From NCBI GenBank assembly GCA_030535455.1, contig JAUNJY010000016.1, positions 20,192-68,579 of the forward strand: 48,388 nt of DNA, written 5' to 3'. The notes below the pieces were generated by a model. That model had not been told where the DNA came from, ran no database searches, and saw only the letters and a program-made list of their open reading frames with translations. Below are positions 1-48,388 of the stretch, in pieces (the first letter of the stretch is position 1; each line of letters starts with the position of its first letter). The translations under genes and the position numbers were made by a program. This stretch comes from a bacterium. Lineage in GTDB: Bacteria; Bacillota; Clostridia; Lachnospirales; Lachnospiraceae.

Positions 1-214
1 TAATATATGTAACTTAATATTTGGCACTGCTAGATTACCAACTATGAGTCTAGCACTAATATATGGGGCAGTCAAGGAAAAAATACTATATCTATTGACA
101 CCATTCAAAAGACATACTATATCTTGTACTTTTCATTCTTCCGAAACTTTCTTTCTCCCAGAAAATCCATCCCCTTTTCCTGTCATCAGGGTGAACAGCC
201 TTCAATCAAAAACA

Positions 215-333
215 CTCCGCGCCCAACCCGGTGGCGCAAGTGACATCATCCTTTCGAGTGATTGCGCATCCTACACCCAATTTTCAGGGGGCTTTCTTCA
301 AGAATAGGAGGCTGCTTGAAGAGAAGTTTCCTC
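215..333. repeat. Dispersed intergenic repeat, copy A
   Basis: This non-coding stretch shares an ordered set of blocks with the spacer at 13591-13737. Read on the minus strand both run GAGGAAACTTCTCTTC, then a CCCTGAAA block, then ATGC(G/A)CA, CACTCGA(A/G)AGGA, a TGTC block, ACCG and GGCGC. By eye roughly three quarters of the about 80-base core is identical. Copy A lacks the clean terminator that copy B has. The remaining bases of the first 492 contain no convincing gene: the short open frame starting near position 44 has no ribosome binding site. Confidence 0.55.
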
Positions 334-341
334 GTTAATTG

Positions 342-368
342 AAAAAAAGCAAGTATATTCATACTTGC
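342..368 (-). terminator. Rho-independent terminator downstream of hflX
   Basis: On the minus strand a perfect 8-bp stem, GCAAGTAT/ATACTTGC with a 4-base loop, is followed by seven T residues. It lies about 125 bases past the hflX stop, so the transcript carries a 3' tail that includes the palindrome at 450-472. Confidence 0.85.
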
Positions 369-449
369 TCCAAACTATAGACAATTAAACTCTAGCAGTC
401 ACTCAGCGCACTGCTTAGAGGAAAGTTTGAAAACTTGATTTCATCCAAA

Positions 450-472
450 GCTTGACGACTAAGTCGTCAAGC
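450..472. repeat. Perfect palindrome just past hflX
   Basis: Two 11-base arms, GCTTGACGACT and AGTCGTCAAGC, are separated by a single base. As RNA it could fold only as a stem with a strained loop, so it could equally be a DNA-binding site. No T run follows, so it is not a terminator. Confidence 0.5.
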
Positions 473-492
473 AAATTATTCATTCTCCATCA

Positions 493-1737
493 CTATAAGG
501 ACAGATAGATTTCCTTTGGAACATATGCCTGTACGAAAATTCCATCTTCCTGATATTCTTCTTTTAAAAGCTGTCCATATTTACGGATTGTCTGGATCTT
601 TCCAGCCTCACTGTATGGGAAAACTTTTTCGATTAACATCTTCTGTGAACGAAGTATTTCTTCAATTGTATCAAGTAAGTGTGGTAATCCTGTGCCCTCT
701 TTTGCACTGATACGAACTGTCTCGTCTGCTTTCAGATCTTTGATGACTTCATCTTCTTCGAGACGATCCACCTTATTAAATGCAGTGATGATTGGCTTAT
801 CTTTGACACCTAATTTTTCTAATGTCTCATACACAATAAACATCTGTTTATCATGAACAGGATTGCTCACATCAACCACATGAAGGATGATATCTGCATA
901 TTTTGCTTCCTCTAATGTACTTTTGAATGCTTCAATAAGATGATGAGGTAACTTTCTGATAAATCCTACCGTATCGGTCAAAAGGATCTGCTGTCCGCTT
1001 TCGAACATTAGGTTTCTCGTTGTAGGATCCAGTGTTGCAAATAACTTATCTTCTGCTAAGATTTTAGCATCTGTCAATGTATTTAAAAGTGTGGACTTAC
1101 CTGCATTGGTATATCCAACAATGGCAACTACAGGAATCGGATTATTCAGACGACTCTTACGAATTGTCTCCCTAGCCTGTCTCACACCTTCTAATTCTTT
1201 TTTCAAAATAGAAATTCTGTCTTTGATCAGACGACGGTCAATCTCTAATTTCTTTTCACCAGGACCTCTTGTACCAATACCACCGCCAAGTCTTGAAAGA
1301 CTGTTACCAAGGCCGATCAGTCTTGTTGCACGGTATTTTAACTGGGCAAGCTCAACCTGAATCTTTCCTTCTTTGGTTGTTGCTCTAGCAGCGAAAATAT
1401 CAAGGATCATTACCGTACGGTCAATTACCTTGACTTGAAGTGCGTCCTCTAAGTTTTTAAGCTGTGCAGGCGATAATTCATCATCACATACAATGCCTGT
1501 GGCTTTAAGTTCATCCACTAACATCCTGACTTCTTCTATCTTACCTTTTCCAATATAGGTTCCAGGATGGAAACTTTCACGGTTCTGTATTACTTTTGCA
1601 ACCGTTTTCGCTCCTGCTGTCTTTGCTAATTCTTCTAGCTCATCAAGAGATTCCATTGTATCGTTTTCATCGTCAAGACATACGCCAACTAAGATGACAC
1701 GTTCCTCTAGTTCGCTCATATCAAATAATTCTGCCAT
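493..1737 (-). CDS. hflX: GTPase HflX
   Basis: This is a ribosome-associated GTPase of the HflX family, which binds the large subunit and helps to split or rescue stalled ribosomes. The 414 residues match the family's usual length. Residues about 15-195 form the HflX N-terminal domain with the glycine-rich GGGIGTRGPGE segment near 151. The G domain follows: G1 GYTNAGKST at 208-216, the DPTTR switch near 237, DTVGFI at 255, NKVD near 325 and SAKEG near 349. A GGAGG ribosome binding site precedes the ATG. The TPR lipoprotein gene ends 21 bases upstream, so the two are probably co-transcribed, ending at the hairpin near 342-368. Confidence 0.96.
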   Translation of the reverse strand: MAELFDMSELEERVILVGVCLDDENDTMESLDELEELAKTAGAKTVAKVIQNRESFHPGTYIGKGKIEEVRMLVDELKATGIVCDDELSPAQLKNLEDALQVKVIDRTVMILDIFAARATTKEGKIQVELAQLKYRATRLIGLGNSLSRLGGGIGTRGPGEKKLEIDRRLIKDRISILKKELEGVRQARETIRKSRLNNPIPVVAIVGYTNAGKSTLLNTLTDAKILAEDKLFATLDPTTRNLMFESGQQILLTDTVGFIRKLPHHLIEAFKSTLEEAKYADIILHVVDVSNPVHDKQMFIVYETLEKLGVKDKPIITAFNKVDRLEEDEVIKDLKADETVRISAKEGTGLPHLLDTIEEILRSQKMLIEKVFPYSEAGKIQTIRKYGQLLKEEYQEDGIFVQAYVPKEIYLSL

Positions 1738-1758
1738 GTTGCCTCCATTTTATCCGTT

Positions 1759-2826
1759 CTATCTAGTCTCTAAGAAGACTAGCTCTCTTGCCATTTTAAT
1801 ATCTTCAGGATATTCTTTCATGTAGTCTTTTGCAAGCGCATATGCCTGTTCAAAATCTGCATTATTTTCATGCGCCAAAACTTCATTATACATTAATTGT
1901 TGTTTATATTCTATAGTTTGTCCGTCTAAGGCATCTTCTATCACTACGATTGCCTTTTTGTAGTTTTTCGTAGTAATCAGACAATTGCTAAGCTTTAAGC
2001 TGATATGGCTGGTATCTTTGGCATCTTCTTTCGAAAGGTAAGCTTCATAACTGGCAATTGCCTGTTCATACTCTTTCTTTTCCAAATAGATATCGCCTAG
2101 CATTGCGTAGGCATCGGAATACTTGTCCTTAATGTCATTTAATATACTGACTGCCTGGTCTTTATCTTCAAGATAATAGTGCACAAGGGCAGTATTATAC
2201 TTATCTTCCTCTGTCTTCTGCTTAAGCTTTAATGCTGCATTTAACGTATCTTTAGAGGCTTTCGTATCAGCCTTTCCGGTTTCGGCTTTTGCCTTGTTGA
2301 TATAATAGGAATATTGCTTCTTATCAGTTTTTATTAATTCCGAATACAAAGAGATTGCCTTATCATATTGTTTCGTTGCTAAATAGCACTCTCCAAGATA
2401 CTCTTTGATATCCTGATCTAAATCTTCTAATACATCAATTGCAAGGGCACTTTCGAAGCAGGAAAGAGCCTCCTCTTTTTTATCCTGGTTATAATAAGCA
2501 ATTCCTTTTCCTCGGTATGCTTCCTTATTCAGTTTCTGTACTTTTTTCTTGCTTCCATCTTTTATTGCCTGGTCGAACATCTCGGCTGCCAACTCATACT
2601 CGCCTGTCTTGATCAGCGCCATTCCATAATAAACAGAATATTCACTGTTATCCGGGTCTTTTTCAACTGCCTCTCCTAAGGAGCCGGCAGCATCAGTATA
2701 CTTTCCTTCTTCAAGATAGCTTACACCTTTATCATAAATGCTTGATGCGCTATCTTTAGAGGAACAAGCTGTACCAGATATTGCAATCAATGTTAACGCC
2801 AAACAACCTGTTAACTTATGTTTCAC
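1759..2826 (-). CDS. TPR-repeat lipoprotein
   Basis: A 355-residue predicted lipoprotein. Its hydrophobic N-terminus ends in a lipobox-like ISGTAC, placing the lipidated Cys at 21, so the protein should sit on the outer face of the membrane. The rest is nearly all tetratricopeptide repeats, seen as recurring 34-residue units of the type YxxGxxYxxxGxYxxAxxxxxxAxxxDP. TPR proteins act as scaffolds for protein-protein contact; the partner cannot be read from sequence. The gene is 21 bases upstream of hflX. No catalytic domain is visible. The TPR assignment is firm and the cellular role is unknown. Confidence 0.85.
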   Translation of the reverse strand: MKHKLTGCLALTLIAISGTACSSKDSASSIYDKGVSYLEEGKYTDAAGSLGEAVEKDPDNSEYSVYYGMALIKTGEYELAAEMFDQAIKDGSKKKVQKLNKEAYRGKGIAYYNQDKKEEALSCFESALAIDVLEDLDQDIKEYLGECYLATKQYDKAISLYSELIKTDKKQYSYYINKAKAETGKADTKASKDTLNAALKLKQKTEEDKYNTALVHYYLEDKDQAVSILNDIKDKYSDAYAMLGDIYLEKKEYEQAIASYEAYLSKEDAKDTSHISLKLSNCLITTKNYKKAIVVIEDALDGQTIEYKQQLMYNEVLAHENNADFEQAYALAKDYMKEYPEDIKMARELVFLETR

Positions 2827-2919
2827 TGTATTTCTCCTTCAGTACTTCATTGTTTTCATTATAGATTGTGACAAAATATTTTGCAACCCATGTTCCAAAG
2901 TCTTACAAAGAAACATTAT

Positions 2920-4896
2920 TTAACAGCGACTATACTTTTTCTTCTTTTTTGTATTATACATTTCTTTATCTGCGTTATTTAGAAAGAAATCAAAGATATC
3001 TTCCATATCATCTAAGCAGCCACTAATTTTCATACAAAAATGCCCTACGCTTACATCTACTTCATAAGGTTTTGAAGACGTTTTATTATATTCCAACAGA
3101 TACTCTTTGATTTTCGTCTTAATCTGCCGAATATCCTTGTCGTCAAACTTGCCATGCAAGATCATTACGAACTCGTCTCCGCCAAGCCTTCCAAGACATC
3201 CTCGTCCACCTGTTGACCAATGAAATGCCCTTGCAATGGTAGTAATGGCACTATCCCCTTCCAAATGTCCAAAGCCATCATTGATCTTCTTTAAGTTATC
3301 AAGGTCCCCAACAAGCAACAGTAAGTCTTCCTCTGAGTCCAAACAGTCGGTAATCATCTTTTTCGCTTCTTGATTAAGCCCAAAGCGATTGTAAACACCG
3401 GTCAGGCCATCATAAAGGGCCAGCTTGTTTAGTTTTTCATTTATATAACGTAATTCAGACTGATTACGAATAATTTCAATTGCATTATTAATATTTCGCG
3501 CCCATGTATGGTAATAAGGGTCATAAGTCGTAATCTCTTCTCCAAAATTAATGGTAATATACCCAAGGCATCGATCTTTAAAATGAATTGGCGTAAAGTA
3601 AAAGGTAGTTGGATAGTCACGTTCTTCGTACAATGCCGGAAGCATGTCTGTCGCTAAAAATGGCTCACGTACTACGTAGGCAGTACCATTTTTATTTTTT
3701 GTATGAAGGACCATCTTCTTTGTATAACCATCTTTAACATACTCTCGCTCTTTCATCATGCCCTGCTGCATATTTGCCGCAATGGACAAGCTATTTACAT
3801 CCTTCATAATTCTATCATGGGAATCCCAGTCATCGATCAAGGAGATATAAAATTCCTTAAACTTATTAAGCTGGTACGTATACCAGTTAATCTCCACCAT
3901 ACAGTCCTCAATGGTGGCCGCACTGGTCAAGTTTTCCTCCATGTAGGTACTGCTAAAATAATGGTCGGTCAGGCAGCCTTCCTGATTTTGCTGCGCTAAC
4001 TTTCTTTCCTCATAGTATAAATCTCTGCTGCATCCACAGCTCTTTCCAATTGCCAGCTTTCCTGCCAGATCCTGATCAATTGGATTATTCTCATTTGTAA
4101 TTTCATTATGTAACATGATTACTGCATTCTCTCCATGTACTTTGCATGGCGGGATTGCTGATGTAATGCATGGAATATACTTAGTTCCTCTGTCATTTGA
4201 ATTAAAGCCAACAATGGCAATATCACCTGGCACCTCAATTCCTTGTATTGAAAACTCTTTTGCCATCATAACGGCAACGATGTCGTCGTAACATACAATA
4301 GCATCCGGCTTTTCAATATCTCCATGAGATATACGGTACGCATATTCTACTGCCGAATCAAGCAGGCAGTCGCTGTAAAGATAGCGTTCCTCCTCGACTA
4401 AAATTCCATGTTTCTCTAAACTCTTTTTATATCCTTCTAAACGATCCTGTGCATGATAATCATCTTTTGCCCCGGTCAGGCAGTTGATTTTTTTATAGCC
4501 ATGAACTTCAATCAAATGGTCTACTAAATTTTCCATTGTTTTTTCGTCATTAATTGAAATACTAGGGAACGTACTCTGGCTGCGGTCCATTACAATCACC
4601 GGACAGCTGCATCGTTTTAATAACTCTTGCTCTATTTCTTCCACTGCTCCCTTGATGCAAATGGACTCTGCAACAACGATGACGCCTGCAAATCGGTCGA
4701 AATTAGGTAATTTAAATATATTCTTTTCCCCGTATTGATAATCTGCTTTTCCGCTATCTTTGATTAAAGTCGTGAATACACAAACATCGTAATTATAAAA
4801 ATATGCCTTTTGGATAATTCCTTTAATGATTAGTGATACTGTATTCGACGTTATATCCGAAGCAAGTACACAGATCCTTTTTCTTATATTAGGCAT
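2920..4896 (-). CDS. Diguanylate cyclase with N-terminal sugar-binding-like sensor domain
   Basis: The 658 residues begin directly with a LacI/GalR-type periplasmic-binding-protein fold (about 1-290): VIVVAES, VIVMDRS, then GYKKINCLTG, DAIVCYDD and DIAIVGFN, all standard positions of that fold. There is no N-terminal HTH, no signal peptide and no membrane segment, so it is cytoplasmic. A central region (about 300-470) may be GAF-like. The C-terminus is a GGDEF domain with YDGLTGVYNR, DLDNLKKIND and an intact GGDEF motif, predicted to make c-di-GMP from GTP. The RxxD inhibitory site normally five residues before GGDEF is absent, suggesting no product feedback. It diverges from the Crp-like gene at 5136. 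The ligand is unknown. Confidence 0.9.
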   Translation of the reverse strand: MPNIRKRICVLASDITSNTVSLIIKGIIQKAYFYNYDVCVFTTLIKDSGKADYQYGEKNIFKLPNFDRFAGVIVVAESICIKGAVEEIEQELLKRCSCPVIVMDRSQSTFPSISINDEKTMENLVDHLIEVHGYKKINCLTGAKDDYHAQDRLEGYKKSLEKHGILVEEERYLYSDCLLDSAVEYAYRISHGDIEKPDAIVCYDDIVAVMMAKEFSIQGIEVPGDIAIVGFNSNDRGTKYIPCITSAIPPCKVHGENAVIMLHNEITNENNPIDQDLAGKLAIGKSCGCSRDLYYEERKLAQQNQEGCLTDHYFSSTYMEENLTSAATIEDCMVEINWYTYQLNKFKEFYISLIDDWDSHDRIMKDVNSLSIAANMQQGMMKEREYVKDGYTKKMVLHTKNKNGTAYVVREPFLATDMLPALYEERDYPTTFYFTPIHFKDRCLGYITINFGEEITTYDPYYHTWARNINNAIEIIRNQSELRYINEKLNKLALYDGLTGVYNRFGLNQEAKKMITDCLDSEEDLLLLVGDLDNLKKINDGFGHLEGDSAITTIARAFHWSTGGRGCLGRLGGDEFVMILHGKFDDKDIRQIKTKIKEYLLEYNKTSSKPYEVDVSVGHFCMKISGCLDDMEDIFDFFLNNADKEMYNTKKKKKYSRC

Positions 4897-5135
4897 GCCA
4901 CACCTCCAATGTCATACCAATCGCTCAAGATAATGGTCGAATTATTTTGGCGATTTTTAAATAGTTCCATATATCTATATATCGGCTATTTTTCCATAAA
5001 CTTAATTCATTTGGTAATAATTTCTTATATTTTATACCCAAATTCGAAAATATACAACCCATTAACTAATTATTCTTCCTATTGTGCCTTTTTTTACGCT
5101 GTGATACACTCAAAGAAAACGAAAGGAGTGCTCCT

Positions 5136-5810
5136 ATGATTCCCCAGACACTCACCAACCTATTACAACAATCACTTCCCTTTTACCATAATCTGACCGC
5201 TTCCGAGCGTGAGTTATTAGTGCAACATGCTACCTTGGCAAACTATCAAGAAGGGCAGTCCCTTCATTTTGGCAATAACGACTGCATCGGCCTGCTTGTC
5301 ATCAAGTCAGGTTCCATTCGCACCTATCTCCTTTCCGAGGAAGGACGCGAAGTAACCTTGTACCGTCTAGGCGAAAATGAAGTCTGTATCCTGTCTGCCT
5401 CATGTGTGCTAAAGACCATTACCTTTGATGTTTTTATTGAAGCCGAAAGTGATTGCGAGATTCTGGCAGTTCCTTCTTCTGTCTTCTTATCTCTCTCCAC
5501 TAATAATATCTACGTGGAGGCTTATATGTACAAGCTGGCAACAGAACGATTTTCTGATGTCATGTGGACCATGCAGCAGATCTTATTTACCAGCTTTGAC
5601 AAACGACTGGCTGCCTTCCTGCTGGATGAAACCATAAAAGAACAGTCGGATACATTGACCATGACCCATGAACAAATTGCAAAATACCTCGGTTCTGCAA
5701 GGGAAGTGGTATCTAGAATGTTAAAATACTTCTCTACCGAAGGAATCTTAACGCTTTCTCGTGGAAAAATTACAATTCTAGATAAAAAAAAGCTTCGCTC
5801 CTTACTATAG
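5136..5810 (+). CDS. Crp/Fnr-family transcriptional regulator
   Basis: A 224-residue regulator with a cyclic-nucleotide-binding-type beta barrel (about 25-140) and a C-terminal winged HTH (about 168-220; MTHEQIAKYLGSAREVVSRM is the recognition region). The ATG at 5136 is chosen because AAAGGAG lies 7-8 bases upstream; an earlier in-frame start has no such site. No N-terminal four-cysteine cluster is present, so it is not a classical oxygen-sensing FNR. The effector is unknown. It is one of only two plus-strand genes and is divergent from the diguanylate cyclase gene, which may be a target. Its last codons overlap the terminator that serves the convergent subtilase gene. Confidence 0.9.
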   Translation: MIPQTLTNLLQQSLPFYHNLTASERELLVQHATLANYQEGQSLHFGNNDCIGLLVIKSGSIRTYLLSEEGREVTLYRLGENEVCILSASCVLKTITFDVFIEAESDCEILAVPSSVFLSLSTNNIYVEAYMYKLATERFSDVMWTMQQILFTSFDKRLAAFLLDETIKEQSDTLTMTHEQIAKYLGSAREVVSRMLKYFSTEGILTLSRGKITILDKKKLRSLL

Positions 5811-5819
5811 GGCGAAGCT
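5784..5819 (-). terminator. Terminator of the subtilase gene, overlapping the crp-like 3' end
   Basis: On the minus strand AGCTTCGC pairs with GCGAAGCT around a 13-base loop and is followed by seven T residues. The hairpin lies inside the last codons of the plus-strand regulator and just past the subtilase stop, so one sequence serves as code on one strand and as terminator on the other. Confidence 0.85.
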
Positions 5820-5841
5820 CAGACTGTAGACAATTAAAATC

Positions 5842-7566
5842 TTATTCAACACGTCTCAGGCATAACGCACCAAATCCAATAGACTCATTTGGATATACGG
5901 TAAATGCATCAAGCTTTCTTGCTGTCGAAATAAGAATTGCCTTTACCTTCTCACCATACATAAATGTATCATTTCCATCCACAATCCCCCACTGTTGTAA
6001 CATCGCGCATGCTCCCGTCACAAATGGAGTCGCCAAAGAGGTCCCTGTCAGCTCACTATATCCGCCACCCGGTGCCGAACTAGTAATGTCCACACCCGGT
6101 GCAACAAGGTCCGGCTTAATCTGATTATTAATAGTATAGCCCCTCCCTGAAAATGGCGCAAAGGAATCATTGTTGCTGTTATAAGCGCCAACCGCTATGG
6201 CTGAATTTGCTGTTGAAGGAATGGTCAGCGTCGTCTCCACCGTCGGTCTTAAAAACTTAGTCGTTGGACTTAACAGATTTCCACTTGGAAGCCACATGAA
6301 GTAATCTCCTACTACCACATTTACCGGATTTAGCTCAATGGTCCATTCTCCTGTCTCTACATAATCTATTTTTGGTATCCAGACAATAAAGACCTCATTA
6401 TAAATTGTATAAGGTGAAGGCTCTCCATAGTATACATAAAGCGTACTACCTGCTAAATCAAATGATTGAGACCCAGTTGTTCGATCCACTGGCCCAATTC
6501 TAGTACCATTGGGTGCAATGAGTGACACATCAATAAAATCAAACGGATACTTCCAAATTGATAGATTAAAACTGGTCTCCCGTTCTCCTACCGTTATCTT
6601 TACAAGCTCAGGTTCCGTTCCTACCCTGCCTGACTTATGCCGTCCGGAAGCCCCTTCATTGCCGGTACCGATTATAATATTGGTCTTTCCGATACCGACA
6701 ACTGAATCAATATAAGTTTCCAGCAAAGATTGACCACTATGGGAGCCATAAGAATTTCCAAAACTAATATTAATACAGAGTGGCTGATTTCTTTGTAATG
6801 CTGTCCGAATACAAAAATCAATGCCCTCCATTAATTGCGCCGTACTTGGGAACGAGTTACTTAAGCTCCTCCCTAGCTTTACCACAATAATATCTGCATC
6901 AAATGCAACACCTCGATATCTTCCATCACTTGCACGCCCATTTCCACAAGCGATTCCTGCCACATGGGTCCCATGGCCTGATAGGTCATTGGATGGCACA
7001 ATTCTCTGACGTGCACTTATCGTAGTCTCACTTAGTGCCCGATTGATATCTTCACTTGTATACAGTGTCCCATTTGTAAATCCCTCAGGAGGATTTCCCT
7101 CTATGGTCTGATCCCATAAGGCAACGATTCTTGTTGTGCCATCTGGATTTCGAAAGTCCTGATGGGCATAATCAATTCCCGAATCTACGATCCCAATTAA
7201 TACGCCTTTTCCAGTCAGGTTATAAGGCGGTCTCTGCGGCTGACTTAAACAAGAAGCTGAAATACCATTAATAACTTCAAAATTAAGTATCTTTGGTTTT
7301 TCAATATATTGTATTTCTGGATAGTTAGAAAGCAGTGGCAGCTGCTCCTGACTAATAATTATAATTGCATATTCATTTAATAGCTCTGTTATCTGAACCT
7401 GTAACTCTTCCCTGACTCGATTTAAGTTTCCTGTATATTTTACAATTACTTCCCATGAATTGCTACTTGATACATATCCTGTCACTAACTCTGGACTATT
7501 TTCCCTTTGCTCTTGAGGAATTGATAAAGCAAGATTAAGCTGGTTATCCGCTTTTTGAGTATCCAT
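5842..7566 (-). CDS. S8-family subtilisin-like serine protease
   Basis: A 574-residue subtilase with the full catalytic triad: Asp in IVDSGID (near 128), His in GHGTHVAG (near 198) and Ser in GTSLATP (near 510). An N-terminal region of about 110 residues resembles a prodomain. There is no signal peptide or membrane segment. It resembles the Csp-type subtilases common in Clostridia, which have a jelly-roll insert between His and Ser; here about 200 residues are available for this. The start is placed at 7566 because GGGAG lies just upstream; a start 14 codons earlier lacks a site. Its substrate cannot be inferred, and a role in spore germination, known for CspB, is not shown by context. Confidence 0.92.
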   Translation of the reverse strand: MDTQKADNQLNLALSIPQEQRENSPELVTGYVSSSNSWEVIVKYTGNLNRVREELQVQITELLNEYAIIIISQEQLPLLSNYPEIQYIEKPKILNFEVINGISASCLSQPQRPPYNLTGKGVLIGIVDSGIDYAHQDFRNPDGTTRIVALWDQTIEGNPPEGFTNGTLYTSEDINRALSETTISARQRIVPSNDLSGHGTHVAGIACGNGRASDGRYRGVAFDADIIVVKLGRSLSNSFPSTAQLMEGIDFCIRTALQRNQPLCINISFGNSYGSHSGQSLLETYIDSVVGIGKTNIIIGTGNEGASGRHKSGRVGTEPELVKITVGERETSFNLSIWKYPFDFIDVSLIAPNGTRIGPVDRTTGSQSFDLAGSTLYVYYGEPSPYTIYNEVFIVWIPKIDYVETGEWTIELNPVNVVVGDYFMWLPSGNLLSPTTKFLRPTVETTLTIPSTANSAIAVGAYNSNNDSFAPFSGRGYTINNQIKPDLVAPGVDITSSAPGGGYSELTGTSLATPFVTGACAMLQQWGIVDGNDTFMYGEKVKAILISTARKLDAFTVYPNESIGFGALCLRRVE

Positions 7567-7634
7567 ATTATCTCCCAAACAAACGATTTGCTTAATGTAT
7601 ATGCACAAATTAAGTGGCTGATGATATTCTTTCC

Positions 7635-8318
7635 CTATACCTCTTCCACAAACATGACGCCATCCATTCGCTGTATGGCCTCAATAACCTTGCTATGAGG
7701 AATTTTCTGCTTCATTGACAGGGTGAAGATTGCGGCAACTTTCTCCTCTCGCTTTCCACAATCCTGCTGTACTAACTCCATTTCAGACACAAAGACACCC
7801 CTAGGCTTGATCTGTTCCATGAACTTGCCAATCTCAGACAAGTCGTCAAATTCAATATAGACAATCAAGATTTTAGAGCCTGCCATCATCTTATCATCCA
7901 ATGTATGTAATGTTTCCATTACAATAAAAATACAGATGGCTCCTATGATTGCACCATAATAAAATCCAATCCCTACGGCAAGTCCTAAGCATGCCACTGC
8001 CCACAATCCTGCTGCTGTGGTAAGACCTTTTACCCGACTCTTTCCTGTAATGATAATTGTGCCTGCTCCAAGAAAGCCAATGCCGCTAATCACTTGTGCC
8101 CCCATGCGACTTGGATCAATGGCCGGATAAATGGTTGCCATATACTGATTGGTAATCATCACAAGCGCAGCTCCTACGCATACAAGCATATATGTCCTTA
8201 ATCCGGCTGGCCTTCCTTTTTTCCCTCGTTCCATTCCTACTATTCCACCAAACAAAAGGGCCAACATCACTCTCACAAAACAGGAGAGAATATTGGCCTC
8301 TTTTAACAACTCATACAC
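7635..8318 (-). CDS. MgtC/SapB-family membrane protein
   Basis: A 227-residue protein with four or five hydrophobic helices in the N-terminal 140 residues and a soluble C-terminal ACT-like region, the usual MgtC layout. Family hallmarks are the GGIVGMERGKKGRPAGLRT segment, then GAQVISGIGFLGAGTII and the TTAAGLWAVACLGLAVG helix. MgtC proteins are linked to growth at low magnesium and to modulation of membrane ATPases; the exact reaction is unsettled. The start is GTG at 8318, preceded by GGTGG rather than a strong ribosome binding site. The 94-base spacer to cysK is too short for a known magnesium riboswitch. Confidence 0.9.
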   Translation of the reverse strand: MYELLKEANILSCFVRVMLALLFGGIVGMERGKKGRPAGLRTYMLVCVGAALVMITNQYMATIYPAIDPSRMGAQVISGIGFLGAGTIIITGKSRVKGLTTAAGLWAVACLGLAVGIGFYYGAIIGAICIFIVMETLHTLDDKMMAGSKILIVYIEFDDLSEIGKFMEQIKPRGVFVSEMELVQQDCGKREEKVAAIFTLSMKQKIPHSKVIEAIQRMDGVMFVEEV

Positions 8319-8412
8319 TCGGCCACCAACATCCTTTCAAACGGATCCTTTACTATCCATTATATTCAAATGTTTAATTCCTGTTATAGAAAGGAACTAG
8401 CCATCGTTGCTT

Positions 8413-9342
8413 TTATTCAAATAATTCAGTTGTAATATAGCGTTCCCCTGTATCCGGTAACAACACTACAATATTCTTTCCTTTGTTTTCTTCTCGTTTT
8501 GCAAGCAAGGTTGCTGCATGAAGGGCTGCACCAGATGTAATACCGACTAAGACGCCTTCTGTCTTAGCAACCATTCTGCCTGCAGCATATGCTTCTTCAT
8601 TGGTCACTGGAATGATTTCATCTAAGATTTTCACATTCATGACTTTTGGAATAAAGCCAGCTCCAATTCCTTGTAAATTATGGCTTCCAGCTGTTTTTCC
8701 AGACAGTACTGCACTATTTGCAGGTTCCACACCAATAATCTTGACTTCTTTTAATTCCTGCTTTAATACTTCGCCGACTCCTGTAATTGTTCCGCCGGTA
8801 CCAACGCCTGCAACAAAGTAATCAACCAATCCATCAGTATCTCGAAGGATTTCCCTTGCTGTAGTCTCCTTATGCGCCTCTGGATTGGACTGGTTTTCAA
8901 ACTGCTGCAATACTACGGCATTACCAAGTTCCTTCTCAAGCGCATTTGCCTTATCAATGGCACCTTTCATTCCTAGCGCACCTTCTGTAAGTACGATTTC
9001 AGCTCCCAGCGCTGCTACGATCTTTTTGCGCTCCATGCTCATGGTCTCCGGCATGGTAAGGATAAGTCTCATTCCTTTGGTTGCTGCCACAAACGCCAGA
9101 CCAATTCCTGTATTTCCACTTGTTGGCTCAATTAAGATGGTATCCTCGTTGATACGTCCGCTTGCGATGCCGTCTTCAATCATCTTAAACGCCACACGGT
9201 CCTTTGCACTTCCAAGAGGATTAAAATATTCCAGCTTCGCAATGATGTTTGCATGTAAATCATTTGCCTCCATATAATTATTAAGCTGTAATAATGGTGT
9301 ATTACCAATTAATTCAGTAAGTTTGTTCGCTATCTTTGCCAT
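8413..9342 (-). CDS. cysK: Cysteine synthase (O-acetylserine sulfhydrylase)
   Basis: This pyridoxal-phosphate enzyme makes cysteine from O-acetylserine and sulfide. The 309 residues are standard for CysK. The cofactor lysine is K47 in NPLGSAKDR, the phosphate/substrate loop is TSGNTG at 74-79, and GVGTGGT near 180 is the second phosphate-binding glycine stretch. A terminal CBS domain is absent, so this is not cystathionine beta-synthase. The gene follows the Rrf2 regulator by 69 bases. In Bacillus and Staphylococcus the CymR repressor works in complex with CysK, so the pairing points to sulfur-responsive control. Confidence 0.95.
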   Translation of the reverse strand: MAKIANKLTELIGNTPLLQLNNYMEANDLHANIIAKLEYFNPLGSAKDRVAFKMIEDGIASGRINEDTILIEPTSGNTGIGLAFVAATKGMRLILTMPETMSMERKKIVAALGAEIVLTEGALGMKGAIDKANALEKELGNAVVLQQFENQSNPEAHKETTAREILRDTDGLVDYFVAGVGTGGTITGVGEVLKQELKEVKIIGVEPANSAVLSGKTAGSHNLQGIGAGFIPKVMNVKILDEIIPVTNEEAYAAGRMVAKTEGVLVGITSGAALHAATLLAKREENKGKNIVVLLPDTGERYITTELFE

Positions 9343-9411
9343 AGTAACTTTTCCTTTCTTTGTGCCTGCTATGTAAGTTCCATTACTCTAACTAGGGAGC
9401 AATGGTTATCT

Positions 9412-9858
9412 TTAGATATAGTACATCTCTGGGCTTTCACTGTTTAAACGAATATATTCATTTGCCAAGTCCTCAAGAGTCGTACTATCCAAATATTTAT
9501 TCACGTTCTCATTGATCCTATCCCAGACCAAAGTCTTTACTGCAAGTCGAACGGAGTCAATTTCATGTTCTTCAAAAATATCATCATCCACGATGTTGAA
9601 TTCACCTTCAAGAATTGCCAATATTTCTGATATCTTAATCTGGCTTGCTGGCTTTCCTAAGCTGTATCCACCTTGAGCACCTTTTACACTTTTTACGATC
9701 TTTGCTTTTCTTAATGAGGCAAATACTTGCTCCAAATAATTAAGTGATATTTTCTGTCGATTTGCTATGCTTACCAACGAGACATGGCTTGTCGTCGAAT
9801 TCACTGCCAAATCAACAAGTGCCCGCAATCCATATCTTCCTTTTGTGGAAACTTTCAT
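9412..9858 (-). CDS. Rrf2-family regulator, CymR-like
   Basis: A 148-residue Rrf2 protein with an N-terminal winged HTH: the MKVSTKGRYGLRAL start, NYLEQVFASLRKA recognition region and VKGAQGGYSL wing are typical. It contains no cysteine at all, so it cannot carry the Fe-S cluster of IscR or NsrR. With cysK next downstream this favours a CymR-type repressor of cysteine and sulfur uptake genes, which senses O-acetylserine through CysK. A GGGAGGAGC ribosome binding site precedes the ATG. The 50-base spacer to the response regulator gene has a plausible own promoter, so co-transcription with it is uncertain. Confidence 0.88.
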   Translation of the reverse strand: MKVSTKGRYGLRALVDLAVNSTTSHVSLVSIANRQKISLNYLEQVFASLRKAKIVKSVKGAQGGYSLGKPASQIKISEILAILEGEFNIVDDDIFEEHEIDSVRLAVKTLVWDRINENVNKYLDSTTLEDLANEYIRLNSESPEMYYI

Positions 9859-9908
9859 GTGCTAGCTCCTCCCATAAATCATAGTATTTAGCTACGTTTT
9901 ATTTATAT

Positions 9909-10994
9909 TTATACTCCTTCCTTAATCTCTTTGTCAAGGAAGTCTGCTAAATATGTAATTTCAAATGCATGTAGAAGATCGCCTGCAAATCGCTTATCTT
10001 TCTGTTCCCGAAGGAAGGCAAACCCGTTTTGAATACTCCAAGCCTCTCGATATATGGTCTTATGTGTTAATGCATCAAATACTGATACGATAGAGATAAT
10101 CTGGGCACAAAGCGGTATCTGATCTTTCCTTAAACCATATGGATACCCGGAGCCATCATAGGCTTCATGATGATACATCGCCATATCAAGGGCCATCTTA
10201 AGATACTCATTTTCCTCATCCTGACGATAAAGAAGGAGCAATGGCTCTACCCCCTTCTCCGTATGCTGCTTTATTTCTTGGAATTCCTCCTTAGAAAGTT
10301 CCCCAGGCTTATAAACAATTGACTGGCTGATCGCCATCATGCCTAGATCAAAAATAGGGGCTACTACTTTCAGGCAGTCGATATAATGGTCTGTCACAAT
10401 TTTTTCATACTTTGGCATAAACATAAGTGCCTTTGCAAGCATGACTGCCCCTTCGGCCACTCGATCCATATGGCCCCGGATTAGTTCTTGCTGCTTTTGT
10501 ATATAGTATAAGGATTGGATGACTGATAGTTTATTCTGATTACGAAGGTTCATCCTATACCCCAGCATCTGTTTTAGATCACTTAGCTCTTTCTCCCTTT
10601 TCTCCCTCTCCATAGCAACCTGCACTTGCTGTCTGATACGGCATGCCAGCTCGCTTTCTACAAATGGCCTGGTGACGTAATCCGCTGCCCCTAGGTCATA
10701 GGCTTCTTTCTTTGTCTGCGGATCCATATAGGCTGATACAAAGATCACCGGAAGGTCCATCTCCCTATAGTATGTCCGCACCCTTTTATAAAAATCAAAC
10801 CCAGACATTTCTGGCATTGCAATATCCAATAACAATAATTTTGGTTCACATATACGAATTGCTTCCATCGCCTGCCTGATGGTATTTACCGGTCTGGCAA
10901 CATAGCCCAGTTCATTGACTACTTTCACTAATATAATAAGATTTTCTATCATATCATCTAAAATGACGATATTGACTGTTGTATCATCCCTCAA
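9909..10994 (-). CDS. Response regulator with degenerate HD-GYP domain
   Basis: A 361-residue two-domain protein. The receiver (about 5-125) keeps the phospho-acceptor D57 in LLLDIAMPEMSG, but the usually invariant Lys of the KPF motif is Arg (TRPF, 108-111). After a coiled linker comes an HD-GYP-type output (about 155-350), a family that hydrolyses c-di-GMP. HHEAYDGSGYP (275-285) carries the second half of the metal site and the GYP loop. The HDIGK signature is replaced by FDLGM (215-219), losing a metal-binding His and the catalytic Lys. Enzyme activity is therefore doubtful and it may act as a c-di-GMP receptor or interaction domain. It sits 20 bases downstream of the histidine kinase gene, its likely partner. 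Confidence 0.88.
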   Translation of the reverse strand: MRDDTTVNIVILDDMIENLIILVKVVNELGYVARPVNTIRQAMEAIRICEPKLLLLDIAMPEMSGFDFYKRVRTYYREMDLPVIFVSAYMDPQTKKEAYDLGAADYVTRPFVESELACRIRQQVQVAMEREKREKELSDLKQMLGYRMNLRNQNKLSVIQSLYYIQKQQELIRGHMDRVAEGAVMLAKALMFMPKYEKIVTDHYIDCLKVVAPIFDLGMMAISQSIVYKPGELSKEEFQEIKQHTEKGVEPLLLLYRQDEENEYLKMALDMAMYHHEAYDGSGYPYGLRKDQIPLCAQIISIVSVFDALTHKTIYREAWSIQNGFAFLREQKDKRFAGDLLHAFEITYLADFLDKEIKEGV

Positions 10995-11014
10995 AGTATA
11001 TGTATCCCCCTTCT

Positions 11015-12403
11015 CTAAAGGTTACATGTTCTACACAGTTCCAAATACTGTGTTTTTATCTTATTGGTATCTGACTTTCTAAGCGCCAGTTCCAGGCGAA
11101 ACGCCTTCTTGCTGATTTCATTTTGCTCCCCTTTTGTCATGTCCTTGATCATGTGAACAATTTTCTCTGCCTTCTCATATGACTCGAAATCAATGCATAA
11201 CGCCAGCTGCTCCATCAGCTTGATCAAGCTTAGGCTTTTCGTTTCCTCATGTATTACATGAGGTTTTTCAACCTCTGGCTCCTTTTCCTCTACTATGGCA
11301 GTATCCGCCGTCAACGGTACTGTAAAATAAAACCTTGACCCTTTGTGCAGCTCGCTTTCTGCCTGTATGGTTCCTCCCATCAAGGATACCAGCTTCTTGC
11401 AGATTGACAGTCCAAGTCCTGTCCCGCCATATTTCCTTGTAATGGACGGATCTCCCTGTACAAAACTTTGGAATAACTCTTCTTTCTTTTCCTTGCTAAT
11501 GCCGATCCCTGTATCCGTGATGGAAAACAAAAGTTCCCACTGATTGCCCACATTGCTTTGTACTGCAATGTCGAATACGATTCTCCCTTGGGTTGTAAAC
11601 TTTATGGCATTAGTAAACAGGTTGTTGATGACCTGGGTCAAATGATAGGAATCACCAATTAAATGGCTAGGTATCGTGCTATCCACATTCGACTCAAATG
11701 CTATATTCTTATTTTCTATCAGACCTCTATGTACTTTCATTACGTCCTCTACCCATGGGTAAAATGCAAAAGGATGTTCTTCTATCTCCATCTTTCCTGC
11801 TGCCAGTTTGGAATAATCTAAAATATCTGTAACGATTTTTTCCATGGTGTCAAAACAGTTCATCATTGTCTTAACCGTATCCACCTGACTGCTGTCCAAA
11901 TTGCCGCTAAGCAGCAGATTAGCCATGCCCTTCATGCCATTTAGTGGAGTCCTAAGCTCATGGGTCACATTTGCAAGAAAGCTGTCCTTTGCACTCCTTG
12001 CCTGGTTCAGCTCTTCTTGTAACGAACGATTTTTCTCCTGCTGTAGTAACAGTTCTTCAATATTCTTTATAATACAAATTCCAAACGCATATTCATTGCC
12101 TATAATAAAATGTTTTACCTCAGCTGGAAAACACGTTCCATTCTTGCGATATACCGGCATCTGTACGGCCTTTCCCCTGGCATCCTGCTTCCCTTTTTCA
12201 AAAAACATGGCTGCCTGTTTAGAAAACAGATCCTGCATGGTAATCCTAGACATGTCATCTTTATCATAAAATAGTTCACTGACCGTCTGCATATTCCAAT
12301 TAACGATTTTTCCATCATCCGCGTAAAATAAGACAATCTCATCGATGCAATGAAGTGCGCTCTTATATGATTGAATTCTAAGTTCTTCTACAATATCCCT
12401 CAT
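11015..12403 (-). CDS. Soluble PAS-domain sensor histidine kinase
   Basis: A 462-residue kinase without membrane segments. An N-terminal PAS-like domain (about 10-115) is followed by a short coiled coil, the HisKA dimerisation helix with phospho-acceptor H148 in FLANVTHELRTPLNG, and an HATPase domain with the N box (NNLFTNAIKFT), DTGIGIS and GGTGLGLSICKKLV. About 80 C-terminal residues form an extra helical segment that recalls an Hpt-like or TPR-like tail but has no clear phospho-His motif. AGGAG precedes the ATG. The partner is the response regulator encoded 20 bases downstream. The signal is probably cytoplasmic. Confidence 0.93.
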   Translation of the reverse strand: MRDIVEELRIQSYKSALHCIDEIVLFYADDGKIVNWNMQTVSELFYDKDDMSRITMQDLFSKQAAMFFEKGKQDARGKAVQMPVYRKNGTCFPAEVKHFIIGNEYAFGICIIKNIEELLLQQEKNRSLQEELNQARSAKDSFLANVTHELRTPLNGMKGMANLLLSGNLDSSQVDTVKTMMNCFDTMEKIVTDILDYSKLAAGKMEIEEHPFAFYPWVEDVMKVHRGLIENKNIAFESNVDSTIPSHLIGDSYHLTQVINNLFTNAIKFTTQGRIVFDIAVQSNVGNQWELLFSITDTGIGISKEKKEELFQSFVQGDPSITRKYGGTGLGLSICKKLVSLMGGTIQAESELHKGSRFYFTVPLTADTAIVEEKEPEVEKPHVIHEETKSLSLIKLMEQLALCIDFESYEKAEKIVHMIKDMTKGEQNEISKKAFRLELALRKSDTNKIKTQYLELCRTCNL

Positions 12404-12514
12404 GTTATCTCCTAAACAACGATTACAATGGTTTCCTCAATTCTATACTAATCTTATTTCTCCAAACATATTTTGTCAACTGTGCCATATTATCTACAAA
12501 AAAGTACGAAATCA

Positions 12515-12544
12515 TTGACAGTTTGTTCCAGTCAGACATATAAT
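12515..12544 (+). promoter_or_regulatory. Sigma-A-type promoter of the XRE regulator gene
   Basis: A consensus TTGACA and a consensus TATAAT are separated by 18 bases and lie about 35 bases before the XRE start codon. It is the best promoter match seen in the window. Confidence 0.8.
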
Positions 12545-12579
12545 TATGGATAAACAAAACATTACCCAGGAGGTTTCTT

Positions 12580-12924
12580 ATGGATTTTAGTGTTCGTCTA
12601 AAACAACTACGCCAAAAACATCGCTTAACACAAAGCGAATTGGCTGATATCCTTGAATTAAAGCCTACCGCCATCTCTAATTACGAGTCTCAGCGCAATG
12701 AACCTAGCTTTCAGAAATTAATTGCGTTATCCCACTATTTCGATGTATCTTGCGATTATTTACTTGGTGTAACAGATTCCTATCTACCAATTGGTGGCGA
12801 AGTCTTAGATAAAGATATTGTAGATTTTTTTAATCTATATCGACAGCTTTCTTCCGAAAGTACCGCAGAATTAAAAGAATTTGCAAACTATTTAGTTTAC
12901 AAACAAGAACATAAAAAAGAATAG
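12580..12924 (+). CDS. XRE-family HTH regulator
   Basis: A 114-residue protein. Residues 4-60 are a Cro/CI-type HTH: LKQLRQKHRLTQSELADIL, then a recognition helix in KPTAISNYESQRNEPSF, and SHYFDVSCDYLLGVTD closing the domain. The remaining about 50 residues form a short helical tail. CCAGGAGG precedes the ATG and a near-consensus promoter lies upstream. Such small regulators often control their own gene or a neighbour. The divergent kinase operon and the convergent DUF3793 gene are the nearest candidates, but no operator is evident. Confidence 0.9.
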   Translation: MDFSVRLKQLRQKHRLTQSELADILELKPTAISNYESQRNEPSFQKLIALSHYFDVSCDYLLGVTDSYLPIGGEVLDKDIVDFFNLYRQLSSESTAELKEFANYLVYKQEHKKE

Positions 12925-12934
12925 TATGTACATA

Positions 12935-12953
12935 AGGGGCAAAAAACGCCCCT
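12935..12953. terminator. GC-rich hairpin between convergent genes
   Basis: AGGGGC and GCCCCT form a stem around an A-rich loop exactly between the XRE gene and the DUF3793 stop codon. Neither side has a proper T run, so termination efficiency is uncertain. Confidence 0.45.
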
Positions 12954-13530
12954 ATTGATGAAATTCAAGCAAAGAATGTGTCGTTACATATTGGAGCATG
13001 GCCTTACGAGCCTCGTCATATTGTAAGAACATATTTTTTGCCTTGATTACATTACTGTAAACCTTCCAATATCCACTTGCCAAAGCCTCTTTCCCCTGAT
13101 TTTTGATGTATCCGATCACATCCTGCAATGGATATCCTAATAGTATCCCAATCTCATGAGGAAACAAATTATTTTCCGTTAATCTGTGGCATCTCTGCAG
13201 TCTTACTTCCATCCGGTATAGTACCTGTTCCAAAGTAAAGTTATGATACCCTTCAGTCTCTAGAAACTTCTGGTTTTCCTTATTTTCTAAGATTTCTGTA
13301 ATCATATCTTCCTGATAAAACAATACGTAGCTTTTGTTGCGATACTCATCCAAAATCACTTTTTTCATTCCAATTCCATTCAACAGCTCTTCATATGCTA
13401 TTAGCTCCCTGCTTGAAAATGCAAGCAATGAAGCTGGCTTCATCTTTAAAATGACCGGCGCAAGATAATAAGTGAGAATTAGTTCTTTCTGCTTTTCATT
13501 CTCTGCCGATAAATAATCAGGTATCATCAT
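12952..13530 (-). CDS. DUF3793 family protein
   Basis: A 192-residue cytoplasmic protein of the DUF3793 family, recognised by FPHEIGILLGYPLQDVIGYI in the last third and the following GYWKVYS. The family is widespread in Clostridia and often lies near flavodoxin or iron-uptake genes; its function is not established. AGGAG lies 4-5 bases before the first ATG. The gene is transcribed alone here, convergent with the XRE gene. Confidence 0.85.
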   Translation of the reverse strand: MMIPDYLSAENEKQKELILTYYLAPVILKMKPASLLAFSSRELIAYEELLNGIGMKKVILDEYRNKSYVLFYQEDMITEILENKENQKFLETEGYHNFTLEQVLYRMEVRLQRCHRLTENNLFPHEIGILLGYPLQDVIGYIKNQGKEALASGYWKVYSNVIKAKNMFLQYDEARKAMLQYVTTHSLLEFHQ

Positions 13531-13590
13531 AGTCTCCTATCGTCCGTGTATTACTACTAAAATCTCCTGATTTATTATTTTTTATACTTT

Positions 13591-13737
13591 TCCTGCGCCA
13601 GACTCGGTCGCGACAGCGACACCTTCCTCTCGAGTGAGTGTGCATTCTTCGCCCTGTCTTTCAGGGCGTTTTTTTATGTTACTGCTTGGAGCAGTCGTCG
13701 TTTTGGCATATAGAGCTTCTCGAAGAGAAGTTTCCTC
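13591..13737. repeat. Dispersed intergenic repeat, copy B
   Basis: This second copy matches the one at 215-333, with shared blocks in the same order and an identical 16-base GAAGAGAAGTTTCCTC. Between the blocks it carries TTTTGGCATATAG and the small inverted repeat ACTGCTTGGAGCAGT, parts of which recur in the 16.6-kb spacer. No protein is encoded. The spacer from 13531 to 13822 is otherwise empty apart from the terminators. Confidence 0.55.
13650..13675 (+). terminator. Plus-strand terminator inside repeat copy B
   Basis: CGCCCTG and CAGGGCG form a 7-bp GC-rich stem with a 5-base loop, followed by seven T residues. No plus-strand gene lies upstream within the spacer, so it would end only a short transcript starting near a TATACT box at 13583-13588, or read-through. 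Confidence 0.75.
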
Positions 13738-13743
13738 TCAATT

Positions 13744-13787
13744 AAAAAAGCGGTTGCATCATGACCTATCCATCCTGATACAACCGC
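13744..13787 (-). terminator. Terminator of the GH5 cellulase gene
   Basis: On the minus strand GCGGTTGTATCA pairs with TGATGCAACCGC (one G-T type mismatch) and is followed by six T residues, about 35 bases after the cellulase stop. Confidence 0.9.
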
Positions 13788-13822
13788 TTTTCTTACCTAT
13801 TAGATATTAATAATGCAAAGTA

Positions 13823-16222
13823 TTAATATAATTTTGCATTGCTGATCACAGGATTTGCAGCACCTGATTTTGCTTGGAAATCAATGGTGTAGCTGTCTCC
13901 GGATGCCAAATTGCCATTCCAGCTTGGATTAGTGATTACATAATGATTGCCTGTATGACTTACAATGTTTGCACTCCAAGTGCTTCCAATCTCACGATCC
14001 ATATCAAATTCCAAGGTCCATCCGCCAACTAAGTCCTTCCCTGTTGTATTAGTAAAGACAATCTGTCCAAGACCGCCTTCTCCCCAATCACTTGTCATCG
14101 TTACTTCTGCCTGCACTGTATTCCCGGAAGGGCTTGAAGTTGCTGGGGCTGTGGTTGGTGTTGCTGTTGGAGCTTGTGTTACTGGAGCTGTCGTTGGTGC
14201 AGTAGTTGGCGCTTGTGTTGCTGGGGCACTGGTTGGAGCAACCGTTGGGGCTTGCGTTGCTGGGGCCGTCGTTGCTGGAGTATCAGAACCACCTTCCACG
14301 TCAGACACTTCAAAGTTAACCGTAAGGGTATTATTATCCGTTAATGAAACTCCATTAAAATATGCTTTATAATTTCCGTTATCTACTGTCATATTATTTA
14401 CATACGTCGTATCCCAAACATTGATAAATGAGAAATCAAAGCTTGATTTCAAAGTTCCAACTTTGGAATCAGTAGCCGTGCAGTCATATACAAACGTATC
14501 TTCTTTGCATGTAAATGTAACACTATTTACTTCAATGGATTTCACCTTCAATTTTGCATAATCAAACACGGATGCACTTCCATCTGTGCTGGCAATATCC
14601 TTGATATATAAAGAACCAATGTTTTCAAACTGAGCTTGTGTGCCGGTAAGGCTTAAAGAGAACTGTCCGCCTGCCTTAGAAATTTCCACATAGCCTGTAC
14701 TGGATAAGGACTGCCAGTTCTTTGTTTCCATCATATATAACTTAGCACGAATGGATTGATTTTGTGGGACTGTCACTTTGCAGCTAGCTGAATGTCCGTT
14801 AGCTGTTGCAGTGATCGTTGCAGTACCAATGCTTACTGCCGTTACCTGACCTTTTGCATTTACAGTAGCTACTGTTTCGTCACTGGATGTCCAGGTAATC
14901 TTGTCCTGGCTGTCTGCTGGAGTAAGGGTTGCACTGATTGTCTTCTTCTCATCTCCAACATAAATAGACATAGCAGATTGGTCCAACTTAATTGCTGTCG
15001 AAGTATTAGTCTTGGAGTCACCATAATAAGTCATGATTGCATCAATAATACCTTGTTGTGTCACTTTCTTAGTTGAACGATCGAATAAACCAAATCCATA
15101 ATTTCCATTGTAGCCATTATCCCAGTACACTGGTACCATTCCGTATTGTTTGGCATATTTACATAAGCTCTCACAGAAATATGCTCGATATGTATTATTT
15201 GTTGAATCTCCCTGGGTCTTGTCAATTGCCCCATATTCTCCAATTACTACTGGATAACCATTTGCCACGAACTTATCATACATTTTCTTCATCTGGCTGT
15301 TCATGTATGTCTCATCCCCCCAAGAAGCTACCTTGCTGCTGTCTTTTGCCTCTGGGCCCCACTGAGTTACTGCTGTGCTTTCTGTACCACAGAAATCCCA
15401 AGGATCATAATAATGGACAGAAATCATAATTCTCTTTCCTACACAAGTACTGGATAAATAATTATCCGTTGGAAGTTCAAATCCATAATCTCCTGCCGTA
15501 TAGTCAATATTAGTATTCCAGCCTGGAATCAGTAACCAACGCTTATCATTGTTTCCACTGCTTTTTCTTACTGTATCTACAAAAATCTGATTATACGCAT
15601 TGATATTGCTGTAGTATGTTCTGTTTGGCGTTCCATAAGTTCCGTCAAACTCTTCATTCATTGACTCAAATACTAAGTGTTCATCATAGTCTGCAAATCT
15701 GGTTGCAATCTGTTTCCATACAGCTTCGTATTTTGCCTTAATGGCTGCCTGATCTGAGCCATTGCATAACAGCCAGGATTTTGCAACTGAATTATATCCA
15801 TCCCCATGAATATTGATGATTGCATATAAGCCATTATTTACGCACATATCTACAACTTCTTGAATTCGATCCAGCCACTTAGAGTCCACTGTATAATTTG
15901 GTGCTGCCCCAATGGTATTCAGATAAGAAACCGGAATACGAACGGATTTAAATCCTTCCTCTTTGACTGCCAAGATTAAATCTTCTGTAACTACTGGATT
16001 ACCAAAATTAGTTTCTCCTACAGAACCATTGGAAGATGCTTCTAGTTGGTTTCCCAAGTTCCAACCTGCTCCCATTGCATTCACCATTTTCTCTTGCGTA
16101 TAGTCCTCAAAGGTATTGGCTGCGGATGCAACCATTGGACTTGTCAGCTGCCTTACTGAAATCGTAGTCAGTACCATCGCCAACATAACGATGATCGATA
16201 CTAATTTCCTTTGTTTAAACAT
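13823..16222 (-). CDS. Secreted multidomain GH5 cellulase (endoglucanase) with C-terminal CBM2
   Basis: A 799-residue extracellular beta-1,4-glucanase. Layout: signal peptide 1-35 ending VASAA; GH5 catalytic domain about 40-395 with acid/base E190 in FESMNEEF and nucleophile E329 in VVIGEYG; a Big2-type Ig-like domain about 405-485 (ITWTSSDETVATVNAKGQVT); an unassigned beta-rich module about 490-640; a Pro/Thr/Ala linker about 645-700; and a CBM2 cellulose-binding module about 700-799 with surface tryptophans in SDWGEGG, STWSAN and NPSWNGN. No dockerin or sortase signal is present, so it is a free enzyme. AGGAGGAG precedes the ATG. It has its own promoter and terminator. The Thr/Ala-Pro linker is typical of C. 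phytofermentans-type secreted cellulases. Confidence 0.96.
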   Translation of the reverse strand: MFKQRKLVSIIVMLAMVLTTISVRQLTSPMVASAANTFEDYTQEKMVNAMGAGWNLGNQLEASSNGSVGETNFGNPVVTEDLILAVKEEGFKSVRIPVSYLNTIGAAPNYTVDSKWLDRIQEVVDMCVNNGLYAIINIHGDGYNSVAKSWLLCNGSDQAAIKAKYEAVWKQIATRFADYDEHLVFESMNEEFDGTYGTPNRTYYSNINAYNQIFVDTVRKSSGNNDKRWLLIPGWNTNIDYTAGDYGFELPTDNYLSSTCVGKRIMISVHYYDPWDFCGTESTAVTQWGPEAKDSSKVASWGDETYMNSQMKKMYDKFVANGYPVVIGEYGAIDKTQGDSTNNTYRAYFCESLCKYAKQYGMVPVYWDNGYNGNYGFGLFDRSTKKVTQQGIIDAIMTYYGDSKTNTSTAIKLDQSAMSIYVGDEKKTISATLTPADSQDKITWTSSDETVATVNAKGQVTAVSIGTATITATANGHSASCKVTVPQNQSIRAKLYMMETKNWQSLSSTGYVEISKAGGQFSLSLTGTQAQFENIGSLYIKDIASTDGSASVFDYAKLKVKSIEVNSVTFTCKEDTFVYDCTATDSKVGTLKSSFDFSFINVWDTTYVNNMTVDNGNYKAYFNGVSLTDNNTLTVNFEVSDVEGGSDTPATTAPATQAPTVAPTSAPATQAPTTAPTTAPVTQAPTATPTTAPATSSPSGNTVQAEVTMTSDWGEGGLGQIVFTNTTGKDLVGGWTLEFDMDREIGSTWSANIVSHTGNHYVITNPSWNGNLASGDSYTIDFQAKSGAANPVISNAKLY

Positions 16223-16319
16223 GATATCTCCTCCTCTTTCTTAATCCGACTAGTTCTCTATCTGCGGATCAATTTATGTACCTACACCCCATAAGTACAG
16301 TAGCAATTTCGCCTCTTTT

Positions 16320-16347
16320 ATATTACCATATTTTTACATTAATTCAA
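16320..16347 (-). promoter_or_regulatory. Putative promoter of the cellulase gene
   Basis: On the minus strand TTGAAT and TAATAT are spaced 16 bases apart, about 98 bases upstream of the cellulase ATG. This leaves a long 5' untranslated region in which no conserved riboswitch motif was recognised. Confidence 0.5.
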
Positions 16348-16540
16348 CATCTTGAACAAATCTTTTTGCACTTTTGCTCTTCTTTTTATTGCATTTCTTA
16401 CATATTTTTCTATTTCATTCTACTATTTTTGTATTATTTTACCATTTTATTTAATTCATTTACTATACAAACCGTATATTTTAGCTGAATCCGTCATAAT
16501 CGATTGTTTTTTGTGAATAGGGGGGTGAGTGTATCTTTCT

Positions 16541-16800
16541 GTGCTACTGCCTGGATCAATTCCCGTTTGGGCACATAGGGAATTTACCGCTGTAGTTTGC
16601 CCAATATCCCAACGTATCTAATAATTTCTGTGTCCTTTTCGGCAAGTACAGTATTTATGTGCGCGAATGTCCACACTTCTTGTCGCTTCCCGGGTATATC
16701 AATAAAACTCCCTTCCTATATGCCAAATCCATCACAATTTTCCCTTTGCCAAACCGGAGCGCGCCAGCAACTGTCGAAGAAAAGTTTCCATTTTACAAAA
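16541..16800. repeat. Degenerate relative of the dispersed repeat, copy C
   Basis: This spacer is related to copies A and B but has diverged. On the minus strand CTATGTGCCCAAACG...TCCAGGCAGTAGCACA aligns with CTATATGCCAAAACG...TCCAAGCAGTAACATA of copy B, and TCGAAGAAAAGTTTCC (16775-16790 area) matches the GAAGAGAAGTTTCC block. It also has imperfect inverted ends: GTTTGGGCACATAGG near 16568 and, on the other strand, GATTTGGCATATAGG near 16727. No gene is supported between 16223 and 16825. Confidence 0.4.
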
Positions 16801-16832
16801 AAAGCGATGGATTCATTAAAGAATCTCATCGC
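16797..16832 (-). terminator. Terminator of the ABC-exporter/MalT-like operon
   Basis: On the minus strand GCGATGAGATTC pairs with GAATCCATCGC with one bulge and is followed by seven T residues. The stem overlaps the stop codon of the regulator gene. Confidence 0.85.
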
Positions 16833-19387
16833 TCTTTTTGTATTAATTTATTCACAGCGGCTACTCTGTTTTTTACGCCAAGTTTTCCATATATGTTAAT
16901 CATATGGGTTTTGACCGTTGCCAGTGAGATGCACAGATGGTCTGCAATCTCTTTATTGGTGTATCCCTTCTTTAACTCATCGACCACTTCCATCTCTCGC
17001 TCGGTCAAATCATACAAGGATCTTTTCACCTGGGTCTTCTCTGTCTGTGGCTCTGTGGTGCTTTCCACGAATAAGAGCTGCTCCTCTGATAGTCGTTCCT
17101 TCAGTTCCCCTTGAAATGTAAGAAGCACTTTTTCTACCGTCTCCTTTTCAAACCAGAACGGATGCCTCATTTCCTCTACATAAGCATACGTAACTGCCTC
17201 TACAAAGGTATCTAACAGCTCTCTTACCCGTTTGGTCTGTTCTAGCAGATACCGTACCTTTAACAGATCCCCTTCCACTATCTTTGAAATATTCTGGGCC
17301 TTTCTTGCCTTTGCAATCAATGTCTCTATCTTTTCTACAGCCATCTCATACTCTCCTAACTCATATTTGATGCCTGCATACAGTAAATCCGTCTCCTTGC
17401 TCTTTACAAGTTCCTCTGCCTTATCATACTTATCCACAAACTCTGCTGCCAGTTCCCGGTGATTTCCACGATAAATAGGATAACGAAGCAATCTTGCACT
17501 GAAATAAATATTCTGATACATTTCATCATTTCCAAGCTTCATAATGATTGATTCGGTCACATCTTCCTGTCCCATGATATACGAATACTCCGCAAAGGTA
17601 TATAAATAGGCACTTTCCATATTGGTCATGGTCGACTTAAAATGCTCCTTTGACTTCTCTAAAGCTTCCTTTGCTAGATTCATTTTGAGCTGCCTGATGT
17701 AGACCCCTGCTATACCGACGTAATAGGATGCCTTTAAGGTTGGCACATATTCAAGAAACTGTTTCATCTTGTCATATAACACAAGTGCTTCCCTGAATGC
17801 CCCATACTCTTCTAAAATCTGCGTCTTTTCTGCCAAAACAAATGCCTTAATATAATAATTTCCCTTTTTCTCATAAATCTTTTCCGCCAGATCCAGATAC
17901 TGCATGGCTTCCTCCCGCTGGTCCTGCATATATAGAAAATAAGCTTCCTTAATTAGAAGATAGGCCTTGGAAATATCATTGAATGGCATACTCTCGATCT
18001 GATCTAACGGCACGATGGATATCCATTTATAATTCCAGTCCACGTCAAAAAACATGTCCGCATGGCGAAATGCCTTGTATGTCTGATCCTGCTTAAAATG
18101 TGTATTGATAAACTGATAGATCTGGTTGCATTTTTCCTGCTCCAAGGTGGTGTAATAGCAGAAGAAATACTGATAGGCAAAGTCGGCATTATACTGTATC
18201 TGTTCCATCGGTACCTTCATCATATAGCCAAAAGTTTCTGCATTCTGAGGCATGGTAAGAAGCTGCTCCATAATCTGCTTGTAGGCATGGATACTAAACA
18301 GCTGGTTAATGCTTTCTTGATCATCTCCCAATTCATGATAAACGGCAGCGGCCTTTGTTCGAAGCGCAATTTCCTCCTGCTCGTCCTCTCCCACCAAATG
18401 GACGAGAAAATCTTTTAATATGGAATGATACCGAAATTCCTGCTGCTCCTCATCCAATTCGATTACAAACATATTTCTTTCTAGTACGGCCTGAATCATT
18501 TTCTCAAATGAAAACTCCGGAACGTATTTATTACAGATTTCCTTATTGAAATATGCAAGCACTCCCGTCTTCCTTAGAAATTGCCTTACCTCCTCTGGAA
18601 GATCCTTAAATACCTCATTGGACAGATAGTCGTAAATCACCTGTTCGTTGACATCTTTAGAAAGCGCCTGCCTGCTGGAAGCAATGGCCATCAGCTGAAG
18701 TCCTCCTACCCAGCCATTGCTGTTTTGTACCAGGCTGTCAATGGCCTGATCCTGTTCGTTTAAGCCAATCGTATGTACTAAAAATTCTTTTCCCTCTTGG
18801 GCGCTCATCCGTATCTGCTCCTCTTCTAGCAAAAGCAATTCCCCTTCCACCTGCAGCAGCCCCAGATAGACCAACGGCTTATTCCGTGTAAGAAGTACCA
18901 GATGGACCTGTTCCGGCAAATTCTCAATAAAATAATCAATAGTCTTGATTAAAAATGGATCCGTAAGATACCAGAAATCATCCCATATAAGTACTAATTC
19001 TTCCTCTGTTTCCAGGTTATTGATTACATTGGATAACAGTTCCCAAAGAAAATCATCCGGCATATTTCCATCAAAACAGCTTAAGATACTTGGCACATCC
19101 AGTGTCAGTTCCTCTTTTAAGGACTCCACCACGTATTTCCAGAATACACGGGCCTGGTTCATACTCTCATCAATGGCAAGCCACCGTATGGTTTGCTCCT
19201 TCTTTCTTAACGCATAAAGCGAAAGAAGGGTAGTCTTTCCACTACCCGCTCCCGCTTTGATGACGGTCACTTTGCAATTTTTAATCTCTTCTAGCTTTTC
19301 AAGTAATTCATTTCGCTCGATATAACGTTTTCTAGGCTTTGGCACTTTAAGCTTGGCCGAAAGCACCGGCATCTTATTTACATCCAA
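16826..19387 (-). CDS. MalT-like ATP-dependent LuxR-family regulator
   Basis: A large (about 853 residues) STAND-type activator of the MalT/LAL group. The N-terminus carries LSAKLKVPKPR and ERNELLEKL typical of the group, then Walker A GAGSGKTT and a Walker-B-like LVLIWDDF. A long helical TPR-like sensor region occupies about 370-780. A C-terminal LuxR HTH (last about 60 residues) has LTEREMEVV and NKEIADHLCISLATVKTH. Such proteins bind an inducer and ATP before activating transcription. The TTG at 19387 is preferred: AGGAG lies 8 bases upstream and it immediately follows the permease stop. ATG at 19372 is the alternative. Being last in the exporter operon suggests it senses or controls the exported compound. 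Confidence 0.88.
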   Translation of the reverse strand: MDVNKMPVLSAKLKVPKPRKRYIERNELLEKLEEIKNCKVTVIKAGAGSGKTTLLSLYALRKKEQTIRWLAIDESMNQARVFWKYVVESLKEELTLDVPSILSCFDGNMPDDFLWELLSNVINNLETEEELVLIWDDFWYLTDPFLIKTIDYFIENLPEQVHLVLLTRNKPLVYLGLLQVEGELLLLEEEQIRMSAQEGKEFLVHTIGLNEQDQAIDSLVQNSNGWVGGLQLMAIASSRQALSKDVNEQVIYDYLSNEVFKDLPEEVRQFLRKTGVLAYFNKEICNKYVPEFSFEKMIQAVLERNMFVIELDEEQQEFRYHSILKDFLVHLVGEDEQEEIALRTKAAAVYHELGDDQESINQLFSIHAYKQIMEQLLTMPQNAETFGYMMKVPMEQIQYNADFAYQYFFCYYTTLEQEKCNQIYQFINTHFKQDQTYKAFRHADMFFDVDWNYKWISIVPLDQIESMPFNDISKAYLLIKEAYFLYMQDQREEAMQYLDLAEKIYEKKGNYYIKAFVLAEKTQILEEYGAFREALVLYDKMKQFLEYVPTLKASYYVGIAGVYIRQLKMNLAKEALEKSKEHFKSTMTNMESAYLYTFAEYSYIMGQEDVTESIIMKLGNDEMYQNIYFSARLLRYPIYRGNHRELAAEFVDKYDKAEELVKSKETDLLYAGIKYELGEYEMAVEKIETLIAKARKAQNISKIVEGDLLKVRYLLEQTKRVRELLDTFVEAVTYAYVEEMRHPFWFEKETVEKVLLTFQGELKERLSEEQLLFVESTTEPQTEKTQVKRSLYDLTEREMEVVDELKKGYTNKEIADHLCISLATVKTHMINIYGKLGVKNRVAAVNKLIQKER

Positions 19388-19388
19388 C

Positions 19389-20366
19389 TCATTCACTCCT
19401 GCTATAGATATAGTCTTTCCTTGTCTTAACAATCGCAACTACAAGGAATATCGCTGCTATAAGTATAACATAAAATAACTCCAATTGTTTCGTGCTATTT
19501 AAAATTCCTTTCTCCCAGGCATCTGCAAAGGAAAGCAGATCTTTTTGTGGAAGCACATGGATCAGCTTATTAAATATTGAGCCGCTCTTCGTCATGGAGT
19601 AAAAGCTTCCTGCCAAAACCGACGTTAGCACGATGGTTGCCGATGCAATCATATTGGAAGTATCCGAAACCTTAAAGAATGAGCTGACACAAAGGGCAAA
19701 TGCCATGGATAGGAAGGATAACACACCAATTAAGAGGGCATACTGCAACAAGCTAAACCCGATGGAGACTCCAAGCAGTCTTGCTGCCACCACGGCCCCA
19801 AACGATGGAATAAAGATTAGCACGCCAATAAACAAGCCATGTCCCATCATATACTTTCGAAATGGGATGGAGGATACTAAAATTCTCTCTGCCACATGTT
19901 TCTCCTTATCCTCTGCATATAACTTGGCATAAAGTGCCCCCTGCATAAGTAAAAACATCATCATATAACCGAAAATATTAGTTCCAATCTGCCTTTGTTC
20001 CTGCTGCCTTCCACTCCCATATGCTTCCGGGTCTTTTAAAGCAGTCAACAGCTGTTTCTTAAAGTCATCACTCTTTATGGTCTCAATTTCAAAACTCCCG
20101 TCCTCCTTTGCAAGGATTACTGCATCATATCGATTTTCCACAAGCTTAGATTTTTCCGGAGCCTTGTCTAAATAGGTTATGCTAAAATACTCAGTTTCCT
20201 TAATTGTATCAGCCTTTCCCACGACTGCCAGATTTGATTTTGCTACCACCTTATTGGTTAACAAGATGGCTGCGGCAATGGACAGGATCGTAAGTCCCAC
20301 TGCCACGCAAAGATACATTTTCTGCTGCATCAAACGGTTCCAATCATTTTTTATTATACTTAACAT
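19389..20366 (-). CDS. ABC-2 type transporter permease
   Basis: A 325-residue membrane subunit. One N-terminal helix (about 20-40) is followed by a large extracytoplasmic loop (about 45-165) and five C-terminal helices, the standard ABC2_membrane_3 layout. It would pair with the adjacent ATPase and second permease to export a small molecule or peptide. The ATG at 20366 is chosen because GAGGA lies 6 bases upstream; it overlaps the previous gene by 7 bases, implying translational coupling. No substrate can be read from sequence. Confidence 0.88.
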   Translation of the reverse strand: MLSIIKNDWNRLMQQKMYLCVAVGLTILSIAAAILLTNKVVAKSNLAVVGKADTIKETEYFSITYLDKAPEKSKLVENRYDAVILAKEDGSFEIETIKSDDFKKQLLTALKDPEAYGSGRQQEQRQIGTNIFGYMMMFLLMQGALYAKLYAEDKEKHVAERILVSSIPFRKYMMGHGLFIGVLIFIPSFGAVVAARLLGVSIGFSLLQYALLIGVLSFLSMAFALCVSSFFKVSDTSNMIASATIVLTSVLAGSFYSMTKSGSIFNKLIHVLPQKDLLSFADAWEKGILNSTKQLELFYVILIAAIFLVVAIVKTRKDYIYSRSE

Positions 20367-21100
20367 AAGCAATCCTCTTTTCTAAATGTGATCCGACATA
20401 CTGCAATCATTCCTGCAATTACTGCCACAAGAATTCCTGCACATGGAAGAAACAATGCATCGTTATTGTCATAAATCATCTGGAAGCTGGCGTCCATCAC
20501 CCATTTTACCGGGGAAATCAAACTGATCTTTCGTACCACTTCCCCATAGCCATCTAGCGAAAACAGTAAGCCTCCGAAAATAGCAAGGATATTTACAACG
20601 ATACTTTGAAGCTGGTTGGTCATCTGCTCCGTCTTAAAGATACAGCAAAGCATGATGCCAAGGGCATTGGCACAAAGTTCTAATAGCAAAAACAAAATAA
20701 GCAGTTTCGCTACATTGTTAAGATGAACATGAAAGACAAGTACCAAGAAGGCAAGGTCAAGGAGATGAAATGCTGCATTAAATACGAAACTTGCAATCAT
20801 CTTGGATAAATAAATATCCTTTACATTGCCGGGTGCATAGACAATCCGCATGTTAGGCTTCTTAATCCGTTCTTCCATAAAGGAATTACTGGCCGTCATT
20901 CCGCCATTGATTGCCGAATAAATCATAAGGGTAATTCCATAAAAGTCAAACGAACTAAATCCGTCTCCATAATTGTCTCTTGTCAGAAATCCCATAATCA
21001 TCACTAAAAGAACCGGGAATGCGGTTGCATAAAACACCCACATGGGATTAGTAATCAGGTTCTTAAAATCCTCTTTCGTAATCAGCCAAAGATTTCTCAT
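20360..21100 (-). CDS. ABC-2 type transporter permease
   Basis: A 246-residue integral membrane protein with about six hydrophobic helices and the compact ABC2_membrane fold seen in DrrB- and NatB-like exporters. The ATG at 21100 follows AGGGGG with an 8-base spacing, whereas the GTG nine bases earlier sits directly on that site. The gene lies 12 bases after the ATPase stop and overlaps the second permease by 7 bases, so the two permeases probably form a heterodimer in the membrane. Confidence 0.88.
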   Translation of the reverse strand: MRNLWLITKEDFKNLITNPMWVFYATAFPVLLVMIMGFLTRDNYGDGFSSFDFYGITLMIYSAINGGMTASNSFMEERIKKPNMRIVYAPGNVKDIYLSKMIASFVFNAAFHLLDLAFLVLVFHVHLNNVAKLLILFLLLELCANALGIMLCCIFKTEQMTNQLQSIVVNILAIFGGLLFSLDGYGEVVRKISLISPVKWVMDASFQMIYDNNDALFLPCAGILVAVIAGMIAVCRITFRKEDCLC

Positions 21101-21112
21101 ACTAGCCACCCC

Positions 21113-22051
21113 CTAATCCCTTAGACTCTTGCCGGTAAGCTTCAAGAATACATTTTCAAGGCTTGCCGTACGACAGAATAAATTCTTAATCTTGCTTTTG
21201 CTCTTAATTACTACTGAAATAATCTTATCTAGGTTCTCCACATTTTTCATTGTGGTAATGACCAGGTTTTCGTCTTTTCGCTCCACCTTCTTCACACCCT
21301 CTACCCGGTAGAACTGGTCCGTATTCAGCTGCTCATCATGCTCTAACTCCAGGATAAATTGTCGTTCATCGAAAATATCCTCCTTCAGACTTTCGCTGGT
21401 TCCTTCTGCAATAATATTTCCGCTATCCATAATCAAAATCCTGGTGGAGATTTCCTCCACTTCCTCCATATAGTGAGTGGTATATAAAATCGTCATCCCT
21501 TCGTCACGAAGCTTCTTAATTGCGCTAAGAATATGGTTTCTCGACTGAGGATCTATGCCTACCGTTGGCTCATCCATAATGACTAGGTCCGGCTTGTGGG
21601 CAATGGCACAGGCAATGTTTAGCCTTCTCTTCATGCCTCCTGAAAATGTACTCACCTTGTCATCCTTTCGGTCATACAATCCTACAAATTCCAATGCCGC
21701 TTTCGTTCTATCTTTTAGTTCCTCTCCCCTTAGTCCATACAGGCTTGCAAAGAAACTCACATTCTTTTCTGCACTCAAATCCTCATATAATGCCAGGTCC
21801 TGAGGCACTACCCCTAATTTCTGCTTAAACTGATTGAGGCACTTCTTTACATCGACTCCCTTATATTCAATTAGTCCGCTGTCATACCCTAAAATTCCGC
21901 ATAGAATATTGATCGTCGTACTCTTGCCGGCTCCGTTTGGTCCAAGGAAACATAGGATTTCTCCCTCTTTCACTTCAAATGACAACTCCTTCACTACATG
22001 GTGGTCGCCAAAACTCTTATTAAGTCCTTCTACCTTTACGATATCTTTCAT
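21113..22051 (-). CDS. ABC transporter ATP-binding protein (exporter type)
   Basis: A 312-residue ATPase: Walker A LGPNGAGKST, Q-loop around LGVVPQDLALYEDLS, signature FSGGMKRRLN, Walker B LVIMDEPTVGID and H-loop TTHYMEE. The 90-residue C-terminal extension and overall pattern match the DrrA/CcmA/NatA group of drug and lantibiotic-type exporters. ATG 22051 is favoured over the ATG at 22060 because AGAAGGG lies about 9 bases upstream. It is the first gene of a four-gene operon (ATPase, permease, permease, MalT-like regulator). Confidence 0.93.
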   Translation of the reverse strand: MKDIVKVEGLNKSFGDHHVVKELSFEVKEGEILCFLGPNGAGKSTTINILCGILGYDSGLIEYKGVDVKKCLNQFKQKLGVVPQDLALYEDLSAEKNVSFFASLYGLRGEELKDRTKAALEFVGLYDRKDDKVSTFSGGMKRRLNIACAIAHKPDLVIMDEPTVGIDPQSRNHILSAIKKLRDEGMTILYTTHYMEEVEEISTRILIMDSGNIIAEGTSESLKEDIFDERQFILELEHDEQLNTDQFYRVEGVKKVERKDENLVITTMKNVENLDKIISVVIKSKSKIKNLFCRTASLENVFLKLTGKSLRD

Positions 22052-22112
22052 AACGTTCATCCCTTCTTCTTTTTGATACTGTTATGATACGATGGTTTCG
22101 GAAAAATGAAAT

Positions 22113-22179
22113 CAACCGAAAGGTTGAAAGTCGTAAATCAACGGGGTTGATTTGCTTTGGATGAAATGAGATTTCATCC
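22113..22179. promoter_or_regulatory. Three tandem palindromes upstream of the ABC-exporter operon
   Basis: Three dyads lie in a row: CAACC-GAAA-GGTTG (22113-22126), AAATCAAC-GGG-GTTGATTT (22135-22153) and GGATGAAAT-GAG-ATTTCATCC (22159-22179). All arms are perfect. The first two share the word ATCAAC. They sit 60-130 bases before the ATPase start codon, where operators or leader hairpins would be expected. No T run follows any of them. Confidence 0.55.
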
Positions 22180-22194
22180 AGTGAGGTGATGAAT

Positions 22195-22240
22195 AAAAAA
22201 AGAGCCTGCAAGCAAACTTAAATTTGCCTACAAGCTCTTT
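22195..22240 (-). terminator. Terminator of the SEC-C protein gene
   Basis: On the minus strand AGAGCTTGTAGGCAAA pairs with TTTGCTTGCAGGCTCT (two mismatches) and is followed by a run of seven T residues, 25 bases past the stop codon. Confidence 0.9.
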
Positions 22241-22264
22241 TTCTATTGTTAAACAATTAGGAAA

Positions 22265-22768
22265 TTATCTTCCACAACATTGTTTGAATTTTTTACCGCT
22301 TCCACATGAACATGGATCGTTACGTCCAACTTTTTTCTCTTTCACGATTGTGTTAGATTTTCTTTGTTCACGTAATAATTCGCGTCTGCGTTCTTTAGTT
22401 AAGATTGCATCCCAAGCTGGAATTTCGTATAACCATTCAGCTTTAGCTTCACACATATTGTAGTAAAGTTTTTCTGGGTCGAATTCAAGACTAACTACAG
22501 TATCTTCTTCCATCTCTTCAATTGGATTTGGAGTTACTAAGCTGTCGTTGATTCCATCTAAGAAACCAGTCATAGTAAAGATTTCTAAGTTATATTTTTC
22601 TGCTAACTCTTTTACAGTACCTGTAACTTTTTCAGTTGGGTTAGCTAATAATTGTTCATATACACCTTTTTCAAGGATAAAATAGTCTGTCCAGAACTTT
22701 TGTCCTTGTTGACTATTATTCATTTCTTCATTATATGCAACGTCTCTCCATTTAGTTAATAAACTCAT
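22265..22768 (-). CDS. SEC-C motif protein
   Basis: A 167-residue protein ending in a SEC-C zinc motif: [16 protein letters not shown] at the extreme C-terminus, the CxC...CC pattern also found at the end of SecA. The N-terminal about 130 residues are helical and acidic, with no other recognised domain. Stand-alone SEC-C proteins (YecA-like) are thought to bind ribosomes or partner proteins; no enzymatic role is known. The ATG at 22768 follows AAAGGA; an upstream in-frame extension of 32 codons has no ribosome binding site and would run through the promoter. Confidence 0.85.
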
Positions 22769-22801
22769 AATGCACGTCCTTTCCTTTTTACAACTCCTCA
22801 A

Positions 22802-22831
22802 AGTATAGCATATCCGACGTAGATGTTGCAA
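22802..22831 (-). promoter_or_regulatory. Promoter of the SEC-C gene
   Basis: On the minus strand TTGCAA and TATACT are spaced 18 bases apart, with an extended TGC just before the -10 box, 34 bases upstream of the ATG. Upstream of it, 22832-23040 is AT-rich and holds no gene. Confidence 0.6.
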
Positions 22832-23041
22832 TACAAAATTCCTATAAAAAGTTGCAAATTTCAAATAATTTTAGGAAATTTTTCAAAGACGTGTATATTT
22901 ATCTTTAATCTGACCAATACTGTTATTAGTTTAATAAATGAGTTACAAAGTTTTGTAGGTTATTTATTAAATGTTACAAATCGCGTATGCTCTTATTATA
23001 ATTGGATCCCCCCTCCAATTATATAGCAATGAACGAAAGAA

Positions 23042-23251
23042 AAATTAAATACTTATCCTCCCCTTTTTTAAGACCCTCGTTGCATCCCCAGCGAGGGTCT
23101 TTTCAAGTGCGAAAAAGCTAGTATTTATGCGGGTTTTCGGGGTTTTGGTGTTTCGACATGGTTCTACAAAGCCGTTTTGTGTGCATTTTGTGTGCACTTG
23201 AAAGCCGCTATTTTAGAGGGTTTTTGATACCTAAAGAAATTAAATACTTAT
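23042..23251. repeat. 195-bp segment bounded by 15-bp direct repeats
   Basis: The 15-mer AAATTAAATACTTAT occurs exactly at 23042-23056 and again at 23237-23251. Between them lie the terminator-like unit at 23050-23105 and a stretch with the tandem words TGTGTGCATTTTGTGTGCAC. Direct repeats bounding a short non-coding segment are what a reduced integrated element or recombination scar would leave, but no integrase gene remains. The spacer 22832-23302 contains no supported gene. Confidence 0.45.
23050..23105. repeat. Terminator-like unit, copy 1 of a 56-bp duplicated sequence
   Basis: TACTTATCCTCCCC, a T6 tract and the hairpin GACCCTCG...CGAGGGTC followed by TTTT. The same 56 bases recur at 40777-40832 with only two differences. 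The stem is 8 bp with a 12-base loop, and its T run is on the plus strand. Confidence 0.7.
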
Positions 23252-23302
23252 TGTGTTTCTTTTTCTCTACCCTTGTATTACTCTCAATTAAGTTTCATTC
23301 AA

Positions 23303-24919
23303 TTACTCGTCAAGCATTCGAATGATTTCCCTGATTGGCAGAATTGCCGATGGTGATACTGACAATTCATCTAATCCCATTTCTATAAACGTCTTGATTA
23401 GTGAGAGGTCTGCTCCTAATTCGCCACAAATTCCTACCCAGGCCCCTCCCTTATGTCCATTCTCAATTGTCATCTGAATCATACGAATGATTGCTGGATG
23501 GTGTGCATCGTAGATTGATTCTAATCTAGGATTTTGGCGATCGATAGCAAGTGTGTATTGTGTTAAATCATTAGTTCCGATACTAAAGAAATCACATTCT
23601 TTTGCTAATTCATCGCTGATCATTACTGCTGCAGGAGTTTCAATCATGATACCTACTTCAATCTCTTTATATTCAATCCCTTGCTCCCTAAGTTCCTCCT
23701 TACACTCTTGTACGATTGCTTTTGCCTCTCTTACTTCCTGTACGGAAATAATCATTGGAAACATTATGGAAATATTTCCGTAAGCACTTGCCCTTAGAAT
23801 TGCACGTATCTGGGTCTTAAAGATTTCCTTTTGTTCTAAACAGATTCGTATTGCTCGGTATCCCAATGCTGGATTTTCTTCTTGATCCAAATGAAAATAG
23901 TCGACTTTCTTATCGGCGCCAATATCCAGGGTTCGTATTATAACCTTCTTTCCTCCCATGGTTTCTGCGACTTCCTTATAGCTTAAAAACTGATCATTCT
24001 CAGTTGGGAAGGAATCTGTCCCAAGATAAAGAAACTCGCTTCGAAATAGGCCAATCCCTTCTGCATCATTAATTAAAGCAGAACCGGTATCAGAAACCTT
24101 TCCGATATTCGCATACAGATTAATTCGTTTTCCTGTTTTGGTCTCTGTCTTCTTTCCCTTTAGGGTTTCTAACAACTGTTCTCTTTTCTGTTCTGTTTCC
24201 AACATCTTTTGGGCCTGTAGTAATGTCTTTTCATCTGGATCAATGGTCAACGTGCCTTCGTATCCATTAATGATTGCCTTTTTTCCATCCCACTCTCTTT
24301 CTATATCCAAACCAAATAATGCCGGTACGTTCATACTCCTTGCAAGAATTGCAGTATGAGAATTGGATGACCCAACGCGGGTAACAAACCCTAAAAGACT
24401 AGAATGGTCCATCTGGATGGTCTCACTAGGAGTCAACTCGTTTGCTAATAAAATCACTGGTTCTGATAACTCAACCTGGTCGTTTGCTTCTCCTAATAAG
24501 ATTCGTATCACCCTTTCGGAGATATCCTTAACATCAATTGCCCTGGCTTTTAGGTACTCGTCCTCCATTTCAGCAAAGATCTTAGAAAAATTATCTCCTG
24601 TAACTGCTACCGCATATTCGGCATTTCTCTTATTGGCGCGAATAATTTCATAAATAGCATCACAGTAATCCATATCATCTAGCATGATTTGATGTACTGC
24701 GAAGATCTCGGCCTGTGTCTCTCCTACCTCTCTCTTTGCCTTCTCATAAAGTGTACCAAGTTGACTTTTTGCTTTCTCCTTTGCTCTCTCAAAGCGCATA
24801 ATCTCAGCTTCTGTATCTTCGATCTTTTTACATTTTACAGAACTCTCTTGCTTATCATAAAAGAAAATCGTTCCGACCGCGATTTTATGTACAATTGTGC
24901 TTGCCTTATATTGCTTCAT
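23303..24919 (-). CDS. ptsI: PTS Enzyme I (phosphoenolpyruvate-protein phosphotransferase)
   Basis: This enzyme takes phosphate from phosphoenolpyruvate and passes it to HPr, energising the PTS. The 538 residues are somewhat shorter than the usual 570-575. The N-terminal HPr-binding and phosphohistidine domains carry active-site H188 in GSSNSHTAILARS; the usual GGRTSH is altered to GSSNSH. The C-terminal TIM barrel has IGTNDLTQYTLAIDR and the GICGELGAD cysteine motif. The ATG at 24919 is preferred over a GTG at 24928 because GAGGTG lies just upstream. It follows the HPr gene by 15 bases. The divergence and position suggest an EI dedicated to the adjacent PTS locus rather than the only cellular copy. 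Confidence 0.93.
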   Translation of the reverse strand: MKQYKASTIVHKIAVGTIFFYDKQESSVKCKKIEDTEAEIMRFERAKEKAKSQLGTLYEKAKREVGETQAEIFAVHQIMLDDMDYCDAIYEIIRANKRNAEYAVAVTGDNFSKIFAEMEDEYLKARAIDVKDISERVIRILLGEANDQVELSEPVILLANELTPSETIQMDHSSLLGFVTRVGSSNSHTAILARSMNVPALFGLDIEREWDGKKAIINGYEGTLTIDPDEKTLLQAQKMLETEQKREQLLETLKGKKTETKTGKRINLYANIGKVSDTGSALINDAEGIGLFRSEFLYLGTDSFPTENDQFLSYKEVAETMGGKKVIIRTLDIGADKKVDYFHLDQEENPALGYRAIRICLEQKEIFKTQIRAILRASAYGNISIMFPMIISVQEVREAKAIVQECKEELREQGIEYKEIEVGIMIETPAAVMISDELAKECDFFSIGTNDLTQYTLAIDRQNPRLESIYDAHHPAIIRMIQMTIENGHKGGAWVGICGELGADLSLIKTFIEMGLDELSVSPSAILPIREIIRMLDE

Positions 24920-24934
24920 CTCAGTCACCTCATT

Positions 24935-25192
24935 TTATAAATTCTCTTTAAAAAATAGTTCTAACTCTTTACTAGCGATTTCCTCATCCTCGCCCTCTAC
25001 CGTTATTTTTACTTCTTCCCCATGTTTAATGCCTAATGACATAATTAAAAACAATTGATTTGCCTTTGCAGTTTTCTTTCCATTATCAATAATGATCTGA
25101 CTTGAATATTTTTTTGCCTCTTTTACTAATAAACCGGCTGGTCTGGCATGAAGCCCTATCTCATCTTGAATTACATATGTAAATGTTTTCAT
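24935..25192 (-). CDS. HPr-like phosphocarrier protein lacking the regulatory Ser46
   Basis: An 85-residue HPr. The phospho-accepting H15 is present in GLHARPAG, and MSLGIKHG marks the second conserved region. The regulatory Ser46, target of HPr kinase in Firmicutes, is Gln46 (ANQLFLIMSLGI). It can therefore transfer phosphate from EI but should not form the Ser-P co-repressor of CcpA. AAAGGAG precedes the ATG, which gives the normal HPr length; the longer open frame upstream has no family similarity. It forms an operon with the EI gene downstream and is separated from the regulator gene upstream by a terminator. Confidence 0.93.
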   Translation of the reverse strand: MKTFTYVIQDEIGLHARPAGLLVKEAKKYSSQIIIDNGKKTAKANQLFLIMSLGIKHGEEVKITVEGEDEEIASKELELFFKENL

Positions 25193-25260
25193 CTTAATTT
25201 CTCCTTTTCGCTTATATTCATTTTTCACTTTTACCATACTATTCGGTAAGCTTTTAAACA

Positions 25261-25296
25261 ATAAAAAAAAGAGGTTGTCTAAAACTCTAACCTCTT
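25261..25296 (-). terminator. Terminator between the YesN-like gene and the HPr gene
   Basis: AAGAGGTT and AACCTCTT form an 8-bp stem followed on the minus strand by a run of eight or more T residues (interrupted by one base). It separates the sensory and catabolic run from HPr-EI, which then needs its own promoter in the about 70 bases that follow. Confidence 0.85.
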
Positions 25297-25319
25297 TTTC
25301 TAAAAACACTTCTGCTTTT

Positions 25320-26888
25320 TTATATTTTCTGTTTACGATACTGTTGTGGCGATAAGCCGTACATCTCCTTAAACTTTTCACGAAACTGTTTATCATCGCG
25401 ATAGCCAATCGCCGCTGCCAACTCATAACTCTTCATATCTGTACTCATCAGTAACCGAAGGGCTTCCTTCATACGGACTTTTGTTAGATACGCCTTAAAG
25501 TTCTCTCCTGTTGCTTTTTTAAAAAATACACTCATATAGCTGGTATTCATTCCGATATAGCTCGCAATGTCTTCCAATGTTATATTTTCTGTAAAATGTT
25601 CGCCAATATAGCTCTTAATTCTTGCAATCTCCAACGTTTCTTTTCTTCCGCAAAGAAGACGGATCTTCAAGAAGATCTTCTCATAATACTCCCTAAAATA
25701 AGAACACATACTTTTGAACGTGGTCCTTCTTCGTACCTCTTCCAAGAATTCTGTTTGTTCTTCTATATAGCTCTCATCAAGCAATCCACAACTTTGTAAG
25801 GTAGAATAGATTTCACCTGCTAGTACGATGCAGCTGTTGACTACTGTGCTCTTATTTCCATAATGGATATTGCCAAGAAGAGTTACGCACTCTAATATGT
25901 TGTCGACAATCATTGGAGAATTGTAGTTTATACTCATATTTTCTGTTAACTTCTTTACCATTTCATCGTACTCTTCCAATGAATGAGTAAACTCTTTTGT
26001 GATTGCTTCGTAATCAATGTATAACTTCTCCTCAAAATAATAAAGTTCCAGTGCAAACTTAGCAGTCTTATACAGATTATATAGTTTATCATTCCAATTT
26101 TCCCATCCACCGACACCTGCAATCAATTCTACGGGATAATTTTTTCGAACTTCCTTTACTAACATAAGAACACGCTTCTTTAAGTCTATACGATCATTAT
26201 CTCCTGTAATCATACAATAACAGGCACTATAATCTCTTTCTATCATGCAGCCAAGCTTGCATTGTTCCAGATATTTTTCTATAAATTCATAGATATCAAA
26301 CGTTATGAGCCTTAAATTCTTCTTGGAATTTACAATCTCTTTTTTCCACAGAATCCGTATTCCAACTGCGGTTGCTCCTGCATATTCTATCGGAATTCCT
26401 GCCACTTGTCCAATGTCTGATAATGCGGTATCCTCCCTCTTTTTCTGTAGTATTTCTTGGGTTAACAGTTCAACTTTGCTATCTCGTTTCTTTAATCTAT
26501 GATAAGAATTTTCTGAAGCAATGCTCTCTGCCACATTGGTTAAAATCTTCGCTAGTTCTTCCGGACTGACGGGTTTTAACAGATAGTCTACCGCTCCATA
26601 ACGAACCGCCTCTCTTGCATAGGCAAACTCTTGATAGCCGCTTAATAAAATGGTCTTCACTTTTAATTCTCGTTGTTTAATTTCTTTTATTAGATCAATT
26701 CCTGAAAAGTTGGGCATAGCGATATCCGAAATGACAATATCCGGCTTTTTCTCCTCGATCAATTCTAATCCTTGTTTTCCATCTCTTGCCTCTGCTATAA
26801 TCTCAAAACCAAGCATCTCCCAGTCAATTAGTTTTTTCAGCCCGTATAAAATTACTGCCTCATCATCAATTAATAGTACTTTCAGCAT
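25320..26888 (-). CDS. YesN-like response regulator with AraC-type DNA-binding domain
   Basis: A 522-residue regulator. The receiver (1-120) has phospho-acceptor D55 in IVISDIAMPN and KPVSPEEL near 105. A long middle region (about 130-410) is typical of YesN-type regulators. The C-terminal about 100 residues hold two AraC HTH motifs: ITLEDIASYIGMNTSYMSVFFKK and SYELAAAIGYRDDKQFREKF. This class controls carbohydrate operons in Firmicutes. It overlaps the kinase gene by 23 bases, so the pair is translationally coupled. Likely targets are the upstream PTS and glycosidase genes; the palindrome at 40308-40332 is a candidate site. Confidence 0.94.
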   Translation of the reverse strand: MLKVLLIDDEAVILYGLKKLIDWEMLGFEIIAEARDGKQGLELIEEKKPDIVISDIAMPNFSGIDLIKEIKQRELKVKTILLSGYQEFAYAREAVRYGAVDYLLKPVSPEELAKILTNVAESIASENSYHRLKKRDSKVELLTQEILQKKREDTALSDIGQVAGIPIEYAGATAVGIRILWKKEIVNSKKNLRLITFDIYEFIEKYLEQCKLGCMIERDYSACYCMITGDNDRIDLKKRVLMLVKEVRKNYPVELIAGVGGWENWNDKLYNLYKTAKFALELYYFEEKLYIDYEAITKEFTHSLEEYDEMVKKLTENMSINYNSPMIVDNILECVTLLGNIHYGNKSTVVNSCIVLAGEIYSTLQSCGLLDESYIEEQTEFLEEVRRRTTFKSMCSYFREYYEKIFLKIRLLCGRKETLEIARIKSYIGEHFTENITLEDIASYIGMNTSYMSVFFKKATGENFKAYLTKVRMKEALRLLMSTDMKSYELAAAIGYRDDKQFREKFKEMYGLSPQQYRKQKI

Positions 26889-28668
26889 CCTGACTCCCCT
26901 TTTCGCTATATGGAATATGCAATATCACTATGGTACCTTCCCCTAAGGTACTATGGATTTCCATTCCATAATTAGGTCCATAATTCTTTTCAATCCGATC
27001 TCTGACATTACTGATACCGACACCCTTCGTCAGCCCATTATTTAATCGGAGTAAGGTCTCTTCACTCATACCTACTCCATCATCCATAACCATAAGTTCA
27101 AGCATATTATCGAGATGTTTTGCAGAAATCCATACGGTTCCACGTCCCGCTTTCTCCTTCAACCCATGTTTCACTGCATTTTCTACAATTGGCTGTAAAA
27201 CCAGCTTTAATATCTGTACCTGTTTTAACTTATCTGGAATGGTCATTTTTAGTTCAATTCTGCCTTCATATCGGGTACGGACTACCGTAAAATAGTCACT
27301 GATATTCTCAAGTTCCCGCTCTAATGGTACAAGATCTGCTTCCTTCCCCATAAGATAACGAAGCTGCCTTGCCAGACTTTCAATCATTTCAGCTGTTTGC
27401 CGGTCATCGTTTGTTACCGCGGTCATTCGGATGATATCCAGTGTATTATATAGGTAATGTGGATTAATCTGGCTCCTAAGGGCATTTAGCTCCGCTTCCC
27501 TTTGTTTGATCTCAGCTCCATATACCCGTTCAATATAGGTACTTAGCTGGCTAGCCATTTGATTTAATCCCTCTGCCAATACTCCGATCTCATCTTTTCT
27601 AGTTATTTCAACTCGGGTATCTAGTTCCCCTTTTTGGATTCGTTCCATCCCCATCTTTAATGTACGAATGGAAACGCTTAGTTGATCTGAAAAGAATAGA
27701 TAAATACTAAGCAAGATAACCATGCTTACAAAAAGCACTGTCATAACGTACTTTTCAGTCGTATTCATATTCTCTATAATGTCATCTTTATGTATTCGAA
27801 TAAGGCTGACCCACCCTCCCTGCGAATTCTTCTGATAAAGGTAGTAGGAATCCTTATCTTCTATGTATTGGTTCTCACCTGTATTAACATTATATAAAAT
27901 ATCCTTTTTTATTTCTGCAGACAACTCACTTTGATTTTCATTTTTATAAATCTGTTCCCCATCCTGATCAATAATATATAACCCACTTTTGCTACCTAGT
28001 TTAATCTCATAAAGCTGGTGAGAAATCACGTCTTTACTAATATCCAAGTAGATACTGCCCAAATAATGGTCAATTGTAGTACTACTGCTTACATCATATA
28101 AATTTCTCCTAACCGTTATCACGTCATCATTAATATTTAAAAAATAGGAATCGTGATGAATTGGAGATAAGGTGATTTGTCGTTCTTCTCTCCCTTTTCT
28201 AGTCTCTTTCGTAATCCAATGTTTCATATTCTCTTGATTTATAATCTTTCCAACAACCTCGCTGACACAGTGCAGAGTCCCATCAGCCTCAAGAAAACGA
28301 ATACTCTTAAGCCCCGTTATTTGACTGAACTTGGACAAGTAACGGCGTATTGTACTATTTTTTTCTTCTTGCGACATCTTCTTATCTAACAGAATATCAT
28401 CTAGATACTGTCCTTCCTCCACTTGCAGGCTATAAAGGGATACCGTCTCATTTTCCCATTCAGTCAGCATTGTATCTACGTATCCTCCTGCTGACTGCAA
28501 TATGGTTGCAGCATCATTAAGTAATATATTTTTTGTATTTTCAGAAAACTCCTGAAAGAAGAATCTTGCAATAAACATCAAGGGGAGGAGGCCAACTCCA
28601 ATATAAAGAACTGCTAATTTTGTAAAGATTCCAAATGGCGGTCTACTTCTTTTTCTCAAGTTTCTCAT
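26866..28668 (-). CDS. YesM-like membrane sensor histidine kinase
   Basis: A 600-residue kinase with transmembrane helices near 17-37 and 307-326. The about 265-residue extracytoplasmic domain between them looks Cache-like. HAMP follows (327-380), then the His_kinase domain with phospho-acceptor H404 in SQINPHYLYNTLDIIR, and an HATPase with NAVKHGL and GVGISNVRDRI. This is the YesM/LytS type that pairs with YesN regulators. The gene overlaps the solute-binding protein gene by 26 bases and the regulator gene by 23. The external domain probably contacts the binding protein, giving a three-component sensor. Confidence 0.94.
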   Translation of the reverse strand: MRNLRKRSRPPFGIFTKLAVLYIGVGLLPLMFIARFFFQEFSENTKNILLNDAATILQSAGGYVDTMLTEWENETVSLYSLQVEEGQYLDDILLDKKMSQEEKNSTIRRYLSKFSQITGLKSIRFLEADGTLHCVSEVVGKIINQENMKHWITKETRKGREERQITLSPIHHDSYFLNINDDVITVRRNLYDVSSSTTIDHYLGSIYLDISKDVISHQLYEIKLGSKSGLYIIDQDGEQIYKNENQSELSAEIKKDILYNVNTGENQYIEDKDSYYLYQKNSQGGWVSLIRIHKDDIIENMNTTEKYVMTVLFVSMVILLSIYLFFSDQLSVSIRTLKMGMERIQKGELDTRVEITRKDEIGVLAEGLNQMASQLSTYIERVYGAEIKQREAELNALRSQINPHYLYNTLDIIRMTAVTNDDRQTAEMIESLARQLRYLMGKEADLVPLERELENISDYFTVVRTRYEGRIELKMTIPDKLKQVQILKLVLQPIVENAVKHGLKEKAGRGTVWISAKHLDNMLELMVMDDGVGMSEETLLRLNNGLTKGVGISNVRDRIEKNYGPNYGMEIHSTLGEGTIVILHIPYSEKGSQDAESTIN

Positions 28669-29929
28669 CCCACTCCTTATCTAGATCACTCACAACGTCA
28701 TCCACATTTTTATCCTGAACGATCATCCTATATAAGATTTCACAGATATCACTTGAAACTCCCTCTGGAACCATCGGACTGTCCAGATTTTCTCCTCCCG
28801 ACGTTCCATATTCTCTTATTTGTTTCAGAATATCTTGCTGTATTGGAATTGTATCATAGGTCACCTCTTTCTTAAGCGTCGGTATCCCATTCATCTCTTG
28901 CAATACAGTACGGTATATTCCAGTACTGTAATAATACTTAAGGAACTCCGTTGCTGCCGTATACATGTCCTTATTCTCAGCACAAGACGAGGTTATGGAC
29001 CATCCCACATTTTCTACGGTATCAATGATTGGTTTCCCCTTTTCATCCGGTAAAAAGAACCATCCTAGTTCAAAGTCCTGGTCCGCTTTTTGAATTTGTG
29101 AAAACATCCAAGTACCGGAATACAGCATTGCTGCTCTTCCCTCTGTCAGCACTTCAATGGTCTGGGTATCTGTTGTGGTCTGATATCCCGGTTCAACGTA
29201 ACCAGACTCAAACAATTTTTTAAAATCACTGATTATCTTTCTTGGCTCTTTATCTGCCCAGTGTACCTGGCCTTCATTTCTTAGTGTAATCCATTGTGAG
29301 TAGTTTTCTTCTAAGTTCTTACTAAACAATACATTAATCCAGTTTTTCAAATGCCATCGATCCCCAGCACCTACTACCAGTGGACTGATATCCTTCGTTT
29401 TCAATACGTTGCACAATTGTAAAAATTCCTGATAGTTGGTTGGCTCCTTAAGTCCATATTGCTTAAATATTTTCTTATTGTAAATAATTCCTCTACATGT
29501 ATAAAAACGAGGAATGGAATATATTTGTCCATCAATCTCGTTTACAGGGTTTAATAAATCACTTACTTCTTTTGGAATCGGAACAATTTTCTTCGCCTGT
29601 GCATACAAATTTTGATTTCTCATTTCTACAATTCCATCAAAGTTTCCTAATGCTTCTTCTATTATAAGACTATTATTATAATCGGATCCTTCTAGCTCTA
29701 TCGAGGTCTTTACTTCCACATCTATTTCCGGATATTCCTGCATATATTGTGCTGCCACTTCTTTCACACAAGTCTCCCAGGATGCATCTCCTCCGGAAAT
29801 TAAGATGGGAAGTCTGATCTTTGGTTTTGAAATTTCAAGGTCTATCTGGTTTTTATGTACGAGTAGTAAAAATGCTGCCAACATAACTAAGACAATCATG
29901 GAAATACCGGCTATTCGTTTATTCTTCAT
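28643..29929 (-). CDS. Membrane-tethered extracellular solute-binding protein (sensor partner)
   Basis: A 428-residue family 1 sugar-binding protein. It has a single N-terminal hydrophobic helix (about 7-24) but no lipobox cysteine, so it is probably a signal-anchored rather than lipidated protein. Family features include NNSLIIEEALGNFDGIVEM, a GIIYNKKIFKQYGLKEPTNY segment and EGRAAMLYSGTWM. No ABC permease or ATPase lies nearby. Its stop overlaps the kinase start by 26 bases, so it is read as the ligand-binding part of a binding protein/YesM/YesN system. The ATG at 29929 follows AAAGGAG; an in-frame GTG 15 bases earlier lies inside that site's flank. Confidence 0.88.
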   Translation of the reverse strand: MKNKRIAGISMIVLVMLAAFLLLVHKNQIDLEISKPKIRLPILISGGDASWETCVKEVAAQYMQEYPEIDVEVKTSIELEGSDYNNSLIIEEALGNFDGIVEMRNQNLYAQAKKIVPIPKEVSDLLNPVNEIDGQIYSIPRFYTCRGIIYNKKIFKQYGLKEPTNYQEFLQLCNVLKTKDISPLVVGAGDRWHLKNWINVLFSKNLEENYSQWITLRNEGQVHWADKEPRKIISDFKKLFESGYVEPGYQTTTDTQTIEVLTEGRAAMLYSGTWMFSQIQKADQDFELGWFFLPDEKGKPIIDTVENVGWSITSSCAENKDMYTAATEFLKYYYSTGIYRTVLQEMNGIPTLKKEVTYDTIPIQQDILKQIREYGTSGGENLDSPMVPEGVSSDICEILYRMIVQDKNVDDVVSDLDKEWDEKLEKKK

Positions 29930-29968
29930 TTTTCTCCTTTCCACGAAAGTTTTTCTTAATTACTTATT

Positions 29969-29998
29969 ATTTTACCTAATTCCGACTAATTTCTGCAA
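29969..29998 (-). promoter_or_regulatory. Possible internal promoter for the sensor trio
   Basis: In the 86-base gap between the GH88 stop and the binding-protein start, TTGCAG and TAAAAT lie 18 bases apart on the minus strand. It would allow the sensor genes to be made before the catabolic genes are induced. Confidence 0.4.
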
Positions 29999-30015
29999 TG
30001 TTTTTTTACAACTAT

Positions 30016-31152
30016 CTACCATATAATAAAACTTTTTTCTAATAGACGTAATACTGCTTCTAAATAAAAATAGTCACCATAGATAATTGGCACATGACGA
30101 TCTTTCTCTCCCTCATAAGAAGCCGTTCCCATTTGTAGTATGGAATCATAGTCCGGTTCCCAATTACAATAGGATTTATCCAAAGCCTTTAGTATATTCA
30201 TTGCTCCCTCAAAATACAGGGATTTTTCATACTCCGGTACATATTCTGTTATCTCCAGCAAGCCACATGCAGCACAAGCAGATGCCGTGGTATCCCAATA
30301 AACAGGATCTTTTGGTGCTCTAAAGTCTACGACTGATACATAGCCCGTACGTGATACTTCCGCAAGGAAATAATGCGCTACCCTTTTTGCCGCCTCAAGA
30401 TATTCCTTCTTTTTCGTATAACGATAACTTAACGCAAATCCATAGATTGCCCAGGCTTGTCCGCGAGACCACGAAGAACCACTTCCGTATCCCTGTCCTC
30501 CAGGTGTTTTTAGGAGCTCTCCATTCTCAGGGTCTAGAACAATAATGTGATTACAGCTTCCATCTCCACGTACCGTATATTTTAGCAATGTATCTGCATG
30601 GTCCATTGCCATATATTGACATCTTGGATCTCCACTTACCTTGGATGCCCAATAGAGTAATGGAATGTTCATCATACTGTCAATGATCACCCAACCGGCA
30701 CGATCCTTATTCCAAGACCTTATATACTTCCCTCTCGGATTATATCTTCCTGCTAATAAATCGGCTGCATGCAGCCCTCTTGCCAAGGAACGCTCATTCT
30801 TTGTAAGCCGATAATCTGCCACTGCAGAATGCAGCCACATAAATCCTACATCATGATGTAATCCACGATACTGATCCAGTGCAGCGTCAAGTTTTCCTTC
30901 TACCGCTTGTGCTATCGTTTTATAATTCTCTTCCTTGGTTGCATGATACATCTGCCATAACATTCCCGGCCAAAACCCATTTGTCCACCAGGTAATATCT
31001 GTTTCTGCCTTATCCTCTAAATACCTTCCATTTTCCGCAATATAAGGTATTTTGTCTCCAATGCGTTTACTTTCTGCCAACAGCTTGTTCTGTAACTTTT
31101 CCCAAGTACAGCGTGTCCATTGTTTCGTACTTTCATCCATGTTGTAGTTCAT
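30016..31152 (-). CDS. GH88 unsaturated glucuronyl hydrolase-like enzyme
   Basis: A 378-residue cytoplasmic (alpha/alpha)6-barrel enzyme. GH88 enzymes remove the 4,5-unsaturated uronic acid left at the non-reducing end by polysaccharide lyases. The two key aspartates are present: D101 in HHDVGFMWL and D158 in IIDSMMN, matching D88 and D149 of the Bacillus enzyme. YGSGSSWSRGQAWAIYGF is the other strong family block. No signal peptide. The ATG at 31152 follows AAAGGGGG. Position next to EIIA of a mannose-family PTS matches streptococcal hyaluronan loci, where ugl and Aga-type PTS genes are clustered, suggesting PTS-imported unsaturated disaccharides as substrate. Confidence 0.9.
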   Translation of the reverse strand: MNYNMDESTKQWTRCTWEKLQNKLLAESKRIGDKIPYIAENGRYLEDKAETDITWWTNGFWPGMLWQMYHATKEENYKTIAQAVEGKLDAALDQYRGLHHDVGFMWLHSAVADYRLTKNERSLARGLHAADLLAGRYNPRGKYIRSWNKDRAGWVIIDSMMNIPLLYWASKVSGDPRCQYMAMDHADTLLKYTVRGDGSCNHIIVLDPENGELLKTPGGQGYGSGSSWSRGQAWAIYGFALSYRYTKKKEYLEAAKRVAHYFLAEVSRTGYVSVVDFRAPKDPVYWDTTASACAACGLLEITEYVPEYEKSLYFEGAMNILKALDKSYCNWEPDYDSILQMGTASYEGEKDRHVPIIYGDYFYLEAVLRLLEKSFIIW

Positions 31153-31179
31153 AATGTTCCCCCTTTCAATTATAAGCAT

Positions 31180-31602
31180 CTAGAAAAATTCCTCTTCTTC
31201 CTCATTTTCCTTTGTTTCTTCGAATTGCACCAGCTTTGTAATGTCTTTTGCTTCCTCAATATAGTTCCTTATTTCCTCCTTTGACAACTGTTCCTCATCC
31301 AGCACCAAACTGATTACCAGTGCCATGTTAAGTCCAGCAATCAAATTGACATTGGAATATTGGAGCAATGTCATCATGCCGTTGCACACACTTCCTCCCA
31401 ATAAATCAGCAATAATAATATATTGAACCGTTGGATTTTCTCTGATCTCTCTCTCTATTTCATCCACCATTGGCTGATAATGTTCTCCTGGCATCATTCC
31501 CATACTTGATAAGCAAGGCTGTTGTCCAATAATCATTTGAACCGAATGCATCATACCTTCTGCTGCTTTGCCATGTGATACTAAAATAATTCTTTTCTTC
31601 AT
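31180..31602 (-). CDS. PTS mannose-family EIIA component
   Basis: A 140-residue EIIA of the mannose/fructose/sorbose family. H10 in LVSHGKAAEGM is the phosphorylation site that receives phosphate from HPr; DLLGGSVCN is the second conserved block. The C-terminus ends in a run of acidic residues. The ATG at 31602 is favoured because AGAGG lies 9 bases upstream and would be too close to the ATG at 31611. It is split from EIIB/C/D by the GH43, GH36 and unknown membrane genes but is the only EIIA in the locus. Confidence 0.92.
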   Translation of the reverse strand: MKKRIILVSHGKAAEGMMHSVQMIIGQQPCLSSMGMMPGEHYQPMVDEIEREIRENPTVQYIIIADLLGGSVCNGMMTLLQYSNVNLIAGLNMALVISLVLDEEQLSKEEIRNYIEEAKDITKLVQFEETKENEEEEEFF

Positions 31603-31627
31603 CAATTCCATCCTCTCTTTACTCTAC

Positions 31628-33235
31628 TTAAAACTCTTGATAGATAAAATCATCAAAGTCTGCATAGCTGGTTTGACAATATAAATCCTGTGCGCAAATT
31701 CCTACCATGCTTCCTGTGTACACCAGTCTTTCTTTCCTTATATAATCGTCCGATAGGTGTTCTGCATTCAGTTCCTTTCCAAGGTACTTTTCTTCCTCTT
31801 CTCCAAATGCATAATAAAACTGTAACTTCTCTCTCCATACCTCAACTGATAAATGAATCTTTGTCACTTCATTTGGAATAGGAATACGGTTTTTACCTAA
31901 AAGCATATCGGTATTTCCCAATTCACATACCACCACATCTAAAATCCTTGTATCTAGTTCTTCATCATAAGATACATAGGCATAATAATAATTTCTTGTA
32001 TTGTAGAAACAGGTGAGACCTGCCATCTGCTGATAATGGATCGGCCGAAATTCCAATGTTGTCTCTGCTCGAAACTGGACTGATTGCCAACGTCTGGCTA
32101 CCATTGTCTGACTATGAACGGAAGCAATACTCTGCTGTCCATATAGTCTAAGGTATCCCGGCCGTTCTGTTAATGACATATGATCATCTAGCGGTTCTCT
32201 AAGGCACTGAAAATACTCGGGCAACTTTGCTTCCTCAAAATTAGTCGCTGTCGAATGATCTAGGCTCTGTTGAACTTTTTCTTTTCCCAAAGGGGGCTCC
32301 ACCTCGATGGGTGGTACGCAAACTACTCTTCTTTCATCTAGCAAGCCATCTGCAAGTCTTGGCCATCCGTCTACCCATTCAATTTTTGCAAGTCCGGTCT
32401 CTCTTCCAAGCATACAGTTTCCTCTCTGATACGTTAATGGTCTTGCACACAAAAAGGAAATATACCATTGATCCTTGGTTGCCTGAAGAAAGCTTGCATG
32501 TCCACACTTTTGCAAGTAAGACTTTGGGGCATACTTTGTAGAAATTAAGGGACTGTAGGGAGAAACCTCATAAGGACCGTCTATCTTTTTTGCCCTGCAT
32601 ACCACACTGGCATGACTATATCCGGTTCCACCTTCTGCACAAAGCAAGTAATACCAGCCATCCTTCTTTATAATCTGAGGGCCTTCCGTGGTTCCCCACT
32701 CCGTTCCATGAAAGATTATCTTCTGTTGTCCTAACAGTTTTCCGTTCTTAAGGTCTACTTCCTGAATGGCTACTCCATTAAAATTAGGTTTATATGGACG
32801 GTAATCCCACATCATATTCATAATATATTTCTTTCCATCATCATCGTGAAAAAGAGCAGGATCAAATCCTGAACTGTTTATGTACATTGGATTAGACCAC
32901 TCTCCATCAATCCGGTCACAGGTCATTACATAGTTCAAGGTATCCTTAAATAACTGATCTGTCTTGATATCTGTAATCATTAAATAAAACGTTCCATGGT
33001 CAAAAGAAAGATGGGGAGCCCAAATACCTCCTGAATTATAATCTCCTTTCAGGTTGATCTGTTCCCTTCTGTTTAATGGTTCTGCAACAACATGCCAATT
33101 TACTAAGTCTTTGGAGTGATAAATTCTAACTCCCGGCCACCACTCAAACGTCGATGTTGCAATATAGTAATCCTCTCCTACCACACACACGCTGGCATCT
33201 GGTGCGAATCCTCGAATAACTGGGTTTTTAATCAT
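31628..33235 (-). CDS. GH43 beta-xylosidase / alpha-L-arabinofuranosidase-like enzyme
   Basis: A 535-residue five-bladed beta-propeller glycosidase. The catalytic set is visible: base D13 in GFAPDAS, D125 in NSSGFDPALFHDDDG and acid E184 in GTTEGPQI. IATSTFEWWPGVRIYHSKDL is the XynB-like N-terminal block. The last about 200 residues form a beta-sandwich that closes the active site in this subgroup. No signal peptide, so it acts in the cytoplasm on imported oligosaccharides. The subgroup suggests beta-xylosidase, but arabinofuranosidase or mixed activity cannot be excluded. It lies 3 bases from the GH36 stop and is clearly in the same operon. Confidence 0.92.
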   Translation of the reverse strand: MIKNPVIRGFAPDASVCVVGEDYYIATSTFEWWPGVRIYHSKDLVNWHVVAEPLNRREQINLKGDYNSGGIWAPHLSFDHGTFYLMITDIKTDQLFKDTLNYVMTCDRIDGEWSNPMYINSSGFDPALFHDDDGKKYIMNMMWDYRPYKPNFNGVAIQEVDLKNGKLLGQQKIIFHGTEWGTTEGPQIIKKDGWYYLLCAEGGTGYSHASVVCRAKKIDGPYEVSPYSPLISTKYAPKSYLQKCGHASFLQATKDQWYISFLCARPLTYQRGNCMLGRETGLAKIEWVDGWPRLADGLLDERRVVCVPPIEVEPPLGKEKVQQSLDHSTATNFEEAKLPEYFQCLREPLDDHMSLTERPGYLRLYGQQSIASVHSQTMVARRWQSVQFRAETTLEFRPIHYQQMAGLTCFYNTRNYYYAYVSYDEELDTRILDVVVCELGNTDMLLGKNRIPIPNEVTKIHLSVEVWREKLQFYYAFGEEEEKYLGKELNAEHLSDDYIRKERLVYTGSMVGICAQDLYCQTSYADFDDFIYQEF

Positions 33236-33238
33236 AAG

Positions 33239-35464
33239 CTACTCCTCTCTGGTTAATTGCCATTGTCTTGCATAAAAATCCTCGGACACTTTTGGAAGTG
33301 CTAATCCAATTTCCATTAATGCACTTCCTTCTCTTGTTTCTTTACCGTTATCAACAATATAATGAATACCCTGCTGTAATCCTTGTAACTTTAGTCTTTT
33401 AGGCACCGTATTCGGTTTTGCAAGAATTTGAACATAGCTGACATAAGCTCTGCTTCCATCTTCCGAACAATACATCCAGGCTCGCTCATTTTCGCTATGA
33501 ACCAGTCGGTACAAGGTTCCATTTTGAATGGTATGCCGCATCTCTTTATATGCTGCGATTTGTCTTTTGATTGCAGTTTTCTCCTCATTAGTCGTTTTAA
33601 GAAGATCAATCTCATAGCCCAGGTTTCCTTGCATTGCCACGAGTCCTCTTGTACCTAATGACGTCTTTCTTCCCACCTGATGATTTGGACTTTCCGAAAC
33701 ATGACAACCCATTGCTATTGCCGGATAAACATATGATGTGCCAAACTGAATATCTAACCGCTCTATGGCATCCGTATCATCACTGGTCCAAATCTGTGGC
33801 ATATAATATAGAATTCCAGCATCAAAGCGACCTCCGCCACCGGCACATCCTTCCCATAAAACATCCGGATACCTCCTCGTCAATACCTCCAGTATTCGAT
33901 ACAGTCCTAACATGTAACGGTGGCTCACTTCCTTTTGCCGGTCGTTTGGCAAAGCAAATGATCCTAGATCCGTTATATTTCGATTCATATCCCATTTCAC
34001 ATAGGAAATATTGGCGCTGTCTAAAACTTTACTTACAGCATTAATAATATAATCCTGCACCTCTCGCCTTGAAAGGTCCAGTACATACTGATACCTGGCT
34101 AACTGTGGCTCATGGTCTTTCACTCGAATAATCCATTCCGGATGGCTCTCATATAACCTGCTATCCTTTGATACCATTTCTGGTTCAAACCATAATCCAA
34201 ACTGCATGCCCAGTGCATTCACCTGCTTCGCCAGTTCATTAAGGCTACCTCCCATTTTTTTCTCATTCGGTATCCAGTCGCCTAGAGAACCCTTCTCGCT
34301 ATTTCGTTTTCCATACCATCCATCATCCAATACAAATAACTCTACTCCCAAGTTCGCTGCTTCTTTGGCAAGCACAAGGAGCCTTTCTTTATCAAAGTCG
34401 AAATAAGCTGCCTCCCAGCTATTAAACAATACCGGCCGTACTTGTTTTGCATACTTACTTTGTATTAAGCAGTCCCGATACAATCTATGATAGATTCTTG
34501 ACATCTCTCCAAATCCAGCTTTTGTATGTACCATCACCACTTCAGGACTTTGAAATACTTCGTCAGCCTCCAGTTTCCAGTTAAAATCAAATGCATTAAG
34601 TCCCATCATAAGACGGGTATTCTGATGCATATCAATTTCAACCCCAGCCTCAAAATTGCCACTGTACACAAAGTTCATAGAGTACACATTGCCATGTTCC
34701 TCATCGGCAGACGGTTCTGCCAGTGCTAGAAAAGGATTTTGTCCATGCCCGCTAGCGCTGCGTTTGCTGTCTAATACAAACATGCCTTGCCTTATCGGCT
34801 GCCTGCTGAAATGACATTCCCTTCCCCATGCACCGGTTAGTGTCACTAAATCAAAGTTACAATCTAAAAAGCTATAACACGAAGACATCAATCGCTCAAT
34901 CTGTATCACTTTTGTTCCAATATTTTTTACTGCTACACTTTCCGTTATGGCATCCCACTCTTCAAATACCGCAAATGTAAGAACTACTTCTACCTTCATG
35001 GCTACATCTCTCAACGTAAGCTCCAATACCTGACACTCCTCACTAACTACAGTCGGAAGCCCCTCTAGTTTTCTTTTGCCCTTATAGCTCTTACATGACT
35101 GATACCGTAAATCAGTAATTCTTGATCCATCCTCATATTCAAACATAAATGCCGGTGTTCGCATGTCTGGGTTTCCATACGCCGGATAGGTTAGTGGCTG
35201 TTGTTCTAACTTAAAGTCCTTAATTCCATCCGTATCACTCAGATAGCTGGCACGTTTAATTTCTTTGACAATATAGGAAAACGAATGATCTAGTACTCTC
35301 CCTCCCCAATACAAACAAACCATATGTCCACTGTCTAATACATGCAAGATCAGTGAGGTATGCCTTGTCTGAAGATGAAATGTGCGTCTGCTCTCGATTA
35401 TCTCAATCATGCCACGCTTGCTCCTCTCTCTCATCGTATCTATACAATCTATCGTTTTGGTCAT
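33239..35464 (-). CDS. GH36 alpha-galactosidase
   Basis: A 741-residue enzyme of the usual GH36 length. An N-terminal beta-supersandwich (about 1-330) precedes the TIM barrel with nucleophile D492 in YVKWDMNR and acid/base D562 in WTSDDTDA; LDDGWYGKR, GLWFEPEM and EGCAGGGGRFD are further signatures. No signal peptide. It would release alpha-linked galactose from imported oligosaccharides. The start ATG overlaps the preceding stop (ATGA), implying coupling to the membrane-anchored protein gene. Confidence 0.95.
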   Translation of the reverse strand: MTKTIDCIDTMRERSKRGMIEIIESRRTFHLQTRHTSLILHVLDSGHMVCLYWGGRVLDHSFSYIVKEIKRASYLSDTDGIKDFKLEQQPLTYPAYGNPDMRTPAFMFEYEDGSRITDLRYQSCKSYKGKRKLEGLPTVVSEECQVLELTLRDVAMKVEVVLTFAVFEEWDAITESVAVKNIGTKVIQIERLMSSCYSFLDCNFDLVTLTGAWGRECHFSRQPIRQGMFVLDSKRSASGHGQNPFLALAEPSADEEHGNVYSMNFVYSGNFEAGVEIDMHQNTRLMMGLNAFDFNWKLEADEVFQSPEVVMVHTKAGFGEMSRIYHRLYRDCLIQSKYAKQVRPVLFNSWEAAYFDFDKERLLVLAKEAANLGVELFVLDDGWYGKRNSEKGSLGDWIPNEKKMGGSLNELAKQVNALGMQFGLWFEPEMVSKDSRLYESHPEWIIRVKDHEPQLARYQYVLDLSRREVQDYIINAVSKVLDSANISYVKWDMNRNITDLGSFALPNDRQKEVSHRYMLGLYRILEVLTRRYPDVLWEGCAGGGGRFDAGILYYMPQIWTSDDTDAIERLDIQFGTSYVYPAIAMGCHVSESPNHQVGRKTSLGTRGLVAMQGNLGYEIDLLKTTNEEKTAIKRQIAAYKEMRHTIQNGTLYRLVHSENERAWMYCSEDGSRAYVSYVQILAKPNTVPKRLKLQGLQQGIHYIVDNGKETREGSALMEIGLALPKVSEDFYARQWQLTREE

Positions 35465-36090
35465 AGTTGAATCTGCTGTTCCAACATTCCTACTCCCACT
35501 TTATAGTCATTGGCTGCCTTTCTATAATAATGCTCTGCCTTTTGTTTCTCCTTCTTTGCTTCATAGGACTTTGCAAGTAAGTACTCCAGATATCCTCGTG
35601 CCTTACCTCGGTGCTTCTCTATCCTCTCTTCTAATTCTGGAATATAAGTAACTGAGTGTTCAAATACAATTTCATAATGTCGTACGTATCGCATTCGCTG
35701 TTCTTCCGGTACTACATCTTTCATTTTTTCCACGATCTTCTTACATCTTTTCTGATCGTGTACTCCCATATAAAACTGAAATCCCTTACACAATAATTGA
35801 CATAACTGAGACGGATTTAATTTCATTTTCATCAACTCATTAAACTGTTCTCTCACTTTTTGTTCCTGCAATTGTGCCATATATGCACTAAGACGCAAAT
35901 ATTCTCTTGTATACATGGGGATCAATGCTTTGGCCCCATTGGTGTCTACTCTCTTAAAAAACTCTTCATAGTCTTTTTCCATCAATGCAGTATACATCTG
36001 AGTAAATATATTCTTTTTTAATATGGCAATGCCCACGGTCGATACAAGCATAATAGCAACGATCAAAAAAACCATGTCAGCTCCATTCAT
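35461..36090 (-). CDS. Membrane-anchored helical protein in the PTS operon, function unknown
   Basis: A 209-residue protein not recognised as a named family. One hydrophobic helix (about 5-25) at the N-terminus is followed by KKNIFTQ and a soluble, charged, almost wholly helical region, with the last third (YLLAKSYEAKKEKQKAEHYYRKAA) resembling a TPR unit. Predicted as a single-pass membrane protein with the helical part in the cytoplasm. The ATG at 36090 follows GGGAGG by 8 bases. It lies between EIID and the GH36 gene. In streptococcal Aga-type PTS operons a small single-pass YajC-like protein occupies a similar place; this one is longer and shows no YajC similarity by eye. Confidence 0.75.
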   Translation of the reverse strand: MNGADMVFLIVAIMLVSTVGIAILKKNIFTQMYTALMEKDYEEFFKRVDTNGAKALIPMYTREYLRLSAYMAQLQEQKVREQFNELMKMKLNPSQLCQLLCKGFQFYMGVHDQKRCKKIVEKMKDVVPEEQRMRYVRHYEIVFEHSVTYIPELEERIEKHRGKARGYLEYLLAKSYEAKKEKQKAEHYYRKAANDYKVGVGMLEQQIQL

Positions 36091-36113
36091 ATGCTCTTCC
36101 TCCCTTATAAACT

Positions 36114-36148
36114 GCAAAAGGCTAACATTCTCTTTGTCAGCCTTTTGC
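36114..36148. promoter_or_regulatory. Intercistronic hairpin downstream of EIID
   Basis: GCAAAAGGCT and AGCCTTTTGC are perfect 10-base arms around a 15-base loop, in the 67 bases between the EIID stop and the next start codon. No T run follows in the direction of transcription. It is more likely a processing or mRNA-stability element between the transporter genes and the downstream enzymes than a full terminator. Confidence 0.6.
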
Positions 36149-36157
36149 TTCTATGTA

Positions 36158-37027
36158 TTAACCGCAGATACCTAATACGGTCAGGACAACAGATAATATA
36201 AACATCACTAATAATACGCGGATTGGCTTATTCTTTTTACGTAAGTAGAAAAATGCTGCCATGGTGATGCCAAGTGGTAACATACCTGGCATAATCTGAT
36301 CTAAGACATTCTGAAGTTTAAATGTAGTTCCGCTAAACTCTGCAACATATGTTGTTTTAAAGCTTACATACTGTGCGGTCATTGCTCCTGTCATAATCAA
36401 TCCAAGAACCGTAAATCCTTTTGTAAATGCTTTAATCATTCCGGTTTCTAACATCTGTGCAATGTATGTACTTCCTAATTTCAAACCAAACATTGCTCCA
36501 AAGTAACGGATCAATACATTTGGAATATTGTAAATAAGAGCGAATAAAATAGGTCCAAGCCAAGAGCCACTCTGAGAAAATCCTAGTGCAATACCGGTTG
36601 CAACGATTCTTATTGCACCTGAGTAAATCGAATCACCAATTCCTGCAAATGGTCCCATCAATGCAACCTTGATTGACTCAATGGACGCATCATTAAATGG
36701 CTTTCCTGCCTCCAATGCTTCCTTACGTTCCTGTTCCATACTGATTGTTATGGCAAAGATAAATGGCGACATACCAGGAGTCGTATTAAAGAAATCCTGA
36801 TGTCTTGACATTGCTTCATAAAACTCGTCCGTCTCTTTTCCATAGATTTTTTCCAAATAAGGAATCATGATCCAGCCAAATGTAATACCTTGTTGTTTTG
36901 TGTAGGAGGTACAAAACATTAACCACATAGTTCTCCAGAAGATAGACCATGTAAGCTTAATCTGTTCTTTTGATAACCTTCTTTTTGATGAAAATACATC
37001 ATTCGTCTTTACCACTGTATTAGTCAT
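36158..37027 (-). CDS. PTS mannose-family EIID component
   Basis: A 289-residue membrane component of the mannose-family permease. The N-terminal soluble part has LTWSIFWRTMWLMFCTSYTKQQG and FNTTPGMSPFIFAI, followed by GPFAGIGDSIYSGAIR, all EIID hallmarks, and C-terminal hydrophobic helices ending LTVLGICG. With EIIC it forms the sugar channel. The start overlaps EIIC by 8 bases. In this family substrates range over mannose, glucose, fructose, amino sugars and uronic disaccharides, so the sequence alone does not fix specificity. Confidence 0.94.
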   Translation of the reverse strand: MTNTVVKTNDVFSSKRRLSKEQIKLTWSIFWRTMWLMFCTSYTKQQGITFGWIMIPYLEKIYGKETDEFYEAMSRHQDFFNTTPGMSPFIFAITISMEQERKEALEAGKPFNDASIESIKVALMGPFAGIGDSIYSGAIRIVATGIALGFSQSGSWLGPILFALIYNIPNVLIRYFGAMFGLKLGSTYIAQMLETGMIKAFTKGFTVLGLIMTGAMTAQYVSFKTTYVAEFSGTTFKLQNVLDQIMPGMLPLGITMAAFFYLRKKNKPIRVLLVMFILSVVLTVLGICG

Positions 37028-37886
37028 TGAAAAAGTCCTCGCTTTCCTCTAGATTTGCGTTTGTCTCACTATGGCCTGCCACTAGTTTTTTCGTCTTTTG
37101 AATCTCACTAAAAATAATCAACGCTGCAATGGCTGCACCGATAAATGAAATCTGAACAAGGGATAAGATCTTGGTCTGGCTGCTTGCCAACGTTACCACA
37201 TTGTCTGCATAAGTAGCACCAGTCACATTGTTATAGAAGAAGAAGGCACCCAAGCCAAATCCTAAGAAATAGTAAGGACAGATTTCCTTTTCCCAAAGTG
37301 ATTTCAGTAACAGAGCCATACCTAATCCAGGAAGCATGGTGGACGCAACCGTCATGGATTTTTGTATCCAGTCTGGAATTGCATTAACAAAAGCTCCAAC
37401 TGCATCTGTTCCTGCCCAGATACAGATAAATCCTAATAAAAAGTAGCAGATATGGAAGCCACAAAATTGTATGATCCATAAGTGTTTAAATCCTTTAATA
37501 TTTTTGTTTGCGATCAAACTTTCAAACTTTGGAACAAGGGAAGTTACTACGATCTTCATGGAAGAATACAATAAAGTTCCCAGCGCTGCCAACGGTAACG
37601 CCAATGTAATGGCCGTAGCCAGATCCTTTCCAAGCAAGATGGAAAATGCTGCTCCAAAGATGGATCCCAGTGTAAAATCAGTTGGCATTACGCCGCCTAA
37701 ACTAACATTTCCTAAGAATACAAGTTCCAGCTCTGCTGCTAAAATAATTCCTTCTTTTGGATGTCCCAACAATGCTCCCAAAATAGCCACACAAAATATT
37801 GGTCTTTGGAACATCGTATTGCCATACCAGTCAAAGAACTTGGTCAACATAAGTACAATACCAACGATTAATGCCTCTTTTAACAT
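37020..37886 (-). CDS. PTS mannose-family EIIC component
   Basis: A 288-residue polytopic membrane protein with about eight hydrophobic stretches. Family signatures include RPIFCVAILGALLGHPKEGIILAAELEL and LGNVSLGGVMPTDFTLGSI. It forms the translocation path together with EIID. It overlaps the EIIB gene by 7 bases and the EIID gene by 8, so B, C and D are translationally coupled. The acidic C-terminal tail (LEESEDFFND) is cytoplasmic. Confidence 0.94.
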   Translation of the reverse strand: MLKEALIVGIVLMLTKFFDWYGNTMFQRPIFCVAILGALLGHPKEGIILAAELELVFLGNVSLGGVMPTDFTLGSIFGAAFSILLGKDLATAITLALPLAALGTLLYSSMKIVVTSLVPKFESLIANKNIKGFKHLWIIQFCGFHICYFLLGFICIWAGTDAVGAFVNAIPDWIQKSMTVASTMLPGLGMALLLKSLWEKEICPYYFLGFGLGAFFFYNNVTGATYADNVVTLASSQTKILSLVQISFIGAAIAALIIFSEIQKTKKLVAGHSETNANLEESEDFFND

Positions 37887-38383
37887 CTCACTTTACCCCC
37901 CATTAGTTTAATGAAATCAATACGGCTGTCACTTGGAAGTGGCTGATGGATCACTTCAATTCCTAAGTCATGAATTTCAGCTACCACCCTTTCATCTTCC
38001 TTCGTCACATAAACTGACTCTGACACTTTTTTCTTAGTAGATAAGCCGCCACCGCCAATACGCCCATAATTTGCAATGTTTAATACTGGCTTTTCACTAA
38101 TCCCCTTGGCTACTTCTAACAAATCTGCGGGAGTATTGGAAATTACAAGAATACGTAAATTCTTTGATCTTGGATCATTAATAATTCCAATTACTTTTTC
38201 CAATGGCAAGATTGCCGCTTTTACTCCGGCTGGAGCAGCCATCTTTAAGGCACTTACCTGAATGCTATCGGCAGCAATTGTATCACTTGCCACGATTATA
38301 CGATCCACCCGTAACTCCTTTGACCACATCACAGCCACCTGTCCATGAATCAATCTGTCATCCACACGCATCATCTCAATCAT
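37880..38383 (-). CDS. PTS mannose-family EIIB component
   Basis: A 167-residue cytoplasmic phosphocarrier with phospho-H13 in RVDDRLIHGQV, and YGRIGGG in the middle, typical of EIIB of the mannose family. It passes phosphate from EIIA to the sugar during transport. The ATG at 38383 gives the standard N-terminus and follows AAGGAG by 9 bases; the 41 extra codons upstream have no similarity. It is preceded by manA with a 138-base gap, in which no strong terminator was seen. Confidence 0.95.
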   Translation of the reverse strand: MIEMMRVDDRLIHGQVAVMWSKELRVDRIIVASDTIAADSIQVSALKMAAPAGVKAAILPLEKVIGIINDPRSKNLRILVISNTPADLLEVAKGISEKPVLNIANYGRIGGGGLSTKKKVSESVYVTKEDERVVAEIHDLGIEVIHQPLPSDSRIDFIKLMGGKVRC

Positions 38384-38521
38384 ATCTTCTCTCTCCTTCT
38401 CTTGTTTAACTCTGAACCCATTGTAATTCGTGAAAATATAACAAGATATTCTTTTCCCCAAACGCCTAAAAAAAGCACCGCTTAATATAAAAAAATACCT
38501 TTTCATTTTCTTATTCTCGTA

Positions 38522-40273
38522 TTAAAGTTCTCTTCCATACACCTCAATTTGAGTAAGTGCCGGAAACGGAGAGGGATCTTCTGATTTTTTCAGATTGCCT
38601 AATCGAATCCAGGTAATATTCTTTTTATGAATCGTAAAGGAATGCGCCGTATCCGTTTTTTCCATCGTAAGAGGCTCCATTGTCCCATCTGAAAACCAAA
38701 GCACCGCACTGGTCCACCAGTTATCATGTGGAAAATCTGCTCTCGTCCATAGTACGATGTTATCAAATTCTACAGGTCTTCCAAACTCCAATAATAGCTC
38801 GGCATCTTCCTGTTTATTAATTCCCCAGGATTCATAAGGCCAAGAACCATGAGAGTGGTTGGCAATAATGCCATCAATCGCATTTCTTGCCGCAAAAACA
38901 GACTCTCCCCTTGTCTCAACGTTGGCGGAGGCATGTGGATAACATCCCCTCTCTCCATGTTGATCCATTACATTCTTGGCAAGATTTCTATAAATGCCAA
39001 TTTCATAAACATTCGCTTTTCGACAAGTCAAATAATGTCGTTCTCCTGTAAATGCCTTCTTGTTATAGCTTTTCTTCTTTTCTCCAAATGGTATTTCAAA
39101 CTCTACCTCTTCTTTTGTCATGTACACCAAAGCTTCATCCAGCGTGTCATCGATACGAACAATATAGTACTGATTTACTTCTGGTACATGAATGGTAATG
39201 GTATCTCCGATCTCATATACATCCTCGAAAGAAAGCACTGCAATGTCATCCTTCTGTATAACTGCCTTTGTTCGTCCTACCCAGTCCTTTACCGTGATAC
39301 CGATTTGACCTTTTTCAATTTTTTTCTCTTTCTGTACCGGTGTAGAACAAAAAATTGTGAAGTCTCCTGTCAACTCACATACCCCATAATCTGCTGGTAC
39401 AATAAGATGTTGTCCCTTCGTCACACTTTTTGTACCAATTTTACCGCTTCCCTCTAAAACACTAATATTTGCAAATGTTGTGCCGAATTTATGTTTCCAA
39501 GTTCCATGCACTTCATAGCGGTCTACCGTATAATACGAACATGTTTGTAAATGTTCCTTGGTCACCTCTTCCGACCTTAGATACGCTCTTTGTGACGGTG
39601 CTTCTATAAATGGCGTTTCTATTACGTTTAAAAAATCCTTTATATGTAATGGGCGTAGCTCCCCATGATATTTTCTTTTATAATCATAAACCCGATACGT
39701 TATATTGCTTGACTGCTGGGTTTCGAGCAATAAAGTTCCCCCTTTAATTGCATGTATACATCCAGGCTCAATCTGAAAAAAGTCCCCTTTCTTGATTGGT
39801 ACCTCTCGAATTAATTCTTTCCATCTTTCTTCCTGAATCAGTTTCTCTAATTCTTCTTTCTCTTTTGCATAGTGCCCAATTACAATCGTTGCACCCTCTT
39901 TACAGTCAAGGATATACCAGCATTCTGTCTTACCCAATTCACCATTCTCATGTTCAGATGCATAGGCATCATTGGGATGAACCTGAATACTTAGGTCCTC
40001 TTTTGCATCAATCAACTTCACCAAAAGTGGAAACTGCTCTCCCATGCAATGCTCCTGATTTCCAAACAGTTCCGGATATTGCTCCCATAGCTTCTGTAGT
40101 GTCATCCCTGCAAATTCACCAGAAACCACTGTGCAGTCTCCGTCTTTATGTCCACTAACTGCCCAGCATTCACCGACATTTCCCGATGACAGCTCATATC
40201 CAAACTCCTTTAATCTCTCCCCTCCCCATATGGTTTCTTTTAAAATAGGTTCTAAAAATATAAGTTCTGACAT
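38522..40273 (-). CDS. manA: Mannose-6-phosphate isomerase fused to a discoidin/CBM32-like domain
   Basis: Residues about 1-310 are a class I phosphomannose isomerase: ILKETIWGG, the zinc-site segment LSIQVHPNDAYA, KTECWYIL and EPGCIHAIKGG. This converts mannose-6-phosphate to fructose-6-phosphate. The usual enzyme ends near 310-320, but here 583 residues are encoded. The extra part has a linker barrel (about 320-430) and a C-terminal about 140-residue domain resembling F5/8-type-C/CBM32 (AARNAIDG, LLLEFGRPVEFDNIVLWTR, SAVLWFSDG, ending ALTQIEVYG). No signal peptide, so the carbohydrate-binding-like domain is cytoplasmic. AAAGGTGGAG precedes the ATG at 40273. It is the first gene of the PTS/glycosidase run. 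Confidence 0.9.
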   Translation of the reverse strand: MSELIFLEPILKETIWGGERLKEFGYELSSGNVGECWAVSGHKDGDCTVVSGEFAGMTLQKLWEQYPELFGNQEHCMGEQFPLLVKLIDAKEDLSIQVHPNDAYASEHENGELGKTECWYILDCKEGATIVIGHYAKEKEELEKLIQEERWKELIREVPIKKGDFFQIEPGCIHAIKGGTLLLETQQSSNITYRVYDYKRKYHGELRPLHIKDFLNVIETPFIEAPSQRAYLRSEEVTKEHLQTCSYYTVDRYEVHGTWKHKFGTTFANISVLEGSGKIGTKSVTKGQHLIVPADYGVCELTGDFTIFCSTPVQKEKKIEKGQIGITVKDWVGRTKAVIQKDDIAVLSFEDVYEIGDTITIHVPEVNQYYIVRIDDTLDEALVYMTKEEVEFEIPFGEKKKSYNKKAFTGERHYLTCRKANVYEIGIYRNLAKNVMDQHGERGCYPHASANVETRGESVFAARNAIDGIIANHSHGSWPYESWGINKQEDAELLLEFGRPVEFDNIVLWTRADFPHDNWWTSAVLWFSDGTMEPLTMEKTDTAHSFTIHKKNITWIRLGNLKKSEDPSPFPALTQIEVYGREL

Positions 40274-40307
40274 AGTACTCCACCTTTCTATCAAAGTGTT
40301 TCCATAC

Positions 40308-40332
40308 TACTTCTAGACCTATAGTAGAAGTA
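40308..40332. promoter_or_regulatory. Candidate operator upstream of manA
   Basis: TACTTCTA and TAGAAGTA are perfect 8-base arms separated by 9 bases, 35-60 bases upstream of the manA start. The half-sites are about one and a half helical turns apart, centre to centre. It is a plausible site for the YesN-like regulator or another local regulator. The same arms were not noticed elsewhere in the window. Confidence 0.4.
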
Positions 40333-40607
40333 CCCCTATCATAAAAACCTCTAAAAAATGGACCGATATCTATAAAAAAACTTCCCTTAGTAACTTCCTT
40401 TACTCAAAAATAGGTTTCGTCTATATTAAAAGGGGATCGAGTATTTTTCTTTCAGTACAAAGGATAATATAAAAAAGCTTTCTGATTCAGATTGGTAGCA
40501 ACATAGTTATAAAAGATATCTGTGTATAGGTAATCTGTTCCACGTCCTCATATTTTAGAGCTTCTCTGGCTGCCAAAGCAGAGAGGATTGCAGTAAATAC
40601 TTCCATC

Positions 40608-40656
40608 AAAAAGAGGCCTGATTGCTTGGACGTATATAACCCCAAGCAATCAGGCC
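40608..40656 (-). terminator. Strong 15-bp hairpin with T run
   Basis: GGCCTGATTGCTTGG and CCAAGCAATCAGGCC are perfect 15-base arms around a 12-base loop; on the minus strand the stem is followed by TCTTTTT. It would block minus-strand read-through from the accessory region into manA. The bases 40333-41056 otherwise contain no supported gene. Confidence 0.8.
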
Positions 40657-40776
40657 ATTATCTAATACTCATATACTTTTTTTAGATATAGAACTTTTGT
40701 CGCAAAACTGTCGAAACCTAAAAATGATACCCCAGAATGCCTTATTTTACAGGGTTCTACAAAATTACACAAAATA

Positions 40777-40832
40777 TACTTATCCTCCCCTTTTTTAAGA
40801 CCCCCCTTGCATCCCCAGCGAGGGTCTTTTCA
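40777..40832. repeat. Terminator-like unit, copy 2 of the 56-bp duplicated sequence
   Basis: It is identical to 23050-23105 except for two bases, which turn the stem arm GACCCTCG into GACCCCCC and so damage the hairpin. It is preceded by GGTTCTACAAAATTACACAAAA, related to GGTTCTACAAAG near 23160, and lies at the left edge of the accessory gene region. Confidence 0.7.
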
Positions 40833-41056
40833 TGTTTAATTTCCGATTATCTGCTGTAACAGTATTCCAACGCACGCTAATGTTGCATATTTTCCATTGC
40901 AGCTCTTCTTCTGCCCTAAACTATCCACTCACAAACTTAAAATAAAAACAAATAAAGAGACATTTCCTTTTTCATTAAGAAAACACCTCTTTCTCTTATA
41001 TAAAACAGGCTATGTTTATCTAATTAAACATATAATTTTTACTTAAGTCTTCATTC

Positions 41057-41560
41057 CTACTTTGAATCGCCATAAGTTATTTGATATATAAATGACCTAA
41101 ATATAATAAATCCGGCATTTGCAGGCAAGGAAATCCTAGCAAGCATTATTGCAATAAGCGCAAGTACTCCTCTCATCCAAAGATTAACTCTTATAAGTAT
41201 AATAGGTGAAATACTAGATATACCTGAATAAATACTTATCCAAAATAATGTAAATCCTAAATAAACATAAAAATAACTTTTGCACCATTGATTTTTTGAA
41301 AAGAATCCAACTATATCTTTTCTTGCGATTATAAATAATATAATGGCTGCAATGAAACCAATAATACTTAATATTATACTTTTATCTAATCGCATTACCC
41401 CCATGATTATTATTCCATTAATAAAAACACATAAAAGTCTTGACTCAAACACTGCAATTGATTCAATTTCTTCTTGTCCATTATCTGCGTGATTCTTACT
41501 GTTAACAGCCTTAAATAACATAATGATAAAAAAGAAGGTCACAATAATACTTTCTAACAT
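41057..41560 (-). CDS. Hypothetical multi-pass membrane protein
   Basis: A 167-residue protein with about five hydrophobic helices (near 4-20, 40-58, 60-78, 95-115 and 120-145) and a short charged loop (NSKNHADNGQEEIES) after the first. No family is recognised. GAGGGGG lies about 8 bases before the ATG, which supports translation. Base composition is more AT-rich than the genes before 40 kb. It could be an immunity-type membrane protein given the toxin-like debris next to it, but that is only a guess from context. Confidence 0.65.
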   Translation of the reverse strand: MLESIIVTFFFIIMLFKAVNSKNHADNGQEEIESIAVFESRLLCVFINGIIIMGVMRLDKSIILSIIGFIAAIILFIIARKDIVGFFSKNQWCKSYFYVYLGFTLFWISIYSGISSISPIILIRVNLWMRGVLALIAIMLARISLPANAGFIIFRSFIYQITYGDSK

Positions 41561-41618
41561 ATAATCTTCCCCCTCATTTCTAAAGAAATAGTGTTCTCAC
41601 TTCATTCCTCACTAAAAT

Positions 41619-42175
41619 TTACCAAATATTCCATTTGCATATACCATCCACTCTTCCATCTGCCCAAGCGTCTAAGCCTAATGAAACAATTCTACCTAAT
41701 GTCATACATGATACCATCATATTTAAGACTACATTGTTCGAGCATACCTTTTTTTTGCAGTCGTTACTACACCTGATGCACTACCACCGATTAGAGTCTT
41801 TAGTTGCTTACTATTAGCAATCTTCGGACAGATATTCTGTGCAAACTTAACGGCAGACTCTTTTGTATTCTTCTTTATTAAATACATACTTGCCGATGTT
41901 GGAATCCCTGCGAGATTAATTATAAAAGATACCCAACTTCTTGGAATATTACCACTCTTCAACACATTATATGCCTTTGTAATAGATCCTTTAGCTAAAT
42001 AGATAGCCATTCTTATTCCCATCAGCAATATCAATATTATATGCTGTTACTGAACCAATTGAAGACAATGCTCATGCGTTGTCTAAAACTGCATTTATTA
42101 AATTCGATGAGAAAGTAAAAACGAAATCAATTCCTGACAAAATTATAGCAGTATCAATTATAGCAGCTGCTCTGT
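41619..42175 (-). pseudogene. Decayed gene, broken by frameshifts and a stop
   Basis: On the minus strand a coherent protein can be followed only by changing frame. An upstream segment (DTAIILSGIDF..., ending at a TGA near 42073) resumes as ALSSIGSVTAYNIDIADGNKNG, switches frame near 42010 into YLAKGSITKAYNVLKSG..., runs to GSASGVVTTAKK at an A8 run (41749-41756), then switches again into VCSNNVVLNMMVSC...DGRVDGICKWNIW before a stop at 41619. The uninterrupted part alone is an about 98-residue frame without a ribosome binding site. The family is not recognised. It looks like the C-terminal part of a larger protein. Confidence 0.6.
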
Positions 42176-42357
42176 TTATCTTTAAAGTCTATACTAGTCC
42201 ATTCACAATATAGCCCAACTATAATTGCGATTACATATATCACTTTAAAACCTAGTGACTTATCCAAATCACTCCATAGTACTAAAAGAGATATAAAAGC
42301 CAATATTAGTACTCCCATTTTAATTATAGCGGGCAATGCACTTAAAAGTCTTTTCAC
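42154..42357 (-). CDS. Small two-helix membrane protein
   Basis: A 67-residue protein starting with GTG, supported by AGGAGG four bases upstream. Two hydrophobic helices (about 10-28 and 36-52) are followed by a charged tail. No family recognised. The final codons overlap the start of the decayed gene in another frame, so the C-terminus may be an artefact of the rearrangement that produced the pseudogene. Confidence 0.55.
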   Translation of the reverse strand: MKRLLSALPAIIKMGVLILAFISLLVLWSDLDKSLGFKVIYVIAIIVGLYCEWTSIDFKDKQSSCYN

Positions 42358-42383
42358 TTTTCCTCCTAATGTGTCTTTATAAG

Positions 42384-42533
42384 TTAATACTTAGTAAAAA
42401 CATAACCATTATTTCTTTTATTATCAACTTTATCAATACATTTTGCAATCAACATACCGTATGATAAACTTACCATAGTGAGCATAAGATTTACAATTGT
42501 AGATACTAATGGTTTCATTTTCTGATCTACCAT
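42384..42533 (-). CDS. Possible 49-residue membrane peptide
   Basis: The open frame begins MVDQKMKPLVS and has one hydrophobic helix (about 9-30) with a basic, polar tail ending NNGYVFTKY. There is no clear ribosome binding site, and a GTG or an internal ATG could also be the start. It lies 26 bases before the 67-residue gene. Composition looks protein-like, but its expression is unproven. The spacer 42534-42655 holds nothing recognisable. Confidence 0.3.
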   Translation of the reverse strand: MVDQKMKPLVSTIVNLMLTMVSLSYGMLIAKCIDKVDNKRNNGYVFTKY

Positions 42534-42655
42534 CACGTTTCATTTAAAAATAAGTGGTTCCTATATTACCTGCTTTTTTTGACTGTATTATAGCTTTTTT
42601 TATACCATTCCATTTTTAATTTATTAGTCTTACTATCATCTGAAAAAATCGGAAT

Positions 42656-43135
42656 TTAAACAATTAATGTTGGATCTGCACCAAACCATGTTTGTACATC
42701 ATTTTCTTCAGTACAATTATTGAGCCAGGCTATTCCAAATTTATATTCATCTGTTGTTGTTGTTTCTAATACTACATATCCAACCCCATCATGTAAATAT
42801 TCAGTATCATAATCATAGTATTCAGATAATCTCATTCCGTTTAGGAAATAGCCTGTATCCCCTTCCATTCCAATTGAAAGCTTTACTTTTTCTTTATAAA
42901 AACTCTTCAATTCCAAATTTTCTCCTGATTCAATATCATCATTTGTATTTGGAGTATAATTAATGATGCGGCATGAAATTATATGTCTGTGTCCGTCTGG
43001 CTTAAATGATACTCTTATAAGGTATCTTCCATCTAACTCGGTACATGATTTATCATACTCTATAGCAAGTGCTTTATATTCTATTTCTTCATTGTCGTAC
43101 AAAATTTTAATTTTCCCTAATGGTGTTAATAACAT
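42656..43135 (-). CDS. Hypothetical acidic cytoplasmic protein
   Basis: A 159-residue, strongly acidic soluble protein with many short beta-type segments (GKIKILYDNEEIEYKAL, RYLIRVSFKPDGHRH, GVGYVVLETTTTDEYKFGIAWL). No signal peptide, membrane segment or known motif. GGAGG lies 5 bases before the ATG, so it is probably expressed. Small acidic soluble proteins in such islands are often immunity or antitoxin proteins; here that is only a contextual possibility. Confidence 0.65.
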   Translation of the reverse strand: MLLTPLGKIKILYDNEEIEYKALAIEYDKSCTELDGRYLIRVSFKPDGHRHIISCRIINYTPNTNDDIESGENLELKSFYKEKVKLSIGMEGDTGYFLNGMRLSEYYDYDTEYLHDGVGYVVLETTTTDEYKFGIAWLNNCTEENDVQTWFGADPTLIV

Positions 43136-43195
43136 TTATACCTCCACAAATCCCAGGTTGTTTTAATCTAATCATATCATTTTCTTAAAGAAGTT

Positions 43196-43684
43196 CTACA
43201 ATAAATGTAGTTGATGACATTGCTCTAAATACTCCTCTAATATAAATATACTATATTGATTTGCTTGTCTCTCTGCGTCCATCTCTGTTAATTTCAGACT
43301 ATTAACCCATTGGAAATAATGTGTTAATTCATGTGCTATACTCTCCAATATAGCTAGCTTAGCCGCATCCTTTCCCTTTTTTTCAACAAGTTCGCAATAA
43401 TCTCCAGTGGCAATTCTTATATACGGTTCAACCAATGGATCTTCTGGTTCAAAAAAAGTACCAACTGCAGTATCGTTATCCATTGTCTTTAATTGGTATG
43501 AAGATTTCACATAAATAGGCACTCTTATCGGAAAATAGAACTCTTTCCTTATCCATCTACAAAAATTTTTACATGAAATTTTTACTTCTTCATTAACATC
43601 TTTGTCAAACCTCAATCTTACGCTGGTTCTAACTTCCTTATCCTTGTACTTTGATTTCCATTTTTGAAGTGTCCAAATATGCAT
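43196..43684 (-). CDS. Putative HExxH metalloprotease-like protein
   Basis: A 162-residue soluble protein with AHELTHYFQWVN (residues about 118-129), a zinc-metallopeptidase HExxH, followed about 15 residues later by EMDAERQAN, whose Glu/Asp could be the third zinc ligand as in gluzincin-like or SprT/ImmA-like proteins. The N-terminal half has VRLRFDKDVNEEVKIS and PIRVPIYVKSSYQL. No signal peptide. AAGGAG lies 6 bases before the ATG. The family is not recognised by name. It is 60 bases upstream of the acidic protein gene, and the two may be one operon. Confidence 0.65.
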   Translation of the reverse strand: MHIWTLQKWKSKYKDKEVRTSVRLRFDKDVNEEVKISCKNFCRWIRKEFYFPIRVPIYVKSSYQLKTMDNDTAVGTFFEPEDPLVEPYIRIATGDYCELVEKKGKDAAKLAILESIAHELTHYFQWVNSLKLTEMDAERQANQYSIFILEEYLEQCHQLHLL

Positions 43685-43774
43685 ATGTGTCTCCTTATTA
43701 ATATTTCCGACGTTCTCTGCTAGGTGTATGTTTTTTAGTGGTTTTGCTTTCTTGTTTGATCTGGATTTGAAAGT

Positions 43775-43795
43775 GTACCCTATAAAATAGAGTAC
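43775..43795. repeat. Near-perfect palindrome in spacer
   Basis: GTAC-C-CTAT-AAA-ATAG-A-GTAC is a 21-base dyad with one mismatched pair, followed at once by the partial echo AGTCTATTCTAC. It lies in the spacer 43685-44030, which has no intact gene. It could be an operator or a remnant of an insertion-sequence end. Confidence 0.4.
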
Positions 43796-43816
43796 TAAAA
43801 AGAGTCTATTCTACAT

Positions 43817-43927
43817 TTAAAAGATAATTCCGATATCGACTAACTCATCGCCATACTTCTTGTCTGATAAGCAATCAAGCTTCTTTATTTCACCAGCTGC
43901 GAAGGCATTTCTTGCAGCCGTACAATC
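43817..43927 (-). pseudogene. Orphan C-terminal gene fragment
   Basis: The minus strand encodes 36 residues bounded by stops, AARNAFAAGEIKKLDC...KKYGDELVDIGIIF, with protein-like composition but no start codon or ribosome binding site. It is best explained as the tail of a lost gene. The family is not recognised. Confidence 0.4.
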
Positions 43928-44030
43928 TCATATACAAAAATAAATCTAATTACTTTTCGTTATGTATAGTGATAAACTGTTTATTAGCTGATTTTGTAAA
44001 GATACTTACCATCCACTTCCCCAATGATTA

Positions 44031-44582
44031 TTAATAGTTCATATAATCTGTATAAATACGCTTCGCTTCTTCTACGTTATATGCAGGTGCAATTACACAT
44101 AAATCTGATAACTTATTTTTGTTTTCTTCTCCTGATTGGAAGTACCTTATCATAAAAGTATTTATCTTATTGTCTTGTGAGCATAGTAAACCAATAGTCT
44201 TTGGATTATCTATAGAATCCTCTTTTACAATACCATAGCATCTACTATCCTTTTCATCGACTAACGGCGTTATAATCGTCCTTGTGTTTGTATTGTTTTC
44301 AGGCTTTCTTTTGTTATTTGTAAAATTCATGTTTATTTTACCGTTATACTTGTTTAATGACTTAGAAAATTTTGAATCATAGGTCAATTCTCCATCCAAC
44401 TCGACTTCAACCTGGTCCAAAACCTCCCAGGTATCTACGTTAACCAATACACCTTTCTGCACTGACTTCTTTTTAACCACCTTGTTACTGGACAACCAGG
44501 TTATAGTTGCTATTGCTGCAGTAGCTATAGCAATAATACCTATAATCACTAATGAAGTTATAATAGCTCTTTTTTTATTCAT
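44031..44582 (-). CDS. Hypothetical membrane-anchored or secreted protein
   Basis: A 183-residue protein with a basic N-terminus (MNKKR) and one long hydrophobic helix (about 7-30), followed by a soluble domain predicted to be outside. There is no lipobox and no clear signal-peptidase site, so an anchored form is likely. No known domain. GGGAGAG lies upstream of the ATG. It is the last gene of the accessory stretch, separated from the oxidoreductase operon by a terminator. Confidence 0.65.
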   Translation of the reverse strand: MNKKRAIITSLVIIGIIAIATAAIATITWLSSNKVVKKKSVQKGVLVNVDTWEVLDQVEVELDGELTYDSKFSKSLNKYNGKINMNFTNNKRKPENNTNTRTIITPLVDEKDSRCYGIVKEDSIDNPKTIGLLCSQDNKINTFMIRYFQSGEENKNKLSDLCVIAPAYNVEEAKRIYTDYMNY

Positions 44583-44723
44583 TTTCGTTCTCTCTCCCTT
44601 CTAAAACTAATTATATCACTATAATATATTGCTGTTCTCGCTTGCTAAGGAATCTTATATCCATGTCATCCTCAACATTAATATTTATATATGTACAAGC
44701 TAAAGTCCATAAATAAAATAGTC

Positions 44724-44743
44724 CTAGGATTATTCAATCCTAG
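44724..44743 (-). terminator. Probable terminator after the oxidoreductase gene
   Basis: CTAGGATT and AATCCTAG form a perfect 8-bp stem with a 4-base loop, followed on the minus strand by the U-rich GACTATTTTATTTA, about 60 bases past the stop. Confidence 0.65.
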
Positions 44744-44802
44744 AACCATTCTACTCTGTATACATCTGTTCAACATATGATGCTTCTCCATCTGCACTCT
44801 TC

Positions 44803-45960
44803 TTACACACTTTTACACTTCCCGTAATAGCATCTTACTGGCTCATTATATAGTCCAATCAAACAGTAGTTACACGAAAGACATCTTGCTGTCTGTGACT
44901 TCTGCTGCTTAAATTTATTAATCAATCCTGGCTCTATAATAAGCGGTCTGCTCATGGAAACAAAATCAATTCCATCTTCATAAATTGTTGTTTCTATGTC
45001 TGTGAGATCATGAATTCCACCTACTGCAATCACTGGAATACTCACTGCTTCCTTTATCTTTTTTGCTGAAGGAACATTATATTTTCTAGCAGTAGCTGTA
45101 TGCTTCATTAATCTTGGGACAAGTGGTTTTGCCAAAGCTTTTACTGGTTTGGGGAGAGTTTTGATACCTGGATAGTCATGCATAATCATTTCAACTGGAA
45201 CTTTTCCTTTTGCTGGACCCATCTGTCTAAAATCAATTCCGCAAGATACTTCTATTGCATTCACGCCGAATTGTTCTAGCATTTTTCCAATCCTAGCAGC
45301 TTCGTCTGCATGAACTCCATCTTTATATATCTCATCACCATTTACCTTAACCAAAATAGGATAATCCGGTAACTCTTTTCGAATCTTCTTCATGATCTCT
45401 TTTACAATTCGTACCCTATTTTCAGTGGTGCCACCCCATTTATCCTTTCGCTTATTGGTATGTGGAGAAAGCATCTCACTTAAAAAATATCCATGTGCAA
45501 GATGAAGTTCCACTCCATCAAAACCTGCATTCTTCGCCCGGATCGTCGCAAATGTAAAATCATCGATTACGCGCACGATTGTTTCTTCTGAAATCTTATT
45601 TACGTTGAACGCTTTTCCTGCAATTCCGTTGCGTCCACAATGGGCAATTTGGGCGATAATAGGTGTACTCATCTCATGTACTCTATTTACAACTTCTGAT
45701 AATTTTGTAATACGGTCATCCATTTCAATCATCACCATACCTGGCATGGTAGATTCTCCATCTTTTGATACCGACATATATCCAGTTATAATGCCACCAA
45801 CTCCACCTTTTGCAAGCTTCTCATAAAGCTTAATGAGTTTTTCTGTAGGGCTTCCCTTCTCATCAGCCATTCCCTCATCAGTAGCCGCACGTAGAATACG
45901 ATTGTTTAATTTTATTCCTGCCAATTCGCTTGGCTTAAATACGTCAATTTTATTTATCAT
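44803..45960 (-). CDS. Old yellow enzyme-family FMN oxidoreductase
   Basis: A 385-residue NADH:flavin oxidoreductase/NADH oxidase-type TIM barrel. Features are LNNRILRAAT at the N-terminus, AQIAHCGRNG, GVELHLAHGYFLSEMLSPHTNKRKD (FMN and substrate-binding His pair) and PVIAVGGI. The C-terminal CLSCNYC with a further Cys ten residues on resembles the 4Fe-4S motif of 2,4-dienoyl-CoA reductases, although the usual FAD/NADPH-binding domains are absent. It probably reduces activated C=C bonds. The ATG at 45960 follows GGAG and overlaps the TetR stop (ATGA). The substrate is unknown. Confidence 0.92.
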   Translation of the reverse strand: MINKIDVFKPSELAGIKLNNRILRAATDEGMADEKGSPTEKLIKLYEKLAKGGVGGIITGYMSVSKDGESTMPGMVMIEMDDRITKLSEVVNRVHEMSTPIIAQIAHCGRNGIAGKAFNVNKISEETIVRVIDDFTFATIRAKNAGFDGVELHLAHGYFLSEMLSPHTNKRKDKWGGTTENRVRIVKEIMKKIRKELPDYPILVKVNGDEIYKDGVHADEAARIGKMLEQFGVNAIEVSCGIDFRQMGPAKGKVPVEMIMHDYPGIKTLPKPVKALAKPLVPRLMKHTATARKYNVPSAKKIKEAVSIPVIAVGGIHDLTDIETTIYEDGIDFVSMSRPLIIEPGLINKFKQQKSQTARCLSCNYCLIGLYNEPVRCYYGKCKSV

Positions 45961-46529
45961 TTTATATTCTCCAATAGATATCTCAGACATATTTCAGCTT
46001 CTTCTTTCGAAGTAATCTTTCTTCTTAAGAAGCACCACTCAATAATAAGCTGAAGTGTATTACTGAAATGTTCAGCCAACAATTCATGTGGAATCGTATG
46101 CTCATTTGCAAATGGACAATCCATCATAATACGATTGATCTGTTGCTTTACAAAAAGGCTGCATGACATAACCAATGCTCCATCAAGTGAGTTGAACATC
46201 ATAATTTTTTGTAACCGCTCCTTATAGGAATCAAAATAATCATACACACGGTTAAAAATAATATAGACTCTTTCTTCTGGCACCATATCTGGGTAGTCAT
46301 CTACTTTTATATCCTGCATCATTGCAATCCAACAATAATTCAACAGATCATAACTATCATCAAAATAGTTATAAAAAGTAGCCCTTGGATAATTACAAGC
46401 TTCACAGATTTCACCTACTGTGACTTTTTCAAATTCCTTGGTTTCTAATATCGACATCAAAGATGATGAGAACGCCAATAATGTTCTTTCTGCAAAACGA
46501 TTTGTTTTATTATTTAAATCAAATTTCAT
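45957..46529 (-). CDS. TetR/AcrR-family regulator
   Basis: A 190-residue regulator with an N-terminal HTH: FEKVTVGEICEACNYPRATFYNYFDDSYDLL is the classic TetR recognition region. The C-terminal about 130 residues form a helical ligand-binding domain. AAAGGA precedes the ATG. It lies between the SDR gene (31-base gap) and the OYE gene (4-base overlap), so it probably represses this three-gene operon and responds to a substrate of the two enzymes. Confidence 0.92.
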   Translation of the reverse strand: MKFDLNNKTNRFAERTLLAFSSSLMSILETKEFEKVTVGEICEACNYPRATFYNYFDDSYDLLNYCWIAMMQDIKVDDYPDMVPEERVYIIFNRVYDYFDSYKERLQKIMMFNSLDGALVMSCSLFVKQQINRIMMDCPFANEHTIPHELLAEHFSNTLQLIIEWCFLRRKITSKEEAEICLRYLLENIK

Positions 46530-46560
46530 GGTTCTTCCTTTACATTTCTTTTGGGTAATG

Positions 46561-47331
46561 TTAATTCTTTGGTACAGAACTTTCCACGCTAGTGAATTTC
46601 ACCATAACTCGACTTGGAACTATTTTAGCAAGTAGTCGATATGTTTTATAGAAAGCACGAGGCGTATAAGCTGCCGCACCCTTTTCTGCCTTCTTCATGG
46701 CTTTTACTGTTTCCTTTTCAAGATTTAAAAATGGGAAAATAGAAAGTTTTCCTCCGACCGAGTTCTCTCTAAGCATTTCAGTATTCATGTTTCCAGGTGA
46801 TAACAGCATAATGTTTACACCACGCTTACGTTCTTCTTCATGAAGCGCTCTTGCAAAAAATCGAACATAAGCTTTACTTCCACTGTAAACTGCACGCCAT
46901 GGCAGTGGAGCAAAGGCACCTATGGAGCCTGTAATAATTTGATAGCTGCCTTTACTCATATATGGTAAACAGCTTCGGCTAATCATCGTCATCCCCATAA
47001 CGTTTACATCCATAAGAGAATAAATATCTTTCGTTTTCATCTCTCTAAAAAGTCCTGCACGGTCAAAGCCTGCATTGTTAATTAATACTTTAATGTTCGG
47101 CTGTAGCTCTCTTAAAATCATTTCAAGAGTATCTATACTTTGTTTATCTGATAGATCAAGTGGTAATATGCGAATCTTTTTATCGGAATATCCATCGGCA
47201 AGTTCCTTCAATTTATCTTCACGACGTGCAATAATCCATATTTCATCAAGTTCTTCATATCGTTCTGTCACTTTTTCAAAAAATACCTTACCTAACCCTG
47301 AGGATGCACCTGTTATTATCGCAATATTCAT
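46561..47331 (-). CDS. Short-chain dehydrogenase/reductase
   Basis: A 256-residue classical SDR: cofactor motif TGASSGLG (7-14), NNAGFDRAG near 87, catalytic Ser in ITGSIGA and the YxxxK pair in YSGSKAYVRFFA. Basic residues after the first strand (ARREDK) suggest NADP(H). The C-terminal extension after PGNMNTEM resembles acyl-carrier or steroid-type dehydrogenases but does not fix the substrate. AAGGAG lies 10 bases before the ATG. It is the first gene of the SDR-TetR-OYE operon, consistent with joint reduction of unsaturated carbonyl compounds. Confidence 0.93.
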   Translation of the reverse strand: MNIAIITGASSGLGKVFFEKVTERYEELDEIWIIARREDKLKELADGYSDKKIRILPLDLSDKQSIDTLEMILRELQPNIKVLINNAGFDRAGLFREMKTKDIYSLMDVNVMGMTMISRSCLPYMSKGSYQIITGSIGAFAPLPWRAVYSGSKAYVRFFARALHEEERKRGVNIMLLSPGNMNTEMLRENSVGGKLSIFPFLNLEKETVKAMKKAEKGAAAYTPRAFYKTYRLLAKIVPSRVMVKFTSVESSVPKN

Positions 47332-47534
47332 TTGCTATGTTCTCCTTTTATAAATGTTCATACTTTTGCATTTGTCTAAGCAAAGAATACTTGCTAGGAA
47401 GAACGTTTACAAGTAACAAATATTTCGTTTTGTCTGTACTTTTGCACTTTTTTAATTTTGCAAAAGTTAACACTGCTTCTAACAAGCTTTCTACTTACAA
47501 AAAAATTTTACGATACTATCTAGCATATAAATAA

Positions 47535-47572
47535 AAATGGGAGCCAAAGATTTTCCTCTTCGACTCCCATTT
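47535..47572 (-). terminator. Terminator of the phosphatidylserine synthase operon
   Basis: AAATGGGAGTC and GGCTCCCATTT pair with one mismatch and are followed on the minus strand by TTATT. It lies 25 bases past the stop codon. Confidence 0.8.
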
Positions 47573-47597
47573 CTAAACATCATTTCTTTATTTCTAT

Positions 47598-48095
47598 CTA
47601 AACTTTTTGTATCTTTATCTTAGATACCATAAGATATCCCAAAATAACCAAACATGCCAGTGGTATTGCTTTGAAGCTTATATTTACTAAAGATATTACG
47701 GCTAATACACATCCACATATGGTAATGGGTACTCCTGAAAATACTCCATCAAATACAGTAATATTGTATTTTGCAAGTCGATAGCATCCACATAGGATAT
47801 AAAACAGCATAGCTGCTACGCCTATTAGATTCGCATTCAATCCAAATTTAAAAAGCATAAGAATTGCTGGCGCAACTCCAAAAGAAACTAGGTCTGCAAG
47901 TGAATCCAGCTCTTTTCCTATTTCACTTGATACATTAAGTGCCCTCGCTATTCTTCCATCATATCGATCAACGATTGCTGCTGCAATAATAAATGCTGCA
48001 GCACCTATATAATTATTGTTTATAACTTCTAGTATCGATAATACGCCAAACCCCAAATTTAAAAACGTCAATATATTTGGTATATACTTTTTCAT
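47598..48095 (-). CDS. pssA: CDP-diacylglycerol-serine O-phosphatidyltransferase
   Basis: A 165-residue CDP-alcohol phosphatidyltransferase with about five membrane helices. The family motif is present: DGRIARALN...GKELDSLAD, the D-G-x2-A-R-x8-G-x3-D-x3-D pattern, followed by LVSFGVAPAIL, which favours PssA over glycerophosphate transferases. It makes phosphatidylserine from CDP-diacylglycerol and serine. The length is near that of Bacillus PssA (177). GGAG lies about 9 bases before the ATG. It follows the TVP38-like gene by 27 bases; no decarboxylase gene (psd) is seen within the window. Confidence 0.93.
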   Translation of the reverse strand: MKKYIPNILTFLNLGFGVLSILEVINNNYIGAAAFIIAAAIVDRYDGRIARALNVSSEIGKELDSLADLVSFGVAPAILMLFKFGLNANLIGVAAMLFYILCGCYRLAKYNITVFDGVFSGVPITICGCVLAVISLVNISFKAIPLACLVILGYLMVSKIKIQKV

Positions 48096-48122
48096 TACTA
48101 TTCTTCTCCATTTCTATTTCTG

Positions 48123-48388
48123 CTAATCCTCTTTAGTCAGTTTCTTAATAATCTTTTCTTTATAAACCATTCCTACTATAAATCCAATAACCGAAATTAC
48201 AGTTATAAGAATTGTAAGAAAATAGTTTCCTGCATTAATATTTGCTCCTATGCCAGCAGAAGCCATAATCCAAGGGAGTCGTCCCATCACTAAAATCGCA
48301 AAAAATCTCCCTGACCGCATTGCCGTCACCCCGGCTACATATATCATAAAATCCTTTGGCAGTCCTGGTACGATAAATATTATAAATA
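48123..48388 (-). CDS. TVP38/TMEM64 (VTT/DedA-like) membrane protein, partial
   Basis: Only the C-terminal about 87 residues are in the window; the frame is open to the right edge, so the gene begins beyond it. IVPGLPKDF followed by YVAGVTAM and GRLPWIMASAGIG are hallmarks of the VTT domain, whose members include lipid scramblases. Two membrane helices are visible. The internal ATG at 48347 is not the true start. Co-orientation with pssA, 27 bases away, suits a membrane-lipid role. Confidence 0.85.
   Translation of the reverse strand, partial: FIIFIVPGLPKDFMIYVAGVTAMRSGRFFAILVMGRLPWIMASAGIGANINAGNYFLTILITVISVIGFIVGMVYKEKIIKKLTKED

Follow-up and report, generated by a model that had tools for sequence, protein, structure and literature searches.

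A run of 14 genes in the window (the whole stretch of 48,388 nucleotides that was analyzed) probably forms an operon through which small hexose sugars capped with uronic acid are sensed, imported and dismantled. The sequence-only reading had proposed a uronate-handling PTS locus, and our results support this proposal: the conserved residues of the GH88 enzyme are kept, the genome has its own KduI/aldolase cluster, and an isomerase-reductase pair is present in six of 13 related loci.

According to the proposed pathway, an anchored solute-binding protein (SBP) would bind the sugar outside the cell and signal via YesM and YesN. A disaccharide or short oligosaccharide would be imported by EIIC/EIID together with EIIA, EIIB and the HPr and Enzyme I (EI) of the locus and be phosphorylated at C6 of the hexose. 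Unsaturated uronate, xylose and arabinose, the caps cut by GH88 and GH43, have no free C6-OH, which leaves the hexose as the expected site of the phosphate. Inside the cell, the 4,5-unsaturated uronate would be taken off by GH88, xylose or arabinose by GH43 and alpha-galactose by GH36. The freed uronate would pass via KduI, a KduD-like reductase, a KdgK-like kinase and KdgA (KDG route). Should the hexose be mannose, its 6-phosphate would be converted by phosphomannose isomerase (PMI) to fructose 6-phosphate and enter glycolysis. A gum of the glucuronomannan type would be compatible with this route.

Organization of the gene run

All 14 genes are located on the minus strand between positions 23303 and 40273 (Table 1). 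Every gene that had been named in a strand-consistent run of about 17 kb was recovered with its orientation and position. Adjacent genes overlap by no more than 26 bp or leave gaps of 127 bp at most, and we infer that the run is transcribed as a single transcript. The end at 40273 corresponds to an ATG of the PMI frame; the longest ORF starts with TTG and reaches 40294. Promoter-like sites numbered 58 (shuffled mean 55.9) and terminator-like sites 14 (shuffled mean 11.0), and an Rfam scan gave nothing at gathering score.

Table 1. Genes of the run, with window coordinates and supporting matches.
Feature	Coordinates	Strand	Matches and motifs
Class I mannose-6-phosphate isomerase fused to discoidin/DUF7402-like family (PMI_C)	38522..40273	-	TIGR00218, 1qwr, DUF7402
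PTS EIIB, mannose/sorbose family	37880..38506	-	PF03830 1.8e-39; active-site motif DDRLIHGQ
PTS EIIC	37020..37886	-	PF03609 2.1e-51; best NCBIfam model AgaW, below its cut-off
PTS EIID	36158..37027	-	PF03613 7.5e-85
218-aa protein, single N-terminal hydrophobic segment	35461..36117	-	no Pfam/NCBIfam match
GH36 alpha-galactosidase-like enzyme	33239..35464	-	PF02065 3.7e-159; AgaB 4fnq E 3.5e-231
GH43 + C-terminal GH43_C2, beta-xylosidase type	31628..33235	-	PF04616/PF17851; 1y7b beta-xylosidase E 3e-160
PTS EIIA, mannose family	31180..31611	-	PF03610 1.4e-15; SHG; best NCBIfam model AgaF, below its cut-off
GH88 unsaturated uronyl hydrolase-type enzyme	30016..31179	-	PF07470 44.5 bits vs cut-off 26.6; 1vd5 E 2.7e-67
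Solute-binding protein (SBP)	28643..29944	-	PF01547 5.5e-23
YesM-type histidine kinase	26866..28668	-	dCache_1 (below its cut-off), HAMP, His_kinase, HATPase
YesN-type response regulator	25320..26888	-	receiver + AraC HTH
HPr	24935..25192	-	PF00381
Enzyme I	23303..24928	-	TIGR01417 597 bits vs cut-off 341.7; SNSHTAI motif

PTS components

The run encodes a full set of mannose-family EII proteins, and the active-site His is kept in IIA and IIB. Active-site motifs were found in IIA, IIB and EI (Table 1) as well as in HPr (HARP), which in alignments retains its active His and has a Gln at the position that we take to be Ser46. The description of the system as a full private PTS was correct in that an EI/HPr pair sits inside the locus, but in total four EIs are encoded in the genome, all with an adjoining HPr, which rules out the locus EI as the sole EI of the genome. 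At E ≤ 1e-10, a threshold that a divergent HPr could escape, neither EI nor HPr was detected in any of the 13 related loci (approximately 19-21 kb each).

Glycosidases and comparison with the streptococcal locus

The GH88 protein passes the Pfam GH88 model and resembles solved unsaturated uronyl hydrolases (39% and 36% identity to 1vd5 and 2zzr). Its residues H109, D110, D167, H211, Q229, R239 and W243 are invariant in 80 of 80 alignment rows, both solved proteins included. D110 and D167 correspond to the catalytic Asp pair, Asp88 and Asp149 in the Bacillus GL1 enzyme. The Asp/Asp/Glu active-site residues of GH43 and the WDMN motif of GH36 are likewise present. In agreement with the earlier claim that the three glycosidases lack signal peptides, a hydrophobicity measure showed their N-termini to be free of strongly hydrophobic segments: their best 17-residue means were -0.13, 0.82 and 1.11, whereas YesM, the SBP and the 218-aa protein reached 2.4-2.9.

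The common core of Man-family EIIABCD with GH88 could also point to a streptococcal-type glycosaminoglycan locus for hyaluronan or chondroitin disaccharides that has acquired extra glycosidases. The related locus L078 shows the order IIA-GH88-IIB-IIC-IID, which we take to be that of the streptococcal cluster, and L077 contains a sulfatase. In L078 and L075 the isomerase is of the RpiB/LacAB type, the type of DhuI in the accessible part of PMC12838403. In the S. agalactiae-type locus, as described in the portion of PMC6837340 available, a Man-family PTS imports the unsaturated hyaluronan disaccharide, and there, as here, EIIABCD lies beside GH88 and the uronate enters an isomerase/reductase route. 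However, that account places only EII genes in the streptococcal cluster, whereas the window locus adds EI/HPr, GH43, GH36, the PMI fusion and the SBP/YesMN trio, and in its genome no matching lyase was found, Hepar_II_III_C included.

The GH88 proteins are also distant from each other. In the tree, 1vd5 and 2zzr stand apart from the remaining 78 rows on a 100/100 branch (2.37 changes per column), although both are long rows of unsure placement. The window GH88 thus appears to fall outside the clade of the solved enzyme 2zzr, which is presumably streptococcal (its near-equal 3anj carries the name gbs1889). Furthermore, we know of no role of GH43 or GH36 on hyaluronan. These differences, which bear out the distinction from the streptococcal loci drawn in the sequence-only reading, make a glycosaminoglycan locus very unlikely.

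Related loci in public genomes

The survey kept the 80 closest GH88 loci of public genomes; with GH88 as entry point, PTS loci lacking GH88 are invisible to it. Three or all four EII genes were present in 13 of the 80, and the idea that the gene combination is peculiar to this locus was thereby refuted. The 16 PTS-linked GH88 rows cluster on the tree (2 changes, shuffled mean 14.8). GH43 was found in 12/13 PTS-bearing loci versus 5/67 others, a HAD phosphatase in 11/13 versus 2/67, PMI_C (the C-terminal part of the PMI fusion) in 10/13 versus 11/67, and GH36 in 8/13 versus 1/67; the 67 include two PTS loci, L081 and L086, that are ended by contig edges. The six isomerase-reductase pairs consist of KduI with a KduD-type reductase in four loci and of an RpiB/LacAB-type isomerase with a KduD-type reductase in two. 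PMI occurs in only two of the 13 and therefore lends little weight to mannose as the hexose. The HAD phosphatase and the DUF2264 protein of the relatives (see below) are both absent from the window locus.

The gene order varies among lineages. An EII relative (G183) has GH36 and IIA-IIB-IIC-IID with no GH88 within 18 kb, and L077 has the PTS, GH88 and the trio without GH43, GH36 and PMI_C; the module is therefore not uniform. The variable order and G183 would suit a loose assembly in which the PTS serves neutral alpha-galactosyl or xylosyl sugars and GH88 and PMI serve something else. We consider this quite improbable, as loci with GH88, this PTS and GH43, found via GH88, recur in five families, namely Lachnospiraceae, Clostridiaceae, Coprobacillaceae, Enterococcaceae and Lactobacillaceae. 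Relatives available in culture include Clostridium sp. MCC353, Thomasclavelia saccharogumia DSM 17460 and Clostridium puniceum DSM 2619. If an operon for uronic-acid-capped sugars is the correct interpretation, uptake of such sugars by Man-family PTS would be a wider strategy of Bacillota, reaching beyond streptococcal tissue degradation.

The listings obtained from the openly licensed literature, with subscription papers outside their scope, showed none that deals with loci of this kind. Predicted GH88 and GH28 genes, the latter present in three of the 13 related loci, are reported for a "sugar island" of Lactobacillus pentosus KCA1, with no PTS mentioned beside them in the accessible text (PMC3602190). 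YesMN is named in L. plantarum, with no GH88 term in the part of the paper at hand (PMC8704671).

Uronate catabolism and origin of the unsaturated ends

Another contig of the genome carries KduI clustered with genes for a KduD-like reductase, a pfkB kinase and a KDPG/KHG aldolase. In the window ORFs that were scanned, no enzyme producing unsaturated ends was recognized. The search for lyase genes elsewhere in the genome that had been suggested did yield matches, all of the pectate-lyase type, but none to Hepar_II_III_C or Alginate_lyase; PL8 (PF02278) was not matched either, nor was it in the control genomes. Beside the related locus of C. puniceum lies a candidate secreted lyase (L073:17259-20069) with an Alginate_lyase match below the cut-off and no solved match.

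DUF2264 is present in 5/13 related loci, or 6/15 if the two loci ended by contig edges are counted; its carriers include L090 (Enterococcus florum) and L075 (Thomasclavelia saccharogumia). The L075 protein matches the solved dehydratases 9o4u (E 3e-11) and 9nwf (2.1e-10) over residues 127-337 of 594 and also 8oi4. By sequence, DUF2264 is related to the glucuronate dehydratases described in 2025 (ex-GH154), and a dehydratase role is probable. Members of this former GH154 family prime saturated GlcA for GH88, as stated in the accessible part of PMC12269599; in PUL25 of Bacteroides caccae described there, BcGDH accompanies GH88, much as a dehydratase-like protein lies beside GH88 in the related loci, although import here is by PTS rather than through a Bacteroides PUL and the window has no dehydratase-like gene. 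The word "DUF2264" gave no match in openly licensed papers.

The probable dehydratase of the relatives means that the imported sugars could also be saturated uronosyl sugars. Saturated aldobiouronic acids (GlcA-hexose) might be taken up and their uronate dehydrated in the cell before GH88 acts, by DUF2264 in relatives and by another protein, possibly PMI_C, in the window. This alternative is unlikely: a search of the window's genome gave no DUF2264 match, DUF2264 resembles the solved enzymes only modestly (E 1.6e-14 to 2.1e-10), and PMI_C and DUF2264 occur together in 4/13 loci, so that there is no simple replacement. This co-occurrence also weakened PMI_C as the window's substitute dehydratase.

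The PMI fusion and its C-terminal domain

The fused PMI noted earlier is real: residues 11-315 correspond to 1qwr, a solved PMI (E 3.8e-79), the protein passes TIGR00218 (170.6 bits, cut-off 116.2), and residues 326-590 represent a separate family. This C-terminal part, PMI_C (265 aa, 38522-39319), matches DUF7402 and has a predicted discoidin fold. Stand-alone copies are present in other genomes, and 35 columns are invariant across 18 sequences, several of them His, Glu, Arg, Asp or Trp. GH88, KduI, KduD-type or DUF2264 genes were found near PMI_C in 16 of 25 loci, which were hand-picked from a homologue search of other genomes, versus 1 of 19 control stretches. Judged from its sequence, PMI_C is a conserved discoidin-fold family and the most novel part of the locus.

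PMI_C might have an unrecognized role, as enzyme or effector, in the cytoplasmic metabolism of unsaturated uronate in a PTS-fed type of locus, in which a phosphorylated uronosyl-hexose would be dehydrated in the cell and then cleaved by GH88; we regard this as a speculative and rather doubtful idea. The available part of the ulvan dehydratase paper PMC8511951 provided no testable link to a dehydratase function of PMI_C. If the proposed operon function is correct, the action of the 2025 dehydratase-GH88 pairing on PTS-phosphorylated sugars and the role of the PMI-fused domain family become testable questions.

Sensor trio and the 218-aa protein

The SBP gene adjoins the YesM kinase and YesN regulator genes, and a Pfam scan of the run's genes revealed no ABC permease gene. 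With its hydrophobic N-terminus lacking a lipobox Cys, the SBP is probably a membrane-anchored sensor subunit. In the accessible description of CuaDSR from Ruminiclostridium cellulolyticum (PMC10384115), an SBP gene likewise adjoins a two-component pair and its product serves as sensor subunit, but CuaDSR is associated with an ABC importer, whereas the trio of the window lies in a PTS operon. Of the synteny of EIIC, GH88 and YesN put forward for comparison, the pairing of EII genes with GH88 recurred as described above, and SBP with YesM and YesN was found in 6/13 loci; five of the 13 have a LevR-type regulator instead. If the proposal holds, cap removal would be intracellular and under one of two exchangeable regulators, an extracellular SBP/YesMN system or a LevR-type protein with PTS-linked domains.

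The gene for the 218-aa protein (35461-36117) had been overlooked in the sequence-only reading. Homologues are present in 5/13 PTS loci, and the position after EIID is kept in relatives, too.

Gene content and organization of the sugar locus

According to ORF and domain calls in the window, the whole run lies on the minus strand and is transcribed in the order PMI fusion, EIIB, EIIC, EIID, a 218-aa protein, GH36, GH43, EIIA, GH88, SBP, YesM, YesN, HPr, and EI. This confirmed the sequence-only reading of a sugar locus combining a PTS with HPr and Enzyme I (EI), three glycosidases, a fused phosphomannose isomerase (PMI), and the trio of solute-binding protein (SBP), YesM, and YesN on one strand. 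Since some neighbors overlap and no intergenic gap exceeds 127 bp, a single transcript is plausible; the numbers of promoter-like and terminator-like sites were near the shuffled expectation for the region. A motif check found the function-requiring motifs in the proteins of the run. The nearest solved proteins were β-xylosidases (1y7b) for GH43, the α-galactosidase AgaB (4fnq) for GH36, 1qwr for the PMI part, and for GH88 the unsaturated glucuronyl hydrolase 1vd5, presumably from Bacillus GL1. A strongly hydrophobic N-terminus was absent from all three glycosidases, in agreement with the earlier view that they lack signal peptides. The 218-aa protein is possibly a PTS accessory protein. Five small ORFs (41057-44582) are located upstream of the operon.

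Coordinates of features in the window and in two other stretches
Feature	Stretch	Position	Strand	Remarks
GH5 with Big_2 and CBM2 domains	window	13823-16222	-	~7 kb downstream of operon, other genes intervening
LuxR-type regulator (weak STAND-NTPase match), two ABC-2 membrane proteins, ABC ATPase	window	16826-22060		in a row
HPr	window	24935-25192	-	
218-aa protein	window	35461-36117	-	after EIID; N-terminal hydrophobic segment; no Pfam match; homologs in 5/13 related loci
Small ORF	window	41057-41560	-	no Pfam match
Small ORF	window	41729-42034	-	no Pfam match
Small ORF	window	42656-43135	-	no Pfam match
Small ORF	window	43196-43684	-	no Pfam match
Small ORF	window	44031-44582	-	no Pfam match
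936-aa protein	L073 (Clostridium puniceum)	17259-20069		adjoins PTS-GH88 locus; putative Ig domain; sub-threshold F5/8C and Alginate_lyase matches
Fused PTS EII, GH32, pfkB kinase, LacI-like regulator (judged from N-terminus), HPr, EI	L167 (own genome, contig C41)	3935-11274		in a row

Comparable PTS-GH88 loci in other genomes

The genome collection was searched with a profile from three GH88s, which gave 224 candidate stretches; of these, 187 encode a relative. The best 80 loci were kept, which leaves weaker relatives outside the sample, and all 80 were scored for homologs of the window genes and of representative neighbor genes (E ≤ 1e-10). The earlier assumption that the gene combination is peculiar to this locus was not borne out, as 13 of the best 80 loci contained at least three of EIIA-D, among others from Mediterraneibacter, Clostridium puniceum, Thomasclavelia saccharogumia, Enterococcus florum, Vagococcus allomyrinae, Tetragenococcus, and Lactiplantibacillus daoliensis. 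Two further PTS loci cut by contig ends (L081, L086) were counted among the remaining 67. With Fisher p-values taken as descriptive, related loci being non-independent samples, the 13 and the 67 compared as follows: GH43 12/13 vs. 5/67 (1.2e-9), HAD phosphatase 11/13 vs. 2/67 (5.5e-10), GH36 8/13 vs. 1/67 (3.7e-7), the PMI-fused C-terminal domain (PMI_C) 10/13 vs. 11/67 (3.8e-5), LevR-type regulator 5/13 vs. 0/67 (5.4e-5), SBP 6/13 vs. 7/67 (0.005), GH28 3/13 vs. 1/67 (0.013), DUF2264 5/13 vs. 6/67 (0.014), PMI 2/13 vs. 1/67 (0.067), YesN 7/13 vs. 27/67 (0.38), and EI and HPr 0/13 and 0/67. The picture was unchanged for loci of at least 18 kb (13 vs. 51; GH43 12 vs. 2, HAD 11 vs. 1, GH36 8 vs. 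0, PMI_C 10 vs. 8). The window locus is a variant of the PTS-GH88 type that recurs in several Bacillota families. Search listings of openly licensed papers contained none on this locus type.

A KduD-type reductase was present in 6 of the 13, always with an adjoining isomerase gene, namely KduI in four loci and an RpiB/LacAB plus DUF3666 type in L078 and L075 (T. saccharogumia). An excerpt of PMC12838403 describes DhuI as a member of the RpiB/LacA/LacB family. One Tetragenococcus pullicola MAG carries two copies of the PTS-GH88-GH36-GH43 locus (L086, L087); they lie on separate contigs, and a contig end truncates one of them. The 936-aa protein adjoining the C. puniceum locus is possibly a lyase for the same polymer.

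The GH88 tree comprised 80 rows, i.e., 77 of the 80 loci, the window, and the solved hydrolases 1vd5 and 2zzr; L113, L133, L146, and two further GH88 loci of the own genome (L001, L002) gave no row. For the 16 rows linked to a PTS, which comprise 15 loci plus the window, two label changes were required compared to a shuffled mean of 14.8; a single origin is possible. Because a long branch (100/100, 2.37 changes per column) splits off 1vd5 and 2zzr, both long rows of unsure exact place, the PTS tie of these GH88s seems to be distinct from the streptococcal one or to have diverged from it long ago.

Variation in regulators and gene content

SBP, YesM, and YesN occurred together in 6 of the 13 loci, and five others (L087, L090, L097, L101, L128) encode a LevR-type protein with sigma-54 activator, PRD, and EIIA-man domains, from which we infer that the catabolic module may retain its genes while its mode of induction changes. 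L087 has YesM/YesN-like matches besides the LevR-type protein; L073 and L075 have neither system in the stretch covered.

EIIC matched in 10 of 299 genomes of the family, probably Lachnospiraceae, including the window's own (E ≤ 1e-30). In the stretches around the other matches (3.9-37 kb), EIIC is accompanied by GH88 only in genome G111, with 78% identity, and at a single one of the two G253 copies (39%). In G183, GH36 immediately precedes IIA-IIB-IIC-IID and no GH88 lies within 18 kb. L077, apparently on the contig of the G253 match, has PTS, GH88, trio, and a sulfatase and lacks GH43, GH36, and PMI_C. These cases argue against a single fixed substrate.

PMI_C and a probable uronate outlet

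PMI_C (residues 326-590) belongs to a protein family whose members stand alone in many genomes of the same bacterial family. The PMI query matched in 178 of 299 genomes (E ≤ 1e-40), mostly with the PMI part or PMI_C alone; among the matches listed, only those of the window and genome G119 were near full length, and the fusion is also present in two Mediterraneibacter loci. Alignment of 18 PMI_C members showed 35 invariant columns, and the model predicted a discoidin-like C-terminal domain. In 25 loci selected around PMI_C copies, mostly the best-scoring of the search with the PMI query, at least one GH88, KduI, DUF2264, or KduD-type gene (≥ 60% identity) was found in 16 and none in 9, compared to 1 of 19 control stretches, which were not randomly drawn (Fisher 1e-4); the positive one, L060, itself neighbors a PMI_C locus. 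In 4 of the 25, PMI and a ROK-type kinase adjoin PMI_C instead of or besides uronate genes. These neighborhoods make a role of PMI_C in uronate metabolism likely.

The window occupies a contig end in an assembly of 4.35 Mb (126 contigs, 93.6% complete, 7.7% contaminated). The one KduI match of the assembly lies on contig C29 in a cluster that also encodes a KDPG/KHG aldolase, a pfkB kinase, and a reductase of the short-chain type (identity to the L079 proteins 68% for KduI and 84% for the reductase), which would provide released unsaturated uronate with a catabolic outlet outside this operon. Pectate-lyase matches lie on two contigs of the genome, and no match was obtained for Hepar_II_III_C, Alginate_lyase, DUF2264, or PL8 (the last searched without positive control).

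Proposed import and substrate

According to an excerpt of PMC6837340, a streptococcal PTS imports the unsaturated hyaluronan disaccharide, and PTS phosphorylation occurs at C6, making sugars blocked there unsuitable. Because the caps removed by GH88 and GH43 have no free C6-OH, the phosphate would be expected on the hexose of a uronosyl- or xylosyl-hexose. Mannose 6-phosphate would be a fitting substrate for PMI; as only 2 of the 13 relatives have a linked PMI, mannose as the hexose is a guess. The earlier interpretation is supported in part, as regards a PTS locus that handles uronate. Glucuronomannan-type gums, like fungal glucuronoxylomannans, would fit as source without being singled out.

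DUF2264 of L075 matches the solved entries "beta-D-glucuronic acid dehydratase," "glucuronate dehydratase," and 8oi4. According to an excerpt of PMC12269599, terminal glucuronate is dehydrated by a protein formerly assigned to GH154 and is thereby primed for GH88. By analogy, PTS loci could import saturated uronosyl sugars. This route is not applicable as such to the window, since no DUF2264 was found in its genome.

General PTS proteins of the genome

The genome has four EI genes, each adjoining an HPr. The pair on C41 adjoins a fused PTS EII protein (EIIA, EIIB, EIIC domains), GH32, and a pfkB kinase; the window is therefore no special case in having an EI/HPr pair within a sugar locus. HPr of the window was compared with copies on contigs C125, C41, C67, C30, and C124 (L154-L159). 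The four EI-adjoining HPrs retain the active His, and the position that we take to be Ser46 is occupied by Gln, Arg, or Lys. The C30 copy has Ser there but is Crh-like in that Glu replaces the active His, with an HPr kinase gene ~4 kb away, and the C124 copy has both the active His and Ser. Phosphotransfer and catabolite control may be divided among separate proteins. The genes of the C41 stretch L167 probably form an operon for a sucrose PTS that includes general PTS proteins of its own.
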